Part shown: positions 1-64,000 of the stretch, in pieces
Layout of the letters: each line of letters begins with the position of its first letter
How positions within the stretch are numbered: the stretch's first letter is position 1
Source: an uncultured Ruegeria sp.
GTDB lineage: Bacteria > Pseudomonadota > Alphaproteobacteria > Rhodobacterales > Rhodobacteraceae
DNA: 64,000 nt
NCBI RefSeq assembly: GCF_947504215.1
Contig: NZ_CANNGO010000001.1
Location: 806,001 to 870,000, forward strand
Reading direction: 5' to 3'
Program-made: the position numbers and the translations under genes
Notes under the pieces: model-generated
The model's input: the letters and a program-made list of their open reading frames with translations, nothing else
Databases searched by the model: none
What the model was told of the DNA's origin: nothing

Positions 1-210
1 CCGACGCAGCAGCCAATTGCGAAAGCTCTCATCCCGCAGTCGCAGAGCCGCCAGGATCAGGTCTTCCTTGGTGCGGAAATGCTTGTACATGGAGGTTTTG
101 GACACACCAGTTTCCACAACAAGCTTGTCCATGCCGGTGGCGTGAAACCCGTCTCTGTAAAAGACCTGCAGGGCCTTTCTGACCAGCTCATCCCTCTTGT
201 TTGGACGCAT
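1..210 (-). CDS. TetR-family regulator, N-terminal part (cut by window edge)
   Basis: Seventy codons are visible, from the ATG at 210 to the window edge; the ligand-binding domain lies outside. The visible part is a complete TetR DNA-binding domain: a first helix ending in ALQVFYRDGFHATGMDKL and a recognition helix region VSKTSMYKHFRTKEDLIL, which matches the family pattern closely. An AGGAGC ribosome-binding site precedes the ATG by about 6 bases. The gene diverges from the 415-1606 genes, and one of three identical 14-bp repeats lies 18 bp upstream of its start, so it probably represses itself and the divergent genes. The ligand cannot be guessed from this fragment. Family assignment is firm; the target assignment is inference from position. 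Confidence 0.85.
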   Translation of the reverse strand, partial: MRPNKRDELVRKALQVFYRDGFHATGMDKLVVETGVSKTSMYKHFRTKEDLILAALRLRDESFRNWLLRR

Positions 211-227
211 GATTCGGCTCCTATATG

Positions 228-241
228 TACCGATCTGTACA
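228..241. promoter_or_regulatory. Operator-like repeat, copy 1 of 3
   Basis: TACCGATCTGTACA. With the preceding G this copy is the dyad GTAC-N-GATC-N-GTAC. It lies between an AT-rich TATATA stretch (about 242-247) and the TetR start at 210, so it would cover the TetR transcription start region. Identical copies occur at 357 and 385. Likely binding site of the divergent TetR protein. Confidence 0.65.
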
Positions 242-356
242 TATATAATCGAACCATCGGGCGCAACATCACGATATTTAATACATTTTATCAATGCAGT
301 ACGTTACGGACGTTACTGCACTTTCGCATCTTGCCTGTTTTTTGCTTGAAAAAGGT

Positions 357-370
357 TACCGATCTGTACA
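357..370. promoter_or_regulatory. Operator-like repeat, copy 2 of 3
   Basis: TACCGATCTGTACA, identical to the copies at 228 and 385, and 28 bp (start to start) from the latter. It would overlap the -35/spacer of a rightward promoter with a TATAGT -10 at 378-383. Confidence 0.65.
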
Positions 371-384
371 TTGTCAATATAGTT

Positions 385-398
385 TACCGATCTGTACA
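385..398. promoter_or_regulatory. Operator-like repeat, copy 3 of 3
   Basis: TACCGATCTGTACA, directly after the TATAGT -10 candidate (378-383), so it would cover the rightward transcription start. It is 16 bp before the small ORF at 415. Together with copy 2 it flanks the presumed promoter of the DUF1348/PPOX operon. Confidence 0.65.
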
Positions 399-414
399 CC
401 TTAGGATTTACCCA

Positions 415-498
415 ATGAAACGCCATGCCAGCCCATTTTCCCCGCAATACGTCCCCTTCATGTTGACACTTGCCCTTATTGCCGCCGCACTGACCTGA
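415..498 (+). CDS. Possible 27-residue hydrophobic peptide
   Basis: A short open frame starts just after the third operator repeat and ends 11 bp before the DUF1348 gene. It encodes a basic N-terminus followed by a hydrophobic stretch ([16 protein letters not shown]). The start of the protein resembles the first helix of DUF2798-type small membrane proteins, so it could be a truncated relic of one or a genuine leader peptide. A weak AGGA lies about 9 bases upstream. Nothing else supports it; a chance ORF is quite possible. Confidence 0.25.
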
Positions 499-509
499 AA
501 GACAAAAAA

Positions 510-974
510 ATGGGCCGACCCCCTCTACCACCCTTCAGTCAGGAAACCGCCACTCAAAAGGTTCGGATGGCGGAAAACGCATGGAACAGCCGAGATGCGG
601 ATATTGTAACGCCGGCATACACAGACGACAGCCAATGGCGGAACCGGGCTGAGTTCCTGTCGGGCCATACTGACATCCATGCCTTTTTGACCCGCAAATG
701 GCACAAAGAGCTGGACTACCGGCTAATCAAAGAGCTTTGGGCTTTTTCAGGCCACCGTATCGCTGTCCGCTATGCCTATGAATGGCATGATGACAGCGGA
801 CAATGGTTCCGTTCTTATGGAAATGAAAACTGGGCGTTTGCTGCAGATGGAAGAATGTCGCATCGCCACGCTTCGCTGAATGACCTTCGCATATCAGAAG
901 ATCAGCGGTTGTTTCACTGGCCGCTCGGCCAACGCCCCGATGATCACCCCGGGTTGTCCGATCTTGGACTTTAG
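510..974 (+). CDS. DUF1348 family protein (SnoaL/NTF2-like fold)
   Basis: 154 residues, full length for the family. Recognised from the conserved blocks [51 protein letters not shown] and the C-terminal end [22 protein letters not shown] (split here for brevity at FHWPLG). The family has a small cone-shaped NTF2-like fold; no reaction is established that I know of. The stop codon TAG at 972-974 is part of the AGGAGG ribosome-binding site of the next gene, so the two are probably translationally coupled. It lies behind two operator-like repeats and is probably repressed by the divergent TetR protein. The function in this context (possibly detoxification together with the flavoprotein) is inference. 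Confidence 0.85.
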
Positions 975-985
975 GAGGATTTGTG

Positions 986-1606
986 ATGCCACGTGCCTTT
1001 TCTGAACTGACCTTCACCCCCACCGTTCGCGCCCATCAGGAACGAATGGGGTCAGCAAAAACCTACGCGAAATTCATCGAAAGCGGACCGCAGCAGGGAC
1101 ATCTGATCGGAGACGCAGAAAAAGCGTTCATCGAGGCACGGGATGGGTTCTATCAATCCACGGTGTCCGAAACCGGGTGGCCCTATGTGCAGTATCGCGG
1201 TGGCCCCACCGGGTTCCTGAAAGTGTTGGGGCCGCAATCCATCGGCTACGCGGATTTCTCGGGCAACAAACAATATATCTCGCGCGGGAACTTGGACGGC
1301 AATGACCGTATTGCGCTGATCCTGATGGATTATGCCAATCAGCGCCGCCTCAAAATCCTCGGTCGGGTTGAATTCACCGAAGGCGAAGATGCGGCGGCCA
1401 GCCTGTATCCAGATGGGTCCGAGGCCCCCGCAGAGCGTGCCGTGATAATTCGCGTTGAGGCACTGGACTGGAACTGCCCTCGCCACATCACGCCCCGGTT
1501 TACCGAGGCTGAGCTGCGCCCGCATTTGAACACGCTGGGGCGGCAGCTGGCCGAGCTAAAGGCAGAAAACGAGCGGTTGAAACAGGAAGTCGCCAATTCA
1601 GGTTGA
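986..1606 (+). CDS. Pyridoxamine 5'-phosphate oxidase-like flavoprotein
   Basis: 206 residues from the ATG at 986, which has AGGAGG 7 bases upstream (973-978); a GTG at 983 is a less good alternative. The split-barrel PPOX region spans roughly residues 30-160 with DGFYQSTVSETGWPYVQYRGG and the core block LGPQSIGYADFSGNKQYIS, then RIALILMDYANQRRLKILG, typical of FMN-binding members annotated as PPOX family proteins rather than true PdxH. The C-terminal 35 residues (LNTLGRQLAELKAENERLKQEV) form a short coiled coil, probably for dimer contacts. It is the last gene of the TetR-controlled unit. A flavin-dependent reductase role is likely; substrate unknown. Confidence 0.82.
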   Translation: MPRAFSELTFTPTVRAHQERMGSAKTYAKFIESGPQQGHLIGDAEKAFIEARDGFYQSTVSETGWPYVQYRGGPTGFLKVLGPQSIGYADFSGNKQYISRGNLDGNDRIALILMDYANQRRLKILGRVEFTEGEDAAASLYPDGSEAPAERAVIIRVEALDWNCPRHITPRFTEAELRPHLNTLGRQLAELKAENERLKQEVANSG

Positions 1607-1729
1607 GGTCCTCAGCCGTCACAAGAACCTTTTCCAAACGTGAGTTCAGGCAGCAAACGCCTTATTGCGCCTAGGTTGGCTTTTCTTTGATCAGTTTTGG
1701 CGTCACGGAAGTTACAAAACATCCCCCAA

Positions 1730-2401
1730 TCAAGTCCGCGCAGCCTTTACCATTGCTTCGATGCCCGCGGCGCAGAATTCGATCAGATGATCGACATCGG
1801 TCAAATCTCCGCCTTGCGCCAATGCCTCGACGCGCCACGCACTATTGAGATGTGCAAGCATCGCTGAAACCGAATAGACCTGTCCGCTGGCCAATAGCGC
1901 TGGATCAGTATCGGGATAAAGCGCCGCAATCTCAGCAATAAAACGGTGCGCAGTTGGGTCAAAACACTCGGCCGCAATTTCGCGCCAGCGCGGATCGACC
2001 GAGACATGGGCGACCAGACGCCCATAGGCTAACCATCCCGGTCCTCCCGTTTGTGCAAGCATCACATAGGGGCGGATAAAACAATCCAAAATGGCCCGCA
2101 GTGATAGCGCACCCTTTGCTTTTTCAATTTCCAGCGCCTCGATCCTACGGTGAGCCAGTGAGTTCGCGCGGCGGGCAACTGTGCGATAAAATAGTTCTTC
2201 CTTACCGCCGCCGTGGTGATGCACCAACCCAATCTGAACGCCCGCCTTAGCAGCGATATCCCGGATCGAAGCCCCTTCGAATCCTCGTTCGGCAAAAATG
2301 GATTCCGCCGCGTCCAAAATGCGTGCCTTGGTCTGCAGGGACCGCTTGGAAGGCGCTCTTTGCCTTGGTTTTTCAGCACTTTTGATCGTCATGAAATTCA
2401 T
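1730..2401 (-). CDS. TetR-family regulator, divergent from monooxygenase operon
   Basis: 223 residues from ATG 2401 (AAGG 4 bases upstream; an in-frame ATG at 2392 is possible). The N-terminal domain, about residues 20-70, has ARILDAAESIFAERGFEGASIRDIAAKAGV, a standard TetR helix-turn-helix. The recognition helix end is odd: LVHHHGGGKEELFYRTV where most relatives have a YYHFGSK-type sequence, so three consecutive histidines and three glycines replace the usual aromatic and serine positions. The C-terminal domain is the long PsrA/CerR-like kind with GWLAYGRLVAHVSVDPRWREI. It is transcribed away from the FMO operon with 56 bp between; an inverted repeat at 2426-2447 in that gap is the probable operator. 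Regulation of the operon is inference from position. Confidence 0.85.
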   Translation of the reverse strand: MNFMTIKSAEKPRQRAPSKRSLQTKARILDAAESIFAERGFEGASIRDIAAKAGVQIGLVHHHGGGKEELFYRTVARRANSLAHRRIEALEIEKAKGALSLRAILDCFIRPYVMLAQTGGPGWLAYGRLVAHVSVDPRWREIAAECFDPTAHRFIAEIAALYPDTDPALLASGQVYSVSAMLAHLNSAWRVEALAQGGDLTDVDHLIEFCAAGIEAMVKAART

Positions 2402-2425
2402 CTTGCCTTATTTTGGTCGATCGTT

Positions 2426-2447
2426 CAAGTTAAGCGTCACGAACTTG
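2426..2447. promoter_or_regulatory. Inverted repeat between TetR gene and FMO operon
   Basis: CAAGTT (2426-2431), a 10-bp spacer, then AACTTG (2442-2447): a perfect 6-bp-arm dyad in the 56-bp divergent gap. It is well placed to control both directions and ends 10 bp before the FMO start, overlapping the upstream side of its GGGGAGG ribosome-binding site region. Candidate operator of the adjacent TetR protein. Confidence 0.5.
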
Positions 2448-2457
2448 GGGAGGGTTC

Positions 2458-3774
2458 ATGACGGAGACGCGCGACACATTCGCCCTGATCGGGGCGGGCC
2501 CAATGGGTTTGGCCGCGGCCAAAGTGCTGACAGAACAGGGTATCGCCTTTCAGGGGTTCGATCTGCATTCGGATGTCGGCGGTCTGTGGGACATCGACGC
2601 CCCCAGGTCGACGATGTATGAATCCGCCCACCTGATTTCATCCAAACGGATGACTGAATTCACCGACTTCCCGATGAAGGATGCGGTCGCCGAATACCCT
2701 TCACACAGTGCAATGCGCGATTACTTCAGGGACTTCGCCGATCACTACGGATTGCGTGATAAGTATCTGTTCAATGCCGAAGTTACCGAGATCTCGCCGC
2801 TCGGTAAATCGGGCGACGGCTGGCGTCTCTCTTGGCGAGATCAGGATGGTGAACACGAGGCCGAATTCGCCGGGGTTCTGATTGCAAATGGCACCCTGTC
2901 AGAACCCAACATGCCCGCATTCCCCGGCACCTTTGACGGCGAGTTGATCCACGCGTCGCAATACCGCTATCCCAGCCAGTTCGATGGCAAACGTGTCCTT
3001 GTCGTGGGCGCAGGAAACTCCGGTTGCGACATAGCGGTGGATGCAATCCACCATGCGCAGTGCTGTGATCTGTCGATGCGACGGGGATATTACTTTGTGC
3101 CAAAATACGTGTTTGGCAAGCCCGCAGACACGATGGGCGGCAAGATCCGCCTGCCGATGTGGCTGAAGCGCAAAGTGGACAGTCTGATCCTCAGCTGGTT
3201 TGTTGGCGACCCACAGAAGTACGGCTTTCCGAAACCCGACTACAAGCTCTACGAGAGCCATCCAATCGTGAACTCACTGGTCCTGTATCACGCAGGTCAC
3301 GGCGATCTGCGCATCCAACCGGACATTGAACGGCTGGAAGGAAAGACCGTTCATTTCAAGGATGGCAGCCGCGAAGATTACGACATGATCCTTGCAGCAA
3401 CAGGGTACAAACTGCACTACCCCTTCATCGACAAAGACCTTCTGAACTGGCAAGGCGATGCTCCGCACCTTTATCTCAATGCCATGCATCCTGAACGGGA
3501 CGATCTATTTGTTCTAGGGATGATCGAGGCCACTGGGCTGGGCTGGCAGGGGCGGCATGAACAGGCCGAGATGGTTGCCCGGTACATCAAAGGCCTTCAA
3601 CATGATTGCCCTGTGGCCTCCGAACTGACCGCGCAAAAACAACAGGCTTACGGACGCGCCACCGGAGGCATGAACTACCTCAACCTCGCCCGCATGGCCT
3701 ATTACGTCGACAAAGCCACCTATCGCAAAGCGGTTACCGGTTGGATCGCACGTCTCAGGAAAGCCACCGGATGA
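2458..3774 (+). CDS. Flavin-containing monooxygenase (FMO/BVMO-like)
   Basis: 438 residues. The FAD-binding motif GAGPMG is at about residues 12-17, the FMO fingerprint FDGELIHASQY (FxGxxxHxxxY) at about 158-168 and the NADPH-binding motif GAGNSG at about 184-189; near the end ATGY marks the second FAD contact. These define a class B flavoprotein monooxygenase that uses NADPH and O2 to oxygenate N, S or ketone centres. GGGGAGGG lies just upstream of the ATG. The stop overlaps the next start (ATGA at 3771-3774). It heads a four-gene overlapped operon with a transporter, an epimerase and an SDR. It is not obviously the trimethylamine monooxygenase Tmm; its substrate is unknown. Confidence 0.88.
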   Translation: MTETRDTFALIGAGPMGLAAAKVLTEQGIAFQGFDLHSDVGGLWDIDAPRSTMYESAHLISSKRMTEFTDFPMKDAVAEYPSHSAMRDYFRDFADHYGLRDKYLFNAEVTEISPLGKSGDGWRLSWRDQDGEHEAEFAGVLIANGTLSEPNMPAFPGTFDGELIHASQYRYPSQFDGKRVLVVGAGNSGCDIAVDAIHHAQCCDLSMRRGYYFVPKYVFGKPADTMGGKIRLPMWLKRKVDSLILSWFVGDPQKYGFPKPDYKLYESHPIVNSLVLYHAGHGDLRIQPDIERLEGKTVHFKDGSREDYDMILAATGYKLHYPFIDKDLLNWQGDAPHLYLNAMHPERDDLFVLGMIEATGLGWQGRHEQAEMVARYIKGLQHDCPVASELTAQKQQAYGRATGGMNYLNLARMAYYVDKATYRKAVTGWIARLRKATG

Positions 3775-4673
3775 GTGGTATTGACGAGATTACGCTGAAT
3801 TTCAGTCCGGGTTCGCTGACATTGCTGAACGCAATCCTGGCGATTGTCATGTTCTCGATAGCCATTGACCTGGCGCCTAGAGATTTCGATCGCCTGCGCC
3901 GGGCCCCGAAGCCGGTTATCGTTGGGTTGGCTTCCCAGTTCATCATTTTGCCCGCGCTGACCTTTGCGATGGTCTGGGTAGTGGCTCCGCCTCCTTCGAT
4001 TGCATTGGGTCTGATCCTCGTGGCCGCTTGCCCGGGTGGTAACATATCGAACTTCATCACGCATCGCGCAGGTGGAAATGCCGCCCTGTCTGTGTCCATG
4101 ACTGCATTTGCCACGATTGGGGCGATCTTTCTAACGCCGCTGAACATCGCTTTGTGGGGTGGGTTGTACCCCCCAACCCGCTCGATCCTACAGCAAACCG
4201 AGATCGACCCGGTTCAGATCGCCATCATTGTCGGGCTGATGCTGATTCTGCCGCTTGTGCTGGGCGTCACATTGAATCAGCGCCAACCAACGCTGACTGC
4301 GCGCCTGCGCGCGCCACTGCAATACCTGTCGATGGGGATTTTCATCGCCTTCATCATACTCGCTCTGGCTGCCAACTGGGGGTTCTTTCTAAGCTACGCC
4401 GGAGCCGTCGCAGGGCTTGTGATCCTTCACAACGCTCTGGCTCTGGGCGGCGGTTGGGTTGCTGCCACTATCACCCGCTTGTCCCCCTTTGACCGACGCG
4501 CAATCACAATCGAAACAGGCATTCAAAATTCGGGCCTTGGCTTAGTTCTGATCTTTGCGTTCTTTCATGGGTTGGGCGGGATGGCCGTGGTCGCTGCGTT
4601 CTGGGGGATATGGCACGCCATCTCGGGCCTCGCGCTCGCCTCGGTCCTGTCCAAAACCGAGGCCACACGATGA
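3771..4673 (+). CDS. BASS-family (bile acid:sodium symporter-like) transporter
   Basis: 300 residues from the ATG at 3771, which overlaps the monooxygenase stop as ATGA. A longer open frame begins inside the monooxygenase gene but is not needed. The protein has about nine hydrophobic segments and the family core VAACPGGNISNFITHRAGGN with ALSVSMTA right after, the region that forms the crossing helices and sodium sites in BASS structures. The related C-terminal repeat is ETGIQNSGLGLVLIF. Members carry organic acids, steroids or related amphipathic anions, driven by sodium, across the inner membrane. Within this operon it probably imports the monooxygenase substrate or exports a product. The cargo is not deducible. 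Confidence 0.85.
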   Translation: MSGIDEITLNFSPGSLTLLNAILAIVMFSIAIDLAPRDFDRLRRAPKPVIVGLASQFIILPALTFAMVWVVAPPPSIALGLILVAACPGGNISNFITHRAGGNAALSVSMTAFATIGAIFLTPLNIALWGGLYPPTRSILQQTEIDPVQIAIIVGLMLILPLVLGVTLNQRQPTLTARLRAPLQYLSMGIFIAFIILALAANWGFFLSYAGAVAGLVILHNALALGGGWVAATITRLSPFDRRAITIETGIQNSGLGLVLIFAFFHGLGGMAVVAAFWGIWHAISGLALASVLSKTEATR

Positions 4674-5602
4674 CCCGGATCCTCATCACCGGCGCTTCAG
4701 GCATGGTTGGGCGCGCTCTTTTAGCCGAACTGCATGATCATGAGGTCTTCGCCACCGATTTACATCGCCTGGACGATATGCCCAGAATGATCAGTTTCCT
4801 ACGTATGGATGTCACCACAGAGGACCCCGCACGGGTCATTGCTGAGGTCAAGCCTGATGTCGTTGTTCACCTGGCCTCGATCGTTACGCCACCGCCCAAA
4901 ATGGGACGCGAGGCCGCTTATGCAGTCGATGTCGAGGGCACGCGCAACGTTGTAGATGCCGCCATCGCCAATGGCGTGCGCCGTTTGGTGGTCACGTCTT
5001 CTGGTGCTGCATACGGTTATCACGCAGATAGCCGAGTGCCTCTACGCGAGTGCGACCCTTTGCGTGGAAATCCTGAATTTCCGTATTCGAACCACAAACG
5101 GCAGGTTGAAGAATTGCTGGCCGAAACACGAAAGTACGCCCCGGAACTGGAGCAGGTTGTTCTGCGTGTCGGCACGGTGCTGGGGGAGGGCACCGAAAAC
5201 CAGATTACCGCTCTGTTCCGCAAACCGCGCTTGCTGGCGGTGTTCGGGAGTGAAAGCCCGTTTGTCTTTATCTGGACCCGTGACCTGGCCCGCGTCTTAA
5301 AGCGCGCCGCCACAGATGGCCCGCCTGGTATCTTCAACGTCACCGGAGACGGCGCTTTGGGTATCACTGACCTTGCCAAAGCAATGGGAAAGCCAGTTCT
5401 GCGGTTACCCGCATGGGCGCTAAAGACGTCATTATGGTTGGCGCGGCCGTTGGGTTTGTCGCAATACGGGCCCGAGCAGGTTCGCTTTCTGCAATACCGA
5501 CCTGTATTGGACAATTCAGCGCTCAAGTCAGAGTTCGGCTATACGCCCGAAAAAACCAGCGCCGAGGTTTTTGACCTCTGGAAGCAGCAGGCTGACCTAT
5601 GA
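4670..5602 (+). CDS. NAD-dependent epimerase/dehydratase (extended SDR)
   Basis: 310 residues from the ATG at 4670, overlapping the transporter stop as ATGA. The N-terminal Rossmann motif is GASGMVG (about residues 8-14), followed by VVHLASIV, the TSSGAAYG active-site Ser/Thr region and the catalytic pair in YSNHK (YxxxK, about residues 140-144). This is the extended SDR fold of sugar-nucleotide epimerases and 3-beta-hydroxysteroid dehydrogenase-like enzymes. With a monooxygenase and a BASS transporter around it, oxidation of a hydroxyl group on a terpenoid, steroid-like or other alicyclic substrate is more likely than sugar-nucleotide epimerisation, but this is inference. Confidence 0.85.
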   Translation: MTRILITGASGMVGRALLAELHDHEVFATDLHRLDDMPRMISFLRMDVTTEDPARVIAEVKPDVVVHLASIVTPPPKMGREAAYAVDVEGTRNVVDAAIANGVRRLVVTSSGAAYGYHADSRVPLRECDPLRGNPEFPYSNHKRQVEELLAETRKYAPELEQVVLRVGTVLGEGTENQITALFRKPRLLAVFGSESPFVFIWTRDLARVLKRAATDGPPGIFNVTGDGALGITDLAKAMGKPVLRLPAWALKTSLWLARPLGLSQYGPEQVRFLQYRPVLDNSALKSEFGYTPEKTSAEVFDLWKQQADL

Positions 5603-6357
5603 AAACTGCTATGATATCGGGCGGCGCAGGTGGGCTGGGTCAGGCACTGTCCAAGGCCTTGTTAACACGTGGCTGGCGGGTTGTGGTGTTGGACCTGAAC
5701 GTCTCAGACATTGCGCCCACCCCGAACCTAGTGCCCATCGCCTGCGACCTGACGCAGCCTGAGCAATTGAGCAGCGCCGTCTCTGACATCATCGCCACCA
5801 GCGATAGCATCGATCTGGTCATCTACAATGCCGGGATCACCCAAATTTGCGGGTTTGATCAATCCGATGAGGCCAGCCATCGCAAACTGTTCGAGATCAA
5901 CTATTTCGCGGCCGTTGAAATGGCACGTGCGTTACTTCCCGAAGTGCGAAAATCCGGTGGCGCACATCTGGTGATGTCATCCGTCGCAGGGTTCACGCCG
6001 CTGTATCATCGTACAGCATATGCGGCTTCCAAACATGCGCTGGAAGGATTCTTCAAGTCGCTCCGTTCAGAAGAGAAATCCTATGGTGTGACGGTACACA
6101 TCGCGGCCCCGTCCTTTGTGGCGACCAACACAGGAAACGCGGAAGCACGGACTGATGGCACTGCCAGACCGGGTTCGGCGCGGGACGGGATGGATGAAAT
6201 GAGCCCCTCTGAGGCAGCTGAGATAATCTTGCGCGGCCTTGATAGATCGCAGCCAACAATTCCTGTGGGTCGCGTGGCGCGCCTCGCATGGTGGCTCAAC
6301 CGTATTTCTCCGCGGCTGTACCAGCGATTGATGGAACGAAAGATCAGTGGATCCTGA
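5599..6357 (+). CDS. Short-chain dehydrogenase/reductase
   Basis: 252 residues, start overlapping the epimerase stop as ATGA. The cofactor motif GGAGGLG (residues 8-14), the NAG motif in IYNAGIT, the catalytic Ser in MSSVAGF and the YAASK catalytic pair (about residues 140-144) are all present, so it is an active classical SDR. The C-terminus after residue 215 (RVARLAWWLNRISPRLYQRLMERK) is amphipathic and Arg/Trp-rich, as in SDRs that sit on membranes or act on lipids. It is the last gene of the FMO-BASS-epimerase-SDR operon. Substrate unknown. Confidence 0.85.
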   Translation: MKTAMISGGAGGLGQALSKALLTRGWRVVVLDLNVSDIAPTPNLVPIACDLTQPEQLSSAVSDIIATSDSIDLVIYNAGITQICGFDQSDEASHRKLFEINYFAAVEMARALLPEVRKSGGAHLVMSSVAGFTPLYHRTAYAASKHALEGFFKSLRSEEKSYGVTVHIAAPSFVATNTGNAEARTDGTARPGSARDGMDEMSPSEAAEIILRGLDRSQPTIPVGRVARLAWWLNRISPRLYQRLMERKISGS

Positions 6358-6386
6358 CTTAATCCAGAAAATCGCAAGCCGACCCC

Positions 6387-6417
6387 TTGACCTTCCCGTC
6401 ACTGGAAGCCCCATGTG
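6387..6417 (+). promoter_or_regulatory. CueR/HmrR-type copper promoter of copA
   Basis: The -35 TTGACC (6387-6392) overlaps a dyad ACCTTCC-N7-GGAAGCC (6390-6410), which matches the known CueR operator layout of copA promoters (arms ACCTTCC and GGAAGGT, 7-bp spacer). The long 19-bp spacing that MerR activators need would put a weak -10 at about 6412-6417. The transcript would start near 6424, leaving a short leader before the ATG at 6438. Confidence 0.8.
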
Positions 6418-6437
6418 AAAGGCAGACAAACTACGGG

Positions 6438-8924
6438 ATGAGTCGGATGTCAGACGTTCGAACAGTTCAGCTGAACATTATCGGAATGGGATGCGCATCA
6501 TGTGTTGGTCGCGTCGAAACAGCGTTGCGCGAAGTACCTAGCGTCGAAGATGCATCGGTCAATTTCGCGTCCGAAACAGCGCAAGTCACCTTCGCGGGCC
6601 CGATGTTGGACATTGCGAAAGCCTTGGACACCGCAGGATATCCGGCGGCGACGCGGCAAGTTGAACTTCGTATCGATGGAATGAGCTGCGCGTCTTGCGT
6701 ATCCAAAATCGAGCGCGCGTTAGAATCCGCTGCTGGAGTTGTTGCGGCTCAGGTGAACCTCGCGACTGAAGGTGCGACGGTTACCTATCTCGAAGGATCA
6801 ACCAGCCCGGAGGCGCTGTCCCAGGTTCCAACCGGCTTAGGTTACCCTGCGCGGCCGAGTTCGATTCAAGGTAACGAAGCGACACCTGACGCGAAAACCG
6901 AAGAAATTCAAAAGCTGACTCATACAACAATTGTTGCCGCCGTGCTGGCGCTGCCAGTTATTATTCTGGAAATGGGCGGTCATATGATCCCTGCTTTTCA
7001 CCATTGGGTCCACGCAACCCTTGGCGCACAAACCAGCCAGTTGATCCAGTTTGCATTGACATCTGCCCTGCTGATCGGGCCGGGGCGGGTGTTCTATTTG
7101 AAAGGCATCCCGTCATTGATACGTGCCGCGCCGGATATGAATGCACTGGTCGCCTTGGGCACTGGTGCTGCCTATCTGTATTCGGTCACAGCCACTTTTG
7201 CGCCACAAGTGCTGCCCCAAGGCACTGCGAATGTGTATTTCGAAGCCGCTGCGGTCATCGTCGTTCTGATCCTGTTGGGTCGCCTTTTGGAGGCACGCGC
7301 CAAGGGCAAGACCGGTGCGGCAATCCGCAAGTTGGTAGGATTGCAGCCTAAAACCGCGCGGGTCGAACAAAACGGTACCACTGTGGATCGTCCAATCGCG
7401 GAAATTACTGTTGGAGACATTCTGCAAATCCGGCCGGGTGAGCGTGTGCCTGTGGACGCCGAGGTTCTGGACGGCACTTCTTATGTCGATGAAAGCATGA
7501 TCACGGGCGAACCGGTGCCAGTCGGAAAATCCGCAAAGGATCAAGTTGTCGGAGGTACGGTGAATGGCGCAGGTGCGCTGCGTGTGCAGGCCAGCCGGAT
7601 CGGTGCGGATACCGTGCTGGCACAGGTCATACGGATGGTCGAACAAGCGCAGGGCGCAAAGCTCCCGATTCAGGGGCTTGTTGACCGGATCACCTATCGC
7701 TTTGTCCCTGCTGTCATCGCAATTGCCGTACTGACGGTTTTTGCATGGCTGATCTTTGGGCCGTCCCCGACGCTGCCTTTGGCCCTTGTCGCCGGTGTTT
7801 CAGTTCTGATCATCGCTTGCCCCTGCGCCATGGGGTTGGCCACACCAACATCGATCATGGTTGGAACAGGGCGCGCGGCAGAGCTGGGTGTTCTTTTCCG
7901 CAAAGGTGACGCGTTGCAGCAATTGCAACAGGCAAAGGTGATTGCTCTGGACAAGACCGGAACTCTGACACTGGGTCGCCCTGAACTGGACGGTATTGTG
8001 ACAACGAACGGTTTTGAACAGGCAGAGGTTTTACCCTTGGCCGCCGCGCTTGAAGCGCGGTCCGAGCATCCGATTGCAACGGCCATTTCGCGCGCAGTTC
8101 CATCTGATTTACCCGATGTCTCAGAGGTTCAATCCCTGACAGGTTTGGGCCTTCGGGGTCGGGTTGAGGGCCGCGAAATCCTGATCGGATCGCACAAGCT
8201 GATGGAGCAAAGTGGCATCGACATTTCGGATTTGCAGGCCGGGGCCAACGCGCGCGCTGCAGAAGGGGCGACCCCGTTGTTTGTGGCGATTGATGGTCAG
8301 GCCGCGGCAAGCCTAACCGTCTCGGACCCGATCAAACCGGGCACCCCGGAAGCACTGGCGCAGTTACACGAGATGGGCCTTACTTTGGCTATGGTCACCG
8401 GCGACAACGCACGAACAGCGCAAGCTCTAGCAGATCGGCTGGGGATCGATCATATCACCGCCGAGGTGCTGCCAGACGGCAAATTGAACGCGATAAACAC
8501 GCTACGAAATCAGTATGGAACGCTGGCATTCGTTGGGGATGGCATCAACGACGCCCCAGCACTAGCGGCTGCCGACATAGGCATCGCGATCGGCACCGGT
8601 ACAGATGTAGCGATCGAAACAGCAGACGTCGTTTTAATGTCGGGCGATCTGCGCGGCGTGACAAATGCCATGGAAATGAGCCGCCGAACTATGCGCAACA
8701 TCCGCCAGAACCTGGGATGGGCGTTTGGCTACAACATTCTTTTGATCCCGGTGGCGGCCGGCGTTTTGTACCCGTTCGGAGGGCACCTCTTGTCGCCTGC
8801 ACTAGCGGCAGGCGCTATGGCATTGTCGAGCGTCTTTGTCGTCTCGAACGCGCTGCGCCTGCGCCGTGTCCGCGCCAGTGCAGCGGAAACCACGTTAGCC
8901 ACACCTAAGGAGGCCCATGCATGA
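6438..8924 (+). CDS. copA: Copper-exporting P-type ATPase CopA
   Basis: 828 residues from ATG 6438; a further ATG at 6447 is possible. A TTG at 6387 in frame is rejected because it is part of the promoter. Two heavy-metal domains carry GMGCASC (Cys19, Cys22) and GMSCASC (Cys84, Cys87). The P1B-ATPase core has TGEPVPVG, the membrane metal motif CPC (461-463), the phosphorylation motif DKTGTLT (Asp505), SEHPIA, TGDN and GDGINDAPALAAADIGIAIG (Asp701). About eight membrane helices are expected. It exports Cu(I) from the cytoplasm using ATP. The stop overlaps the start of cueR, and the promoter carries a CueR box, so expression is copper-induced. Confidence 0.96.
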   Translation: MSRMSDVRTVQLNIIGMGCASCVGRVETALREVPSVEDASVNFASETAQVTFAGPMLDIAKALDTAGYPAATRQVELRIDGMSCASCVSKIERALESAAGVVAAQVNLATEGATVTYLEGSTSPEALSQVPTGLGYPARPSSIQGNEATPDAKTEEIQKLTHTTIVAAVLALPVIILEMGGHMIPAFHHWVHATLGAQTSQLIQFALTSALLIGPGRVFYLKGIPSLIRAAPDMNALVALGTGAAYLYSVTATFAPQVLPQGTANVYFEAAAVIVVLILLGRLLEARAKGKTGAAIRKLVGLQPKTARVEQNGTTVDRPIAEITVGDILQIRPGERVPVDAEVLDGTSYVDESMITGEPVPVGKSAKDQVVGGTVNGAGALRVQASRIGADTVLAQVIRMVEQAQGAKLPIQGLVDRITYRFVPAVIAIAVLTVFAWLIFGPSPTLPLALVAGVSVLIIACPCAMGLATPTSIMVGTGRAAELGVLFRKGDALQQLQQAKVIALDKTGTLTLGRPELDGIVTTNGFEQAEVLPLAAALEARSEHPIATAISRAVPSDLPDVSEVQSLTGLGLRGRVEGREILIGSHKLMEQSGIDISDLQAGANARAAEGATPLFVAIDGQAAASLTVSDPIKPGTPEALAQLHEMGLTLAMVTGDNARTAQALADRLGIDHITAEVLPDGKLNAINTLRNQYGTLAFVGDGINDAPALAAADIGIAIGTGTDVAIETADVVLMSGDLRGVTNAMEMSRRTMRNIRQNLGWAFGYNILLIPVAAGVLYPFGGHLLSPALAAGAMALSSVFVVSNALRLRRVRASAAETTLATPKEAHA

Positions 8925-9310
8925 ATATCGGAGATGTCTCAAACCGCACCGGTCTTCCAGCCAAAACCATCCGGTATTACGAGGATATCAACCTGATCAA
9001 ACCGATGCGCGACGACAACGGATATCGTCGGTTTCGCGAACAGGACGTGCATAAGCTTAGCTTTTTGGGACGTGCCCGTGCATTGGGGTTCACAATCGAA
9101 GACTGTCGCACCTTGCTGGCCCTCTATGAAGACGAAACACGTGCCAGCGCCGACGTCAAACGGATCGCGCGAGATCATCTTACACAGATCGAGGCCAAGA
9201 TAGCGGACCTGAATTCCATGCGCGACACGCTTGGCCACCTGATCGACGCCTGCGCAGGCGATGACCGCCCAGATTGCCCGATCCTGCACGATCTGGGTGG
9301 CAAATCGTAA
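8921..9310 (+). CDS. cueR: MerR-family copper-responsive regulator CueR/HmrR
   Basis: 129 residues, start overlapping the copA stop as ATGA. The N-terminal MerR winged helix is MNIGDVSNRTGLPAKTIRYYE, followed by the dimerisation helix and a C-terminal loop with Cys111 and Cys119 in ACAGDDRPDCPIL, spaced like Cys112 and Cys120 of E. coli CueR that bind Cu(I). It activates the promoter at 6387 on sensing copper. Because it is downstream in the same operon, activation also raises its own level; this order is also known for actP-hmrR in rhizobia. Confidence 0.93.
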   Translation: MNIGDVSNRTGLPAKTIRYYEDINLIKPMRDDNGYRRFREQDVHKLSFLGRARALGFTIEDCRTLLALYEDETRASADVKRIARDHLTQIEAKIADLNSMRDTLGHLIDACAGDDRPDCPILHDLGGKS

Positions 9311-9411
9311 CGCGGGGTTGCCCTTTCGGCGCAGCTTTGCTTTGTCTTTGCTGAACAATCCGGTCCGCTGCTCGGCAGGCGAAGGGACCGGTCAGCGGAG
9401 AGGATCACCAA

Positions 9412-10284
9412 ATGGCAAAAGTTGCTTTCCTTGGCCTTGGCGTCATGGGCTATCCCATGGCTGGCCACCTACAGGCCGCGGGTCACCAAGTCACCGTTTT
9501 TAACCGTACCACCTCAAAGGCCGAGGCCTGGGTGGCTGAACACGGTGGCGCATTTGGCAAGACACCAAAGGAAGCCGTTCATGGGGCCGAGTTTGTCATG
9601 GCTTGCGTCGGCAATGACGACGATTTGCGTAACGTCTGTACTGGTGATGATGGCGCGTTCCATGGGTTGAGCGCGGGCGCTGTTTTCGTAGACCACACAA
9701 CAGTGTCCGCCAAGGTCACCTGCGAGCTGTATGACGCGGCCAAAGCGCAAGGAAATGCATTCGTCGATGCTCCGATTTCCGGTGGTCAGGCCGGGGCAGA
9801 AAATGGCGCGCTGTCCATCATGTGCGGCGGCGATCAATCGGCTTATGATGCGGCAGAACCAGTGATGCAGGTCTATTCGAAGATCTGCCGACGCATAGGC
9901 GACAGTGGCGCGGGACAGATGACGAAGATGTGCAACCAGATTGCTATCGCCGGGCTGGTTCAGGGCCTCAGCGAAGCCCTGCATTTCGCCGAAAAAGCAG
10001 GGCTGGATGGCCGCGCAGTTGTCGAGGTTATAAGTCAAGGTGCCGCAGGCAGCTGGCAGATGGCGAACCGATACGAAACCATGCTGGAAGACCATTTTGA
10101 CCACGGTTTTGCCGTCGACTGGATGCGCAAGGATCTGGGCATTTGTCTGGACACCGCGAATGAGACCGGAGCGTCCCTGCCCGTGACCGCTTTGGTCGAT
10201 CAGTTCTATAAGGATGTTCAAAAGCTGGGCGGTGGTCGATGGGATACATCCTCACTAATCAAACGGCTTCGGGCACTGGACTAG
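9412..10284 (+). CDS. 3-hydroxyisobutyrate dehydrogenase-like (beta-HAD) oxidoreductase
   Basis: 290 residues. It shows the whole beta-hydroxyacid dehydrogenase pattern: cofactor motif FLGLGVMGYPMAGHL (residues 5-19), NRT after the second strand (suggesting NADP preference), the substrate loop DAPISGGQAGAENG and the catalytic lysine Lys172 in GQMTKMCNQ. GGAGAGG lies upstream of the ATG. Members oxidise 3-hydroxyisobutyrate, tartronate semialdehyde or reduce succinic semialdehyde/glyoxylate. It is 15 bp upstream of the kinase/aminotransferase fusion and probably co-transcribed, so its substrate may be an aldehyde or hydroxyacid released by that enzyme; this is inference. Confidence 0.88.
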   Translation: MAKVAFLGLGVMGYPMAGHLQAAGHQVTVFNRTTSKAEAWVAEHGGAFGKTPKEAVHGAEFVMACVGNDDDLRNVCTGDDGAFHGLSAGAVFVDHTTVSAKVTCELYDAAKAQGNAFVDAPISGGQAGAENGALSIMCGGDQSAYDAAEPVMQVYSKICRRIGDSGAGQMTKMCNQIAIAGLVQGLSEALHFAEKAGLDGRAVVEVISQGAAGSWQMANRYETMLEDHFDHGFAVDWMRKDLGICLDTANETGASLPVTALVDQFYKDVQKLGGGRWDTSSLIKRLRALD

Positions 10285-10299
10285 GGAACCCAAGAACAA

Positions 10300-13200
10300 A
10301 TGGCCGATTTGACTGCATTTTGGGTTAACGCGTTGCGCACGCATTGGGGGCTTGAGGTCAAGCTCTCGCGCCTCGATGGCGAATACGATCTGAACTTCCT
10401 GGTCCAGGCCAAAAATGGGCAGGACTATGTTCTCAAGGTCATGCGGGCAGGCTGCGCGCGTGAATTGGTCGATTTGCAGATCAAAGCGCTCGAACACATC
10501 GCTACTGAAGCTCCGGGACTGCCATTTCCCAAAGTGTTGCCGGATCTGAAGGGTGCGTTGCTTGTCGACATTCAGGACGAGACTGGCGAGCAAAGGCTGG
10601 CCTGGTTGCTGGAACGCCTGCCCGGACAGTGCTACGCCAAGGCCGCCCCCAAAAGCGAAGAACTGATCCTTAAACTCGGCCGCGTTCTGGGTGCAACGGA
10701 TCGTGCTTTCGAGCAGTTCGAACATGACAGTCTTAATCGGGTCGGTTTCAAGTGGGATCTGACACAGGCGGGTTGGGTCGCCGACAAGTTAGAGGTGGTT
10801 TCCAATCCTGACCGGCGCGCTTTGCTGGCCGGAATCGCAATAGAATTTGATGGCATCGCGGGCCAGCTGAGCGCCCTGCCGAAACAGGCCATTCACAACG
10901 ACGCCAATGACTACAACATTCTGGTCGAAGGTGAGTTGGGCCAGCGCCAAACAGTATCGGGCATGATCGATCTGGGCGACATGTGCGCGGCGCCGCGTAT
11001 CTGTGATCTGGCCATTGCCGGGGCATACATCGTACTGGATCATCCCAAACCCGAGCGCGCCTTGACCGCTTTGGTCCGCGGCTACAACGCTGCCAATCGC
11101 CTGAGCCCGGCCGAGGTTGACCTGATCTGGCCATTGCTGCGGATGCGACTGGCGGTGTCTGTGGTGAATTCCACCCTGATGGCGATGGAAAACCCGGATG
11201 ATCCGTATGTCACCATCTCTCAGAACCCAGCATGGAGGTTCTTGGAAAACACCTCGATCAATGGGGGCTTGATGCTGGCACGGCTGCGCGCGGCGTGTGG
11301 GCTGCCTGTCACCGATGGGGCGGAACGCATCCACGCCTATCTGTCGGAACATAGGGGGCATTTTGCCCATATGTTCGATCAGGACCTGGGCGATGTACCA
11401 ATGAGGTCCCTTTCTGTCGAAAACTCGGTTTGGCCGCAAAACCCGTTTCTCATGCCATTGGAAGAGGCCGCGAGGGTTGGCGAAGAATTCGGCGAAGACC
11501 TATGGCTTGGTTACTATAACGAACCCCGCCTGATCTACACCGAACCCGGATTCAGAAAGGGGCCGTGGAAAGCATCCGACCGCCGTACAGTGCATCTGGC
11601 TGTGGATGTCTTCGCACCCGCCGGAACCGTCCTGCATGCGCCGATGAGCGCGCGGGTCGAAGCGCTCGAAAACCGGGACAGCCACCTCGACTATGGCGGC
11701 GTAGTCATTCTCCATCATGAAACACCCGAAGGTGATCCGTTCTATACGCTTTACGGTCATTTGGACCCCGAGGTTTGCGACCGCCTAAAACCCGGTGACC
11801 CGGTGGCGCAGGGTGCCGCCTTTGCCCGTCTTGGCGATGCCGGTCAAAACGGCGGCTGGGCCCCGCATGTGCATTTCCAACTGGCACTGACAACAGATGG
11901 GATGGAGGCCGACTGGCCCGGCGTCGGCGACCCGGACGAAATGGAATTGTGGCATGCCGTTTGTCCCAATCCGGCAGCCCTGCTGAACCTACCAGATGAC
12001 AAGGTGTTCTACCGCCCCACAGACAGGCAAGCGATCCTGCAAGGGCGACACGACCATTTTGGCGGCAACCTCAGTCTGACCTATGATGACCCCGTTATGC
12101 TGGTTCGCGGATGGAAACATCACCTGTTCGACGAATGGGGCCGCCCCTATCTGGACGCCTACAACAACGTCCCCCATGTGGGCCATGCCCATCCGCGCAT
12201 TCAAGCCGTTGCGGCAGATCAGTTGAAGCGGATGAACTCGAACACGCGGTACCTACACCCGGCGCAGACGGCATTCGCCGACAAGATACTCTCCAAACTG
12301 CCAGGTCAGTTAGAGGTTTGCTTTTTCGTCAATTCCGGCACCGAAGCCAACGAACTGGCCTTGAGACTGGCGCGTGCACATACCGGGGCTAAGGGGATCG
12401 TGACGCCAGACCATGGCTATCACGGCAACACCAACGCGGCTGTGGCCATCTCGGCCTATAAGTTCAACAAGCCAGGCGGCGTCGGCCAGGCGGATTGGGT
12501 TGAACTGGTCGAGGTTGCCGATGATTTTCGCGGGTCTTTCAAGCGGGATGATCCGGATCGTGCTGAAAAATTCGCAGATTTGGTGGACCCGGCAATCACC
12601 GCTCTGCAGAAAAAAGGGCACGGGGTTGCGGGTTTTATCGCGGAAACGTTCCCCTCGGTGGGTGGGCAGATCATTCCGCCCAAAGGTTACCTGCCTGCCG
12701 TTTACGAAAAAATCCGTGCCGCAGGCGGCGTTTGCATCGCGGACGAAGTTCAAACCGGCCTTGGACGGTTGGGAAAGCACTACTTTGGCTTTGAACACCA
12801 AGGCGCCGTGCCGGATATCGTGGTCTTGGGCAAGCCCATCGGCAACGGCCATCCATTGGGCGTTCTGGTGACGACCCGAGAGATCGCCGAAAGCTTTGAC
12901 AACGGGATCGAGTTTTTTTCGACCTTCGGCGGTTCAACCCTGTCTTGCCGGATCGGCAAAGAGGTTCTGGATATCGTCGATGACGAAGGTCTACAGGACA
13001 ACGCCCTACACATGGGATCACGTCTGATGGACGGGTTGCGCCAGATCGCAGCTCAATTCGGGTGCGTCGGCGATGTGCGGGGGATGGGTCTGTTTCTGGG
13101 TGTGGAATTGGTCAACCCGGATGGAACCGAGGGCACTGAAATCTGCAAATACGTCAAGAACAGAATGCGCGATCACCGTATCCTGATCGGCAGCGAAGGT

Positions 13201-13365
13201 CCAAAAGACAATACCCTGAAAATCCGTCCACCTTTGACCGTCGAGGCCGAGGATGTGGACATGATACTCTGGGCCTTGCGAGAGGTCCTGTCAGAAGTTG
13301 GCGAATTTGCCCCTGCCCCTGTGTGTGACCATGATCATCATCACGCAGGATGTGGGTGCTGCTGA
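10300..13365 (+). CDS. Kinase / M23 / class III aminotransferase-type fusion protein
   Basis: 1021 residues in three parts. Residues about 1-330 are an APH-type kinase like hydroxylysine kinase, with the catalytic segment IHNDANDYNILV (His199-Asp201) and MIDLGDM. Residues about 380-560 are an M23/LytM-like domain keeping the metal ligands HLAVD (His432, Asp436) and HVH (His523, His525). Residues about 590-1000 are a class III PLP enzyme with DEVQTGLGR (Asp815) and Lys845 in LGKPIGNGHPLG. The relatives AGXT2L1/AGXT2L2 are phospho-lyases acting on phosphoethanolamine or phosphohydroxylysine, the kinase forming the substrate. The last 13 residues are CDHDHHHAGCGCC, an apparent metal-binding tail. 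Overall reaction, phosphorylation then phospho-elimination of an amino alcohol, is inferred; the role of the M23 domain in a protein without signal peptide is open. Confidence 0.9.
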   Translation: MADLTAFWVNALRTHWGLEVKLSRLDGEYDLNFLVQAKNGQDYVLKVMRAGCARELVDLQIKALEHIATEAPGLPFPKVLPDLKGALLVDIQDETGEQRLAWLLERLPGQCYAKAAPKSEELILKLGRVLGATDRAFEQFEHDSLNRVGFKWDLTQAGWVADKLEVVSNPDRRALLAGIAIEFDGIAGQLSALPKQAIHNDANDYNILVEGELGQRQTVSGMIDLGDMCAAPRICDLAIAGAYIVLDHPKPERALTALVRGYNAANRLSPAEVDLIWPLLRMRLAVSVVNSTLMAMENPDDPYVTISQNPAWRFLENTSINGGLMLARLRAACGLPVTDGAERIHAYLSEHRGHFAHMFDQDLGDVPMRSLSVENSVWPQNPFLMPLEEAARVGEEFGEDLWLGYYNEPRLIYTEPGFRKGPWKASDRRTVHLAVDVFAPAGTVLHAPMSARVEALENRDSHLDYGGVVILHHETPEGDPFYTLYGHLDPEVCDRLKPGDPVAQGAAFARLGDAGQNGGWAPHVHFQLALTTDGMEADWPGVGDPDEMELWHAVCPNPAALLNLPDDKVFYRPTDRQAILQGRHDHFGGNLSLTYDDPVMLVRGWKHHLFDEWGRPYLDAYNNVPHVGHAHPRIQAVAADQLKRMNSNTRYLHPAQTAFADKILSKLPGQLEVCFFVNSGTEANELALRLARAHTGAKGIVTPDHGYHGNTNAAVAISAYKFNKPGGVGQADWVELVEVADDFRGSFKRDDPDRAEKFADLVDPAITALQKKGHGVAGFIAETFPSVGGQIIPPKGYLPAVYEKIRAAGGVCIADEVQTGLGRLGKHYFGFEHQGAVPDIVVLGKPIGNGHPLGVLVTTREIAESFDNGIEFFSTFGGSTLSCRIGKEVLDIVDDEGLQDNALHMGSRLMDGLRQIAAQFGCVGDVRGMGLFLGVELVNPDGTEGTEICKYVKNRMRDHRILIGSEGPKDNTLKIRPPLTVEAEDVDMILWALREVLSEVGEFAPAPVCDHDHHHAGCGCC

Positions 13366-13415
13366 CTCAAAAAAACCCCGACTTCCACCAGGGTTTCGCT
13401 GTCAGGCATATCAAT

Positions 13416-13892
13416 CTAGTGCAATACAGCCGAGTGAACTTTGTGACCTGTTGTTGGCATCGGCACGGCGGCTGTCATGCGACGCAGCGCCAGCCCCAGC
13501 TCTTCCGACAACGAAGCCAATGCAGGTGCGAAATCAGGGCGCACAATCAGCGACGCCATCATCATCGCGTCTTCGCGCGCGCCCTCAGACGCTGCTGCAA
13601 TCATCTGGGCAAAACAATTCTCATCTGCACCGAGACACGCACATCCCAGCCCGTGACGCACCAATGGCCGGCGGCCATGATGGGCGCAAAGCGAGCACAG
13701 ACGATCCAATGTCAGCATCACCGCTCGTCCGTGGTCGCGACCCAACGCGATGTCAAAATCGCTGGCGGCATCAGCGCGACCGCTTTTACCTTCGCTCCAA
13801 AGGCGCAGGTACATCACGGCACCGGCTTCGACCGGGCTGAGGTCAGACAGGCGACCAACGGCCGCCCCACCCCGAGACGCAGGTGCGCTCAT
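13416..13892 (-). CDS. Cys-rich conserved protein downstream of hemP
   Basis: 158 residues; I do not recognise a named family. The start (ATG 13892) overlaps the hemP stop as ATGA, so it is translationally coupled to hemP. No signal peptide or membrane helix is seen. The middle holds a cysteine/histidine patch, LCSLCAHHGRRPLVRHGLGCACLGAD (Cys at roughly 66, 69, 84, 86, then ENC), which could bind a metal or haem iron. The rest is helical and Ala-rich. Coupling to hemP suggests a role in haem or iron handling, but nothing in the sequence names it. A homology search across Rhodobacteraceae hem/hmu loci would decide. Confidence 0.7.
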   Translation of the reverse strand: MSAPASRGGAAVGRLSDLSPVEAGAVMYLRLWSEGKSGRADAASDFDIALGRDHGRAVMLTLDRLCSLCAHHGRRPLVRHGLGCACLGADENCFAQMIAAASEGAREDAMMMASLIVRPDFAPALASLSEELGLALRRMTAAVPMPTTGHKVHSAVLH

Positions 13893-14056
13893 TTTGTGAG
13901 GATCAATTTGCCGGCCCGGGTGATGCGCAGTGTGTAAAGCTGATCGCCCAGTTCGATATGGGCCAGGTTGCCACCTTTTGTCAGCTCTTCAGCTTTATGC
14001 GCGGGAAGCATCGAGACTGCATAGGACTGGCTGGGGTTTGGGGTCTGCGCGTTCAT
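13889..14056 (-). CDS. hemP: Hemin uptake protein HemP
   Basis: 55 residues from ATG 14056 to the TGA at 13889-13891. The C-terminal half, HIELGDQLYTLRITRAGKLILTK, is the HemP signature (usually RIxLxGxxYxLRxTRxGKLILTK). HemP proteins are short cytoplasmic polypeptides encoded with haem receptors; in Burkholderia a homologue (HmuP) acts as a transcriptional co-activator of haem uptake genes. CTCTGGAG lies upstream of the start. The next gene overlaps it by ATGA. A strong promoter-like sequence and a 13-bp palindrome lie upstream (14154-14184), consistent with iron control. Confidence 0.9.
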   Translation of the reverse strand: MNAQTPNPSQSYAVSMLPAHKAEELTKGGNLAHIELGDQLYTLRITRAGKLILTK

Positions 14057-14153
14057 CGGACAACTCCAGAGGTTTTAAGGCAAACGGCCTAATCTGTTCG
14101 CATTTCTAACGATCTGGCTGACCTAAAATCAGGTTGGCTGATGGTTCCTGTGT

Positions 14154-14184
14154 TTAATCTGATTAATTTAGTAAGGTATGTCAA
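14154..14184 (-). promoter_or_regulatory. hemP promoter with palindromic operator candidate
   Basis: On the minus strand: -35 TTGACA (14179-14184), a 17-bp AT-rich spacer, -10 CAGATT (14156-14161). A perfect 13-bp palindrome TTAATCTGATTAA (14154-14166) covers the -10. Given hemP downstream, an iron- or haem-responsive repressor is the likely ligand; which one is not shown by the sequence. Confidence 0.55.
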
Positions 14185-14277
14185 GTGCCGGTTCGAAAGA
14201 ACCTGAAACCGGCATGATTGCGGTGCATCTCATTGCGCGATAGGTCTTGAAAAACGCGTGATATGGGCAGGTTTTCA

Positions 14278-14940
14278 ATGAACACAGCAATCGTATTCGA
14301 TCTCGATGGGACGCTGGTGGACAGCATTGGTGACTTGGCCGGGGCAGCGAACAGAATGCTGGCAGACGCGGGCCGAGATCCTCTGCAGCTGGACGTTATC
14401 AAACGATTCGTCGGCAACGGCCTGCCCAAGCTGGTCGAACGGGTTCTTCAGCATTGCGGCCTGCCAATGGACCGCCACAACGAACTTACCCAACTCACCC
14501 TTTCCCACTACAATGCTGCGGCCAGCGACACGACCGTGCTATACCCAGGCGTCCCAGAGGCCCTGTCTTACCTGCTGGCCAGCGGCTGTGTTTTGGGCGT
14601 TTGCACCAACAAACCGGAAGCACCAGCCCGCCATGTCTTGGATGCACTGAATCTGTCCCAATACTTCGATGTCGTGCTGGGAGGTGACACGTTGAACACA
14701 CGAAAGCCCGACCCGGCCCACCTGATCGCAAGTTTCGAAGCACTTCCGCGCCATAACAAACGCCTGTTCGTCGGCGACAGCGAAGTCGATGCGGAAACCT
14801 CAGTTCGTGCGGAGATACCGTTTTTGTTGTTTACCGAAGGATACCGAAAGTCGCCTGTTGCCGAGATCCCGAACCAAGTCAGCTATAGGTCCGCAGCGGA
14901 ACTACCAGCGTTGGTGGAGCGCCTGTCTCAGGAGCAATAA
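14278..14940 (+). CDS. gph: Phosphoglycolate phosphatase (HAD family)
   Basis: 220 residues from ATG 14278, chosen because GGGCAGG lies at the right distance; an ATG at 14263 is possible. HAD motif I is FDLDGTLVDS (nucleophile Asp8, acid/base Asp10), motif II VCTNKPE, motif III Lys in RKPDPAHL, motif IV GDSEVDAETS. The cap and the sequence VGNGLPKLVERVL fit Gph, which dephosphorylates 2-phosphoglycolate made by Rubisco oxygenation or DNA-end repair. It stands alone between hemP (divergent) and a 330-bp gap. Confidence 0.9.
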   Translation: MNTAIVFDLDGTLVDSIGDLAGAANRMLADAGRDPLQLDVIKRFVGNGLPKLVERVLQHCGLPMDRHNELTQLTLSHYNAAASDTTVLYPGVPEALSYLLASGCVLGVCTNKPEAPARHVLDALNLSQYFDVVLGGDTLNTRKPDPAHLIASFEALPRHNKRLFVGDSEVDAETSVRAEIPFLLFTEGYRKSPVAEIPNQVSYRSAAELPALVERLSQEQ

Positions 14941-15270
14941 AAACTGAATGGAAGGCCTTAAAATTATTGAGGGGCCGACCGAGGGGGTAGAGGCCGACCC
15001 CTCATCGGGGAAAAGTGGTGTGGTCTGGGAAGACCTAGTGGTTGAGTCTTGTTTACCGACTCTTGTTGGCGCGCGAAATTGGGGGATTCCCGTAGACGGC
15101 CACTATTTTCCCGGTTTTGAGCGGGGTTGCCCTGCCCAATTCGCAAAAACAGCTGGTGCTTTGCCTTGAAACGCGGAACGGCGGCTCGACGGCTCGGAAA
15201 GCGGGAACAAAACCGCTGACAGGAAATGACTATCGGTCAAGGGCCTCGGATTGCATCCGAGCCAAATAAA
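14941..15270. other. 330-bp gap without recognised gene
   Basis: Between gph and the LacI gene. Open frames of 60-73 codons exist on both strands, but none has family-like composition or a ribosome-binding site. There are two copies of GGCCGACC about 20 bp apart near 14973-14998, and the hairpin at 15245-15261. Nothing else is seen. Confidence 0.5.
15245..15261 (-). terminator. Stem-loop after the LacI gene, possible operon terminator
   Basis: A 7-bp perfect stem (CTCGGAT / ATCCGAG) with a 3-base loop, 9 bp beyond the stop of the LacI gene on the minus strand. No T run follows, so intrinsic termination is not assured. It is the first hairpin after the 15.5-kb operon. Confidence 0.35.
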
Positions 15271-16284
15271 CTAAGAAGAGCCAACCGGTTTTGTAGTTTC
15301 GCGCTCGATCAATCGCACTTGCGTGCGTTTGACCTCCGATGGCTCAAAGGAGTTCTCCAGCCAATCCAAAACGGTTTCTGCAACCTGTCGACCAAAGTCA
15401 TCGACACCGCAACAAATTGTGGACAATGCAGGCCAGCATTCTGCGGCCTCTTTGATGTCGTCGCAGCCGATAATCTGAAACTCTTCGCCAATGGTTTTTT
15501 GGGCCTTGTGACAGGCATTGATCATTCCAAATGCGACAAGATCGTTAAAACACACAGCCGCATCGTATTCCGGATGGTCTGTAAACAAAGAAGCTGCGGT
15601 GGTTTGACCGAATGAACGGCTGCTACGGCCCGTCAGAACCAGGGGCGGAAGGTCCTGTTCGGCCATGACCTCGAGATATCCTGAAACACGTTCATGCGTA
15701 ACAGGACGACCTTCGAGCCCGCCAACAAACGCAATACGCCGTGCTCCTGCTTGCAAAAGAACCCGCGTCGCCATACGGCCACCGGTCAAATAGTCAGGCG
15801 CCAGGAACGGAAACTTGGCGTAGTCACTGCTGATCTGACGCATCACTTGTATCGTTGGCACGCCAGAACGTTCGATCGCGGCAATCGAATTTGCCACGTC
15901 GCCATAAGCGGGCGATAGGATCAGCGCCGACACACCATGTTCCAGCATCGCACCAATAACCTGATCCTGGATTTCCGTATCTTCATTCGTGTTTGCCACA
16001 ACGACGGCATATCCACGAGATCCCAAGGCCATCTGCAGGGACGTAGCAAATTCTGTGAAGAACGGGTTGTTAAGGTCGTTGATGACCAACCCTATCAGTG
16101 CAGTACCGGAAGATCTGAGATTTGCCGCAGACCGGTTGTAGACGTAGCCGATCTCTTTCATCGCAGTGTGCACCAATTGGCGCGTCGCGGGCTTCACCTG
16201 CTCACTGCCCTGCAGAACAAGGCTTACCGTAGATTTGGAAACGCCCGCCTTGGTTGCAACATCTATGATCGTCGGTCTGCGCAT
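15271..16284 (-). CDS. LacI-family repressor at the end of the sugar operon
   Basis: 337 residues. The N-terminal LacI helix-turn-helix and hinge are clear (PTIIDVATKAGVSKSTVSLVL, then KEIGYVYNRSAANLRS), followed by the periplasmic-binding-protein-like sensor domain (LIGLVINDLNNPFF, IGCDDI). It is the last gene of the unit, 5 bp after the DUF993 gene. The probable operators are two palindromes at the head of the operon (30812-30844), whose central ACGT symmetry around a TGGAACGTTCCA core is of LacI-family type. The inducer is presumably the transported sugar or an early catabolite. Autoregulation follows from its place in the operon. These links are inference. Confidence 0.9.
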   Translation of the reverse strand: MRRPTIIDVATKAGVSKSTVSLVLQGSEQVKPATRQLVHTAMKEIGYVYNRSAANLRSSGTALIGLVINDLNNPFFTEFATSLQMALGSRGYAVVVANTNEDTEIQDQVIGAMLEHGVSALILSPAYGDVANSIAAIERSGVPTIQVMRQISSDYAKFPFLAPDYLTGGRMATRVLLQAGARRIAFVGGLEGRPVTHERVSGYLEVMAEQDLPPLVLTGRSSRSFGQTTAASLFTDHPEYDAAVCFNDLVAFGMINACHKAQKTIGEEFQIIGCDDIKEAAECWPALSTICCGVDDFGRQVAETVLDWLENSFEPSEVKRTQVRLIERETTKPVGSS

Positions 16285-16289
16285 TCAGC

Positions 16290-17459
16290 TTATTGCTCAA
16301 CCCCATGAAGGTTCAAAAGTGTGATCATCCGCTTTTTGGCCATATCCGGATCCAGAAGCAATCCGGCCTGATCCGCAAGCCGGAACACTTCGGCATAGTG
16401 GCAGATGTCGCGGCTGGATTGGAAACCACCGGGCATAACAAAATGAGATTGCGCGCCGTTCAACCACGCCAAATACGCAATCCCTGCCTTGTAGTACCGA
16501 GTTGGCGCCCTGAAAATCTCACGACTGAGAGGGACGGTTGGTGCGAACAAGGAGTTGTAACGATCCATGTCATTCTGGGCGAGCGCTTCAAGCGCTTGAC
16601 TTGCGGCCGGGGCAATTGCAGCGAAAATTCCCAACAAGGCGTGAGAATACCTCGATCCATCCCCGGCAATTAGGTCGGCGTAGTTGAAATCATCCCCAGT
16701 ATACAGGCGAACCCCGTCCGGGAGGCGGGCGCGAAACGCCTCTTCATGCGCCTGATCCAGCAAAGAGATCTTGATGCCGTCAACCTTGCCAGGGTTTTCG
16801 GTGATCAGAGACAGAACAAAGTCACTGGCCTTCTCGACATCGGCACTGCCCCAGTAACCGGTCAGCGCAGGGTCAAACACATCGCCCAACCAATGCAGGA
16901 TGACAGGATCCTTCGCCCCATCAATCAATGAACGATAGACATGATGATAGACATCTGGCCCAGCCTCGATTGCCGGAAAAGCGCGAGATGCCATCAGGAT
17001 CAGCTGTCCGCCTGCCGCCTCGATCTGTTCTGCCTGCATCTGGTAGGCTGACAGAATACTATTCGCGGTTTTGAGGTCTTCAAGACGCATATGATCCGTC
17101 CCTGCCCCACATGCGACCCTAGGAGACAATGGATGAGATTTGGCGGCGACCATGGTGCGCTGGATCAACTCTAACGCAGTGTTCCAATCCACACCCATGC
17201 CACGCTGTGCCGTATCCATTGCTTCTGCCAGGCCAAGCCCTTGATCCCACAGCCCTTGCCTAAACTGTAGCGTTGCATCCCAATCCACAGCCGGACGTCC
17301 GTCCCATGGGTATCGCTCGGCCAGCGGGTCCGAGACCACGTGCGCAGCGGCGAATGCCGTGCGTGTCAAGGGCACTTTCGGTGCGCGCGGCACCAACGGT
17401 GTTCCAGACAACTTGTACGGTGCCAATTGGCCATCGAGTCCTGGCAAGGTCAGGGCCAT
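16290..17459 (-). CDS. DUF993 family protein (dihydrodipicolinate synthase-like)
   Basis: 389 residues, typical for DUF993. Blocks such as ACGAGTDHM, QMQAEQIEAAGGQLILMASRA, PVILHWLGDVFDPALTGYWG and DGIKISLLD show the TIM-barrel family related to the DHDPS/NAL aldolases. The Lys in DGIKISLLD is at the position where class I aldolases of this group have their Schiff-base lysine. The family is found near sugar-oxidation genes; no reaction is established that I know of. A retro-aldol or dehydratase step on a keto-sugar is plausible here because the operon holds several sugar oxidoreductases and no kinase. It starts 4 bp after the Dabb gene. Confidence 0.8.
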   Translation of the reverse strand: MALTLPGLDGQLAPYKLSGTPLVPRAPKVPLTRTAFAAAHVVSDPLAERYPWDGRPAVDWDATLQFRQGLWDQGLGLAEAMDTAQRGMGVDWNTALELIQRTMVAAKSHPLSPRVACGAGTDHMRLEDLKTANSILSAYQMQAEQIEAAGGQLILMASRAFPAIEAGPDVYHHVYRSLIDGAKDPVILHWLGDVFDPALTGYWGSADVEKASDFVLSLITENPGKVDGIKISLLDQAHEEAFRARLPDGVRLYTGDDFNYADLIAGDGSRYSHALLGIFAAIAPAASQALEALAQNDMDRYNSLFAPTVPLSREIFRAPTRYYKAGIAYLAWLNGAQSHFVMPGGFQSSRDICHYAEVFRLADQAGLLLDPDMAKKRMITLLNLHGVEQ

Positions 17460-17463
17460 CTCC

Positions 17464-17772
17464 TCAGACCTCCAGATCCAGGACCAAAATCCCGTCGATC
17501 CCGCCTATTGCGTTCTCGACAAGCTGCCCGCCCAGTGCCTTGTGGGTTTCGTTGGTCGCATATGCCTCAAGCGCGGACCAATCAGCGAAATCAATGACAA
17601 ACCCGTGCATATAGCCACGCTCAATCTGTTCGGGGCTTTCGCTGCGACCCCCGGTAAACCCACCTGCCCCGGGCAGCGTCTCGGACAGATCAGATAGCCC
17701 TGCGTAGATTTTCGATATGGCCTGCTCGGTCACATCCGGGCGAAACTTGGTTAGAACGATATGGCGGATCAT
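17464..17772 (-). CDS. Dabb-family (stress-responsive alpha/beta barrel) protein
   Basis: 102 residues: MIRHIVLTKFRPDVT at the start and YMHGFVIDFADWSALEAYATN plus HKALG are the usual Dabb/ferredoxin-like pattern. These small dimeric proteins include cyclases and isomerases as well as proteins of unknown role. The start overlaps the GMC gene stop as ATGA. In this operon it may be a small lyase or isomerase on a keto-sugar product; no residue in the sequence proves catalysis. Confidence 0.8.
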   Translation of the reverse strand: MIRHIVLTKFRPDVTEQAISKIYAGLSDLSETLPGAGGFTGGRSESPEQIERGYMHGFVIDFADWSALEAYATNETHKALGGQLVENAIGGIDGILVLDLEV

Positions 17773-19361
17773 TGTGTTAACCCCTGATCTTGTTTGATCA
17801 TGTCAGCGGCTTTTTCACCGATCATGATGGTAGGTGCGTTTGTGTTTGATGAGTTGACCGTTGGCATGATCGAAGCATCAGCGACGCGAAGTCCCTCGAT
17901 CCCGTTGAATCGCAGGCGCGAGTCCAAAACCGCTTCGGCATCGCCGCCCATCCGACAAGTGCCCGCACAGTGGTGAGACGTCTTGGAATGCATGCAGATA
18001 AAGTTGAAATACTCTTGCTCAGTGCGAACACCTGGCCCTGGCAAACGTTCGGCAAGGATGAAGGGTTTCAAGGCATCTTGCGCGAGGATGTTCTGGACCA
18101 GTTTCAGCCCGCGGATCGACATCTCTCGATCATACGGATCGACCAGATAGTTCGGGTCGATCAACGGCATCGCTGCGGGATCAGCACTTTGTAATCGAAC
18201 GCTGCCACGCGATCGAGGTCGTAAGAAACAAGCGTTAAGGGTTACGCCTCCATTCGGCATCGCTTCGACACCCGCTTCGATACCGGTTCCAAGCCCCAGA
18301 TGCATCTGAAGATCCGGCGAACGCGCGTCTGGATCGGCGTACCAGAACCCTCCAGTTTCAAACAGGCTAGAGGCCACAGGACCTTTTCGGGTGAACAAGT
18401 ATTGCAGGCCGGCGAAGGCTGAGAGATGCAACTTAGCAAAACGGTCGTACGTGTGTGGTCCCGAGACCTCACAAATCGAGTACAAATCTAGGTGATCCTG
18501 CAGGTTTTCACCAACTTGCGGCTGATCAAAGACCGTCTTGATGCCAAGGTCTTCCAGATGATCCGCCGGGCCAACCCCAGACAACTGCAACAAACGTGGA
18601 GAGCCAATCGCGCCAGAACAAAGGATGACCTCATTCGATGCGCTGAATTTTTTACCGTTGATCAACTCCACGCCCGTTGTCCGGCCACGATCCACAAGGA
18701 TGCGGCGGACCTGGGCTCCAGTCTGAACGGTGAGGTTCGAACGGCCCCGGTTTGGAGCTATAAACGCCATGGCAGCTGACGACCGACGCGCATTTCGCTG
18801 GGTCAGCTGGTAATATCCGGCCCCGTCCTGTTTTTCGCCGTTTACGTCACGTGTTTCGGGAATTCCGACCTGTCCAGCCGCCTGAATGTAGGCGTCGCAA
18901 ATCGGCAGGGGTGCGGCAGGCATTGAAACCCCCATAGGCCCGCCCCTTCCGTGGAATGTGTTGTCATACGTGTCGTTGTCTTCAGATTTCTTGAAATAGG
19001 GCAGCACGTCGGCATAGCTCCACCCGTCGCACCCCATCTGTCGCCAGTCATCGTAGTCCTGCGCGGCGCCGCGCGTGTAAATCTGTGCGTTGATCGCAGA
19101 TCCGCCGCCAATCACCTTGGCTTGGGTATAGGTGAAAATCTTATCTTGCATGTGCTTCTGCGGAACGGTCGACCACCCCCAGCTGCCAATGCCTTTGGTC
19201 ATTTTGGCAAATCCGGCAGGCAGATGGAAAAACGGGTGCCGATCGGTTGATCCGGCCTCGAGCAACAGTACATTGGCCGAAGGGTCTTCGGACAAACGCG
19301 CCGCAATGACCGAGCCCGCCGACCCGCCACCAATCACAATGAAATCATACCCTTCAGACAT
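17769..19361 (-). CDS. GMC oxidoreductase, choline/alcohol dehydrogenase type
   Basis: 530 residues. The FAD motif GGGSAGSVIAARLSE (residues about 11-25), GMC signature 1 around VIGGGSAINAQIYTRG and the second signature SGAIGSPRLLQLSGVGP are present; the C-terminal catalytic region has HHCAGTCRMG and the last block VNSSNTNAPTIMIGEKAADM. This is the BetA/AlkJ-like branch, acting on primary alcohols with transfer of electrons to the respiratory chain. No signal peptide, so cytoplasmic or peripheral membrane. It follows the SDR by 27 bp and is the second GMC enzyme of the operon; its product aldehyde could feed the aldehyde dehydrogenase upstream. Substrate unknown. Confidence 0.9.
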   Translation of the reverse strand: MSEGYDFIVIGGGSAGSVIAARLSEDPSANVLLLEAGSTDRHPFFHLPAGFAKMTKGIGSWGWSTVPQKHMQDKIFTYTQAKVIGGGSAINAQIYTRGAAQDYDDWRQMGCDGWSYADVLPYFKKSEDNDTYDNTFHGRGGPMGVSMPAAPLPICDAYIQAAGQVGIPETRDVNGEKQDGAGYYQLTQRNARRSSAAMAFIAPNRGRSNLTVQTGAQVRRILVDRGRTTGVELINGKKFSASNEVILCSGAIGSPRLLQLSGVGPADHLEDLGIKTVFDQPQVGENLQDHLDLYSICEVSGPHTYDRFAKLHLSAFAGLQYLFTRKGPVASSLFETGGFWYADPDARSPDLQMHLGLGTGIEAGVEAMPNGGVTLNACFLRPRSRGSVRLQSADPAAMPLIDPNYLVDPYDREMSIRGLKLVQNILAQDALKPFILAERLPGPGVRTEQEYFNFICMHSKTSHHCAGTCRMGGDAEAVLDSRLRFNGIEGLRVADASIMPTVNSSNTNAPTIMIGEKAADMIKQDQGLTQ

Positions 19362-19388
19362 TCTGTTTTGCCCTCAGATCCTTGGTGT

Positions 19389-20147
19389 TCAAAGTCGCGA
19401 GATTGACAGGCCGCCATCCACTGGGATCACGGCGCCGGTGGCGAATTGCATCTGACCTTCAACAATCGGCAGGATGACATCCCCGATATCCTTCGGCTCG
19501 CCCCAGCGCGCCGCCGGGACAAGGCCACCCTCGATCCGATCTGTGTATTTGTCGCGCACCCCTACCGTCATGTCGGTAGCAATAATGCCCGGGCGCAACT
19601 CAAAGACGCCAATGCCAAGCGGGGCCATACGCACGGCAAAAAGCTGCGCCATCATCGCGGCGGCCGCTTTGGACACGCAGTATTCTGCGCGTTCAATCGA
19701 CACCATCGTTGCGCTGACAGAGGTGACAAAGGTTATCGACCGATAGCTGTCCCGAGGCTGCGCCTCCATGCGTCGCGCTACGTGCTGAGCCAGAAAGAAC
19801 GCCCCGCGCAGGTTGATATTCTGTACGGAATCCCAGTTCTCGGTCGTTAGATCCAGCATATCTCCGCGCACGGGCGCACCCACGCCCGCGTTGTTGATCA
19901 AAGCAGTGATCGGACCCAACTCAGCCTCGACCTGATCCAACAGCGTTGGGACATGAGCGATATCTGACACATCGTGCTGCACATGGATGGCGGCAGGGCC
20001 AAGTTCGGTCAATGCCGCCTTCACCGCGGGTGTGTCAGTGTCCGAGCGCGATGCCAATGCCACCTTATAACCGGCAGCGATCAGGGCACGGGAAATGCCC
20101 AGACCAATGCCTCTCTGCCCGCCGGTGACCAAAGCCGTTCCGCTCAT
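19389..20147 (-). CDS. Short-chain dehydrogenase (FabG-like)
   Basis: 252 residues. TGGQRGIG cofactor motif (residues 7-14), NNAGVG, the catalytic Ser in TSVSATMVS and YCVSK (YxxxK) are intact, and the C-terminal block QFATGAVIPVDGG is typical of classical SDRs. Its start overlaps the stop of the pyranose-type GMC gene by ATGA, so the two are made together. It probably oxidises or reduces a hydroxyl/keto group of a sugar intermediate. Naming it a 3-ketoacyl-ACP reductase, as automatic pipelines may do, would not fit the context. Confidence 0.88.
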   Translation of the reverse strand: MSGTALVTGGQRGIGLGISRALIAAGYKVALASRSDTDTPAVKAALTELGPAAIHVQHDVSDIAHVPTLLDQVEAELGPITALINNAGVGAPVRGDMLDLTTENWDSVQNINLRGAFFLAQHVARRMEAQPRDSYRSITFVTSVSATMVSIERAEYCVSKAAAAMMAQLFAVRMAPLGIGVFELRPGIIATDMTVGVRDKYTDRIEGGLVPAARWGEPKDIGDVILPIVEGQMQFATGAVIPVDGGLSISRL

Positions 20148-21634
20148 GCTGCAAACTCCGTTTCGATAATGTGGCGACCCGCTCGCAAAGCGAGGGCGGC
20201 GATGGTCAGCGCCGGGTTTACGGCGGCCGAAGTCGGTAAGACTGACGCATCAACAATGAACAGGTTCCGATGGTCGTGGCTGCGGCAATGGGTGTCGACC
20301 ACGCTGAGTGACGGATCGGTGCCCATACGCGCCGTGCCACACTGATGCGACGGGGTGCGCCGATCAAACGGACGAGAAAGAACGATCGGAAACCCGGCTT
20401 GACGGAGGTGCTTTTTTAAACGCGCGACCAGTGCTTCGTGCGCTTGCCAGTTCGAACGCTTCCAATCCAGACAAATTTGCTGGCCTCCGACGGTCACGCG
20501 GCTGTCGCGGTTCGGTAAATCCTCGGACATCGCGTAGAAGTCAAAACTTCGATTGGCGATAAGCGCCGCGATGGGGCCCGGCAGGTTGGTTTGTGAAGCA
20601 AGGATTGGACCAGTGATCTTGCCCAGCATCTGGATGTTGCCCAAGGGCAGAACTCCGTTGCCGGCAGCGTTGTAATAGTCGTTAAACATCAGAGTCTTCT
20701 GATATACGGACCGGTTTCGGCGCAGCGGGTGAATAGCCAGCACTGCCGAGCAATTGTGGTTCATGAAGTTCCGGCCTACCTGATCTGACCGATTGGCAAG
20801 ACCAGTTGGACAATTTTCGTTCGCGGACTTGAGCAACAACACTGTGGATTGAACTGCCCCGGCCGCCAGAGCAATCAAAGGGGCTTCAAAAGTGCCTCGC
20901 CCTTCGACTTCGACGCCTGAAACGCGACCTTCATCACTGGTTATCAATCTCTGCACAGCCGCACCGGTCTGCAGTTCCACATTTGAATGCAACAAAGCTT
21001 GGGCCAGCGCATTGGTTTCCGCATCCATCTTGCCACCGCAGGTGTTCGGATAGGCATCCCACGTGGTTTGTCCGTGTGCCAGCCATCTGTCGATATCGAC
21101 CCCGAGCGGGACTGACGAAGGGGTCAGACCAGTGCGCTGCAGACGAAGTCTGAGATCCGCAATATCGGGCTCATCTGGAACTGGAGGATATGGATAGTCA
21201 CCGCTGTGGGGCGGCTCGGTTGGATCCTCGCTGGTGACACCGCGTACATTGTAAAGGGTCTCGGCCGCCTGATAATCAGCCTCGAGTTCTTCATATCGGA
21301 TCGGCCAACCGGGTGATTGCCCGCCCATATGTTGGCGCGGTTCAAAATCCTCGGCCCGGTACCGTATCAGCGCCGCACCGTAGAATTTGGAATTCCCGCC
21401 CACACAATAATAGTTGCCCGGGCTGAAGAGTTTACCTTCGCCATCCTGCCATGTCTCATCGGGTCGAAAACGCCCGTCAGCGAATATCGCGTTTGGATCT
21501 CGATCCCAAGATGACGGGGTCAGACGTTCGCCCCGTTCAAGGATCAGGATTCGGCGCCCGCTCGGCGCAAGCACCGCAGCCAATGTCGCCCCGCCTATGC
21601 CGGACCCAATGATTATGACGTCGGCACGTGTCAC
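20144..21634 (-). CDS. GMC oxidoreductase, pyranose/gluconate dehydrogenase type
   Basis: 496 residues. FAD motif IIGSGIGGATLAAVLAPSG at residues 7-25, then CVGGNSKFYGAALIRYRAEDF where the flavin is usually anchored, and the C-terminal block HQCGTARMGTDPSLSVVD with SAAVNPALTIAALALRAG. This matches the branch with glucose/fructose/gluconate dehydrogenases and pyranose oxidases, rather than the choline dehydrogenase branch. There is no Tat signal and no small partner subunit gene, unlike the membrane-bound gluconate dehydrogenases, so a cytoplasmic enzyme is likely. Its place directly after the sugar ABC ATPase (ATGA overlap) suggests that it oxidises the imported sugar. Confidence 0.88.
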   Translation of the reverse strand: MTRADVIIIGSGIGGATLAAVLAPSGRRILILERGERLTPSSWDRDPNAIFADGRFRPDETWQDGEGKLFSPGNYYCVGGNSKFYGAALIRYRAEDFEPRQHMGGQSPGWPIRYEELEADYQAAETLYNVRGVTSEDPTEPPHSGDYPYPPVPDEPDIADLRLRLQRTGLTPSSVPLGVDIDRWLAHGQTTWDAYPNTCGGKMDAETNALAQALLHSNVELQTGAAVQRLITSDEGRVSGVEVEGRGTFEAPLIALAAGAVQSTVLLLKSANENCPTGLANRSDQVGRNFMNHNCSAVLAIHPLRRNRSVYQKTLMFNDYYNAAGNGVLPLGNIQMLGKITGPILASQTNLPGPIAALIANRSFDFYAMSEDLPNRDSRVTVGGQQICLDWKRSNWQAHEALVARLKKHLRQAGFPIVLSRPFDRRTPSHQCGTARMGTDPSLSVVDTHCRSHDHRNLFIVDASVLPTSAAVNPALTIAALALRAGRHIIETEFAA

Positions 21635-22743
21635 GGAACGATCCGCATCTCGCTTTCAGGATCAAAGGCAACTGCCTTTTCCATGTTGACGGCAAAGTTG
21701 AAATCCTGACCTGCCGCAACCTCGGCATCCGAACGCATCCGGGCGATGACATCGCGCCCGCCCAATTGCATCGACACAAACGTGTCTGAACCCGCAGGTT
21801 CGGTCACAACGATACGGTTGGTCATATTCGCAATGTTCGAAGACTTTCGGTCGGCGCCATCCATATCGGTAATCGTTTCCGGTCGAACCCCCAGCAGGAT
21901 GTCACGCCCGGCCCACGTCGCTAGATTGTCCTGGCTAAAGGGCAAATGCGCCGTCGATCCATCGTGCAGCACTACTTCGGCATGCGGGCGACCGTTCAAC
22001 ACCTCTACGCGCGCAGGCAACACGTTCATTGCAGGCGACCCCATGAAAGTGGCCACAAAGATATTGGCCGGGGTGTCGTAGATATCCTGTGGCGTACCAA
22101 GCTGCTGAACGTATCCGCCATTCATGACAGCGATCCGGCTGGACAGCGTCATGGCTTCGATCTGGTCATGCGTTACATAGACAATGGTAGTGCCAAGATT
22201 TTGGTGCAGCTTCTTGATCTCGGTCCGCATATCCACACGCAGTTTTGCATCGAGGTTTGACAGAGGTTCGTCAAACAGGAACACGTCAGGTTCGCGCACC
22301 AACGCGCGTCCCATTGCAACCCGCTGACGCTGACCGCCAGAAAGCTGCCCGGGCTTACGGTCCAGCAATTGTTCGATCTGAAGCAGACGGGCGACTTCGA
22401 TCATGGCCTTGTCGCGATCCGCTTTGGGAACGCCATGCATTTCCAGACCAAACGTGATGTTCTGTCCAACCGTCATATTCGGATAGAGCGCGTAGCTTTG
22501 GAACACCATGGCGATGTTGCGGTTTGATGGGTGGACCCCGTTCATCACCTTGTCCTTGATCCGAACCTCACCACTGGTGATCTCTTCCAGCCCGGCGATC
22601 ATGTTCAACAAGGTCGACTTACCGCACCCGGATGGGCCGACGAGAACCAGAAACTCACCTTCCTCCACCGAGATATCAACCTTGTGCAAAACCTCGACCG
22701 AGCCATAGGATTTGGTCGCGTTGTCTATGTCCAGAAAACCCAT
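21631..22743 (-). CDS. Sugar ABC transporter ATPase (MalK/UgpC type)
   Basis: 370 residues. Walker [10 protein letters not shown], signature [16 protein letters not shown], Walker [16 protein letters not shown] and the switch histidine in YVTHDQIEAM are present; the C-terminal 130 residues are the TOBE-type regulatory domain (VLPARVEVLNGR, LGVRPETI). It energises the permease pair encoded just upstream. It starts 6 bp after the second permease gene and its stop overlaps the GMC start (ATGA). Confidence 0.93.
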   Translation of the reverse strand: MGFLDIDNATKSYGSVEVLHKVDISVEEGEFLVLVGPSGCGKSTLLNMIAGLEEITSGEVRIKDKVMNGVHPSNRNIAMVFQSYALYPNMTVGQNITFGLEMHGVPKADRDKAMIEVARLLQIEQLLDRKPGQLSGGQRQRVAMGRALVREPDVFLFDEPLSNLDAKLRVDMRTEIKKLHQNLGTTIVYVTHDQIEAMTLSSRIAVMNGGYVQQLGTPQDIYDTPANIFVATFMGSPAMNVLPARVEVLNGRPHAEVVLHDGSTAHLPFSQDNLATWAGRDILLGVRPETITDMDGADRKSSNIANMTNRIVVTEPAGSDTFVSMQLGGRDVIARMRSDAEVAAGQDFNFAVNMEKAVAFDPESEMRIVP

Positions 22744-22749
22744 AAGGCC

Positions 22750-23631
22750 TTATCCTTTCACGGAACCCGCCATCAGGCCGCGGACGAAGTATCGACCAGC
22801 CACGATGTAGACGAGCAGAGTTGGCAAGGCGGCAAGAATGGCGCCTGCAAAATGAACGTTGTATTCCTTCACACCGGTTGACGATTGCACCAGGTTGTTA
22901 AGCGCGACCGTCATCGGTTGGCTGTTGGCATCCGCAAAGGACGCGCCAAACAGGAAGTCATTCCAGATGTTTGTGAACTGCCAGATGATTGAGACCACTG
23001 CGATTGGCCCGGAGCTGGGCAGAAGAATGCGCCAGAAGATCTGAAAGAACCCGGCCCCATCGATTTGCGCGGCCCGGATCAGTTCGGTTGGGAAGACAGC
23101 ATAGTAGTTGCGGAAGTAAAGCGTCGTGAATCCGATACCGTACACCACATGCACCAGGGCCAGGCCCCAAGTCGTTCCGGCCAACCCCATCAGACCCAGC
23201 ATGCGTGCCATAGGGATCAACACGATCTGGAACGGGATGAAACAGGCGAAAAGCATCAAGCCAAACAAGATAGTGTCGTATTTGAACCGCCACTTTGTCA
23301 GCACATACCCGTTCAGCGCACCCAGAACGGTCGAGACTATGACAGCCGGAACCACCATCTTGATGGAATTCCAGAAATACGGGCGCAGGCCTGTCGGCTC
23401 GACCCCGATTTGCGCCGACGACCAGGCTTTGATCCAGGGCTCAACGGTAAAGACCTGCGGCAAGTTCATCATGCCGCCGCCGGTAATCTCTTCCAGCGGT
23501 TTTAGTGAGTTTGCCAGCATCACGTAAAGCGGCAGAAGATAGAACAGTGAGAACAGTAATAGCACCAGATAGATCAGCGTGCGCGTGATGCGCCCGGTGC
23601 GGATCGCGGTATCCTGAGTCGCCTGAGCCAT
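22750..23631 (-). CDS. Sugar ABC transporter permease (MalG type)
   Basis: 293 residues with about six membrane helices and the coupling EAA loop ELIRAAQIDGAGFFQIFWRILLPSSGP. The first helix follows a basic N-terminus. It partners the preceding permease; the stop of that gene and this start share one base (TGATG). The size and order (binding protein, two permeases, ATPase) fit the glucose/mannose-type importers of COG0395. Confidence 0.9.
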   Translation of the reverse strand: MAQATQDTAIRTGRITRTLIYLVLLLFSLFYLLPLYVMLANSLKPLEEITGGGMMNLPQVFTVEPWIKAWSSAQIGVEPTGLRPYFWNSIKMVVPAVIVSTVLGALNGYVLTKWRFKYDTILFGLMLFACFIPFQIVLIPMARMLGLMGLAGTTWGLALVHVVYGIGFTTLYFRNYYAVFPTELIRAAQIDGAGFFQIFWRILLPSSGPIAVVSIIWQFTNIWNDFLFGASFADANSQPMTVALNNLVQSSTGVKEYNVHFAGAILAALPTLLVYIVAGRYFVRGLMAGSVKG

Positions 23632-24524
23632 CAGCGTTTCTCCCGCAATTCAGCATAAAGATAGGGAATCATGATCGCTGCGATAGTCATCAGCATAATC
23701 GTCGCCGATGCAGCGCCAATCCCCATCTGATTTCGGGTGAAGGTGTAAGAATACATGAAGGTTGCGGGCAGCTCGGTCGCGCGGCCTGGGCCGCCTCCGG
23801 TCAAGGCGATCACAAGGTCAAATGTCTTGATGGCCAGATGGCTGAGGATAACAAACGCAGACAGGAATGCAGGTCGCAATTGCGGAATAATGATGCGACG
23901 GTAGAGGTTCCAGTTCGACGCACCATCCATCTGTGCGGCACGCAGTATTTCGTTGTCGATCCCCCGCAGACCAGCAAGAAACATCGCCATAACGAAGCCG
24001 CTGGTCTGCCATACGGCGGCCAGAACAACCGTGTAAATTGCGTAGTCTCGGTTTTTGATCCAGTCAAACTCGAAACTTTCCCAACCCCAGCTGTGCATCA
24101 CGTTTTCCAACCCGATACCGGGGTCCAAAAACCACTTCCAAGCGGTCCCTGTCACGATAAAGCTGAGTGCCATGGGATATAGGTAAATCGGGCGCAGCAA
24201 ACCTTCGCCGCGGATTTTCTGATCAAGGAAGATCGCCAGGCCAAGCCCGATACAGGTGCAGATCACGATATAAAGACCCGCAAAGATGCCCATATTGATC
24301 AGAGATGTTTCCCAATGGCTAAGCCGCCAAAGTTTGTCGTAGTTTTCCCAACCAACCCATCCAAATGACGGCAGGATGCGGCTGTCGGTAAAGGACAGGT
24401 AGACCGAAAACAGGATGAACCCATAAACAAAGACCAGCATCATCGCCAACGAAGGCGACAGGACCAGTTTCGGGATCCAGTTTTGAAGGCGTGTCTTGAA
24501 ATCCGCGTCGGCTGAAACAGCCAT
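23631..24524 (-). CDS. Sugar ABC transporter permease (MalF type)
   Basis: 297 residues, six predicted helices, EAA loop EILRAAQMDGASNWNLYRRIIIPQLRP. It is the first permease after the binding protein, separated from it by a 97-bp gap with a strong hairpin (24580-24599), which probably lowers its expression compared with the binding protein. Confidence 0.9.
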   Translation of the reverse strand: MAVSADADFKTRLQNWIPKLVLSPSLAMMLVFVYGFILFSVYLSFTDSRILPSFGWVGWENYDKLWRLSHWETSLINMGIFAGLYIVICTCIGLGLAIFLDQKIRGEGLLRPIYLYPMALSFIVTGTAWKWFLDPGIGLENVMHSWGWESFEFDWIKNRDYAIYTVVLAAVWQTSGFVMAMFLAGLRGIDNEILRAAQMDGASNWNLYRRIIIPQLRPAFLSAFVILSHLAIKTFDLVIALTGGGPGRATELPATFMYSYTFTRNQMGIGAASATIMLMTIAAIMIPYLYAELREKR

Positions 24525-24579
24525 GGCGCGTCCTCCTAAAGTGGTGGTGTTCTAAGGCTTGGATTGCCCTCTTGGGACA

Positions 24580-24599
24580 GGGCGGTCGAATGACCGCCC
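24580..24599 (-). promoter_or_regulatory. Intercistronic stem-loop between binding protein and permease
   Basis: Perfect 8-bp stem GGGCGGTC / GACCGCCC with a 4-base loop, 22 bp after the binding-protein stop on the minus strand, with no T run. The position is typical for hairpins that protect the 3' end of binding-protein mRNA and allow only part of the transcripts to continue. A similar element stands at the same place in the smo operon (59259-59286). Confidence 0.6.
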
Positions 24600-24621
24600 C
24601 ATCGGGAGGATCACTTTTCGA

Positions 24622-25872
24622 TCACTTGGCGATCGATACGGCGTCAACCAGCTCGACCACAGCTGTTTCGCTGTCGTACTCACCGTTGAAATGCGCTGTC
24701 ACGACGTCATAGACCGCATTCTTGACCGACGCGGGCGCTGCGTGGCCATGAGCCATCGAACCAAACAGGTTACCCGATGCCGCTGCTGCGGCCAGATCTT
24801 TCATGCCTTGCTTACCGCAGGCGTCAAAATCTGCGTCGCTGACATCTGTACGGGCCGGGACCGATCCCTTCACGACATTGAATGCCGACTGGAATGCGGG
24901 CGACAGGATGGCACTGGCAAGTGCGGCTTGTTCTGCCGAAACCGAACCGCCCTGATCGAACATCATGAACTGGTCGGCGTTGAACGTGACCTGATCGGCC
25001 GTTCCCGGGAAGCGGAAGCACAGGAAGTCTTCACCCGGAACTTTGTCCGCATTCAGAAACTCGCCTTTTGCCCAGTCGCCCATCATCTGGAAACCGGCTT
25101 CACCATTGATGACCATCGCCGTGGCGAGGTTCCAGTCGCGGCCCGAGAAGTTTTCGTCAACGTTGTCACGGATAAAGGCCATGCGGTCGAAGGCTTCTTT
25201 CATTGCGTCTCCGCCAAGTGTGCCTTCGTCCAGATCAACAAACGCCGCCTTGTAGCCATCCGGGCCCAGGGTCGACATCGCAACCGCATCAAATATGGTC
25301 GCGTCCTGCCATGCCTGACCACCATGTGCGATCGGCGTAATACCCGCGGCTTTCAACGCCTCGACGGCTGCAACAAATTCGTCCCAGCTGGCTGGTTGCG
25401 CGATACCATTTGCGTCCAGCACGGCCTTGTTCGCCCAAACCCAGTTGGTCGAGTGGACGTTGACAGGCGCAGACACCCACTTACCGTCATGCTTGGCAAA
25501 CGCTTTCAACGCGTCAGGTACAACGTTGTCCCAGCCTTCTTTGGCAGCAACGTCATTCAAGTCAGCCAGCGCACCCTGTGCGGCCCAGTCCTGAATATCA
25601 AAACCCAGACCCTGTACGGCGGTTGGTGCATTGCCTGCAGTAACGCGCGCCCGCAAAACGGTCATCGCCTGTTCACCACCGCCGCCTGCAACAGGCATAT
25701 CGGTCCAGCCAACGCCCTGTCCTGACAAATCGTCCTTCAGGACGTTCAGCGCTGCGGCTTCGCCGCCTGACGTCCACCAATGCAGAACTTCGACCTCTTC
25801 GGCCTGGGCGAGGCTGGACGTGCACAGCAGTCCGGCCACAATGACCGACTTTGTCTTGAGTAGTTTACGCAT
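24622..25872 (-). CDS. Sugar-binding protein of ABC transporter (glucose/mannose-like)
   Basis: 416 residues with a Sec signal peptide, cleaved likely after SLAQA (residues 1-24). The mature N-terminus [19 protein letters not shown] and the segment [21 protein letters not shown] resemble the glucose/mannose-binding proteins of Pseudomonas GtsA type (COG1653), which is the best hint to the substrate class: a monosaccharide or close analogue. It has its own GGAGG ribosome site and follows the aldehyde dehydrogenase gene by 59 bp. Periplasmic. Confidence 0.9.
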
Positions 25873-25931
25873 TATGTTTCCTCCCTAAATGCGATCGTCG
25901 TTCGTTGAGCACCTTTTTTAAGTGCCTGTTG

Positions 25932-27455
25932 TTAGCTTTCCTGCACCCATCGCGTCCGGCTGTTGCCGATCCGCATAACCACAGATTTCACTTCAAAGAA
26001 TTCCTCGAACCCATATCGTCCAATCTCTCGTCCCTGCCCTGATTGCTTGAACCCACCGAAGGCAACTTCGGGAAATCCATCCATCCAGGTGTTGGTCCAG
26101 ACCGTTCCCGTTTCTGCACGACGGGCGAATTCAAGGCAGGTGTGAACACTCTCACTCCACGCGCCTGCGGACAGACCGTAAGCGCTATCATTGGTCAGTG
26201 TAACGGCCTCGTCCAGTGTTTTGAACGTCAGGATGGAAAGAACCGGGCCAAACACTTCGTCCCGTGCGATGGGCATGTCGGGAGTGACCTCGTCTATCAC
26301 TGTTGGCTGATAGAACTGATTGCCCAGACCTTCGACGTTCAACGGAGCACCGCCAAGCACAACAGTCGCGCCATTGGCCTCGGCTTCCTTGACATAAGCA
26401 TCAATTTTCAAGTTGTGCTGCGGGGTTACGATTGCGCCCACTTGCGTAGTTGGATCCAGCGGATCGCCGAACTTGACCTTGCGAGACAGGTCAACAACAC
26501 GGTCGCGGAAATCTTCTGCAATATCTTCATGCACGATAATCCGACTGCTTGAGTTGCAGCACTGCCCTACGTTGAAATAGACACCAAAAACAATAGCATC
26601 CGCAGCAGCATCCAAATCGGCATCCGGGAAGATCACTTGGGGGTTCTTGCCGCCTAGTTCCAGAGCCACTTTCTTAAGCGTGTCCGACGCTGTTGCGCTA
26701 ATGGTTTTGCCAACCCCCGTCGACCCCGTGAAGCTCACCATATCTACGGCCGGGTGGCTGGACATCAAGCTACCAACCGGCACACCGTACCCAAGCACAA
26801 TATTGCAGACACCAGCTGGTAGACCTGCCTCGACCAGCAGCTCACCCAGCATCAGGGTTGTCGAAGGCGTCATCTCTGACGGTTTCACCACGACGGTGCA
26901 GCCCGCCGCCAGTGCAAAGGGCAGTTTCTGGCTGAGAATCCAAAATGGGAAGTTCCACGGCGTGATGATCGACACTACGCCGATAGGCTCTTTCAGAACC
27001 ATGCCTACTATGTCTTCACCCAGCGTGTTGTGACTGTCCCCATGTGTGCTGCGTGCCAGCGAGGCCGCATAGCGCCACAAATCTGCAGCACCACCGACTT
27101 CTGCCTGGGACTGGCTGATCGGCTTACCGCTTTCCAGTGTTTCCATCAACGCGATGCGGTCGACATTGCACTCAATCAAGTCCGCAACTTTGAGTAAGAT
27201 CAATGCGCGGTGTTTGCCAGATGCCCGGCTCCAGACCCCGCTGTCAAAAGCCGCGCGGGCCGCTTCAATCGCTTTCTCAGCCTCAGCCTCTCCGCCCAAT
27301 GCGGATCGGCTGACGATGTGCCCATGCGACGGGGAGTGGCGTTCGAAGGTCTCACCAGATGCGCTGTCACAAAAAACACCGTTGATCAGGTGCCGACCTT
27401 CGAAAGGTTCGGGCAGATCGAAAGAAATTGCCGGGTTGATCGAAAGATCTTTCAT
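25932..27455 (-). CDS. NAD(P)-dependent aldehyde dehydrogenase
   Basis: 507 residues from ATG 27455, 4 bp after the hydratase stop; the open frame continues upstream by 46 codons but these lie in the hydratase gene and do not look like protein of this family. ALDH blocks: TPWNFPFWILSQKLPFALAAG, FTGSTGVGKTI, the general base Glu in LELGGKNPQ and the catalytic Cys in NVGQCCNSSSR, then EVFGPVLSI. It oxidises an aldehyde to an acid, betaine-aldehyde/aryl-aldehyde-like subgroup. Within the operon it could take the product of one of the two GMC alcohol oxidoreductases and deliver the acid to the CoA transferase. Confidence 0.9.
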   Translation of the reverse strand: MKDLSINPAISFDLPEPFEGRHLINGVFCDSASGETFERHSPSHGHIVSRSALGGEAEAEKAIEAARAAFDSGVWSRASGKHRALILLKVADLIECNVDRIALMETLESGKPISQSQAEVGGAADLWRYAASLARSTHGDSHNTLGEDIVGMVLKEPIGVVSIITPWNFPFWILSQKLPFALAAGCTVVVKPSEMTPSTTLMLGELLVEAGLPAGVCNIVLGYGVPVGSLMSSHPAVDMVSFTGSTGVGKTISATASDTLKKVALELGGKNPQVIFPDADLDAAADAIVFGVYFNVGQCCNSSSRIIVHEDIAEDFRDRVVDLSRKVKFGDPLDPTTQVGAIVTPQHNLKIDAYVKEAEANGATVVLGGAPLNVEGLGNQFYQPTVIDEVTPDMPIARDEVFGPVLSILTFKTLDEAVTLTNDSAYGLSAGAWSESVHTCLEFARRAETGTVWTNTWMDGFPEVAFGGFKQSGQGREIGRYGFEEFFEVKSVVMRIGNSRTRWVQES

Positions 27456-27459
27456 CTTG

Positions 27460-28227
27460 TCAAAGGCCTGAAAACTGAGGGTTTCGTTTTTCCTTAAAGG
27501 CCGCAACACCTTCGTCGCGATCCGCTGAAGCCGCAGCCGCAGCGCTACCGAGGGCTTCGACGACGGCCTGCGTGTCTTCGCCAACCGCTGCATGGATCAT
27601 GTTTTTTGAGATTTCCACGGCACGCGGGGACAAGCCTTGTATGTCAGCCACCATCTCAAGCGCGCGGGCCAGTGGATCGTCTGCCACCTCGGCCGCGAAA
27701 CCTAGTTCAACAGCGCGTTCCGCCCCAATACGACGGCCAAACAGCGCCATCTCTTTCACAGCGCCTTCCGGGATCAGCCGGGTCAGCCGCTGCGTTCCTG
27801 ACCAACCAGGCACAATCCCGACGCGTGCCTCTGGCAAGGCCAGCGTCGCACGGGGGGCCACAAGCCGCAGATCACAACAACTGGCCAATTCCAGCCCTCC
27901 GCCAAATGCATGGCCGTTAATCGCGGCAATCGTCGGCTTGCCCAGCCGCGCCAACCGGTCAAAAATCCGATGTCCGTCCCGCACCCAATGGCGCGAAAAC
28001 TCAGCCGGGCTTAAGTCACCCCATGCGCCAATGTCGGCGCCGCAGCAAAACGCCTTGTGGCCCGCACCGGTTACGATCAAGCTTCGTAGTGAGCTGTCGC
28101 GCTCAACTTGCTGAACCCGCGCTTCCAGCGCATCCAACATCTGCTTCGTTAAAGCATTCAGTTTGGCCGCGTTGTCCAACGTTAAGACTGCCGTTGACCC
28201 GTCGATATGAAAACCAATCCCGCTCAT
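27460..28227 (-). CDS. Enoyl-CoA hydratase/isomerase family protein
   Basis: 255 residues; start overlaps the CoA-transferase stop by ATGA. The oxyanion-hole segment KAFCCGADIGAW and the two catalytic glutamates of true hydratases, in GGGLELASCCDL and LPEARVGIVPGWSGTQRL, are both present, so hydration of an enoyl-CoA is likely. Its coupling with a CoA transferase shows that the pathway has a CoA-thioester stage, which is unusual for a sugar operon. Confidence 0.9.
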   Translation of the reverse strand: MSGIGFHIDGSTAVLTLDNAAKLNALTKQMLDALEARVQQVERDSSLRSLIVTGAGHKAFCCGADIGAWGDLSPAEFSRHWVRDGHRIFDRLARLGKPTIAAINGHAFGGGLELASCCDLRLVAPRATLALPEARVGIVPGWSGTQRLTRLIPEGAVKEMALFGRRIGAERAVELGFAAEVADDPLARALEMVADIQGLSPRAVEISKNMIHAAVGEDTQAVVEALGSAAAAASADRDEGVAAFKEKRNPQFSGL

Positions 28228-29795
28228 GGGGTCATCCCCATCGGGCCTTCGGCAAAAAGCTTACCGGGCATGAGTTTGGCGTTTTCTGCCACGGATATAC
28301 GCCCGCCGGACGCGTCGACGATATCGCGTTGCGGATCAATACCGGGCATGATCTCGTTCGCGACCAAACCGCCCTCAGTCAAGCGGATCACGCAACGCTC
28401 GGTGACGTATAGAACGTCTTGACCCGTCTCGCGCGCACGGCGCCCCGAGAAGGTGACATGTTCGACCTGGTCCACCATCTTGGTGAATTTTCCGGGCGCT
28501 GCGACTTTGATACCATCTGATCCCAGATCGATCTTGGCGCCTGCCTCGAACCAACCGGAAAATACGATTTTCTTCGCCCGCGCGGTTATATCAACAAAAC
28601 CACCGCATCCCGCTGTCAGGTAAGGTTTTTTGCCTAACTTGGAGACGTTCACATTGCCTTCGACATCCACCTCGAGGAACGACAGGAAAGACATATCGAA
28701 CCCACCGCCCTGAAAGTAGATGAACTGTTGTGGCGACGGTACGTAGGCATGGGCATTGGACGCGCATCCAAACGCAAATCCAGTCAGGGGCACACCACCC
28801 ACGGCACCTTGCTCAATGGCCCAGGTCACTGCCTGCGGGTGGCCCTCTTCCAGTAGAATACGCGGGACCATTGCGCTGATCCCAAAGCCCAGATTCGCGC
28901 TCATCCCCTTGCGCAACTCCAAAGCGGCCCGGCGCGCGATGACCTTCTCGACACCGTGTTCTGCTAGAGAAAAACTATCCCAGGGACGCATGACCTGTCC
29001 TGATATCGCCGGATCATAGGGTGTCTCAGTGGTCTGTTTCTGAAGCGGGTCCTCAACAATCAGGTCAACCAGATGACCCGGGACACGCACATCATGGGGC
29101 CGCAGACTGCCCGCAGCAGTGACTCGCTGAACCTGTGCGATCACCAGCCCACCGTGGTTGCGCACGCAGATTGCCTGCTCCAACCCACCCAGATACGCAC
29201 CTTCATGTTCGTATGTCAGATTTCCGAATTCATCCGCCGTGGTGGCGCGCATAATACAAACGTTCGGAACGATGTTGGGAAAGTGTAACCAGGTCTGACC
29301 ATCGAATTCTGCCCGAGCCACGATCGGTGCATCCGCACCGCGCGCATTCATCGCACAGCCTTCTCGGACCGGATCAACAAAGGTATCCAATCCGACTTGG
29401 GTTAACACGCCGGGCCGCCTTGCAGCAGCCTCGCGGTGCATATCGTACAGAATGCCCGAGGGAACGTTATAGGCTGCCACCCGATCCTCGACGATCATCT
29501 TCCAGATTTCAGGCATCTCAAGGCTTGAAGGGCCCGAAGGGTACGATCCGGCCAAAACGCGGCTCAGCAGCCCGTCTTGGGCCAGATGCTCCATACCCTT
29601 TACCCCGTACATGTCCCCTGCCGCGATGGGGTGAAGTGTTGTGATGTTGCGCGGATGCCCTTCGGCCTGAAACCGCTGACCTATGGCTTCGAGTACTAGA
29701 TCGGGGCATCCCAAGGCGGAAGATGACGACACCGTCACCACTGCATCGTCTGGGATGCGAGAAACAGCCTGGGATGCGGATACAAGCTTGGCCAT
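28224..29795 (-). CDS. Acyl-CoA:acetate CoA-transferase-like (YdiF family)
   Basis: 523 residues, both CoA-transferase domains fused as in E. coli YdiF. The catalytic glutamate is expected in WAIEQGAVGGVPLTGFAFG (EQG motif), and the glycine-rich region GMSANLGFGISAMVP precedes it. The enzyme would transfer CoA from an acyl-CoA donor to a carboxylate via a glutamyl-CoA intermediate. Start and the preceding stop share one base (TGATG), so it is tightly coupled to the Gfo/Idh gene. It supplies the acyl-CoA for the hydratase; the acid itself is unknown. Confidence 0.88.
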   Translation of the reverse strand: MAKLVSASQAVSRIPDDAVVTVSSSSALGCPDLVLEAIGQRFQAEGHPRNITTLHPIAAGDMYGVKGMEHLAQDGLLSRVLAGSYPSGPSSLEMPEIWKMIVEDRVAAYNVPSGILYDMHREAAARRPGVLTQVGLDTFVDPVREGCAMNARGADAPIVARAEFDGQTWLHFPNIVPNVCIMRATTADEFGNLTYEHEGAYLGGLEQAICVRNHGGLVIAQVQRVTAAGSLRPHDVRVPGHLVDLIVEDPLQKQTTETPYDPAISGQVMRPWDSFSLAEHGVEKVIARRAALELRKGMSANLGFGISAMVPRILLEEGHPQAVTWAIEQGAVGGVPLTGFAFGCASNAHAYVPSPQQFIYFQGGGFDMSFLSFLEVDVEGNVNVSKLGKKPYLTAGCGGFVDITARAKKIVFSGWFEAGAKIDLGSDGIKVAAPGKFTKMVDQVEHVTFSGRRARETGQDVLYVTERCVIRLTEGGLVANEIMPGIDPQRDIVDASGGRISVAENAKLMPGKLFAEGPMGMTP

Positions 29796-30796
29796 CAGAG
29801 CCCACCGTAATCGACATTAACCCGCTGCCCTGTCGCGGCAGCTTTACGCACGCAAAGTGCCACAGAAAGAGATTTTACCCCATCCGGGCCATCGGCGGCA
29901 GGCCGACCCTGTCCTGTGGCGGCGGCAACAAACTCAGAAACGCCTTGAACATACAGGTCATGATCCGAGTACGAGATGTTTTCCTGACCGGCCTCGGTCA
30001 CCAAGGTGATGTCGCCAATCGGGCTTTGGGTCATAATGCCCTTTGCAAAAATCGTTCCGTGCGTTCCGTGCACCTCCAAACCTGATCCGGCAAAAGGGTG
30101 CGTAAAGCTCTCATGTGTCATGACCATCGCACCGGAGGGCATGGTCCAGACAGACATGCAAGAATCCTCGACCCCCTGCCCCATGCCCGAGCTAGCCATC
30201 TGAGCCACGACCGAGGCCGGATCCTCCTGCAGCAGGAAGCGCGTAACATCTGCGTCATGCACCACAATGTCAGGAATCACGCCGCCCCCGGCACCTGCAT
30301 CGTTTATCCGCCACCCTTGTAGATTGCCTGGTAAGTGAACGGCATGATGAATGCGCAACGACAGTACCTGCCCCACGCGCCCTGCAGCAATCAGATCACG
30401 AATCGCGCGATGGCTGCCCGAACAGCGCAGGTGGTGATTGGTGCCAAAGACGGCATCCGCCGCCTCGGCCGCGCGCACCATCTCGATTGCCTCTTCCTGG
30501 GTCATCCCCAATGGCTTTTCGCACAACACGTGTTTGCCTGCCGAAATGGCGGCCGTGGCCTGCGCATGATGCTTTTCGTTGGTGGATGAAATGTAGACAG
30601 CCTTTACCTTGGGATCAGAAAGCGCTTCGGACAGGTTGGTCGTCGCGCACGCAATTCCATGATCATCGGCCCATACCTGAACCCGTTCAGGAGAGTTGCT
30701 AACGATCCAGGTCACATCGTGCCCCGGTTGTTGGCGTACTGCGTTCAGCATGTGTTGGGCAGCGATTGTACTTGCTCCAACAAAAACCCAGTCCAT
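29795..30796 (-). CDS. Gfo/Idh/MocA oxidoreductase, 1,5-anhydrofructose reductase-like
   Basis: 333 residues from ATG 30796, chosen because GGGGGA lies about 6 bases upstream and because the longer frame (to 30829) would run into the operators. N-terminal Rossmann domain MDWVFVGASTIAAQHML, then STNEKHH, the EKPLGMT signature with catalytic Lys, and TNHHLRCSGSHRAIRDLI, LQGWR, GGGVIPDIVVHDADVTRFLL. From memory these blocks are closest to 1,5-anhydro-D-fructose reductase of Sinorhizobium morelense. It heads the operon, behind the two LacI-type palindromes. If the similarity holds, the pathway handles an anhydro-sugar or keto-sugar; other family reactions remain possible. Confidence 0.82.
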   Translation of the reverse strand: MDWVFVGASTIAAQHMLNAVRQQPGHDVTWIVSNSPERVQVWADDHGIACATTNLSEALSDPKVKAVYISSTNEKHHAQATAAISAGKHVLCEKPLGMTQEEAIEMVRAAEAADAVFGTNHHLRCSGSHRAIRDLIAAGRVGQVLSLRIHHAVHLPGNLQGWRINDAGAGGGVIPDIVVHDADVTRFLLQEDPASVVAQMASSGMGQGVEDSCMSVWTMPSGAMVMTHESFTHPFAGSGLEVHGTHGTIFAKGIMTQSPIGDITLVTEAGQENISYSDHDLYVQGVSEFVAAATGQGRPAADGPDGVKSLSVALCVRKAAATGQRVNVDYGGL

Positions 30797-30811
30797 TTCA
30801 GATCCCCCAAT

Positions 30812-30823
30812 TAGAACGTTCCA
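30812..30823. promoter_or_regulatory. LacI-type operator O2 of the sugar operon
   Basis: TAGAACGTTCCA, one base different from the perfect palindrome O1 and 21 bp from it (two helical turns). It lies where transcription from the promoter at 30826-30854 would start (about 30819). Confidence 0.7.
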
Positions 30824-30825
30824 AT

Positions 30826-30854
30826 TCACTACTGGAACGTTCCAAACTTAGCAA
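30826..30854 (-). promoter_or_regulatory. Promoter of the 15.5-kb sugar operon
   Basis: Minus strand: -35 TTGCTA (30849-30854), 17-bp spacer, -10 TAGTGA (30826-30831). The spacer contains operator O1. The boxes are only fair matches, but spacing and operator placement support it. Confidence 0.45.
30833..30844. promoter_or_regulatory. LacI-type operator O1 of the sugar operon
   Basis: TGGAACGTTCCA, a perfect 12-bp palindrome with a central CG step as preferred by LacI-family repressors. Located in the spacer of the promoter candidate. Presumed target of the LacI protein encoded at 15271-16284. Confidence 0.75.
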
Positions 30855-31019
30855 TAAGAAAATTCAAATCACGTCTGATCGGGGTAGTATGGCCTAAACG
30901 AGCCAAAGAGTTTTGGCTGCCAGAGACCATTGCAGAAAGCCATTTCAGCATCGGTTTGACTTTGCCCTGTGCTGGGTCGTACCCTGGGTCAGGTCACAGT
31001 CTCAGTCGACGGGCGCCGT

Positions 31020-31508
31020 TCAGCCCGCACTGTTCAGCGCACCCAACATTCCGGTTTCTTTGACCGCCTCCATCGCGACAAATGTGGATGTACTGGCGAC
31101 ATGCGGCAGGGAAGAGACCTTCTCAGCTAGCACAGCGCGATACTCTGACATCGAACCGGTGCGAATTTTCAATAGGTAGTCGAAATTCGAGGCGATCATA
31201 TGCGCCTGTTCTATTTCAGCTACCTTTCGAACCGCCGCATTGAACTCAGCCAGCGCCTTTTCACGGGTGTCTGCCAAACGCACCTCGACAAAGGCAACGT
31301 GATCCAACCCAAGACGGATCGGGTCCAACATGGCGCGATAACCGGTGATGATTCCATCGGCTTCCAACCGTTTCAGACGTGCCTGCGTGGGCGATTTGGA
31401 CAGCCCAATCTTTCGGGCGAGATCCGCAACCGAAATACGTCCGTCTTCGGCAAGCACCTTAACGATAGAGCGGTCAAACCGATCCAACGTTGGAAAGTCT
31501 TTTTGCAT
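31020..31508 (-). CDS. putR: Lrp/AsnC-family regulator PutR
   Basis: 162 residues. N-terminal helix-turn-helix FDRSIVKVLAEDGRISVADLARKIGLSKSPTQ (about residues 11-42, split by a turn) with RLKRLEADGIITGY, then the RAM ligand-binding domain (VAFVEVRLAD, FDYLLKIRT). It diverges from putA with 102 bp between. In Rhodobacter capsulatus the Lrp-like PutR activates putA in response to proline and represses itself; the same is expected here because this PutA lacks a DNA-binding domain. Confidence 0.92.
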   Translation of the reverse strand: MQKDFPTLDRFDRSIVKVLAEDGRISVADLARKIGLSKSPTQARLKRLEADGIITGYRAMLDPIRLGLDHVAFVEVRLADTREKALAEFNAAVRKVAEIEQAHMIASNFDYLLKIRTGSMSEYRAVLAEKVSSLPHVASTSTFVAMEAVKETGMLGALNSAG

Positions 31509-31610
31509 CTCAGTTCCCTAAATCTTCAGGCGATTAGACCACAATACAGCAAAACTCGGTCCGTTGTCCTGTCATTTAGCGAATATACTAACAAAAAGCC
31601 CGGAGAAACC

Positions 31611-34600
31611 ATGTCACATAACCTGCGTACCCGTATCGATACCCTGACCTATGCGGACCAGACCGCAATTCTTGATGCCCTGATCCATCAGGCGGCCCTT
31701 ACGGACGCAGATCGCAGTGCAGTTTGCGATGCAGCCGCGCAGCTTGTTCGAGACATCCGATCGAACACATCACCCGGTATGATGGAGGTCTTTCTGGCCG
31801 AGTATGGCCTGTCCACAGACGAAGGCATCGCCTTGATGTGCCTTGCCGAAGCGCTGCTCCGCGTTCCCGATGCGGATACGATCGACGCGCTGATCGAAGA
31901 TAAAATCGCGCCATCGGACTGGGGTAAACATCTGGGACAGTCCTCATCATCTTTAGTTAACGCATCAACCTGGGCGTTGATGCTGACGGGCAAAGTCCTG
32001 GATGAAGGCAAGGCATCGCCGGTCGGTACATTGCGGGGTGCGATCAAGCGTCTGGGCGAGCCGGTGATACGAACCGCCGTGGGACGCGCCATGAAAGAGA
32101 TGGGGCGCCAGTTTGTGCTGGGCGAAACGATCCAGTCCGCGATGAAACGGGCCAGCGGGATGGAGGAGAAAGGTTATACCTACTCCTATGATATGCTGGG
32201 CGAGGCTGCGCGGACAGACGCGGATGCGGCGCGGTATCATCTGTCATATTCCCGGGCCATCGCCGCGATTGCCGAAGCTTGCACACACGACGACATCCGT
32301 GCCAATCCCGGTATCTCGGTCAAGCTGTCGGCACTGCACCCAAGATACGAATTGGCCCAGGAAGAACGGGTGATGAAGGATTTGGTCCCGCGCCTGCGCT
32401 CTCTTGCACTGCTGGCGAAATCGGCCGGAATGGGCTTGAACGTTGACGCCGAAGAAGCTGATCGCCTGTCGCTGTCAATGCAGGTGATCGAAACGGTGAT
32501 GGCCGAACCGGCGCTGGCCGGTTGGGATGGCTTTGGCATTGTTGTTCAGGCTTACGGCCCGCGTGCCGGGCTGGTTCTGGATACGCTTTACGAGATGGCC
32601 CAAAGACACGACCGCAAACTCATGGTCCGTCTGGTCAAAGGTGCCTATTGGGACACCGAAATCAAACGCGCGCAAGTCGAAGGTGTCGACGGCTTTCCGG
32701 TGTTTACCCACAAGGCTGCAACCGATGTGTCCTACATCGCCAACGCCCGTAAGCTTTTGGGTATGACCGACCGCATCTATCCTCAATTCGCCACGCACAA
32801 TGCGCATACCGTCAGCGCGATCGTACACATGGCCGAGGATCAACAGTATGAATTCCAGCGCCTGCACGGCATGGGTGAGACACTGCATCAGATTGTGAAG
32901 GACCAACAGGATACGCGCTGCCGCATTTACGCTCCGGTTGGCGCACACCGTGACCTGCTGGCCTATCTGGTCCGACGGCTGTTGGAAAACGGGGCAAATT
33001 CGTCCTTCGTCAATCAAATCGTAGACGAGAACGTGCCGCCGGAAGAGGTCGCTGCAGATCCCTTTAGCACCATTCAGACACCGCCTGCCCCTTTGCCGAC
33101 CGGACCAGAATTGTTCCAGCCTGAACGACCAAACTCAAAAGGCTTCGATCTGTATCACACCCCGACGCTTGACATGATCGACGCCGCGCGGGACCAGTTC
33201 CGAACCTCTGATTGGCATGCTCGACCGCTATTGTCAGACAAAGCCAAGCCAGGGTCAGATGAACCCATCGTCAACCCAGCCGATCCCCAAGACGTGCCCG
33301 GTACTGTTTCGCAGGCGAGCGCTGAAGATGTCGAGCTGGCGCTTGCGTCGGCAAGCCAATGGCGCGTTCAGGCCACCGAACGCGCCCGTATCCTGAACGC
33401 TGCAGCGGATCTATACGAAACGCATTACGGTGAACTCTTTGCCCTTTTGGCACGTGAAGCGGGAAAGTCTCTGCCCGATGCGGTTGCGGAACTGCGCGAA
33501 GCGGTCGATTTCCTACGCTACTACGCCGCCAATATCCCGGATTCCGATCCAGCTGGTACGTTCACTTGTATCAGCCCATGGAACTTCCCATTGGCCATCT
33601 TTTCCGGTCAGATCGCGGCAGCTTTGGCCACGGGCAATGCAGTTTTGGCAAAGCCTGCGCCACAAACACCTCTGATCGCACACCGTGCGATTCAACTTTT
33701 GCATGGGGCCGGAGTGCCCCGCGATGTGTTGCAATTGCTGCCGGGTGGCCCGGCTGTTGGCGCGGCATTGACCTCGGATGCGCGCGTGTCCGGTGTGGCC
33801 TTTACTGGATCAACCGTCACGGCGTTGAAGATCAGAACAGCAATGGCCGAGAACATGCGCCCCGGAACGCCGCTGATTGCGGAAACCGGTGGTCTTAACG
33901 CAATGATCGTCGACAGCACAGCCCTGCCCGAGCAGGCCGTTCAGTCCATCATCGAGAGCGCGTTTCAGTCGGCAGGTCAGCGATGCTCGGCGCTGCGCTG
34001 CCTGTATCTGCAGGAAGACATCGCCGAAGATGTACTGACAATGCTCAAAGGCGCGATGGACGCCTTGTCGGTTGGGAACCCATGGATGATCTCAACCGAT
34101 TGCGGTCCGGTCATTGACGAACTGGCATGTCAGGGCATCGCGGATCATGTCGCACAGGCGCGCAGCGAGGGGCGGGTTCTCAAGGAACTTGGCGCACCTA
34201 ACAAAGGAATATTTGTTGCCCCCACATTGATCGAGGTCTCGGGTATCTCGGCCATGGAACGCGAGATCTTTGGTCCCGTCTTGCACGTTGCGCGCTTCAA
34301 AGCTCAGGAAATCGACAAGGTCATCGCCGATATCAACGCTACCGGCTACGGGCTGACCTTTGGCCTCCATACCCGGATTGATGACCGGGTGCAGCACGTC
34401 ACCGAATCGATCCACGCGGGCAACATCTATGTGAACCGCAACCAGATCGGAGCCATTGTCGGATCGCAACCGTTTGGTGGGGAAGGTCTTTCCGGCACCG
34501 GGCCGAAGGCGGGCGGACCCAATTATATGGCCCGGTTCTGTGCACCGGATCGCCAAGCTGCGACGGGTACTTGGGACGCCAAGGCAGATCTGCCCGCGCC

Positions 34601-35009
34601 GCAGGCGCAACCTGCCGCGATCAAAACCCAATCTCTGCCAGGTCCAACCGGCGAGTCCAACCGCCTGAGCGAATACCCTCGCCCACCGTTGTTATGCATG
34701 GGTCCCGGAGAAACCGCGGCGCGCGCGCAAGCGGAGTCTGTGATGACCCTTGGTGGGACTGCAATTCAAGCGACGGGCATGCTGGACCTGCATCGGTTGG
34801 AAGACCTGACCGAAATCTCAGGCGTCTTGTGGTGGGGCGATGATGAGACTGCACGTCAGATCGAGCTGTCTCTGGCCCGACGGGATGGCCCTATCCTGCC
34901 CCTGATCCCGGGGAAGCCAGACCGGACGCGTGTACTGGGCGAACGTCATGTTTGCGTCGATACCACAGCAGCGGGTGGCAACGCCGCCTTGTTGGGTGGT
35001 GCGGCATAA
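31611..35009 (+). CDS. putA: Bifunctional proline dehydrogenase / P5C dehydrogenase PutA
   Basis: 1132 residues from ATG 31611 with GGAGA just upstream; the frame is open further upstream but that part overlaps putR. There is no N-terminal ribbon-helix-helix domain. The FAD proline dehydrogenase barrel includes VKLSALHPRYE, VKGAYWDTEIKRAQ (Val342 onward) and FATHNAHTV. The aldehyde dehydrogenase half has PWNFPLAIF (about 656), VAFTGST, AETGG and the catalytic Cys792 in AGQRCSALR. A C-terminal extension of about 110 residues follows, as in other long alphaproteobacterial PutA proteins. Proline is oxidised to glutamate with channelling between the sites; electrons go to quinone and NAD. Confidence 0.95.
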   Translation: MSHNLRTRIDTLTYADQTAILDALIHQAALTDADRSAVCDAAAQLVRDIRSNTSPGMMEVFLAEYGLSTDEGIALMCLAEALLRVPDADTIDALIEDKIAPSDWGKHLGQSSSSLVNASTWALMLTGKVLDEGKASPVGTLRGAIKRLGEPVIRTAVGRAMKEMGRQFVLGETIQSAMKRASGMEEKGYTYSYDMLGEAARTDADAARYHLSYSRAIAAIAEACTHDDIRANPGISVKLSALHPRYELAQEERVMKDLVPRLRSLALLAKSAGMGLNVDAEEADRLSLSMQVIETVMAEPALAGWDGFGIVVQAYGPRAGLVLDTLYEMAQRHDRKLMVRLVKGAYWDTEIKRAQVEGVDGFPVFTHKAATDVSYIANARKLLGMTDRIYPQFATHNAHTVSAIVHMAEDQQYEFQRLHGMGETLHQIVKDQQDTRCRIYAPVGAHRDLLAYLVRRLLENGANSSFVNQIVDENVPPEEVAADPFSTIQTPPAPLPTGPELFQPERPNSKGFDLYHTPTLDMIDAARDQFRTSDWHARPLLSDKAKPGSDEPIVNPADPQDVPGTVSQASAEDVELALASASQWRVQATERARILNAAADLYETHYGELFALLAREAGKSLPDAVAELREAVDFLRYYAANIPDSDPAGTFTCISPWNFPLAIFSGQIAAALATGNAVLAKPAPQTPLIAHRAIQLLHGAGVPRDVLQLLPGGPAVGAALTSDARVSGVAFTGSTVTALKIRTAMAENMRPGTPLIAETGGLNAMIVDSTALPEQAVQSIIESAFQSAGQRCSALRCLYLQEDIAEDVLTMLKGAMDALSVGNPWMISTDCGPVIDELACQGIADHVAQARSEGRVLKELGAPNKGIFVAPTLIEVSGISAMEREIFGPVLHVARFKAQEIDKVIADINATGYGLTFGLHTRIDDRVQHVTESIHAGNIYVNRNQIGAIVGSQPFGGEGLSGTGPKAGGPNYMARFCAPDRQAATGTWDAKADLPAPQAQPAAIKTQSLPGPTGESNRLSEYPRPPLLCMGPGETAARAQAESVMTLGGTAIQATGMLDLHRLEDLTEISGVLWWGDDETARQIELSLARRDGPILPLIPGKPDRTRVLGERHVCVDTTAAGGNAALLGGAA

Positions 35010-35018
35010 CCTTGCCTT

Positions 35019-35046
35019 GACGCTGGGCGCGGAAAAGCCCAGCGTC
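35019..35046 (+). promoter_or_regulatory. Perfect 10-bp hairpin between putA and the rhomboid gene
   Basis: GACGCTGGGC (35019-35028), 8-base loop, GCCCAGCGTC (35037-35046). It begins 10 bp after the putA stop and ends 5 bp before the rhomboid ATG. No T run follows, so it is not a standard terminator. It occupies the place where the rhomboid ribosome-binding site should be. Confidence 0.6.
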
Positions 35047-35051
35047 GCGCC

Positions 35052-35795
35052 ATGTTTCCTATTCGCGACCATAACCCTTCGGGGCGTACCCCTTACGTCG
35101 TCTATGCCCTGATGGCGGCGAACATTCTGATCTTCCTCAGCTATGCCGGGATCATGAATGACGCGCCACTGATCAACAGGTTCTATTTCGATTACGCGAT
35201 CATCCCGGCGCGGATCAGCGACGGGGTGGCCTTCGAGACCTTCGTGACGTCAATGTTCCTGCATGGCGGCTGGATGCATCTGGCGGGCAACATGCTGTTC
35301 CTGTGGATCTTTGGCGACAACCTCGAGGACGAAATGGGCCATGTCCTGTTTCTTGTCTTTTACCTCGTCGCAGGCATCGGAGCCGGTCTGATCCATGTGA
35401 TCACCGCACCCGAGTCGGTTGTGCCGACAATAGGGGCCTCTGGCGCGATTGCTGGTGTCATGGGCGGCTATCTGCTGCTGTTCCCGAAGGCGCGTGTGGA
35501 TATCTTGCTGATCCTGATCGTCTATTTTCGCGTGTTCACGATACCAGCCTTTGTGATGCTTGGCGTCTGGCTGGGCATGCAGTTTCTTGGCAGCCTATCC
35601 AGCAACCCGGACGAAGGCGGCGTCGCCTATTGGGCACATACCGGCGGGTTTGTCGTCGGGTTGCTTCTATGCGTTCCGCTGTGGCTTAAGCGAGGGGGCA
35701 TGGCGTTTTGGAGTCAAACCCACGGGCACCCACCACATCCAGAGGCAAAATACCCCTTGTCCCGTTCGAGAATTCCAAAGATTCCGCGCAAGTGA
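35052..35795 (+). CDS. Rhomboid-family intramembrane serine protease
   Basis: 247 residues with six or seven membrane helices. The catalytic serine is in TIGASGAIAGVMGGY (GASGA) and the histidine in VAYWAHTGGFVVG, the standard rhomboid dyad; the conserved HLAGNMLFLWIFGDNLE loop precedes the serine. The start MFPIRDHNPSGRTPYV is typical of the bacterial group. No Shine-Dalgarno is visible because a hairpin fills the 5' side. It cleaves membrane proteins within helices; its substrate here is not known. It converges on suhB with 24 bp between. Confidence 0.92.
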   Translation: MFPIRDHNPSGRTPYVVYALMAANILIFLSYAGIMNDAPLINRFYFDYAIIPARISDGVAFETFVTSMFLHGGWMHLAGNMLFLWIFGDNLEDEMGHVLFLVFYLVAGIGAGLIHVITAPESVVPTIGASGAIAGVMGGYLLLFPKARVDILLILIVYFRVFTIPAFVMLGVWLGMQFLGSLSSNPDEGGVAYWAHTGGFVVGLLLCVPLWLKRGGMAFWSQTHGHPPHPEAKYPLSRSRIPKIPRK

Positions 35796-35819
35796 CTGTG
35801 GCCAGCCCAAGTAAGGAGC

Positions 35820-36605
35820 TTAGTCTCGGATCACTTTGGCGAACGTGTCAAAGATCGGTTCGTTCGCACAAATGACTTCACCGTCAGTCAGAATATCACC
35901 TTCGGGATTCAGAGGCTGCACAAAACCGCCCGCTTCTTTCACGATGATGATCCCTGCCGCCATGTCCCATGCGTTCAACCGGCGTTCCCAAAACCCTTCG
36001 TAGCGACCGGCGGCGACATAGGCCATGTCGAGCGCGGCAGCACCCCAACGGCGGACACCGGCGCAAGCGGGCATCAGACGCGCGAGATCTTGCAGTGTAG
36101 CGGGCAGGTCTGAACGGCCGCCAAATGGCAACCCTGTCGAGAAGATGGACTCGATCATGCGATGCCGTCCAGACACGCGAATTCGCATATCGTTCATCCA
36201 AGCGCCTTCACCTTTTTCGGCAAAGAACATCTCGTCCTTAGCAGCGTCGTAGATCACACCAGCGACGATATTGCCTTTGTGCTCAAGGGCAATTGAAACG
36301 GCCCAATGCGGCAAGCCATGCAGGAAGTTGGTCGTACCATCCAGGGGATCGACAATCCAGCGGCGGGTTGGATCTTCACCGTCGATCGACCCGCCCTCTT
36401 CGGCCAGCCAGCCGTAAGTCGGGCGCGCGCCCAGAAGTTCTTCCTTGAGAATTGCTTCAGCAGCGATATCAGCCTTGGAGACAAAATCACCCGCGCCCTT
36501 CATCGACACCTGCAAGTTCTCGACTTCACGAAAATCCTTGACCAAAGAACGGCCCGCCTTGCGCGCGGCCTTGATCATGATGTTGAGATTTGCACTGCCA
36601 ACCAT
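35820..36605 (-). CDS. suhB: Inositol-1-monophosphatase SuhB
   Basis: 261 residues. Metal and catalytic motifs of the family are present: SKADIAAE, WLAEEGG (Glu), WIVDPLDGTTNFLHG (Asp-Asp) and NAWDMAAGIIIVKEAGG. It dephosphorylates inositol 1-phosphate and similar substrates with Mg2+; in E. coli SuhB also takes part in rRNA antitermination complexes. It is preceded by a 98-bp gap to metR and convergent with the rhomboid gene. Confidence 0.93.
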   Translation of the reverse strand: MVGSANLNIMIKAARKAGRSLVKDFREVENLQVSMKGAGDFVSKADIAAEAILKEELLGARPTYGWLAEEGGSIDGEDPTRRWIVDPLDGTTNFLHGLPHWAVSIALEHKGNIVAGVIYDAAKDEMFFAEKGEGAWMNDMRIRVSGRHRMIESIFSTGLPFGGRSDLPATLQDLARLMPACAGVRRWGAAALDMAYVAAGRYEGFWERRLNAWDMAAGIIIVKEAGGFVQPLNPEGDILTDGEVICANEPIFDTFAKVIRD

Positions 36606-36703
36606 TGTCCAAAGGCTCCTGTCCGGTCAAACCGCGCGTATACTGACGCTAGGCGCCCTTGCCAAGAGGAATGATGCGCATAGCTGCCCCGCAAGAAACG
36701 CCG

Positions 36704-37609
36704 CTACTGAGCCTGCAGCTTACGCGCCTCGTCACGCGCCAGTTTCACCAGCTCTTGCACAAAGGGTTTTTCCAAATCTTCGGAGCGAACGGCTGCATAC
36801 AGGCGGCGGGTTATACCTTCTTTTGTCAGTGGTCGCGTAACATAGTCCGAGTTGTATTTGACCTCTCGTACGACCCAATCCGGCAGGACCGAAATCCCGC
36901 GATTAGATGCGACCAACAGCAATATGACTGCCGTCAGTTCGACCTGTCGGATCGTTGCCGGTTCGACCCGTGCAGGGATTAGCAACTGGCTGAACACGTC
37001 CAGCCGTGTTCGTTCCACCGGATAGGTAATCAGGGTCTGGCCACGGAAATCTTCGGCTTCGATGAATTCCTTTTGCGCCAACGGATGCGAAGAGGCTGCA
37101 ACGAATACCGCGTTATAGTCGAACAGTTCGACAAACTCGACACCTGGCAAATCCTCGGGATCCGAGGATACAACCAGATCGACCTCTTCCTTTTGCAACG
37201 CAGGCAGTGCGTCGAAGGCCAAACCCGGACGAATGTCGACATCCACGTCACCCCAGGACTTTCGAAACGCCTCAAGCACCGGGAACAACCACTCAAAACA
37301 GGCATGGCATTCAATTGCGATATGCATTCGGCCAGTGCGGCCATCCCTGAGCGATGAAAACTCGTGCTGTGTGGCCTCAACCTGCGGCAAAATCTGCTCG
37401 GCAAGGCGCAACAGACGTAAGCCTGCAGCAGACAGTTTCATAGGTTTTGAGCGACGCAGAAACAACTCGACCCCGGCCTGATCTTCCAGGCCTTTGATCT
37501 GGTGGCTCAACGCTGACTGGGTGATATTCAGCTGATCTGCCGCCCGCGCAAGCCCACCACATTCATGGATCGCTTTAACTGTCCGCAAATGCCGAAATTC
37601 AATATGCAT
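36704..37609 (-). CDS. metR: LysR-family regulator MetR
   Basis: 301 residues. LysR winged helix: RHLRTVKAIHECGGLARAADQL and ITQSALSHQIKGLEDQAGVELF (residues about 5-52). The effector domain (FEWLFPVLEAF, DLVVSSDPED, VAASSHPLA) is that of MetR, which senses homocysteine. Diverges from metF with 94 bp between; a 26-bp near-perfect palindrome lies in that gap, close to its own start. It probably activates metF and other methionine genes and represses itself. Confidence 0.9.
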   Translation of the reverse strand: MHIEFRHLRTVKAIHECGGLARAADQLNITQSALSHQIKGLEDQAGVELFLRRSKPMKLSAAGLRLLRLAEQILPQVEATQHEFSSLRDGRTGRMHIAIECHACFEWLFPVLEAFRKSWGDVDVDIRPGLAFDALPALQKEEVDLVVSSDPEDLPGVEFVELFDYNAVFVAASSHPLAQKEFIEAEDFRGQTLITYPVERTRLDVFSQLLIPARVEPATIRQVELTAVILLLVASNRGISVLPDWVVREVKYNSDYVTRPLTKEGITRRLYAAVRSEDLEKPFVQELVKLARDEARKLQAQ

Positions 37610-37620
37610 GATTTACTGCG

Positions 37621-37646
37621 CTCATGTTGTTCTTGAACAATATGAG
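37621..37646. promoter_or_regulatory. 26-bp near-perfect palindrome in the metR-metF gap
   Basis: Arms of 12 bp on each side of a central TT, matching at 11 of 12 positions; the inner core is TTGTTC-TT-GAACAA (37627-37640). It lies 12 bp upstream of the metR start. LysR-type proteins bind interrupted dyads like this; MetR sites are usually written TGAA-N5-TTCA, which this does not match exactly. Confidence 0.65.
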
Positions 37647-37703
37647 TTTGTCTCACAATGCGTCACATGGCACAAGTGGCCTAATTGATCCAATGAGGCC
37701 GTT

Positions 37704-38570
37704 ATGACCAAACCTGAAATTTCATTCGAGTTCTTCCCTCCAAAATCTCTGGAAGCGTCATTCCGCCTTTGGGACACCGTGCAAACGCTGGCCCCAATAG
37801 ACCCGCGGTTCGTCTCGGTCACATACGGTGCTGGTGGCACGACCCGAGAGTTGACGCGGGATGCTGTTTCAACTCTGCACAAATCCTCGGGGCTGCCCGT
37901 GGCTGCGCATTTGACCTGTGTCGATGCCTCCCGGCAGGAGACATTGGACATCGCAGACACCTTCGCCCGCGCGGGTGTTCAGGACATCGTTGCGCTGAGA
38001 GGCGACCCCCCCAAAGGCCAAGACCGGTTCGAACCGCATCCGGAAGGGTTTGCCAACTCGGTCGAGTTGATTTCCGCGCTGGCTGAGACCGAGATGTTCT
38101 GCATTCGTGTCGGCGCCTATCCGGACACTCACCCCGAGGCCCAAAGCGTCAGTGCCGGGATTGACTGGCTCAAGGCCAAACTGGACGCTGGGGCCGACGA
38201 AGCTCTGACCCAGTTCTTTTTTGAGGCCGAAACCTTTTTCCGCTTTCGGGATGCCTGTGCCAAGGCTGGTATCGACAAGCCGATCGTTCCGGGAATATTG
38301 CCGATCGAGAACTGGAAAGGCGCGCGTAAATTTGCCCAGCGCTGTGGTGCCCATATTCCGAACTGGCTGGACCAGGCATTCGACAAGGCCGTTCGCGATG
38401 ATCGCGAGGACCTGCTGGCGACCGCCCTGTGTACGGAACTGTGCTCGGACCTAATCGACGGCGGCGTCGACAAGCTGCATTTCTACACGCTCAATCGTCC
38501 GGAACTGACGCGCGACGTCTGCTTTGCGTTGGGCATCACGCCCAAAACGGAATTGCAAAACGTCGCTTGA
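37704..38570 (+). CDS. metF: 5,10-methylenetetrahydrofolate reductase MetF
   Basis: 288 residues. ISFEFFPPKSLEASF at the N-terminus contains the catalytic Glu of MetF, then FVSVTYGAGGTTRE, AHLTCVDASRQE and DIVALRGDPPKG, all typical. FAD enzyme that makes 5-methyltetrahydrofolate for methionine synthase. Under presumed control of the divergent metR. A strong intrinsic terminator follows 20 bp after the stop. Confidence 0.95.
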   Translation: MTKPEISFEFFPPKSLEASFRLWDTVQTLAPIDPRFVSVTYGAGGTTRELTRDAVSTLHKSSGLPVAAHLTCVDASRQETLDIADTFARAGVQDIVALRGDPPKGQDRFEPHPEGFANSVELISALAETEMFCIRVGAYPDTHPEAQSVSAGIDWLKAKLDAGADEALTQFFFEAETFFRFRDACAKAGIDKPIVPGILPIENWKGARKFAQRCGAHIPNWLDQAFDKAVRDDREDLLATALCTELCSDLIDGGVDKLHFYTLNRPELTRDVCFALGITPKTELQNVA

Positions 38571-38589
38571 TTCCCAAGCCTGCCTGCAA

Positions 38590-38623
38590 AACGCCCGGGT
38601 CACTAAACGGCCCGGGTGTTTTT
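38590..38623 (+). terminator. Intrinsic terminator of metF
   Basis: A 10-bp stem (AACGCCCGGG / CCCGGGTGTT, one G-T pair) with an 11-base loop, directly followed by more T (five T in a row from 38619). Confidence 0.8.
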
Positions 38624-38795
38624 GCGACCATATTTGTGTGATCCATTTCACAGCTCAGCGTTTCGCCGAATTCCAAAGACGGAACAATCCGGTCGTCGCA
38701 TCTAAATTGTAGCGGCAACTACCCTCAAAGCTCTGGAAAAATTGACAAAAATGTGGCGCTGCTCACACTGAGGATGTGTAGTTGTTTTTAGTTTA

Positions 38796-39479
38796 ATGAG
38801 TGATTTGAGTATGGAGCCTGTAGATAAGATAAATGCGCGCACTGACGCGCTGGCGGACTTGGGACTGGCCGCAAATGCCAGCCCGGATGACATTCGAAAC
38901 GCATGGCGGCAGATTGCCTTCCATGCCCATCCAGACCACACGGGCGGTGACTGTGCCGACTTTTCGCGCGCTAAAGTTGCCTATGACTTTCTGCGCAAAC
39001 AGGGGCTCACCGTCAAAGGTGCCGCGAATTCTGCAGCGCGGCGGCCCCGGCGCCCGCGTCTAAAAAAGCGCATGATCGAATTGGCCCAGCAAGAAATCAC
39101 GTCTTGCCGGGCACTGCTGAACCCGGAACAGGCGCTCTCACACGACTCAGGGTTACGTGAGACCGTGCCAGACAGAGAACACTTCAAGGCATCGGATCAC
39201 GTCCCGGAAGCCATAGGATGCTATGGGCGCAATCTGACTTATTTCGTAACCACTTCGGTATGTGAAGGTGCAAACCGCGTGGCTTTGCCAACAAGTGTTC
39301 TAACCAACAACCGGCATATGGAAACGGAAGTGCTAAGCTTTCAATCAAAAGACATAGGCGCTGGTGAAGTCGTCGTTCCCGACACCATCTGCGAAAGCAA
39401 ATTTCCAGGCGCCAAAAGTGTTCGGATCAGGTTTGAAGCCAATCAAGACATGCGTGACGAATTCTGGTTGGCCAGTTAG
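38796..39479 (+). CDS. J-domain protein
   Basis: 227 residues. Residues about 15-70 form a short J domain: DALADLGLAANASPDDIRNAWRQIAFHAHPDHTGG, with the essential HPD, then FSRAKVAYDFLRKQG. A basic linker AARRPRRPRLKKRM follows, and the C-terminal 130 residues have no recognisable domain. J domains stimulate DnaK-type chaperones; this one probably brings an unknown client or acts as a regulator. The start at 38796 has no clear ribosome site; ATG 38811 (MEPVDK) would also keep the J domain. It is a single gene between two terminators. Confidence 0.75.
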   Translation: MSDLSMEPVDKINARTDALADLGLAANASPDDIRNAWRQIAFHAHPDHTGGDCADFSRAKVAYDFLRKQGLTVKGAANSAARRPRRPRLKKRMIELAQQEITSCRALLNPEQALSHDSGLRETVPDREHFKASDHVPEAIGCYGRNLTYFVTTSVCEGANRVALPTSVLTNNRHMETEVLSFQSKDIGAGEVVVPDTICESKFPGAKSVRIRFEANQDMRDEFWLAS

Positions 39480-39493
39480 GTCGCAAAGAAAAA

Positions 39494-39514
39494 CCCGGCT
39501 CGTGAGGAGCCGGG
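39494..39514 (-). terminator. Intrinsic terminator between J-domain and YHS genes
   Basis: Perfect 8-bp stem CCCGGCTC / GAGCCGGG with a 5-base loop. Read on the minus strand the stem is followed by TTTTTCTTT, so it is a strong terminator for the YHS gene; it can also serve the J-domain gene on the plus strand. Confidence 0.85.
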
Positions 39515-39539
39515 CTTGATTATTACATATTACAAACTT

Positions 39540-40058
39540 TTAGTTTGTGACGGGACCTTCCGAAGTGAACTTGGGAATAACGCTGGACGACGCATCCGCA
39601 GGCTCGATGCCGGGCCAATTGCCTTCGGCCAGATTGATATTGCCAGGGACGTCTTCTTCCCAGAAACCGACAACAACATCAGTTATGTTGAGGTACAGCT
39701 TGTCATCAACGATACGCCACAGGTTCGGGTTCGCCGGAACTTTGCCGCCGCGCGACACGCCATAGGCGCAGTGGCCATCATACTGTGGCGCATAGTAGGC
39801 AGGGTTCTCCAGAAACTTATCGCGGTTTTCTTCCGAGGCAAAAGCCCAGGTAGCGCCGTTATAGTCTGCGGTGATGTGAGCTTGCCCACGCACAGGTTCA
39901 GGCTGAGACTGGCCAACGGCAACCTGATCCAGGCTGCGGTAGGCAACCACGTCGTAGCCAGAAACGGCAAATCCAGTTCCATCAACATATTGCGGACCGG
40001 CAAAAGCCGGAACGGCAAGGGCAATGGCCGCTGCGATTGAAAGGGCAAAACGTTTCAT
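39540..40058 (-). CDS. Exported YHS-domain protein
   Basis: 172 residues from ATG 40058 (AAAGGA 8 bases upstream; another ATG at 40076). A signal peptide MKRFALSIAAAIALAVPAFA is clear. The mature protein has the YHS fold, GFAVSGYDVVAYRSL, ATWAFASEENRDKFLENPAYYAPQYDGHCAYGVSRG split over about 60 residues, with one Cys (HCAYG) and several Tyr typical for the group. YHS-domain proteins are linked to metal or copper handling but this exported subgroup is not assigned. Followed by a strong terminator. Confidence 0.82.
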   Translation of the reverse strand: MKRFALSIAAAIALAVPAFAGPQYVDGTGFAVSGYDVVAYRSLDQVAVGQSQPEPVRGQAHITADYNGATWAFASEENRDKFLENPAYYAPQYDGHCAYGVSRGGKVPANPNLWRIVDDKLYLNITDVVVGFWEEDVPGNINLAEGNWPGIEPADASSSVIPKFTSEGPVTN

Positions 40059-40306
40059 AAGGACAATCCTTTTCATGTCATCTGCATCAGGGGTGCCGTG
40101 TTGGCGCGATCACGCAGACAATAAGCGATTCTTCCCAACTTCGTAGTCCTGCTCGCGCCGCTGTGACCACGGACGAAAAAACGTGAGAAGTTGCCCGCTG
40201 ATTATTACAGGTTATGTCCCATGTTCGGGGTTGGAACATGAAAGTTGCAACATTAGCTGTAGATGCGTCGGGATCGCGGCCCCGAAAACGTCAAGAAAGG
40301 CAAAAG

Positions 40307-41185
40307 ATGAGCGACCAATCCACTTACACTCCTCCAAGCGTCTGGACCTGGGACAGCGAAAGCGGCGGACAATTCGCCAACATAAACCGACCAATCGCCG
40401 GAGCCACCCATGACAAAGACTTGTCTGTTGGGCGCCATCCTCTGCAATTGTATTCTCTGGCGACCCCCAATGGTGTCAAAGTGACCATCATGCTCGAAGA
40501 GTTGTTGGCACTCGGCCATGAAGGTGCCGAGTACAATGCCTGGCTGATCAATATCGGCGAGGGGGATCAGTTCGGTTCAGGTTTTGTCGACGCCAACCCG
40601 AATTCCAAGATCCCGGCGCTTTGGGATCGGTCAGGCGAAGAACCCCTGCGTGTGTTTGAAAGCGCGTCGATCCTATTTCATTTGGCTGAAAAATTTGACG
40701 AATTCCTTCCCAAGTCCGGCCCCGAACGCACCGAGGTCATGAACTGGGTATTCTGGCAGATGGGCAGCGCGCCGTATCTGGGTGGTGGGTTTGGGCATTT
40801 CTATGCTTATGCGCCTGAGAAGTGGGAGTACCCAATCAACCGGTTTGCAATGGAAGCTAAGCGCCAACTGGATGTTCTGGACCGGGAACTGGCCGGCAAG
40901 ACCTATATCGCAGGCGAGGACTACACGATTGCCGATATGGCGATCTGGCCGTGGTACGGTCAATTGGTGCTGGGACGTCTTTACAGCGCGGCTGAGTTTC
41001 TCGATGTAGATTCCTACAAAAACGTCATGCGATGGGCCAAACTGATTGATGATCGCCCTGCCGTAAAACGCGGTCGCATGGTCAATCGTCCCTTTGGCGA
41101 GCCGCATACGCAGCTTCACGAGCGTCACGAAGCCAGTGATTTCGAAACGCGCACCCAAGACAAGCTGGAAGCCAGCGTCGACTAA
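40307..41185 (+). CDS. yghU: Glutathione transferase-like disulfide oxidoreductase YghU
   Basis: 292 residues from ATG 40307, with AAAGG about 7 bases upstream; upstream in-frame codons are not protein-like. Very close to E. coli YghU: VWTWDSESGGQFANINRP, GRHPLQLYSLATPNGVKVTIMLEELLALG, GFVDANPNSKIPALWD, MNWVFWQ and RPAVKRGRMVN. Nu-class GST fold that binds two glutathiones and has disulfide-bond reductase activity. Single gene. Confidence 0.93.
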   Translation: MSDQSTYTPPSVWTWDSESGGQFANINRPIAGATHDKDLSVGRHPLQLYSLATPNGVKVTIMLEELLALGHEGAEYNAWLINIGEGDQFGSGFVDANPNSKIPALWDRSGEEPLRVFESASILFHLAEKFDEFLPKSGPERTEVMNWVFWQMGSAPYLGGGFGHFYAYAPEKWEYPINRFAMEAKRQLDVLDRELAGKTYIAGEDYTIADMAIWPWYGQLVLGRLYSAAEFLDVDSYKNVMRWAKLIDDRPAVKRGRMVNRPFGEPHTQLHERHEASDFETRTQDKLEASVD

Positions 41186-41200
41186 CGTTACGCCATACCT

Positions 41201-41230
41201 CATCACGCGGCGCGCAGGTGCTGCGTGATG
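41201..41230. terminator. Hairpin between convergent yghU and sseB-like genes
   Basis: An 11-bp stem with one G-T pair (CATCACGCGGC / GCTGCGTGATG) and an 8-base loop. No T run on either strand; termination is likely but not certain. Confidence 0.45.
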
Positions 41231-41248
41231 TCCTGCCCTACAGCTTGG

Positions 41249-42037
41249 TTACTTCAGGATCGGCGGTTTGTCGGGATTGCTGCCTGGGACCTGTCGCACC
41301 GGATTAGCCACTTCCGGCTGCGGTAGATCAAATCTTAAACCCGTTTTTGCCAGCAGTGCCGCCGCCGCGTCTTCGGGTGCAAAAAACCCGACATCCATTG
41401 CGCCCGCTTCTATTCCTGAAAATGTCAGTGCTTCGGAGGCTGCCTTGGCCAGCGCGGTTTCTGCGCCTTCAATTGCGCCAACAAATCCCAGTAGATGCCC
41501 CATCGCCCCACCGTCAGATTTTGTTGCCACCAAGTAAGCCGCGTGGGCAAATCCTCCGGCCGTCGCCAGCTTGGCGTCCAATGCAGTCAACAACTTGTCC
41601 GGCAGGCCAGATGGCGGCAAAAACTCTGCCAGTTTTTCCTGCACTTCCTCAGGGGTGTGCTGCAACGTTGTTGCCAACCAGCCCAGCGCCTCTGCCGGGA
41701 TCAACATCGACGAGGGGGCGGTTTCGAGGTTTAGCCCCATGCCGATCCCCTGCCCTGCCAACATTGACGACAATACCCGGCCAGACAACGCCACATAGGG
41801 TACGGGACGACCCGCGAATTGCGCCAATCGTTCCTCGCGGTCAAAACCCAGCACGAAACGCCCATCCGCAACATCAAACACTTCGGGCGAGATGTTTTCA
41901 TCCCGCGCTTCTTCGGTCAGCATCAGGAACAGCTCGCTATCCGACAACCGTTCAAAAAACTTAAGCCTGCTGGCATCATCCTGCGGGGCAGCCTGCATCT
42001 CGGCATGGGCGGCGTCCAACGCCGTGGTCTCAGTCAT
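41249..42037 (-). CDS. SseB-family protein
   Basis: 262 residues. The N-terminal half (LKFFERLSDSELFLMLTEEA, VFDVADGRFVLGFDREERLAQFAG, YVALSGRVLSSML) is the SseB domain found in Rhodobacteraceae; the C-terminal half, with GGFAHAAYLVATKSDGG, is the SseB C-terminal part. In E. coli the homologue was named as enhancer of serine sensitivity; the molecular role is not known. Its first codons overlap the glycosylase gene by 8 bp. Confidence 0.8.
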   Translation of the reverse strand: MTETTALDAAHAEMQAAPQDDASRLKFFERLSDSELFLMLTEEARDENISPEVFDVADGRFVLGFDREERLAQFAGRPVPYVALSGRVLSSMLAGQGIGMGLNLETAPSSMLIPAEALGWLATTLQHTPEEVQEKLAEFLPPSGLPDKLLTALDAKLATAGGFAHAAYLVATKSDGGAMGHLLGFVGAIEGAETALAKAASEALTFSGIEAGAMDVGFFAPEDAAAALLAKTGLRFDLPQPEVANPVRQVPGSNPDKPPILK

Positions 42038-42617
42038 TCAACACCTCTTGAACCCTAGCGCGCAAGACCGGCAGCAGATCAGCCTCGAACCATGGGTTTT
42101 TTTTCAGCCATGCCGTATTGCGCCACGACGGATGAGGCAAGGCAAAGACCTGCGGCGCATAGTCCTGCCAATTTCGAACCGTTTCAGTCACCGAACTGCG
42201 CACGCCGAGATGGTATTTATGCGCATGCCCTCCGACCAGCACGGTCAAGGGAACCTGTCCCAACGCCCGCATCACCCGATCATGCCAGGTAGAGCTACAA
42301 ATGGCAGGCGGCGGCAAATCCGCCTTCCGCGCGTCATAGCCTGGGAAACAGAACGCCATCGGCACGATGGAAACACGCGCCCGGTCATAAAATACTGTCT
42401 GATCTATCCCCAACCAGTCGCGCAAACGGTCCCCTGACGGATCAGTGAAAGGTCGCCCCGATTCATGAACGCGGGCGCCGGGTGCCTGACCGGCAATCAG
42501 AATAGGAGTTCCCGGCTGAAACCACACGACCGGGCGCGGCTCATGCGCTGTTTCCGTTTGCGCAAATGTGTCAGCGCAAATCCGGCATGCGTTGATTTCG
42601 TCTGCCAAGCTTTTCAT
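42030..42617 (-). CDS. Uracil-DNA glycosylase family protein
   Basis: 195 residues from ATG 42617; a GTG start 12 codons upstream is possible. The family pattern of COG1573 is visible: ACRIC near the start, WFQPGTPILIAGQAPGARVHESGRPFTDPSGDRLRDWLG, and HPSWRN near the C-terminus, with the histidine that contacts the flipped base. The four-cysteine iron-sulfur pattern of family 4 is incomplete (only two of the cysteines are placed as expected), so this is a divergent branch and its activity on uracil is inferred. Stop overlaps the next gene. Confidence 0.82.
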   Translation of the reverse strand: MKSLADEINACRICADTFAQTETAHEPRPVVWFQPGTPILIAGQAPGARVHESGRPFTDPSGDRLRDWLGIDQTVFYDRARVSIVPMAFCFPGYDARKADLPPPAICSSTWHDRVMRALGQVPLTVLVGGHAHKYHLGVRSSVTETVRNWQDYAPQVFALPHPSWRNTAWLKKNPWFEADLLPVLRARVQEVLND

Positions 42618-42749
42618 TTGACTGCAAAGCGTCCCCAGCTGGTTTCTATGCACATCCGCACAAAAAGATTTTATCGTCGAAACATGATCTAACGCTCCGC
42701 CCTAAGCAGCAACCAAACATCACGTGATCCCCGCCACTGTTGGTATACA

Positions 42750-42779
42750 TTGATCATTTGTTTCATAATTCGACATAAT
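42750..42779 (+). promoter_or_regulatory. Promoter candidate of the capsule genes
   Basis: TTGATC (42750-42755), 18-bp spacer, CATAAT (42774-42779), in the gap upstream of kpsT. The only good -35/-10 pair I see there. Confidence 0.4.
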
Positions 42780-42845
42780 GTAGCCAACATGAGACACTAG
42801 GAAACACGTTTCATCGCCACCCTACAAGAGCGACAAACAAACGGA

Positions 42846-43523
42846 ATGAGCAGCAGGCCGCGAATGCTAGAATTCGAAAATGTCAGCAAATCCTTCTGGA
42901 CCGGGACAAGCCGCAAGGTGATCCTGGATCAGGTCTCATTCCGGATTGAACTGGGGAAATCTATTGGCATTCTGGCCCCAAACGGGACTGGAAAAACCAC
43001 TCTAATCAATATGATGGCTGGCTTGGAGAAGCCCGATGAAGGAGTGATACGGCGCGAGTGCAGGGTATCGTTCCCGATGGGTTTCACGGGCGGCGTGTCC
43101 GGCAAGATGTCTGCACTCGAAAACGCACGATACATCGCCAAGATCTACGGAATGGACCCCGATTACGTCGAAGCATATTGCAGTTGGCTGTGCGGTCTAG
43201 GAGAGTACTTCAACCAACCGCTTGCGACCTATTCTTCGGGAATGCGCGCAAGGTTTACGTTTTCCCTGATGCTGGCACTGGATTTCGACATGTACCTGAT
43301 TGACGAGGGGATGCCATCAACGACCGACGTTGAGTTCAACAAAAAAGCAGGTGCGATTTTGCAGGAAAGACTGCGTACGACGACCATCGTGATTGTGTCG
43401 CACAGCCCATCGATCCTGGAAAAATTTGCGCAGCAAGCCGCCGTTCTGCTGGACGGGCAGCTCTACATGTTTGAGACCTTGGAAGAGGCAAAGCAGTTAT
43501 ATGACTACGAAACCCAAGGTTAA
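42846..43523 (+). CDS. kpsT: Capsule polysaccharide export ATPase KpsT
   Basis: 225 residues. Walker A LAPNGTGKTTL, signature YSSGMRARFTF and Walker B MYLIDEGM, then VSHSPS, as in KpsT/Wzt-type polysaccharide exporters; the unusual YSSGM signature in place of LSGGQ is typical of this group. The first codons overlap nothing; the end overlaps the next gene by 23 bp. The permease KpsM is not adjacent, so it must be encoded elsewhere. Confidence 0.9.
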   Translation: MSSRPRMLEFENVSKSFWTGTSRKVILDQVSFRIELGKSIGILAPNGTGKTTLINMMAGLEKPDEGVIRRECRVSFPMGFTGGVSGKMSALENARYIAKIYGMDPDYVEAYCSWLCGLGEYFNQPLATYSSGMRARFTFSLMLALDFDMYLIDEGMPSTTDVEFNKKAGAILQERLRTTTIVIVSHSPSILEKFAQQAAVLLDGQLYMFETLEEAKQLYDYETQG

Positions 43524-45084
43524 GAAATACAACTGGCGCCGCAAAGGTCAGGGCGAGGGTACGGCCGATGCGCGGTCGGATGCGATTTCGCGCATCCGCA
43601 ACGCAACACAATCCCCCGCCGCCGTGAACGAACCGCAACCCGGAACAGAGCTGGACGAAATCAAGCGCGAAGGTTTGACGGGCCGTCAACTGCGCATCGC
43701 GCGACGACTGGCCCAGAAAAACGGGTTGGCCGCGACATCAGACTATGACGCTGTACGTTTGTTGCGCAAAAAGGGTATTGATCCGTTTGAGCGCACAAAT
43801 CTGCTTGATCTGGCATCCGTGTCAAAACCCAATGACGACAAGAAGGCCAAGCCGAAAGACAAGATCCAAATTCAATTGCCGCAGACGGTTCGTGAAGGAC
43901 CTCAAAACCTGCCCGGTCCGGAACTGAGCCCGTCTGAGCGCCGCAACTTTGAAATTGGTGAAATTCAAAAAGACATTGCACGGCGGCGGCGGCGCAAACT
44001 GTTCGCGCTTTTTGCACGGTTGGCGGCTTTCGTGATCTTACCGACATTTGTCGTTGGCTACTATTTCTACCGTGTAGCGACGCCCATGTACGCCAGTGAC
44101 TCGTCTTTTTCGATACTGCAGGCCGATGGCGCGGCGGGCTCGATCGGCGGTTTGCTGTCCGGCACACAATTTGCAACGGCGCAGGATTCCATATCGGTTC
44201 AGGATTTCCTGGAATCCAAAGAGGCCATGCTGCTGCTGGATCGTGACGCTGGTTTTGCCGATGTCTTTAAGCAGGACTGGATCGACCCAATCCAGAGATT
44301 GGAGGCAAATGCGACACTGGAAGACGCGTACAAGCTTTACACTCGGATGATTACGATCGGCTATGATCCAACGGACGGGATCATCCGAATGGAAGTCGCG
44401 GCCCCAGACGCGCAGACATCCACCGAGTTTTCTGAGCGTCTGATCTCTTACGCCGAGGATCGGGTGAATACACTGTCGGGGAAAAAACGCGAAGACCAGA
44501 TGCGCGAAGCCCGTCAGAGTTTTGAGGCGGCACAAGAATCACGCAGGTTGGCGCAAGAAGACTTGATCGAGCTGCAACTTCAGGGCGCCGTTCTGGACCC
44601 GGAAAACGTAATCGCCGGATTGCGTGGCCGTATCAACGAGCTTGAAATCCTCCTGCAAGACAAAGAACTTGAGTTAGCCGCTTTGCTCGACAATTTACGG
44701 CCCAACAAGGCCAAGGTCGACGGGGTCAGCGCCGACATTACCCGGTTGGAGAAAGTGCTTGAAGAATTGAACGCAGAGATGTTGGACGCCTCTGCCGGCG
44801 AAAACTCGCTCGCGCGATTGAGTGTTCGAATCCAGATGGCTCAGGCTGATCTGGTGGCACGGGATATGATGCTGCAAACGGCAATGCAGCAAATGGAAGC
44901 CACCAGAACAGAAGCGAACCGGAAGGTGCGTTATCTGACGGTGTCGGTAAACCCCGTCCCAAGCCAGGAACCCAGTTATCCGCGCAAGTTCGAAAATACG
45001 ATTTTGGCTTTCCTGTTGTTTGCTGGTATCTACCTGATGATCTCGCTTACCGCGTCGGTCCTTCGTGAACAGGTATCCTCGTAA
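43501..45084 (+). CDS. kpsE: Capsule export inner-membrane protein, KpsE-like
   Basis: 527 residues from ATG 43501, overlapping kpsT by 23 bp. Residues 1-165 are a charged cytosolic extension with GLTGRQLRIARRLAQKNGL and DAVRLLRKKGIDPF, seen in Rhodobacteraceae members. Membrane helix 1 is at about 168-188, a Wzz-like periplasmic part with long coiled coils (about 300-470) follows, then PVPSQEPSYPRKFENT and helix 2 at about 499-519. It is the polysaccharide co-polymerase that links the ABC exporter with the outer-membrane channel. In operon with kpsT, kdsA and a phosphohexomutase. Confidence 0.87.
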   Translation: MTTKPKVKKYNWRRKGQGEGTADARSDAISRIRNATQSPAAVNEPQPGTELDEIKREGLTGRQLRIARRLAQKNGLAATSDYDAVRLLRKKGIDPFERTNLLDLASVSKPNDDKKAKPKDKIQIQLPQTVREGPQNLPGPELSPSERRNFEIGEIQKDIARRRRRKLFALFARLAAFVILPTFVVGYYFYRVATPMYASDSSFSILQADGAAGSIGGLLSGTQFATAQDSISVQDFLESKEAMLLLDRDAGFADVFKQDWIDPIQRLEANATLEDAYKLYTRMITIGYDPTDGIIRMEVAAPDAQTSTEFSERLISYAEDRVNTLSGKKREDQMREARQSFEAAQESRRLAQEDLIELQLQGAVLDPENVIAGLRGRINELEILLQDKELELAALLDNLRPNKAKVDGVSADITRLEKVLEELNAEMLDASAGENSLARLSVRIQMAQADLVARDMMLQTAMQQMEATRTEANRKVRYLTVSVNPVPSQEPSYPRKFENTILAFLLFAGIYLMISLTASVLREQVSS

Positions 45085-45089
45085 GACAA

Positions 45090-45923
45090 ATGAAACATGT
45101 AAAAATCTCCGACCTGACGGTCGGCAACGATCTTCCGCTGACCATCATCGCCGGCCCCTGCCAGCTTGAGACAGCAGACCACGCCCAAATGATTGCGGGC
45201 AAAATGAAAGAAGCCTGTGATGCTGCCCGGGCGCGGTATGTATTCAAAGCCTCCTACGACAAGGCCAACCGCACGTCGCTGTCTGGCAAACGCGGCATGG
45301 GGATCGACGGTGGGCTTAAGGTTCTGGACGATATCCGCAAAACAATGGGCATCCCTGTCCTGACCGATGTCCATACCGAAGCACAATGCGCCATCGCGGC
45401 CGAGGCGGTCGACGTTCTGCAAATCCCTGCCTTCCTGTGCCGTCAGACCGATATGCTTCTGGCAGCTGGTGAAACAGGCAAAGCAGTGAACGTAAAAAAG
45501 GGTCAGTTTCTAGCACCGTGGGAGATGCAGAACATCGTCGACAAGGTTGAAAGCACCGGAAATTACAACATCCTGCTGACTGAACGCGGCACGTCGTTCG
45601 GCTACAACACTTTGGTGGCTGATATGCGAGCGCTACCCCAGATGGCTCAAACAGGATACCCGGTCGTTATGGATGCAACCCATTCGGTGCAGCAGCCTGG
45701 TGGGATGGGCGGCTCGTCTGGCGGGCAAAGGGAATTCGCACCGGTCATGGCCCGAGCTGCCGTGTCCCTAGGGGTTGGCGCTGTGTTTATTGAAACCCAT
45801 CAGGACCCGGATACGGCGCCTTCGGATGGTCCTAACATGATCCCGCTGGACCAAATGCCTCAACTTATTGACACATTGATGCGCTTTGATGCGCTGGCCA
45901 AAGCTAATCCTATTCAGATTTAA
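45090..45923 (+). CDS. kdsA: 3-deoxy-8-phosphooctulonate synthase KdsA
   Basis: 277 residues, 5 bp after kpsE. IIAGPCQLE carries Cys24, the metal ligand of the metal-dependent class (E. coli-type enzymes have Asn here). FKASYDKANRTS, DVHTEAQ, QIPAFLCRQTD, NVKKGQFLAPWEM and DATHSVQQPGG are all KdsA signatures. It condenses arabinose 5-phosphate with PEP to Kdo-8-phosphate for LPS and, in this operon, for Kdo-linked capsule. Confidence 0.95.
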   Translation: MKHVKISDLTVGNDLPLTIIAGPCQLETADHAQMIAGKMKEACDAARARYVFKASYDKANRTSLSGKRGMGIDGGLKVLDDIRKTMGIPVLTDVHTEAQCAIAAEAVDVLQIPAFLCRQTDMLLAAGETGKAVNVKKGQFLAPWEMQNIVDKVESTGNYNILLTERGTSFGYNTLVADMRALPQMAQTGYPVVMDATHSVQQPGGMGGSSGGQREFAPVMARAAVSLGVGAVFIETHQDPDTAPSDGPNMIPLDQMPQLIDTLMRFDALAKANPIQI

Positions 45924-45938
45924 CGATTGAGACTTGTC

Positions 45939-47435
45939 ATGACCAAACCGATCCCCGAGGTGACACCAAACACCTGGAGCTTTCTGCGCGACGCGATGAT
46001 CAAACCAACCGGATTCCGGGAGTACGACGCGCGTTGGAAGTATCCAGAAGAGATCAACCTGCCGGGCATGACAGCCCTTGGTGCGGGTCTTGGAACACAG
46101 ATACGCAGGCGAGGCATCGAACCCGTTATCGCTGTTGGCAATGACTATCGCGACTACTCACTGGCCATTAAGAACGCGCTGATCCTCGGGTTGATGCAGG
46201 CTGGCATCAAAGTGATGGACATCGGCCCCGCGCTAAGTCCGATGGCGTATTTCGCGCAGTTTCATCTGGATGTGCCCGCAGTGGCCATGGTCACGGCCAG
46301 CCACAACCCCAACGGTTGGACTGGGGTAAAGATGGGCTTTGAGCGCCCCCTCACCCACGGCCCGGACGAGATGTCGGAACTGCGCGACATCGTCCTGAAC
46401 GGTGAAGGTTCCGGCCACGCCGGCGGATCGTATGAATTCGTTGATGGCGTGAAAGAGGCATATATCGACGATTTGGTCGGCGATTTCAAAATGTCCCGCC
46501 CGCTCAAGGTTGTCTGTGCGACGGGTAATGGGACGGCCTCGGCCTTTGCCCCCGAGATATTCGAGCGGATCGGTGTTGAGATTGTTCCCAGCCACAACGC
46601 CCTAGACTACACCTTCCCTCATTATAATCCAAACCCCGAAGCCATGGAGATGTTGCACGACATGGCTGATTCCGTGAAATCCAGTGGTGCCGATTTTGCG
46701 CTGGGGTTTGACGGAGATGGCGACCGCTGCGGCGTTGTGGATGATCAGGGCGAGGAAATCTTTGCCGACAAGGTCGGCGTCATCATGGCGCGTGATCTGG
46801 CCAAACTTCACCCAGGCTCGACCTTCGTCGCAGATGTGAAATCCACCGGTCTGTTTGCCAGTGATCCCGAATTGCAGGCCCTCGGCGTAAAGGCGGATTA
46901 TTGGAAAACCGGCCACAGCCATATGAAACGGCGGGTGAAGGAAATCGGCGCTCTCGCAGGGTTTGAGAAGTCCGGACACTATTTTCTGGCCGAGCCAATT
47001 GGGCGTGGTTACGACTGCGGGATGCGCGTTGCGGTCGAGATTTGCAAATTGATGGATCGCAATCCGGATCAAAGCATGTCCGATCTGCGCAAAGCACTGC
47101 CCAAGACTTGGTCCACCCCCACGATGTCGCCTTATGCTGCCGACACCAAGAAATATGACATCCTTCAGCGGCTGGTCGACAAGTTGGTCGACAAGGCCGA
47201 CGCGGGTGACAGTTTCGCAGGCCGTGCGATCAAGGAAGTTGTTACGGTCAACGGGGCGCGGGTCATTCTGGACAATGGCAGCTGGGGTCTGGTGCGGGCA
47301 TCGTCAAATACGCCAAATCTGGTTGTGGTTTGCGAAAGCAGCGAAAGCGAAGAAGAAATGCGTGCGATCTTTGCCGATATTGACGCGGTCATCAGAACCG
47401 AACCTGATGTCGGTGACTACGACCAGACGATCTGA
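45939..47435 (+). CDS. Phosphomannomutase/phosphoglucomutase
   Basis: 498 residues from ATG 45939; a TTG 4 codons upstream is less likely. The phosphoserine loop MVTASHNPNGWTGVKMGF, the metal loop GFDGDGDRCGVV, the sugar-binding loop SGHYF and the phosphate-binding end RASSNTPNLVV identify the alpha-D-phosphohexomutase family. It makes mannose 1-phosphate or glucose 1-phosphate for polysaccharide precursors, in agreement with the capsule genes upstream. Confidence 0.92.
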   Translation: MTKPIPEVTPNTWSFLRDAMIKPTGFREYDARWKYPEEINLPGMTALGAGLGTQIRRRGIEPVIAVGNDYRDYSLAIKNALILGLMQAGIKVMDIGPALSPMAYFAQFHLDVPAVAMVTASHNPNGWTGVKMGFERPLTHGPDEMSELRDIVLNGEGSGHAGGSYEFVDGVKEAYIDDLVGDFKMSRPLKVVCATGNGTASAFAPEIFERIGVEIVPSHNALDYTFPHYNPNPEAMEMLHDMADSVKSSGADFALGFDGDGDRCGVVDDQGEEIFADKVGVIMARDLAKLHPGSTFVADVKSTGLFASDPELQALGVKADYWKTGHSHMKRRVKEIGALAGFEKSGHYFLAEPIGRGYDCGMRVAVEICKLMDRNPDQSMSDLRKALPKTWSTPTMSPYAADTKKYDILQRLVDKLVDKADAGDSFAGRAIKEVVTVNGARVILDNGSWGLVRASSNTPNLVVVCESSESEEEMRAIFADIDAVIRTEPDVGDYDQTI

Positions 47436-47440
47436 GTTTC

Positions 47441-47459
47441 GGGGCGCTCAACGCGCCCC
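47441..47459. terminator. Hairpin between convergent phosphomutase and AsmA genes
   Basis: Perfect 7-bp GC-rich stem GGGGCGC / GCGCCCC with a 5-base loop, 6 bp after the phosphomutase stop. No T run. Confidence 0.45.
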
Positions 47460-47479
47460 AACTCTGATGCCGATGCGTT

Positions 47480-49438
47480 TCAATCGGCACCAAAAAGTTT
47501 CAGCAGGCCTTTCTTCGCCTCCTCTTCAAGTTTGTTTTTGACGGCGTCTTCTATCTGGTCGCTATCCGTGATTGTTGTGTTCAACTCATCGCCGACCTTG
47601 TCAAAGACCTTTTGCTTGGCGTCGTCTTCCAGTTCTTTCACCTTCACATCCGCCGCAGCCTCGATGACCTTGGTCAGGTCTGGCTTGATCGAAGGATCGC
47701 TCCATGGCCCTACGATGCGAACCGGAACTGAAATCCCCGCGCCCGAGTTCGCGCGCAATGCAACCGGTGTGAACAAATAGTCGATGCTGCGCGCACCCAG
47801 ATCGACGATACCCTCACCATCCGCACGGAAGTTTTTCAGGGTCATCAGCAAATCGTTGTTGGTCAGCACACCGCTGTCCATGACGTAGCTGGCAGTCAAG
47901 CTGTTGAACACTGTTGTGCCGCCCGACCCGGTGCCGCGCCCCATTAAACGGTCAAGATCAAATCCCGAGATCACGCCATTGCCGATCTCTACATTTCCCT
48001 TGCCACTGAGCGAGCGCATGATCTGGTCCTCAGTCTGGCCGACACCCAGAAATTCAAATGCGCCCGCGCCTGTTCCCGAAAGGCGTTCGATCCCGCCCAA
48101 AGTCGTCAGCGCTTGCTGAACATCGATCCCGCTGACCTGCAAGTTTCCCCCAACCGACAGCCCGTTGCGGTTATTGGCGACGACCTGACCGTTCAATTGA
48201 CCGGAAAACAAAGTGGCCGGGTGCATTTGCAGCACCGCCCGCGACCGATCCAGACTCAGCGTGAGGTCACTGGGGCCAAGGGTCATGCCCGGCACCGCGA
48301 TCGACTTGGCCGTAAGCCGAATCTTACCATTGGCCAAGGACAGCGCCGACGCATCAATCCGGTCTTTTGACCATCCTTCATCGACCGCAGGCGCCTGACC
48401 TGACCCTTGTCCAGAACCGCCTTCGCTTTCGGCAAAATTCGACAAATCAAGATTGCCGGCGTCCAGGCGCGCGGTGATCTGAGGTGGATCAGCGATCGTC
48501 ATATCGGCTTCTCCGGTAAACATATTAGCATCCAGCTTCGCCACCATGTCGCGCAATGAAATACGTCCGTCTCGGGTATAGGTCATCTGGCCGGAAACAT
48601 CTGCCGCTCGCCCCAGACCGAATGGAACTGCGACTCCGGATTGGCCAAACGCCGCCAGCATCTTTTCGGTGTCCTTTGTGATAATTTGAACTTTGCCGTC
48701 CATTTCACCAATAAGATTCACGCGCCCATCGAAACCAATTTCGCCACCTGGAGCTTTCAACGCCAAATCCAGCGGGGTCACGGTGCCGGATGCAAAGGCG
48801 GGCAAATCCGGGATCTTCAGATCGACCTGTACTGTACCTCCAGGCACGGCCATATCAGCCTCCATCACCATAGGTGCTGTGACGTCCGGCCAGCTGGCGG
48901 ACAGATTGACCTGGGCAAAGTCCAGTGCAACCGCACCGTTCTCAACATAGACAAGGCGCGCGTTTGTCAGTTCGAGGCCGTCCAGAGTAACCGCACCGGG
49001 CGCTTCTGCCGTGGCAGAGCTTGCCGGGGTAGTCCCCGTAGACGTGGACTGTGCCGGAGCGCTGAGCTCCCAATTGCCGCGCCCATCAGACAGCTCAAGC
49101 CGCAGCACTGGATTGTTGGCGAAAACACGCTTAATCCGCAGGTCACCCTTGATCAAGCCCGCAGCGTCGACGCCAACGGAAAGGCTCTCGGCGCTCAACA
49201 TGGGGTCTGGCCCGGCCCAGCTGGCATTGCCGAATGTCACCGGCCCAGTCTCCATTCCCAGAATGGGCCAGAATGACAGGTTAACATCACCGGAAAGTGT
49301 CAATTCACGCCCGGTCTGGGCCCGAACCTGTTCAGACAGAATCGCGGCCAGCTTGTCGCCCGGCATCAAAAGTAATGCGCCTATGACCAGCCCAAACGCC
49401 ACCACCAGAATAAACAGAATGCGTATCAGCCATTTCAT
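47480..49438 (-). CDS. AsmA-family protein
   Basis: 652 residues from ATG 49438, with GGAGA about 8 bases upstream. N-terminal membrane anchor [22 protein letters not shown], then the AsmA start [32 protein letters not shown] (split), and a C-terminal AsmA_2 region with [35 protein letters not shown]. AsmA-like proteins span the periplasm and transport or organise phospholipids for the outer membrane. Divergent from rimO with 96 bp between. Confidence 0.88.
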
Positions 49439-49534
49439 TTTCTGCTCTCCGCCTTTTTGGCTTTCCTTCGTTACGATCATTCAAACGACGCGCGGCATTT
49501 GCAAGGGGAAGCTTTCCCCACTATACGCCGCGCA

Positions 49535-50926
49535 ATGACCACGAACCCACCAAACCTCCGCCCCGACCTGGCGCCAGCCGCCCGGATCACCGAGACGCCC
49601 CGCAGCAACCAACCGACAATCGGGATGGTTTCGCTGGGATGCCCAAAGGCTTTGGTCGATAGCGAACGTATCCTGACCCGGCTGCGTGCCGAAGGATATG
49701 GGATTTCGCCCGACTATGCGGGAGCCGATGCCGTGATTGTGAACACGTGCGGGTTCCTCGACAGCGCCAAGGCCGAGTCTCTGGACGCAATTGGCGAAGC
49801 TTTGGTTGAAAACGGCAAGGTCATTGTCACTGGATGTTTGGGGGCCGAACCGAACTATATCCGCGCGCATCATCCGCGCATCATGGCCGTAACCGGGCCC
49901 CATCAATACGAACAGGTTCTGGATGCCGTGCATTCCGCCGTGCCAGCTGACCCAAACCCCTTTGTCGATTTGCTACCCGCCCGCAGCGTTCAGTTGACCC
50001 CACGCCACTACAGCTATCTCAAGATATCCGAGGGCTGTAACCACAAGTGCAAATTCTGCATCATTCCCGACATGCGCGGAAAACTGGCCAGCCGCCCTGC
50101 TCACGCGGTGCTGCGCGAGGCGGAAAAGCTGGTCGACAATGGCGTGCGCGAACTGTTGGTGATTTCCCAAGATACATCGGCCTACGGTTTGGACCGCAAA
50201 TACGATGTGAACCCATGGAAAGACCGCGAGGTTCGTAGCCATATTACTGACCTAGCCCGCGAGTTGGGGCAGCTTGATGCGTGGGTTCGACTGCACTACG
50301 TCTATCCCTACCCGCATGTCCGTGATCTGATCCCGCTGATGGCGGACGCAGGGTGCAACATATTGCCATATCTGGACATCCCGTTCCAGCACGCCCACCC
50401 GGATGTCCTGAGGCGTATGGCCCGACCGGCCGCCGCCGCAAAGACCCTGGAAGAAGTTCAGGCGTGGCGGGGCATTTGCCCCGACATCACACTGCGTTCA
50501 ACCTTCATCGTCGGATACCCGGGGGAGACCGACGATGAATTCCAGACGCTGCTGGATTGGATGGATGAGGCGCAATTGGATCGCGTCGGGTGTTTTCAGT
50601 ATGAAAATGTCGAAGGCGCAAGATCCAAAGATCTGCCGGATCACGTGCCCGCCGAGATCAAGCAAGACCGCTGGGAACGTTTTATGGAAAAAGCCCAGAC
50701 AATTTCCGAAGCCAAACTGCAGGCTAAAGTTGGCCAGACCATAGATGTGATCGTGGATGAAGTCGACGATGAGGCAGCGACTTGCCGGACCAAAGCCGAT
50801 GCACCAGAGATTGATGGGAACCTGTTCATTGATGACAGTTACGAAGACCTCAAACCCGGGGACATTGCGACGGTTGAGGTGGATGAAGCAGGGGAATATG
50901 ACCTCTGGGGTCGTCTAAGGCCCTGA
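49535..50926 (+). CDS. rimO: Ribosomal protein S12 methylthiotransferase RimO
   Basis: 463 residues from ATG 49535. N-terminal UPF0004 domain with three conserved Cys ([26 protein letters not shown]), radical-SAM motif GCNHKCKFC (Cys168, Cys172, Cys175) and C-terminal TRAM domain. It adds a methylthio group to Asp88 of ribosomal protein S12. The long upstream open frame has no ribosome site and overlaps the AsmA promoter region, so it is left out. Confidence 0.95.
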
Positions 50927-50991
50927 ACTGCCTTTGAGCCTAATCTCGGGTCGGCGTAAATCCGCCCGTTGAACATCTAAGCATAAAGAAA

Positions 50992-51006
50992 CCGCCCTGA
51001 AGGCGG
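50992..51006 (-). terminator. Terminator, distal one behind the lipoprotein gene
   Basis: CCGCC / GGCGG stem with a 5-base loop; on the minus strand it is followed by TTTCTTTA. A classic small intrinsic terminator. A second, longer one lies at 51025. Confidence 0.7.
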
Positions 51007-51024
51007 CACGACGGTCAAAAGAAT

Positions 51025-51053
51025 GCAGACGGCCCCAAATTGGGACCGTCTGC
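51025..51053 (-). terminator. Terminator, proximal one behind the lipoprotein gene
   Basis: 12-bp stem with one mismatch (GCAGACGG... paired with ...CCGTCTGC) and a 5-base loop, 8 bp after the lipoprotein stop; on the minus strand ATTCTTTT follows. Confidence 0.75.
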
Positions 51054-51060
51054 GAATAAT

Positions 51061-51249
51061 TTACTGACCAACTGGGTTACAGACGGTTTGGCCTGCTTCG
51101 GTTGTCGCCAGATCATACCCGCCTGGGCAGCTGGGTGAGCCGGACTTGTCATAGCTGGGCTGGGTGTAAACCGGTGTCGGTTCTTCCTGCTGCGCGCACG
51201 CGGTCAGGATCAGGGCAAATGCGCCAACAGCAGCAAATTTGAGTTTCAT
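51061..51249 (-). CDS. Small lipoprotein
   Basis: 62 residues from ATG 51249, with GAGGA 9 bases upstream; ATG 51255 is also possible. A lipoprotein signal peptide MKLKFAAVGAFALILTAC ends in the lipobox LTAC, then a short mature part AQQEEPTPVYTQPSYD and a C-terminal half with two cysteines (PSCPGGYDL, TVCNPVG) that could form a disulfide. No family known to me. Two terminators follow, which suggests a highly expressed short transcript. Confidence 0.75.
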   Translation of the reverse strand: MKLKFAAVGAFALILTACAQQEEPTPVYTQPSYDKSGSPSCPGGYDLATTEAGQTVCNPVGQ

Positions 51250-51476
51250 GTCCATCAGTCCTCTATTACTTTTCTGATATTGCCCAATTTTTCGGGGCCG
51301 CAACCAGAATACGGGGTGAACGACAATCTGGCAACAGAATCGATCACTTGGCCGTGATCGCTGGCGGAACCACGCTTGGACAGCGGGGATTATCGCAGGA
51401 AAATGCGCGTCGCTGTCTTTTTTGCCTTGTTGCTTTAAACTGATTTGACGACATCAGCCGAAATCGGAGGAGCCAC

Positions 51477-51719
51477 ATGTCTGAACCGCGAATCGTAGCC
51501 CAGAAATCACCATTCCCAGTCGAGGTGACCGAAGGGAAAAGTTATTTTTGGTGTGCATGCGGCCGGTCCAAGCGCCAACCGTTTTGTGATGGATCTCACA
51601 AGGGGACAGATTTGGAACCTGTGAAATACACAGCCGATGCCAGCAAAAAATTGTTCTTCTGCGGATGTAAGCAGACTTCAAAGCCACCGCTTTGCGACGG
51701 GTCCCATTCGGGCCTTTAA
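51477..51719 (+). CDS. Dual CDGSH iron-sulfur protein
   Basis: 80 residues with two complete CDGSH motifs: CACGRSKRQPFCDGSH (about residues 26-41) and CGCKQTSKPPLCDGSH (about 62-77), each with the three Cys and one His that bind a 2Fe-2S cluster in the mitoNEET fold. So this is a monomeric two-cluster protein, as known for bacterial CDGSH proteins. GGAGGAG precedes the ATG. The last 42 bp overlap the end of the opposite-strand four-cysteine gene. Electron transfer or iron-sulfur handling is the expected role. Confidence 0.93.
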   Translation: MSEPRIVAQKSPFPVEVTEGKSYFWCACGRSKRQPFCDGSHKGTDLEPVKYTADASKKLFFCGCKQTSKPPLCDGSHSGL

Positions 51720-51980
51720 CCCACCGTTCAACGCATTCAGAGCACTTGCGTTGGCGCAAAAGTCGGGCACCGCTTCCGCCCATTCCTGTTGCGTCGCCAG
51801 CCAAACCTCGCAGCGCCGACTGCTGGGGCACGTCCGACAACGCGTGATTAACTCAGCGTAGCCTTCAGGCGACAGCTGTCCATCGGCCAAAGCCTCGGTC
51901 AACGAAATACCCACGCAACGGGCGGCAGATCGCGTAAGCCAGAAGTGCTTGTCAATTTCCCCGAGTAGATCTTGCGACAT
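51678..51980 (-). CDS. Four-cysteine small protein, DUF6455-like (copy 1)
   Basis: 100 residues from ATG 51980 (GAGGG 4 bases upstream; start lies inside the next copy by 29 bp). It has the motif CRTCPSSRRC followed by VPDFC, that is C-X2-C-X5-C-X17-C, in a helical protein (HFWLTRSAARCVGISLTEALADGQLSPEGYAEL). The same pattern is in the two genes upstream. I take it as DUF6455-like from memory. The four cysteines suggest a metal or iron-sulfur site. Its 3' end overlaps the CDGSH gene by 42 bp. Confidence 0.7.
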   Translation of the reverse strand: MSQDLLGEIDKHFWLTRSAARCVGISLTEALADGQLSPEGYAELITRCRTCPSSRRCEVWLATQQEWAEAVPDFCANASALNALNGGLKARMGPVAKRWL

Positions 51981-52248
51981 CAGACCCTCGTAACAGTTTG
52001 ACTTGCAACACTGCAAACCGTTCCCGGTTTAGACAATGCGCGGGGACCTTTGCATCAGAGCGGTAACGATCCAACCAATCCGGGCAGTCACGCGCCCACG
52101 CACAACCGCGGCATAACTGGACCATGTCAGCCCAATTGTCTTGGCTCAGGTGCCCATGCTGATGGGCCGACACAATATCTGTTCCGGTTACCTGAGCCAT
52201 TCGCAACACAAGCCGGAGATGGGTCATGATCTCCCCCAATCGCGACAT
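51952..52248 (-). CDS. Four-cysteine small protein, DUF6455-like (copy 2)
   Basis: 98 residues from ATG 52248, with AGGAGAGGG just upstream. Motif CRGCAWARDC followed by VPAHC: C-X2-C-X5-C-X16-C. The N-terminal part (LRLVLRMAQVTGTDIVSAHQHGHLSQDNWADMVQ, split) is analogous to copies 1 and 3. The end overlaps the start of copy 1 by 29 bp, so both are translated from one mRNA. No signal peptide. Confidence 0.7.
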   Translation of the reverse strand: MSRLGEIMTHLRLVLRMAQVTGTDIVSAHQHGHLSQDNWADMVQLCRGCAWARDCPDWLDRYRSDAKVPAHCLNRERFAVLQVKLLRGSDVARSTRGN

Positions 52249-52264
52249 TTAACCCTCTCCTGAG

Positions 52265-52516
52265 CTAAGACATCAGCTTGTGAAGAAGATCCCTGTTGCG
52301 ACAATACTCGGGCGTGTGGTTCAGAAAAGCCGTATCACTTATCGTGCTCTGGCAGTGCGCAGGGTTTGGGCATTCTGTGCACCGCACAACAGCGTCAGAG
52401 ATTTGATCGATAGAAACGGAACCGCCAATGGCGGCCTCTTCCAGATCAACGTCGAGCATTTTTGCCATCTCGTCCACCAGTCCGGCGTGCAGTCGCAAGG
52501 TCTCTCGGCTGGGCAT
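52265..52516 (-). CDS. Four-cysteine small protein, DUF6455-like (copy 3)
   Basis: 83 residues from ATG 52516 (GGACCCAGC upstream, weak site). Motif CTECPNPAHC followed by TPEYC: C-X2-C-X5-C-X17-C. The preceding helix is LVDEMAKMLDVDLEEAAIGG. It is the first of three tandem relatives, 16 bp before copy 2. The sequences are well diverged from each other, so the array is old or under different selection. Confidence 0.7.
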   Translation of the reverse strand: MPSRETLRLHAGLVDEMAKMLDVDLEEAAIGGSVSIDQISDAVVRCTECPNPAHCQSTISDTAFLNHTPEYCRNRDLLHKLMS

Positions 52517-52586
52517 GCTGGGTCCTTTCCCTAATGCGAATTGCCCAAAGAATACCGCCTGCCTAAACTGAAACCTTTGACACAGG

Positions 52587-52955
52587 TCAATGTGCGACAT
52601 CGATCTGGTCGAGATAGGTGCGTATTGCGTCCTGCACCCTGCGAAACCGGTCTCCACCCAGCTTTTTGCCGCCATACCAACGGGTGACAATGATCACATG
52701 GTTCTCAAGACCGGCCCGTTGCATCATTCGAAGGATCACCATCCCGGCACCGCCTTCGCCATCATCCGCTTTCAATGCCCCGGTCGGCAGTGTCGCGGCC
52801 CAGGTATTGTGCGTGGCTTTCGCATAGGTCTTGTCTGACTTCAGCTCATTCAAAACGGCATCGATTTCGGCTCTGGACGCAACACGCGCTCCCGAGACCG
52901 CGTATTTCGATCCCCTATCCGTCAGGACCACCCCAAGCCTGACCAAGTCGGTCAT
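52587..52955 (-). CDS. IMPACT-family protein (YigZ-like, UPF0029)
   Basis: 122 residues, containing the UPF0029 N-terminal domain only: DDGEGGAGMVILRMMQRAGLENHVIIVTRWYGGKKLGGDRF is the family core (GEP/GTAG and RYFGG-like region). Shorter than YigZ (about 200 residues). IMPACT proteins bind translation or nucleotide partners; role in bacteria open. The start overlaps the M48 gene stop by ATGA. Confidence 0.85.
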   Translation of the reverse strand: MTDLVRLGVVLTDRGSKYAVSGARVASRAEIDAVLNELKSDKTYAKATHNTWAATLPTGALKADDGEGGAGMVILRMMQRAGLENHVIIVTRWYGGKKLGGDRFRRVQDAIRTYLDQIDVAH

Positions 52956-53659
52956 TGCGTTAAGCCGAGTTTTTGGGATGTCTCAAGCACCCTCTGAACC
53001 CGTTGCGCATTGGGCGGGTGCGATCCAAGAAACCGATCGCCCGGGTCCGGAATGCGGTCAAAGAACTCAGCCCCAATCAAAGGGTTGTACCCCGCCTTAT
53101 ACGTAATAACCGTTCCCAGTTCGTCTGCTTCCAGCTCGAATTCCTTCACATAGGCTTGGACGCCAACCTTGGCGCCCAGCTTCTGCGCCTCTTCGATTTC
53201 TGCATCGCTTCCACCTCGCTGTCGTTCTTGATCACCGAACTTCGTTGCCGCGTCGCTGGCATTTTTAGACTGCCGAGCAATGTGACCCAAAACATGGTGC
53301 GCCGCTTCGTGCCCCATGACAAAAGCCAACTCATCTTCGTTTTGTGCGGAACGGATCATTGAGCGTGTAAAAATGATCACGGGTTGGTTGTTTTCGTCCA
53401 AGGTTTGAAAGGCGTTAGCAGGCGCGCGCGGGTTCACGTCGACCATGATCCTGAAATCGCAATTCTGCTTTCGTGTCTCACGTAAACACTGCGTTCGTGC
53501 TTCGCTTCCGACTGCGCGGCTTACTTCGCGAAACGTCGCGGCTGTGATGGGCGTGCCAGACGTGGGTTGATCCCATTCTTCAGCCGGCACAACACGAAAA
53601 GTATCTGTTTCACAAGCCGCCAACAGCAAGAAAAACAGGAAGAATATTACACGGTGCAT
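52952..53659 (-). CDS. Lipoprotein M48-family metalloprotease
   Basis: 235 residues from ATG 53659, with AAAGGA upstream. Lipoprotein signal peptide MHRVIFFLFFLLLAAC with lipobox LAAC. The zinc site is HEAAHHVLGH (HEXXH) in VMGHEAAHH, with the third ligand Glu probably in FELEADELG. It is a periplasmic, membrane-anchored peptidase of the M48 group, like the BepA/LoiP quality-control proteases of the outer membrane. The following gene overlaps by ATGA. Confidence 0.88.
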   Translation of the reverse strand: MHRVIFFLFFLLLAACETDTFRVVPAEEWDQPTSGTPITAATFREVSRAVGSEARTQCLRETRKQNCDFRIMVDVNPRAPANAFQTLDENNQPVIIFTRSMIRSAQNEDELAFVMGHEAAHHVLGHIARQSKNASDAATKFGDQERQRGGSDAEIEEAQKLGAKVGVQAYVKEFELEADELGTVITYKAGYNPLIGAEFFDRIPDPGDRFLGSHPPNAQRVQRVLETSQKLGLTQ

Positions 53660-53780
53660 TACATTTCCTTTGGGCGCGCCCGGCCGCTGGGCCAGCATAA
53701 CGTTACCTATGCGGGGTCGCCACTCACAGATCAATGCACAACGGCTTGCATTGGGCGTCAACCGGCTGCACTCTGCCAAT

Positions 53781-54029
53781 ATGTTTTCGATTGAGCATGA
53801 ATTCGACTCGACCGTCATTACTCTGGTGGACGAAGGCCCAAAGCCTTTGCAAGAGGATGTCGTGATCAACAGTTTCGCTGAGTGCGTAACTTTAGAGCAA
53901 TTGGACCCGCGCACAGAGCAAGTCCATAAGATAACCCTATCGCCCGAACAGGTCCGCGATCTGGCTGCTGCGTTGGACCTGCCAGAGGGGGTTTACCAGA
54001 TTCGGGAAACTCAACGTCACGAGTCATGA
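53781..54029 (+). CDS. Conserved small protein of unknown function
   Basis: 82 residues: MFSIEHEFDSTVITLVDEG, then PLQEDVVINSFAECVTLEQLDPRT and LSPEQVRDLAAALDLPEGVYQ. I remember this as a widespread unnamed protein of Rhodobacteraceae, with no known domain. It is acidic, without signal peptide or membrane helix. There is no clear ribosome-binding site before the ATG. Divergent from the M48 protease gene. Confidence 0.65.
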   Translation: MFSIEHEFDSTVITLVDEGPKPLQEDVVINSFAECVTLEQLDPRTEQVHKITLSPEQVRDLAAALDLPEGVYQIRETQRHES

Positions 54030-54200
54030 GAAATACCTTTTCAGGCGCGTTTAGCCTTGTTACTGCCGCGAGTCTCATCTGACATCCCAGCACTCCGAAA
54101 GCGTGCTATCTCGACCAGGTTAATTTGCCCTGCTGCTTCTGAAAAAAGAAGCAATGAATTGTGATAGGTCATCCGGAAACTGATGGCGGTCGCTAAAGCC

Positions 54201-55688
54201 TTATCTCAGGTAGATGTTGATTGCTTCCCGACACCCTTCTTGCCAGATCAAGGACAACCAGTTGGAAAACTCATGCGTAAAGCGGTCGTCGAGCCCGGTT
54301 TCGCCGTACAGGTTGGTCTGACCGACCCATGCCTGCGGATCATCTTTGGCGGCCAGAGCCGCTGTCTTCAACCCCGCCCACAACGGATCATTCGCTTCGA
54401 TTTCTGTGCCGTCTTCACGAACGCCGACGCACATCCGCGCCCAAAAAGCAGCTGCCAAAGCGAGTCCTGTAACAGACGAACCAGCTCCGAGCGCGTCTCG
54501 AAGGGAGGGAAGCAAAAATCCCGGATGGCGCGAGGACCCGTCAAAGGCGACGCGGCGGGTTGTGTCATAAATCGTAGAATTCGCAAATCGACGTTCAACT
54601 AGCTTAAGGTATTCGTCAGGTCTTGTTCCTGATACAGGCGCGACATGCGGTACGATTTCTTCAACTTGAACTTTCCGGAAAAATTCCAGCACACCGGCGT
54701 CTTGCATGCAATCAGATATCGTCGGGATGTTTAGAATTTCTCCGACATTGGCAAGAAGCTGGTGACCCCCATTCAGAATCCTCAACTTCATGGCCTCATA
54801 GACATGAACGTTGTTTGTCATCGTCACGCCGACATCTTCCCAAGCAGGTCGTCCTGCACAGAAATCGTCTTCAATCACCCATTGGCGAAAGTTTTCATGC
54901 GTAACCGGAGCAAGATCGTCGATACCCAACTCTCTGCACTGGGAGACAACCTGATCCGTGGTGGCCGGGACGATGCAATCCACCATAGAATTCGGGAAGG
55001 CCCCGTGCTGATCGATCCAGTTTGCCAGATCGGCGTCAGACAGGCGCGCCAAACCCACTACGCAGTTGCGCAGGATACTCCCATTACCCTGCAGGTTATC
55101 ACAGCTCAGCGCGGTAAAAGGGGCTACCCCGGCCGCCCTGCGCTTACGAAGAGCGGCAACGATGGCACCAAAGACAGTTCTTGGGTCGGACGGATTCTGT
55201 GCGTCATGTCGGATATCATCATCCTGCACATCAAACGCGCCGGTGTTGGGATCCAGAAAGTACCCGCCTTCTGTCACCGTCAAAGACACGATGCGGATCG
55301 CGGGATCAGACATTTGTCGGATCAAGGGCGCATTGCCTGCCTCAATTGGCAGGTAGTCCGTCATTGGACCGACCACTTCTGCAGAAACGCCTGATGGATC
55401 AAGCTCAATGAGTGTCGTAAGGTAGTCCTGCCGGCGGAGCTTTTCGCGCATAGCAGCGTCATAGCTACGTACACCTGCACCGATAATTGCCCAGTCATGA
55501 GCAGCCCCCCGCTGCATTAAGCGATGCAAATACCATGACTGATGCGCGCGATGGAAATTCCCTACTCCGATATGGACAATGCCAGGTTTCAAGTCGGACC
55601 GGTTATACGACGGGCGTGCGATGGATGCCGGCAGATCAGCAAGTCGATCACGCCGCAGCTGGACAGATGCATGTGCCAGAGATCCCAT
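54201..55688 (-). CDS. mtlK: Mannitol 2-dehydrogenase MtlK
   Basis: 495 residues. Polyol-specific long-chain dehydrogenase: VHIGVGNFHRAHQSWYL (NAD site), SLTVTEGGYF, LSCDNLQGNG, then the catalytic KLRILNGGHQLLAN with the lysine and the histidine-containing segment. It oxidises mannitol to fructose (also arabitol and sorbitol at lower rates) with NAD. Start and the smoS stop share one base (TGATG). It is the last gene of the smo operon. Confidence 0.93.
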   Translation of the reverse strand: MGSLAHASVQLRRDRLADLPASIARPSYNRSDLKPGIVHIGVGNFHRAHQSWYLHRLMQRGAAHDWAIIGAGVRSYDAAMREKLRRQDYLTTLIELDPSGVSAEVVGPMTDYLPIEAGNAPLIRQMSDPAIRIVSLTVTEGGYFLDPNTGAFDVQDDDIRHDAQNPSDPRTVFGAIVAALRKRRAAGVAPFTALSCDNLQGNGSILRNCVVGLARLSDADLANWIDQHGAFPNSMVDCIVPATTDQVVSQCRELGIDDLAPVTHENFRQWVIEDDFCAGRPAWEDVGVTMTNNVHVYEAMKLRILNGGHQLLANVGEILNIPTISDCMQDAGVLEFFRKVQVEEIVPHVAPVSGTRPDEYLKLVERRFANSTIYDTTRRVAFDGSSRHPGFLLPSLRDALGAGSSVTGLALAAAFWARMCVGVREDGTEIEANDPLWAGLKTAALAAKDDPQAWVGQTNLYGETGLDDRFTHEFSNWLSLIWQEGCREAINIYLR

Positions 55689-56461
55689 TAGCTCATCCAG
55701 TTTCCGCCATCGACATTGTATGTCTGTGCCACAATGTAATTTGCCTCATCAGATGCGAGAAACACCGCTATGCCCGTCAAATCTTCCGCGCGGCCCATGC
55801 GCCCGTATGGGACCGCCGCTGCGACTTCGCGCTTTTTCTCACCAGGCGCTTTACCTTCATGTTTCGCAAAGAACGCGTCCACGCCGTCCCAATGCTCACC
55901 ATCCACAACGCCGGGTGCAATCGCATTCACGTTGATTCCATGAGAAATGAGGTTCAGACCTGCCGACTGCGTTAACGAGATGACAGCCGCTTTGCTTGCG
56001 CAATAGACAGCGACCAAGGGCTCTCCGCGGCGTCCGGCCTGCGAGGCCATATTGATGATCCGGCCTTTTACATGGTGTTCAATCATATGCCGCGCCACGG
56101 CTTGCATCGTGAACAAAGTACCCGCGACATTGATGTCAAAAACCCGGTCGTAGTCGGCGCGGTCGATTTCGACAAATGGCGCGGCTGTAAAGATGGCCGC
56201 GTTATTTACCAAGATATCGATTGCGCCAAACTGTCTAGCGGTGTTCGCGATTGCAGCGTCAATGCTTTGCTTATCGGCGACATTCATTTCGACAGCCATC
56301 GCAGCCTCACCAATCTCGGCTGCAGCCTCGCGCGCGCGAACGACATCGACATCCGCAATGGCCACGCGCGCGCCTTCAGAAACGTAGGTCTTGGCGAACG
56401 CCAGCCCGATCCCTCGCGCGGCGCCAGTGATCAGCGCAGTCTTACCTGCCAACCGTGTCAT
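55688..56461 (-). CDS. smoS: Sorbitol (L-iditol 2-) dehydrogenase SmoS
   Basis: 257 residues. SDR with TGAARGIG (residues 13-20), NNAAIF, the catalytic Ser in NMASQAG and YCASK. The segment [29 protein letters not shown] (split) is the specific feature of the R. sphaeroides sorbitol dehydrogenase type. Converts sorbitol to fructose, galactitol to tagatose, and L-iditol to sorbose. It overlaps smoK by ATGA. Confidence 0.92.
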
Positions 56462-57462
56462 TCGATCCGCAGCCCTTTCGCGTCAAATCGATGGATTACG
56501 TCTGAGCGCGGCGTCAGATGGATGCGATCCCCGTGCTTAAAGGCCACTTCGCCATCTGCCCTTACGGTGATCGTTTCGGCCAAACCGGTTTCATGCACGT
56601 GAAAGAATGTATCTGAACCCAGATGCTCGGACACGCTGACCTTTCCAGACCAGGGACCTTCGCTGTCGGACACCGCAATATGCTCAGGACGCACTCCTAT
56701 CGTATGAGCGCCATGCTTCGCAGCCTCTTCCCCTTCGATGAAGTTCATCTTGGGTGAGCCGATGAACCCCGCGACGAATAGGTTCCGCGGCGCACGGTAC
56801 AGGTCCAGCGGACTGCCAACTTGTTCGATCACACCTGCATGCAGAACCACGATCTTGTCGGCCATTGTCATCGCTTCAACCTGATCATGGGTCACGTAGA
56901 TCATCGTGGTGGCTAGACGCTCGTGCAGTTCGCTGATTTCCAGCCGCATACCAACACGTAAGGCTGCATCCAGGTTCGACAGAGGCTCGTCGAACAGAAA
57001 AGCCGCTGGTTCGCGGACAATCGCGCGTCCGATCGCAACACGCTGGCGCTGCCCCCCGGACAGTTGCCCGGGGCGACGATCCAGATAGTCGGTCAGGTTC
57101 AGAACACTTGCGGCGCCGTCTACACGACGATCGATCTCGGCCTGCTCCAACTTGGCCATGCGCAGCGGGAAGGCGATGTTCTTGCGTACGGTCATATGCG
57201 GATACAGCGCGTAGGACTGGAACACCATGGCGAGGCCACGCTTCGCGGGTGGCACATCTGTAGCATCCGTCCCATCGATCTCCATCGAACCTGAGGTCAT
57301 GTCCTCAAGCCCCGCGATCAGACGCAGCAATGTGGACTTGCCACAGCCAGAAGGGCCGACGAAGACTGTAAACTCGCCATCTTCGATGGTTAGATCCAGC
57401 GGTGGGATGACCTGTACGTCGCCGAAGCTTTTGGTCACGGACTTGAGTTGAATACGTCCCAT
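56458..57462 (-). CDS. smoK: Polyol ABC transporter ATPase SmoK
   Basis: 334 residues with Walker [10 protein letters not shown], signature [16 protein letters not shown], Walker [16 protein letters not shown] and H-loop [10 protein letters not shown], followed by a C-terminal TOBE-like domain ([10 protein letters not shown]). Energises SmoFG. 12 bp separate it from smoG. Confidence 0.93.
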
Positions 57463-57474
57463 GTGTCGTGTTCC

Positions 57475-58305
57475 TTATTTCACAGCGCCGAAGGTCAGGC
57501 CTCGGACAAGTTGTTTCTGGCTAAACCAGCCAAGGATCAGGATTGGTGCAATCGCCATAGTCGAGGCCGCGCTAAGCTTGGCAAAGAACAGACCTTCGGG
57601 GCTGGAATAGCTGGCGATAAAAGCTGTAAGGGGTGCCGCATTGACAGCCGTCAGATTGAGCGTCCAGAACGCTTCGTTCCAAGCAAGGATGAAGTTCAAC
57701 AAAACCGTCGAGGCAATGCCGGGAATGGCCATAGGTGTCAGGACATAGAGGATCTCCTCTTTCAATGTCGCCCCGTCCATCCGTGCCGCTTCCAGAATTT
57801 CACCCGGAATTTCGCGGAAATAGGTGTAAAGCATCCAGACGATGATCGGGAGGTTGATGAGCATCAGCACAACCACAAGCCCCGCGCGGCTGTCCAGCAG
57901 CCCCAACCGGATGAACAGCAGATAGATCGGGTAGAGCACGCCCACCGCAGGTAGCATCTTAGTGGACAGCATCCACAACAGGATGTCCTTAGTGCGTTTG
58001 GAGGGCACGAAAGCCATTGCCCACGCGGCAGGCACGGCGATGATCACACCTAGGATCGTCGAACCGCCTGCGATAATTACCGAGTTCCAAAGGAACCGCA
58101 TATAGTCAGAGCGTTCCTGCACGATGGCATAATTCTCGAGCGTCCAGTCGAAGTTCAAGAAGATCGGTGGGCTGGCAATTGCCTGCGCCTCAGTCTTGAA
58201 ACTGGTCAGTATGGTCCAGAGGATTGGGAAGAAGATCAGTAGACCGACAATCCAGGCTAAGGCTGTGTTAAAGGTCTTGCGTTGTGTCGTGACGGCGCGG
58301 GCCAT
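57475..58305 (-). CDS. smoG: Polyol ABC transporter permease SmoG
   Basis: 276 residues, six membrane helices, EAA loop EILEAARMDGATLKEEILYVLTPMAIPG. MalG-type permease in the order smoE-F-G-K. The N-terminal helix GLLIFFPILWTILTSFKTEAQ is typical. Confidence 0.92.
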   Translation of the reverse strand: MARAVTTQRKTFNTALAWIVGLLIFFPILWTILTSFKTEAQAIASPPIFLNFDWTLENYAIVQERSDYMRFLWNSVIIAGGSTILGVIIAVPAAWAMAFVPSKRTKDILLWMLSTKMLPAVGVLYPIYLLFIRLGLLDSRAGLVVVLMLINLPIIVWMLYTYFREIPGEILEAARMDGATLKEEILYVLTPMAIPGIASTVLLNFILAWNEAFWTLNLTAVNAAPLTAFIASYSSPEGLFFAKLSAASTMAIAPILILGWFSQKQLVRGLTFGAVK

Positions 58306-58317
58306 GGTTTTGTCTCC

Positions 58318-59184
58318 TCACGCGTCCAGGTTCTTGCCGACGATGCGCATCAGGAAGATCGCAACGATGTTGGCTAAGATGATTGCGTAGACACCTCCGG
58401 CTGATCCAAGGCCAACGTTCTGGCTTTCCAAAACACGTTGGAAGATCAGGTAGGTGAGTGTGCGGGTGCCGAAAGCGCCGCCGGTGGTCACGAAAATTTC
58501 GGCGAAGATCGACAGTAGGAAGATCGTCTGGATCAAGATCACAATCGTGATGGCGCGACCGAGATGCGGCAGAATGATGTGATAGAAGCGCTTTAGCGGT
58601 GGTGCACCGTCCATCTCAGCAGCTTCAAGCTGTTCGCTATCCAGCGATTGGATTGCAGTTAGCAGGATCAGCGTCGCGAAAGGCAACCATTGCCACGAGA
58701 CGATCATCACGATTGAGGGCATGGAAGCTTCGGACAGCCACGAAATGGGTTCTGCGCCGAAAAAGCGCCAGAGATGGGCAAACAACCCGTTCACAGGGTC
58801 CATGAACATGTTCTTCCAGACCAAGGCTGAGACAGTCGGCATGACAAAGAACGGCGCAATAACAAGGATACGGACAACGCCCTGGCCCCACATGGGTTGA
58901 TCCAGCAGCATCGCCAGAAGAATGCCCAGGACGACCGTAATCGCCAGCACGCCGCCAACGATCACCAATGTCGCTTGAACCGCGGGCCAGAAGGAACTGG
59001 AGGATACGAACCGAACGTAGTTGTCGAAACCAACCCAGCCCAGATCACCACCGCGAAGCGGCAGGTATTTCTTGAAGGAAAAGTACAGTGTCATCGTCAG
59101 CGGCACGAGCATCCAGCCAAGCAGCAGGACCACTGCGGGTGCCATCATCAGGCGAGCAACGGATCGGGAATGTTGAGTAGCCAT
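58318..59184 (-). CDS. smoF: Polyol ABC transporter permease SmoF
   Basis: 288 residues, six membrane helices, EAA loop EQLEAAEMDGAPPLKRFYHIILPHLG. MalF-type permease. It is separated from smoE by 115 bp containing a hairpin. Confidence 0.92.
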   Translation of the reverse strand: MATQHSRSVARLMMAPAVVLLLGWMLVPLTMTLYFSFKKYLPLRGGDLGWVGFDNYVRFVSSSSFWPAVQATLVIVGGVLAITVVLGILLAMLLDQPMWGQGVVRILVIAPFFVMPTVSALVWKNMFMDPVNGLFAHLWRFFGAEPISWLSEASMPSIVMIVSWQWLPFATLILLTAIQSLDSEQLEAAEMDGAPPLKRFYHIILPHLGRAITIVILIQTIFLLSIFAEIFVTTGGAFGTRTLTYLIFQRVLESQNVGLGSAGGVYAIILANIVAIFLMRIVGKNLDA

Positions 59185-59258
59185 GACGCAAGACCTCTCT
59201 GTTCAGGCGCGTGTCAGCCTGCGAGAAAAACGCGAGTTGTGGAAGTAGTGTGTTGGGA

Positions 59259-59286
59259 GCGGGTGAGCAGAGAGCTGCCCACCCGC
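59259..59286 (-). promoter_or_regulatory. Intercistronic stem-loop between smoE and smoF
   Basis: GCGGGTG-a-GCAG, 4-base loop, CTGC-c-CACCCGC: eleven pairs with one A-C mismatch. It lies 13 bp after the smoE stop (minus strand) and has no T run. Same position and presumed role as the hairpin at 24580 in the other sugar operon: more binding protein than permease. Confidence 0.6.
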
Positions 59287-59299
59287 CTGGGAGAAAGCC

Positions 59300-60604
59300 T
59301 CAGTACCCTGCGGCTTCCATTTCTTCGGAGGTGAAGGCCTGCGCTTTAGCAAGTGCTTCTTCTACCGTCTGTTGTCCGGCATAAACTGCCGAGAACTCTT
59401 GGCTTACCTGTGTTGCGATGCCCGCAAACTCAGGGATCGCAGCGAACTGAATACCAACGTAAGGCACTGGCTTTACAGTCGGATTGTTCGGATCAGCTGA
59501 CAGGATCGACTCCAGTGTCTTTTGGGCGAACGGAACCTCTTGGTAGTTTGGGTTCTCATACAGCGAGGTGCGTGCGCCTGGTGGGACGTTGGCCCAACCT
59601 TCGTTCTCGGCGACCAATTCGATGTAGTCTTTCGAAGTTGCCCACTCGATGAACTGCTTGGCTGAGTCTGCTTGCTCGGTCCCTGCCGGAATGGCCAGAG
59701 CCCAGGCCCAGAGCCAGTTGGATCGCTTGTCAACGCCTTCCGAGTTCGGAGCAAGCGCAAAGCCGACCTTGTCAGCGACAGTCGAATCGTCAGGATTTGT
59801 CACGAAGGACGCCGCGACGGTGGCGTCGATCCACATACCGCACTTACCCTGCTGGAACAGCGACAGGTTTTCGTTGAACCCGTTGGTCGCATAACCCGCA
59901 GGCCCAGATTCATTCATCATGTCAACGAAAAACGTCAGCGCATCGTTCCATTCAGGCTGATCGAACTGGGGCTTCCAGTCTTCATCAAACCAGCGCGCAC
60001 CGAACGAGTTTGCTGTCACAGTGATGAACGCACCGCCTTCACCCCAACCGGCCTTACCACGCAGGCAGATGCCGTTGATGTCGTTGTCGCGATCCGTCAT
60101 AGCGGCCGCTGCTTCGCGGATAAACTGCCAGGTTGGCGCGTCGGGCATTTCCATACCAGCCTGTTCCATCAGGTCGGTTCGATACATCACCATCGAACTT
60201 TCGCCATAGAATGGAGCCGCGTACAGCGTACCGTCATTGCTCAGACCGCCGCGCATTGCGGGCAGGATGTCATCCACATCGTATTCTGCCGACAGGCCAT
60301 CCAGCGGTACCAGCCAACCATTCGCGCCCCAGATCGGCGTCTCGTACATGCCGATGGTCATGATGTCGAACTGACCACCCTTGGTGGTAATGTCGGTGGT
60401 TACGCGCTGACGCAGCACGTTTTCTTCCAGTGTCACCCATTCAACGTCGATACCGGTCGCTTCGGTGAAATTGTCTGTGTAGCCCTGCATCCGGATCATG
60501 TCGCCGTTGTTCACGGTCGCTATTGTTAAGGTATCCGCATGAGCTGCTGTCGTTGCGACGAGTGTCATTGCAGTCGCCGCACGAAGTGCGTTTCTCAAAT
60601 ACAT
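59300..60604 (-). CDS. smoE: Polyol-binding protein SmoE
   Basis: 434 residues with a signal peptide (MYLRNALRAATAMTLVATTAAHA). Mature start DTLTIATVNNGDMIRMQGYTDNF is characteristic for sorbitol/mannitol-binding proteins; further YGESSMVMYRTDLMEQAGM and KCGMWIDATVAASFV. Periplasmic binding protein for sorbitol, mannitol and related polyols. GGGAGGA precedes the start; its promoter lies at 60639-60668. Confidence 0.93.
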   Translation of the reverse strand: MYLRNALRAATAMTLVATTAAHADTLTIATVNNGDMIRMQGYTDNFTEATGIDVEWVTLEENVLRQRVTTDITTKGGQFDIMTIGMYETPIWGANGWLVPLDGLSAEYDVDDILPAMRGGLSNDGTLYAAPFYGESSMVMYRTDLMEQAGMEMPDAPTWQFIREAAAAMTDRDNDINGICLRGKAGWGEGGAFITVTANSFGARWFDEDWKPQFDQPEWNDALTFFVDMMNESGPAGYATNGFNENLSLFQQGKCGMWIDATVAASFVTNPDDSTVADKVGFALAPNSEGVDKRSNWLWAWALAIPAGTEQADSAKQFIEWATSKDYIELVAENEGWANVPPGARTSLYENPNYQEVPFAQKTLESILSADPNNPTVKPVPYVGIQFAAIPEFAGIATQVSQEFSAVYAGQQTVEEALAKAQAFTSEEMEAAGY

Positions 60605-60638
60605 CCCTGTCCTCCCTGAGCTTGGATGTCGTACAGCA

Positions 60639-60668
60639 ATCGTAGTTGAGAAGTTGCCGCGCCGTCAA
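60639..60668 (-). promoter_or_regulatory. smoE promoter candidate
   Basis: Minus strand: TTGACG (60663-60668), 18-bp spacer, TACGAT (60639-60644). The operator-like site 60675-60690 begins 6 bp upstream of the -35. Confidence 0.45.
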
Positions 60669-60674
60669 TAAAAA

Positions 60675-60690
60675 CTTTACGCGCGTCAAA
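60675..60690. promoter_or_regulatory. Operator-like site upstream of smoE
   Basis: CTTTACGCGCGTCAAA, sharing 14 of 16 bases with the site at 61776-61791; both are near-palindromic around CGCGCG. Presumed binding site of the LacI-family regulator encoded between them. Confidence 0.6.
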
Positions 60691-60696
60691 TTTTTC

Positions 60697-61722
60697 CTAT
60701 GCAGATTCCCGCAAAACCAGCCGTGCAGGAAACAAGGTTTCTGTCCGATTTCCAAGTTTCCCTCCGTTTTCAATGAGTTCAAAGAGGGTTTCCACACTGC
60801 GACCAGCCACATTGTCATAGTCATGTGCAGCGGTTGTCAGCGACGGGCAGGTGAATCGCGAGAAGGGATGGTTATCGTTTGATGCCACCCGCAATGCGCA
60901 ATCTTCACGGCGGCCCACCCGAATCCCCATCTCATAGCAAGCCGAAAGAAAGCCAATCGCCAGACGATCATTGCTGCACAGAACCGAGTTTGTTTTCAGC
61001 TCCCGACGACCCAAAACCTTGGCCGCTCCTTTGCGCCCGATCTCTTCAAAGGCCCAACCTTCGCCATCGATCTTGACTACATGCGGCTCGAACCCAAGCC
61101 GCTCCATCACCTCAATGTATGCCTTGCGCCGCTTATTGGCGTTCGGGTTTGCAGGGGTGCGCATTTCGAAGAAAGATGGTGGTTCGCCCGTTCGGGTCAT
61201 GTATTCGACCGTCTGCGATACAAAACTGAAGTTGTCAGACCCAATGAAGGCCGCGCCAAGCCCTTCAAGATTGCTGTCAAACAAGACGGTAGGAACGTTT
61301 TCGCAAAATTTCTCAATCGCTGAGCGGTCCGATGCTCTGCCTAAGGGCGCAAGCAGTACGCCTGCGGGTTTCAATGATCGCAAGCTGTCTAAAATTTCAT
61401 TTTCCAGTTTGTGTTCGCCATGCGAGCTGAAAAGTGAGGGGCGATAGCCCGCCGCGATACAGCTTTGCTCAAGGTACCGCGCGATTTCTGCAAAGAACGG
61501 GTCTGCGAGATAGGGCACCACGATCCCAATATTCTTTGTCAGCTTTCTGTTTTGGTTCACTGCGTAGATGTTCGGACGATAGTCGAACCGTTCCAGCGCT
61601 TCCTCGATACGAGCCCGGGTTGTCGCCCGAACGCTATCTGGGTCGTGGAAGTATTTCGACACCGTAGGTCGAGAGAGACCACTGACCGCGGCAAATTCTT
61701 CCATGTTTCTAATTTTTGTCAT
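60697..61722 (-). CDS. LacI-family regulator of the polyol operon
   Basis: 341 residues from ATG 61722; the frame continues 41 codons upstream but into the operator region, and the typical HTH start MTKIRNMEEFAAVSGLSRPTVS supports the shorter form. The sensor domain has IGIVVPYLADPFFAEIARYLEQ and VLCSNDRLAIGFLSACYEMGI. It lies between the smo genes and xylB, and near-identical 16-bp sites lie on both sides of its gene (60675 and 61776). Probably represses both units until a polyol or its ketose product is present. Confidence 0.9.
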   Translation of the reverse strand: MTKIRNMEEFAAVSGLSRPTVSKYFHDPDSVRATTRARIEEALERFDYRPNIYAVNQNRKLTKNIGIVVPYLADPFFAEIARYLEQSCIAAGYRPSLFSSHGEHKLENEILDSLRSLKPAGVLLAPLGRASDRSAIEKFCENVPTVLFDSNLEGLGAAFIGSDNFSFVSQTVEYMTRTGEPPSFFEMRTPANPNANKRRKAYIEVMERLGFEPHVVKIDGEGWAFEEIGRKGAAKVLGRRELKTNSVLCSNDRLAIGFLSACYEMGIRVGRREDCALRVASNDNHPFSRFTCPSLTTAAHDYDNVAGRSVETLFELIENGGKLGNRTETLFPARLVLRESA

Positions 61723-61775
61723 GCTCTCTAACCTGCGGATTCGCACCGTCGCGATCTTACCACTTTTTACATATT

Positions 61776-61791
61776 CTTTGCGCGCGACAAA
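61776..61791. promoter_or_regulatory. Operator-like site between LacI gene and xylB
   Basis: CTTTGCGCGCGACAAA, 54 bp from the regulator start and 55 bp from the xylB start, so almost in the middle of the divergent gap. Second copy of the site at 60675. Confidence 0.6.
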
Positions 61792-61845
61792 AAAATCAAC
61801 AGCGGGACCCTTGTCGCAGAAACTTCGCAAGACTACAGGTTTCAT

Positions 61846-63282
61846 ATGTACGCAGGTATTGATATCGGCACATCAGCCGTAAAAGTTGTCTGTACTGACG
61901 GGGTGAAGATCCTGGCCGCGGCATCCGCTGATCTGGACACATCTTCGCCCAAGCCGGGTTGGTCCGAGCAGCACCCCGATATCTGGTGGCAGGCGACGTG
62001 CGATGCGTTGCGACAGTTGAGCGACAAAATCAATCTGTCTGACGTGAAAGCCATTGGGCTATCTGGCCAAATGCATGGCGCAGTTCTGCTCGACACCGAT
62101 CAGCGGCCTATCAGGCCTGCGATATTGTGGAATGACAGCCGCGCTGCGAACGCGTGCGAGCAACTCCGCGGAGCCGTGCAGGATATCGGTCAAATAGCAG
62201 GTGTCCTCCCGCTGCCTGGCTTTACGGCGCCCAAGATCATGTGGCTAAAGCAAAACGAGCCTGAAAACTACAATCGCATTGCGTCGATACTGCTGCCCAA
62301 AGACTATGTTGGTTTGCGTCTTCACAGCGAGTTGGCGACAGACACATCAGATGCCGCCGGAACCTTATGGCTGGATCAGGCCGCGCGCGCCTGGAGCAGT
62401 GAGATCGCCGAGGCCGCGGACGTGAATACAAGTTGGCTTCCACAAATATTTGACGGTCACGACATCGTCGGCGCGGTAACCCCTCAAGCCGCTGCGAAAA
62501 GTGGATTTCGAGTTGGTGTACCGGTCGTCGCGGGCGGCGGCGATGCGGCGACAGGCGCCGTATCGCTGGGCGCGACAGAGCCGGGGCGGGGCTTCATCTC
62601 ACTAGGGACATCCGGCCAGCTCTTTGTTGCCGGTCGAGCATACAAACCCAACCCCGAGAAATTTGTGCACGCATTTGCGCATACTCTGCCAGACCGTTGG
62701 TATCAGATGGCTGCGATGCTGAATGGCGCGAGACCCATATCGTGGATCGGAGGGCAGCTAGACCTGTCGGCGGCCGAGGTTGTGGCTCTGGCGGAAACTG
62801 TCACAACCGATCGCGTGCCTATTTTTCTCCCTTATCTGACTGGCGAGCGCAGCCCTCATGGGGACCCACACATCCGAGCTTGTTTTTTTGACCTCGAAGA
62901 TGCGACGACGCGTGCAGAAATCTGTCGTTCGGTTGTGGAAGCTGTTGCTTTCTGTTTCGCCGACGCGGCTGAGAGTTTTGGCGATACTCTGTCAAACCTG
63001 TCCGAACTGGCCGCAATTGGAGGCGGCAGTCGAAGCGACCTGCTCCTGAGCCTGATCGCCACTGTCACCGAGAGATCCATTGTTCGGCCTGATGGGGCAG
63101 ATTCGGGACCGGCGATGGGGGCAGCAAAGCTGGCGGCTTGCGGCGATAAAACGCTATGCATCGCCGATCTGGAAGAGCACCCCTCGGAGATAGGGGCTTT
63201 TGAACCTGAAGCAACGCCAGCCCTGCTTGACCGGCTGCACAAGTTCCGTTCGTTCTATCAAACGATTAGAACCGAGGTTTAG
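61846..63282 (+). CDS. xylB: Xylulokinase XylB
   Basis: 478 residues. FGGY kinase: GIDIGTSAVKVV (phosphate-binding), GLSGQMHGAVLLD with the catalytic Asp region following (LWNDSRA), GGGDAATGAVSLGA and FISLGTSGQLF. Phosphorylates D-xylulose, the product of arabitol or xylitol oxidation by the polyol dehydrogenases. No fructokinase lies in the window, so fructose from mannitol must use a kinase elsewhere. Divergent from the regulator gene. Confidence 0.93.
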   Translation: MYAGIDIGTSAVKVVCTDGVKILAAASADLDTSSPKPGWSEQHPDIWWQATCDALRQLSDKINLSDVKAIGLSGQMHGAVLLDTDQRPIRPAILWNDSRAANACEQLRGAVQDIGQIAGVLPLPGFTAPKIMWLKQNEPENYNRIASILLPKDYVGLRLHSELATDTSDAAGTLWLDQAARAWSSEIAEAADVNTSWLPQIFDGHDIVGAVTPQAAAKSGFRVGVPVVAGGGDAATGAVSLGATEPGRGFISLGTSGQLFVAGRAYKPNPEKFVHAFAHTLPDRWYQMAAMLNGARPISWIGGQLDLSAAEVVALAETVTTDRVPIFLPYLTGERSPHGDPHIRACFFDLEDATTRAEICRSVVEAVAFCFADAAESFGDTLSNLSELAAIGGGSRSDLLLSLIATVTERSIVRPDGADSGPAMGAAKLAACGDKTLCIADLEEHPSEIGAFEPEATPALLDRLHKFRSFYQTIRTEV

Positions 63283-63472
63283 ACATATATCTCGCGTTTA
63301 GCAGGTGATTGTCGTTCACCTGCCCAGCCCGCCCCCAACAACGTGAACCAGATCCTTACAAAAAACTCAAAGGCTGACTTGATCACGGGCGGCAATCACT
63401 TGGCATATGGGCGAAGAATTCGCCCATATGGGTTCTTTATGCACCCCGAAACAAACATGCATCTACAAATGG

Positions 63473-64000
63473 TCAACCACATTTCGAGTGCCCGCAACTG
63501 CGGCAGGTCATGCAGCCCTCAATCATAACCATGTCAAATTGACCACACGATGGGCATGCTTTGCCGCGTGGCGCATCCATGTTCACCACTTGCGCCTGTG
63601 GGTCAGACTTGAGACCCATGCCTTCGCCCTCAAGAAAGCCAATATTGACCATGTGCTGTTCGATCACCCCGCCAATCGCGGCCAAAATCGAAGGGATGTA
63701 CTTGCCTTTGACCCAAGCCCCACCGCGCGGATCGAAAACAGCCTTCAGTTCTTCGACAACAAAAGAAACATCCCCGCCACGACGGAACACAGCAGAAATC
63801 ATACGGGTCAGCGCAAGAGTCCAGGCATAGTGCTCCATGTTCTTCGAGTTGATGAACACTTCAAACGGGCGTCGGCGCCCACCGATGACGATATCGTTGA
63901 TAGTCAGATAGATCGCATGCTCACTATCCGGCCATTTCAACTTGTAGGTCGACCCCTCCAGTGATTGAGGGCGATCCAGCGGTTCGGACATATAAACGAC
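63473..64000 (-). CDS. nrdJ: B12-dependent ribonucleotide reductase NrdJ, C-terminal part
   Basis: The last 175 codons of a gene that continues past the window edge. The visible part, VVYMSEPLDRP, STYKLKWPDSEHAIYLTINDI, NSKNMEHYAWTLALTRMISAVFRRGGD and EELKAVFDPRGGAWVKGKY, is the C-terminal region of class II NrdJ. It ends in a cysteine-rich tail CPSCGQFDMVMIEGCMTCRSCGHSKCG (split), whose cysteines bind metal or regenerate the active-site disulfide. An internal ATG at 63991 is not the start. The enzyme makes deoxyribonucleotides with adenosylcobalamin. Confidence 0.93.
   Translation of the reverse strand, partial: VVYMSEPLDRPQSLEGSTYKLKWPDSEHAIYLTINDIVIGGRRRPFEVFINSKNMEHYAWTLALTRMISAVFRRGGDVSFVVEELKAVFDPRGGAWVKGKYIPSILAAIGGVIEQHMVNIGFLEGEGMGLKSDPQAQVVNMDAPRGKACPSCGQFDMVMIEGCMTCRSCGHSKCG

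Follow-up and report, generated by a model that had tools for sequence, protein, structure and literature searches.

The minus strand of the window, meaning the whole 64,000-nucleotide stretch of Ruegeria DNA analyzed here, carries an operon of 14 co-directional genes that probably imports a glucose-like anhydro-sugar, for example 1,5-anhydroglucitol or 1,5-anhydrofructose, and converts it through CoA chemistry to a common sugar-acid intermediate. A more specific reading is favored tentatively: the operon may encode an aerobic pathway for 1,5-anhydrohexitols (1,5-anhydroglucitol, -fructose and/or -mannitol) that converges on 2-keto-3-deoxy-D-gluconate (KDG).

Organization of the operon

The genes extend from 15271 to 30796 with intergenic gaps of -4 to 97 bp (with corrected starts: -1, -4, 4, 59, 97, -1, 6, -4, -4, 27, -4, 4 and 5 bp), and a tandem operator lies at 30811-30845, above the Gfo/Idh gene:

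30832..30845, no strand: putative LacI-type palindromic operator, distal copy, CTGGAACGTTCCAA, 1 mismatch to the 14-mer
30811..30824, no strand: putative LacI-type palindromic operator, proximal copy, TTAGAACGTTCCAA
29795..30796, minus: Gfo/Idh oxidoreductase, 1,5-anhydro-D-fructose reductase (AFR) subfamily by sequence, 333 aa (4koa, E 1.8e-96; 2glx, E 7.5e-96)
28224..29795, minus: family I CoA transferase (CoAT), YdiF/FadX-like, 523 aa (PF01144; NF052271, 287.5 bits, under the cut-off of 750)
27460..28227, minus: crotonase-family hydratase/dehydratase (ECH), 255 aa (PF00378; best PDB match 5zai, E 8.3e-50)
25932..27455, minus: aldehyde dehydrogenase (ALDH), 507 aa with the corrected start (PF00171)
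24622..25872, minus: ABC sugar-binding protein (SBP) (4r2b, E 1.8e-173; 2b3b, E 2.9e-39)
23631..24524, minus: ABC permease 1 (PF00528; GlcT-like, under the cut-off)
22750..23631, minus: ABC permease 2 (PF00528; GlcU-like, under the cut-off)
21631..22743, minus: ABC ATPase, UgpC/MalK type (NF008653, 458.1 bits, cut-off 432)
20144..21634, minus: pyranose-oxidase-like GMC oxidoreductase (GMCp) (6a2u glucose dehydrogenase, E 1.4e-36)
19389..20147, minus: SDR, marker of lower module A (NF009386, 325.8 bits, cut-off 250)
17769..19361, minus: BetA/AlkJ-like GMC oxidoreductase (GMCb) (PF00732/PF05199; NF002550, 549.5 bits, under the cut-off of 605)
17464..17772, minus: Dabb (alpha/beta barrel) protein (PF07876; 3bb5, E 1.2e-14)
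16290..17459, minus: DUF993 protein, DHDPS/N-acetylneuraminate lyase fold, candidate aldolase or hydrolase (PF06187)
15271..16284, minus: LacI-family regulator, presumed operator binder (PF00356/PF00532)

The original prediction had named 14 genes on one strand and their families, and domain searches recovered all of them with matching families. Its span of 15271 to 30854 holds for the genes, but not at the upper limit: the Gfo/Idh gene probably starts at the ATG at 30796, which gives 333 aa, the length of 4koa, and coding therefore ends there. The ALDH gene probably starts at the ATG at 27455, since the 553-aa open reading frame overlaps the hydratase gene and NCBIfam matches begin only at about residue 67. 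Between 15000 and 31300, neither promoter-like patterns (6, versus 7.9 in shuffled sequence) nor terminator-like patterns (14 versus 16.9) were in excess.

The sugar-binding protein is related to a glucose-binding protein (2b3b), in keeping with the glucose-type importer first proposed. The nearest structure to the crotonase is a 3-hydroxypropionyl-CoA dehydratase (5zai), and the protein keeps both glutamates, in GGGLELA and LPEARVG, that we take to be the two crotonase catalytic positions. The sole Pfam match of the CoA transferase is to family I, so that it does not belong to the CaiB (class III) family. With neither an acyl-CoA dehydrogenase nor a thiolase among the 14 proteins, the operon is not a complete beta-oxidation unit.

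Conservation and regulation among relatives

Relatives were taken as the best 80 of at least 578 loci from a GMCp-based scan, and are therefore biased to close ones; 22 of the 80 fall short of 20 kb. Presence and absence were scored locally, within each fetched stretch, by tblastn (E 1e-6, coverage 30%; identity 45% by default, 50% for AFR and Gfo2, 40% for Flav, GlyK, Dabb2 and LacI2, 35% for KdgK and 30% for Eda). Many marine and soil bacteria carry the operon with a largely similar gene order. Among these best 80 of at least 578 loci, the series CoAT-ECH-ALDH-SBP-TM-TM-ATP-GMC-GMC is complete and in the same order in 56 of the 58 that reach 20 kb, so the operon is not a chance cluster, and conservation of the gene set beyond this strain, the check first suggested for it, is evident. 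Only 10 unmatched same-strand open reading frames of at least 200 aa fall within operon spans, in 7 of the same 58 long loci; thus no extra enzyme is conserved inside the operon. Sinorhizobium meliloti Ak57 has LacI, then AFR, then CoAT-ECH-ALDH-SBP-TM-TM-ATP-GMCp-SDR-GMCb, as in the window, with DUF993 divergent upstream, glycerate kinase downstream and no Dabb match.

A LacI gene is present in 76 of the best 80 of at least 578 loci. The 12-mer core of the operator, with at most one mismatch, occurs 5' of the first gene in 52 of the 52 of these loci that could be tested, namely those no shorter than 11 kb in which the first AFR or CoAT match begins over 400 bases in from the locus edge; the search covered the 350 bp preceding and the 60 bp following the start of that match. 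Paired copies stand close together in many relatives. In five of the best 80 (L027, L035, L036, L054, L071), and also in L121, a divergent LacI-like gene separates ALDH from SBP, and the unit is therefore probably split in those six loci.

The reductase and the pyranose-type oxidoreductase

By sequence, the first gene of the operon belongs to the AFR subfamily. Membership is sharp: after 4koa and 2glx, the next structure scores only 3.7e-22. The AFR of the matching Ak57 operon is identical to the crystallized enzyme 4koa at 332 of 333 residues, and the CEKPL lysine and the DI-VHDAD residues, presumably the AFR active site, are identical in the alignments. The initial guess of an anhydro-sugar fits this evidence. 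However, Gfo/Idh enzymes change substrates, which counts against an AFR-based reading, and identity between the window and S. meliloti proteins is only 48%. Among the best 80 of at least 578 loci, the subfamily is found in 41 of the 58 long ones. Loci without it carry another Gfo/Idh protein (Gfo2; 27 of the 80), whose representative resembles levoglucosan dehydrogenase at 307.6 bits, under the cut-off of 650; AFR chemistry is therefore not universal.

GMCp adjoins an AFR homologue in Bradyrhizobium, Paraburkholderia and Arthrobacter (L101, L117 and L119), with no same-strand matches to the CoA, SDR, GMCb or DUF993 genes. At another locus (L122) GMCp was not found and the other operon genes are kept, as expected if entry is possible at anhydrofructose.

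Two forms of the lower pathway

As judged from gene content, the lower pathway has two forms: module A, with SDR and DUF993, and module B, with an FrdA-like flavoprotein (Flav). Among the best 80 of at least 578 loci, 36 have the SDR, 38 the flavoprotein and none has both; outside the operon the exclusivity is not absolute, since homologues of the two adjoin in E. coli (L124) and in L126. Module A often comes with glycerate kinase (16 of the 80, 15 of them with DUF993) and module B with a KDG kinase homologue (20 of the 80, always with the flavoprotein). KDG kinase homologues and KDPG aldolase (6 of the 80) occur exclusively without DUF993, and neither gene of this semi-phosphorylative KDG route is present in the window's operon. 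In NCBIfam, the representatives of KDG kinase (258.5 of 400 bits) and glycerate kinase (196.6 of 550) fall under their cut-offs, and that of KDPG aldolase lies above the TIGR01182 cut-off. The absence of a kinase, remarked on originally, thus holds for the window's operon but not for its relatives, where the adjoining kinases point to a pathway intermediate.

Mapping the A and B labels onto two quick trees takes 10 and 11 changes, of which well-supported branches force 6 and 4 (SH-aLRT support alone; 18 of 64 inner branches are well supported in one tree and 24 of 78 in the other), so the modules replace each other. All five independent tree pairs are opposite, although a sign test at n = 5 cannot reach 0.05. 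Regardless of the substrate, this repeated swapping of a lower module round one core is a clear case of non-orthologous replacement. In a class-wide search, the flavoprotein was found in one genome of 385 at E <= 1e-80.

DUF993 has the dihydrodipicolinate-synthase (DHDPS) TIM-barrel fold, as found in 2-keto acid aldolases. The protein matches only PF06187 and not PF00701 (DHDPS), which matches at four other places in the genome and none in the window. Lys230 is conserved in every alignment row (11 of 11 and 13 of 13, with six rows common to both) and lies within strand 226-232 of the structure model, the sixth barrel strand by count; DHDPS profile alignments did not align it. A search scored 7999 relatives, and the 120 matches listed, which are the close ones, are unnamed, "hypothetical" or "dihydrodipicolinate synthase family". 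No mention of "DUF993" was found in the literature searched, which covered few subscription papers. Cleavage of the sugar had been tentatively ascribed to DUF993 or to Dabb; the idea is retained for the former on the strength of its fold and finds no support for the latter. Dabb as a lyase was dropped, with evidence neither for nor against it.

A proposed pathway

How might these genes work together? The gene families and their order, the operator, the AFR subfamily and the mutual exclusion of the modules among the best 80 of at least 578 loci are results; the substrate, the order and regiochemistry of the steps, the CoA step and the DUF993 reaction would, as we infer them, be as follows. After ABC import of a glucose-like pyranose, GMCp would oxidize C2, converting anhydroglucitol to anhydrofructose, which AFR would reduce with inversion to 1,5-anhydromannitol. 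GMCb and ALDH would then oxidize C6, the sole primary alcohol, to an acid. The CoA transferase would form the C6 thioester, acidifying H5, and the crotonase would eliminate the C4 hydroxyl; net hydration at C5 would give a hemiketal, and the ring would open to KDG, perhaps with help from Dabb, which is a guess. C2, which AFR leaves in the manno configuration, would give D-KDG its D-erythro configuration, whereas from the gluco form the L-threo isomer would result. In module A, as in the window, the SDR would oxidize KDG at C4 and DUF993 would cleave the product to pyruvate and glycerate, the latter taken up by glycerate kinase; in relatives with module B, KDG kinase and KDPG aldolase would stand in for SDR and DUF993.

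In favor of this scheme stand the AFR assignment with the Ak57 operon and the reported reduction to anhydromannitol in Rhizobiaceae, the GMCp-AFR neighbors, the locus that lacks GMCp alone, the glucose-related SBP, the dehydratase-like crotonase, the distribution of kinases and KDPG aldolase relative to DUF993, the DUF993 fold and the replacement of one module by the other. Several points count against it. Crotonases add water at the beta carbon, and the proposed ring opening needs net hydration at the alpha carbon. The step of the type B flavoprotein is left unexplained by it, and a KDG kinase homologue stands beside only 20 of the 38 flavoprotein loci among the best 80 of at least 578; with KDG formed ahead of the point where the modules part, a kinase and an aldolase ought to be enough. 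The operator motif marks both the core (52 of 52) and 15 of the 37 module B blocks in these loci, which speaks for the scheme, but 22 of the blocks lack it. Finally, the mannose route of S. morelense, as given in a 2025 review (PMC12441222), contradicts the C6 oxidation and CoA steps, at least in that organism. That the whole scheme holds, as an undescribed aerobic 1,5-anhydroglucitol pathway and the true continuation of anhydrofructose breakdown after AFR, with C2 inversion, C6 oxidation, ring opening to KDG by CoAT and crotonase, interchangeable modules and a new type of aldolase or hydrolase in DUF993, is possible but rather doubtful.

Alternative explanations

The S. morelense intermediate agrees instead with a route, on the whole unlikely, in which anhydromannitol is oxygenated or oxidized at C1 to mannose, GMCb and ALDH make mannonate, CoAT and crotonase dehydrate mannonyl-CoA to KDG-CoA, and the modules act on KDG (PMC12441222 for the mannose). 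The crotonase step would then be a plain beta-dehydration, its nearest structure being a dehydratase, and the endpoint would again be KDG. However, no P450 is found among the 14 operon proteins, the genome's P450 matches are far off (C6 and C1:17-18 kb), the operon spans of the long loci hold no extra conserved enzyme, and the existence of ordinary sugar-acid dehydratases makes a CoA detour odd. An ordinary free hexose or osone is an improbable substrate, its 2-keto-aldose being made by GMCp, reduced by the AFR homologue and carried through a uronate-like acid to KDG. It would suit the glucose-related SBP, the glucose and pyranose oxidoreductases that are the PDB relatives of GMCp, and the fact that AFR also reduces osones, but would be redundant with central Entner-Doudoroff metabolism; starting from an aldose, it would also yield a 4-deoxy-5-keto uronate needing one further reduction, which the SDR, Gfo2 or flavoprotein could supply, so gene content allows it.

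The glycoside first envisaged, with the sugar oxidized by GMC and Gfo/Idh enzymes and an aglycone acid degraded by CoAT, hydratase and SDR, is no less improbable. The AlkJ/BetA-like GMC, ALDH and CoA genes do resemble alcohol-to-acyl-CoA catabolism, and on pSymA (L102) the CoA, SDR and DUF993 genes once occur with an acyl-CoA dehydrogenase and ETF. On the other hand, 22 clusters of unmatched open reading frames are common to at least four of the best 80 of at least 578 loci, and the seven identified include no thiolase, acyl-CoA dehydrogenase or glycosidase; the remaining 15, with median lengths of 93-189 aa, are too short for any of these. What varies alongside the CoA pair in these loci is a set of sugar-acid genes, and the CoA genes recur with glycerate kinase, the KDG kinase homologue and a sugar isomerase. 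A substrate that also supplies CoA metabolism with a distinct acyl or alcohol part finds no support. Very improbable is a route by way of 3-keto sugars, in which GMC and Gfo/Idh enzymes would act at C3 and DUF993 would do the cleaving. It draws on the type B Gfo2, nearest to levoglucosan (3-)dehydrogenase though under the cut-off, and on a weak match of GMCp to 7dve (E 7.1e-7), which we take to be a C-glycoside 3-oxidase (the database listing names it otherwise), but it sits badly with the AFR subfamily in most long loci and leaves the KDG kinase homologues unexplained. No dedicated 3-keto-glycoside cleaving family is present among the 14 proteins. Three other readings were dropped: the gluconate route for glucose, since gluconate dehydratase is lacking and the oxidoreductases are too many; 3-deoxyglucosone or Amadori products, for which two GMC enzymes would be superfluous; and a retro-Claisen reaction on a 3-keto intermediate, for which the SDR would be.

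Relation to known pathways

The proposed anhydrohexitol pathway has partial counterparts. In the CaiB-CaiD carnitine cycle, a CoA transferase and a crotonase eliminate a beta-hydroxyl and CoA is recycled, much as proposed here, but the window's CoAT is of family I and would act on a sugar acid. Non-phosphorylative Entner-Doudoroff and L-rhamnose/L-fucose diketo-acid routes split a 2-keto-3-deoxy acid into pyruvate and a C3 unit, likewise with an SDR before the cleaving enzyme and glycerate kinase after it; the proposed cleaver here is a divergent DHDPS-fold protein rather than a known KDG aldolase or FAH-type hydrolase. Alginate and pectin monomer routes (DEH reductase, KduI/KduD, KdgF) also proceed by delta-4,5 elimination, after which the ring opens to give a keto-deoxy acid and KDG, with manno versus gluco deciding the stereochemistry. 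There a polysaccharide lyase performs the elimination, whereas here a CoA ester and a crotonase would act on a free monosaccharide acid. If true, this opening of an ether-locked ring would be a CoA-dependent counterpart of the lyase step, with CoA activation used for sugar ring opening, and would give functions to DUF993 and to the flavoprotein/CoA-transferase/crotonase gene set.

According to the same review (PMC12441222), Rhizobiaceae that use 1,5-anhydrofructose reduce it to 1,5-anhydromannitol, and in S. morelense a P450-like enzyme, its gene not identified there, hydroxylates this at C1 to mannose (Kuhn et al. 2006). The first step is by the same reductase subfamily as in the window, whose operon differs in having no P450 gene. 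Gut bacteria use the same sugar class anaerobically, through 1,5-anhydroglucitol 6-phosphate and YbiW/PflD glycyl radical enzymes; PTS phosphorylation and oxygen-sensitive radical chemistry there contrast with an ABC importer here, and with neither a kinase nor a glycyl radical enzyme among the 14 proteins. The review also states that no oxidative pathway for 1,5-anhydroglucitol had been described as of 2025, that the compound is present in virtually all analyzed foods, that neutropenia in two human diseases is due to its 6-phosphate, and that probiotic treatment has little prospect of success until an enzyme is found that acts on anhydroglucitol aerobically. No aerobic pathway was found in the literature searched, which covered few subscription papers and included passages of PMC12542648, PMC4960864, PMC9795676 and PMC12441222. 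The conserved operon and a concrete order of steps make aerobic anhydroglucitol breakdown directly testable.

Related loci outside the operon

Parts of the gene set also occur in other combinations. Arthrobacter L099 has DUF993 with GMC, ALDH and Gfo/Idh genes and no CoA genes. L110 has the importer and GMCp only, without AFR or CoA genes, and a 29% kinase match, and L111-L113 have GMCp homologues at 40-42% identity with the rest of the operon absent. The arrangements in L099 and L110, like the CoA, SDR and DUF993 genes beside acyl-CoA dehydrogenase and ETF in L102, weigh against the proposed pathway. AFR homologues were found in 5 of 385 genomes. One locus (L115) has AFR and a weak crotonase match alone, and another (L116) carries homologues of ALDH, AFR and GMCb (34-39%) and no CoA genes. 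The locus of a further AFR homologue (L114) is a 3.3-kb contig.

Operon and operator

The operon in the window is real and conserved, and one operator marks it. Its 14 minus-strand genes run from 15271 to 30796 with intergenic gaps of -4 to 97 bp, and all of them bear the family names that the original prediction had given them. The corrected start codons of AFR, the first operon gene (a Gfo/Idh enzyme of the 1,5-anhydrofructose reductase subfamily), and of ALDH probably lie at 30796 and 27455. In this 4.53 Mb genome the operon's neighbours serve other functions: downstream lies an HAD phosphatase gene, upstream are PutA and an ORF for an Lrp-type regulator (the stretch 31020-35009 holds ordinary proline catabolism genes).

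30811-30824 and 30832-30845, just upstream of AFR: palindrome, core TGGAACGTTCCA, in two tandem copies
31020-31508, minus strand: Lrp/AsnC-type regulator ORF as called, overlapping the putA start
31200-35009, plus strand: putA, bifunctional proline dehydrogenase, the upstream neighbour

The palindrome occurs twice in the window against 0.27 expected, and 2 of 100 shuffles reach two matches. With up to one mismatch, its core was found at the head of the operon in 52 of 52 testable related loci, in a span that extends from 350 bp upstream of the match start of the first operon gene to 60 bp past it; elsewhere than the places counted, there are only 9 occurrences in 1.46 Mb. The operator is presumably bound by the operon's own LacI.

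How widely is this arrangement shared? With a threshold of E ≤ 1e-60, 9 of the 37 genomes examined from the genus have GMCp, the pyranose-oxidase-like GMC protein, its own genome included, as do 7 of 385 genomes sampled over the whole class; the operon is therefore patchy. A GMCp-based scan of a species-genome collection gave at least 578 relatives. The best 80 of these at least 578 loci were kept, by name 53 from Rhodobacterales, 19 from Hyphomicrobiales and 8 others or unplaced, mainly metagenome bins. The set recurs in other genomes: the block of family I CoA transferase (CoAT), crotonase (ECH), ALDH, ABC sugar importer (SBP-TM-TM-ATP), GMCp and the BetA/AlkJ-like GMCb is intact and in the same order in 56 of the 58 loci of at least 20 kb among the best 80, the exceptions being L024, without the importer, and L086, without ALDH. 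Each of the 58 encodes AFR, Gfo2 (a further Gfo/Idh enzyme whose nearest match, levoglucosan dehydrogenase, falls below the cut-off) or, in five loci, both. Five of the 80 relatives, and L121 besides, have a LacI-like gene between the CoA genes and the importer.

Sinorhizobium meliloti Ak57, Microvirga ossetica and Rhizobium sp. SL42 share the gene order from AFR to GMCb at lower identity, with LacI in front and DUF993 divergent upstream; the betaproteobacterium Paraburkholderia largidicola has it too, without GMCp. On the plasmid of the latter, about 5 kb from the operon, lies a 435 bp stretch (L122:6723-7157) that carries the PLSDB label of a predicted VIM-type beta-lactamase gene.

Two alternative lower modules

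Downstream chemistry appears in two forms. Type A, as in the window, consists of SDR and DUF993 (the nearest DUF993 homologue among the named matches listed is from Ruegeria, at 92%), and type B of an FrdA-like flavoprotein (Flav). SDR is present in 36 of 80 loci and DUF993 in 34, always with SDR, which stands alone in L057 and L060; Flav is present in 38 of 80 and co-occurs with SDR or DUF993 in none. A glycerate kinase (DUF4147/MOFRL) is found in 16 of the 80 loci, 15 of them with DUF993, and a homologue of the kinase for 2-keto-3-deoxygluconate (KDG) in 20, every one with Flav, both kinases being named by the best match of representatives that scored under the NCBIfam cut-offs. KDPG aldolase, whose representative scored above the TIGR01182 cut-off, is found in 6 of 80 loci, never with DUF993.

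The two types have been exchanged repeatedly: the CoAT tree (67 rows) requires 10 changes and the GMCp tree (81 rows) 11, of which well-supported branches force 6 and 4, respectively. In independent pairs on the CoAT tree the two module markers were opposite in 5 of 5 (p 0.0625, five pairs being too few for significance). Ruegeria sp. THAF57 (L041) shows a cassette swap within the genus: identity to the window is 81-98% over the half from CoAT to the ATPase and 56-83% over the half from GMCp to LacI, and a type B block replaces SDR and DUF993. At 15 of 37 loci the operator core also stands in front of the type B block, even where that block lies on the other strand (e.g. L065, L069 and L075); it was not found there in the other 22. 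This ties at least those 15 blocks to the regulator of the core operon. Since every type B locus has Flav, with or without the KDG kinase homologue, the Flav step would act before or instead of SDR and DUF993. The swapped modules suggest convergence on KDG.

Substrate and proposed route

What does the operon act on? An anhydrohexitol is the best-supported reading. The structures closest to AFR are two 1,5-anhydro-D-fructose reductases (E ~1e-96), the next Gfo/Idh structure following at 3.7e-22. The AFR of the S. meliloti Ak57 operon, 48% identical to that of the window, agrees with one of the two, 4koa, at 332 of 333 positions and is also close to 2glx, the S. morelense enzyme. Pyranose oxidase converts 1,5-anhydroglucitol to anhydrofructose. 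GMCp and AFR homologues are adjacent in Bradyrhizobium (L101), Paraburkholderia PGU19 (L119) and Arthrobacter (L117, where the pair adjoins a sugar importer), with no CoA, SDR, GMCb or DUF993 genes beside them, an arrangement that would fit GMCp producing a ketone for AFR to reduce.

The plasmid of Arthrobacter sp. StoSoilB3 that bears this pair has another AFR homologue (L117:21166-22185) some 8 kb further downstream, next to an MFS transporter. A Komagataeibacter saccharivorans plasmid (L118:4240-7438) has an AFR homologue (37%) followed by an MFS transporter and a fumarylacetoacetate-hydrolase-family protein, a possible alternative enzyme for cleaving a diketo acid.

The tags smc04396, SMc04390-SMc04392 and SMc04132 presumably belong to the S. 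meliloti operon and the gene neighbourhood of 4dnh, a structure whose title is SMc04132. In S. meliloti, smc04396 is induced by dextrin, according to PMC4960864, and SMc04390-SMc04392 and SMc04132 stand in the same table of PhaR-affected proteins in PMC12542648.

The full scheme, in which a 1,5-anhydrohexitol would be imported, inverted at C2, oxidised at C6 and ring-opened by CoAT and ECH to KDG before cleavage, is possible and somewhat doubtful. Its CoA ring-opening step is a specific and testable idea, and possibly a new one. Against the C6 route, a review (PMC12441222) has Rhizobiaceae using 1,5-anhydrofructose reduce it with a specific reductase to 1,5-anhydromannitol, which C1 hydroxylation by an unidentified P450-like enzyme turns into mannose; this reported intermediate contradicts the proposed route. 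On the other side, no P450 genes were found near the window operon. For 1,5-anhydroglucitol, the review states, a comparable oxidative route is yet to be described (PMC12441222).

CoA genes in other contexts

Parts of the operon recur in other company. On S. meliloti pSymA (L102:5173-15727), CoA transferase, crotonase, glycerate kinase, acyl-CoA dehydrogenase, SDR, DUF993, sugar isomerase and EtfBA are clustered, with no GMC matches; on an Arthrobacter sp. NtRootA2 plasmid (L099:7756-13203), DUF993 accompanies GMC, ALDH and Gfo/Idh genes and a ribose-type importer, with no CoA genes; and L110 has, of the operon, the importer and GMCp alone. Together with an Escherichia coli cluster (L124:8024-16947), these loci mark the CoA/SDR part as a reusable module for sugar acids; its exact chemistry may not be that of the proposed KDG scheme. 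In Caballeronia sp. SL2Y3 (L100:7812-14079), a TetR gene is flanked by crotonase-CoA transferase and by SDR-DUF993-sugar isomerase.

The E. coli cluster lies between ytfB and rplI, adjoins a TetR gene and reads SDR, sugar isomerase, crotonase, CoA transferase, FrdA-like flavoprotein and TRAP importer, the CoA and flavoprotein genes being related to those of the pathway proposed here (the flavoprotein is 55% identical to Flav). SDR and Flav homologues adjoin here and in L126, so their mutual exclusivity does not hold in other contexts. Of 5426 complete E. coli genomes, 1440 contain 80% or more of the cluster, which seems to encode a sugar-acid pathway still to be characterised, in a species amenable to experiments.
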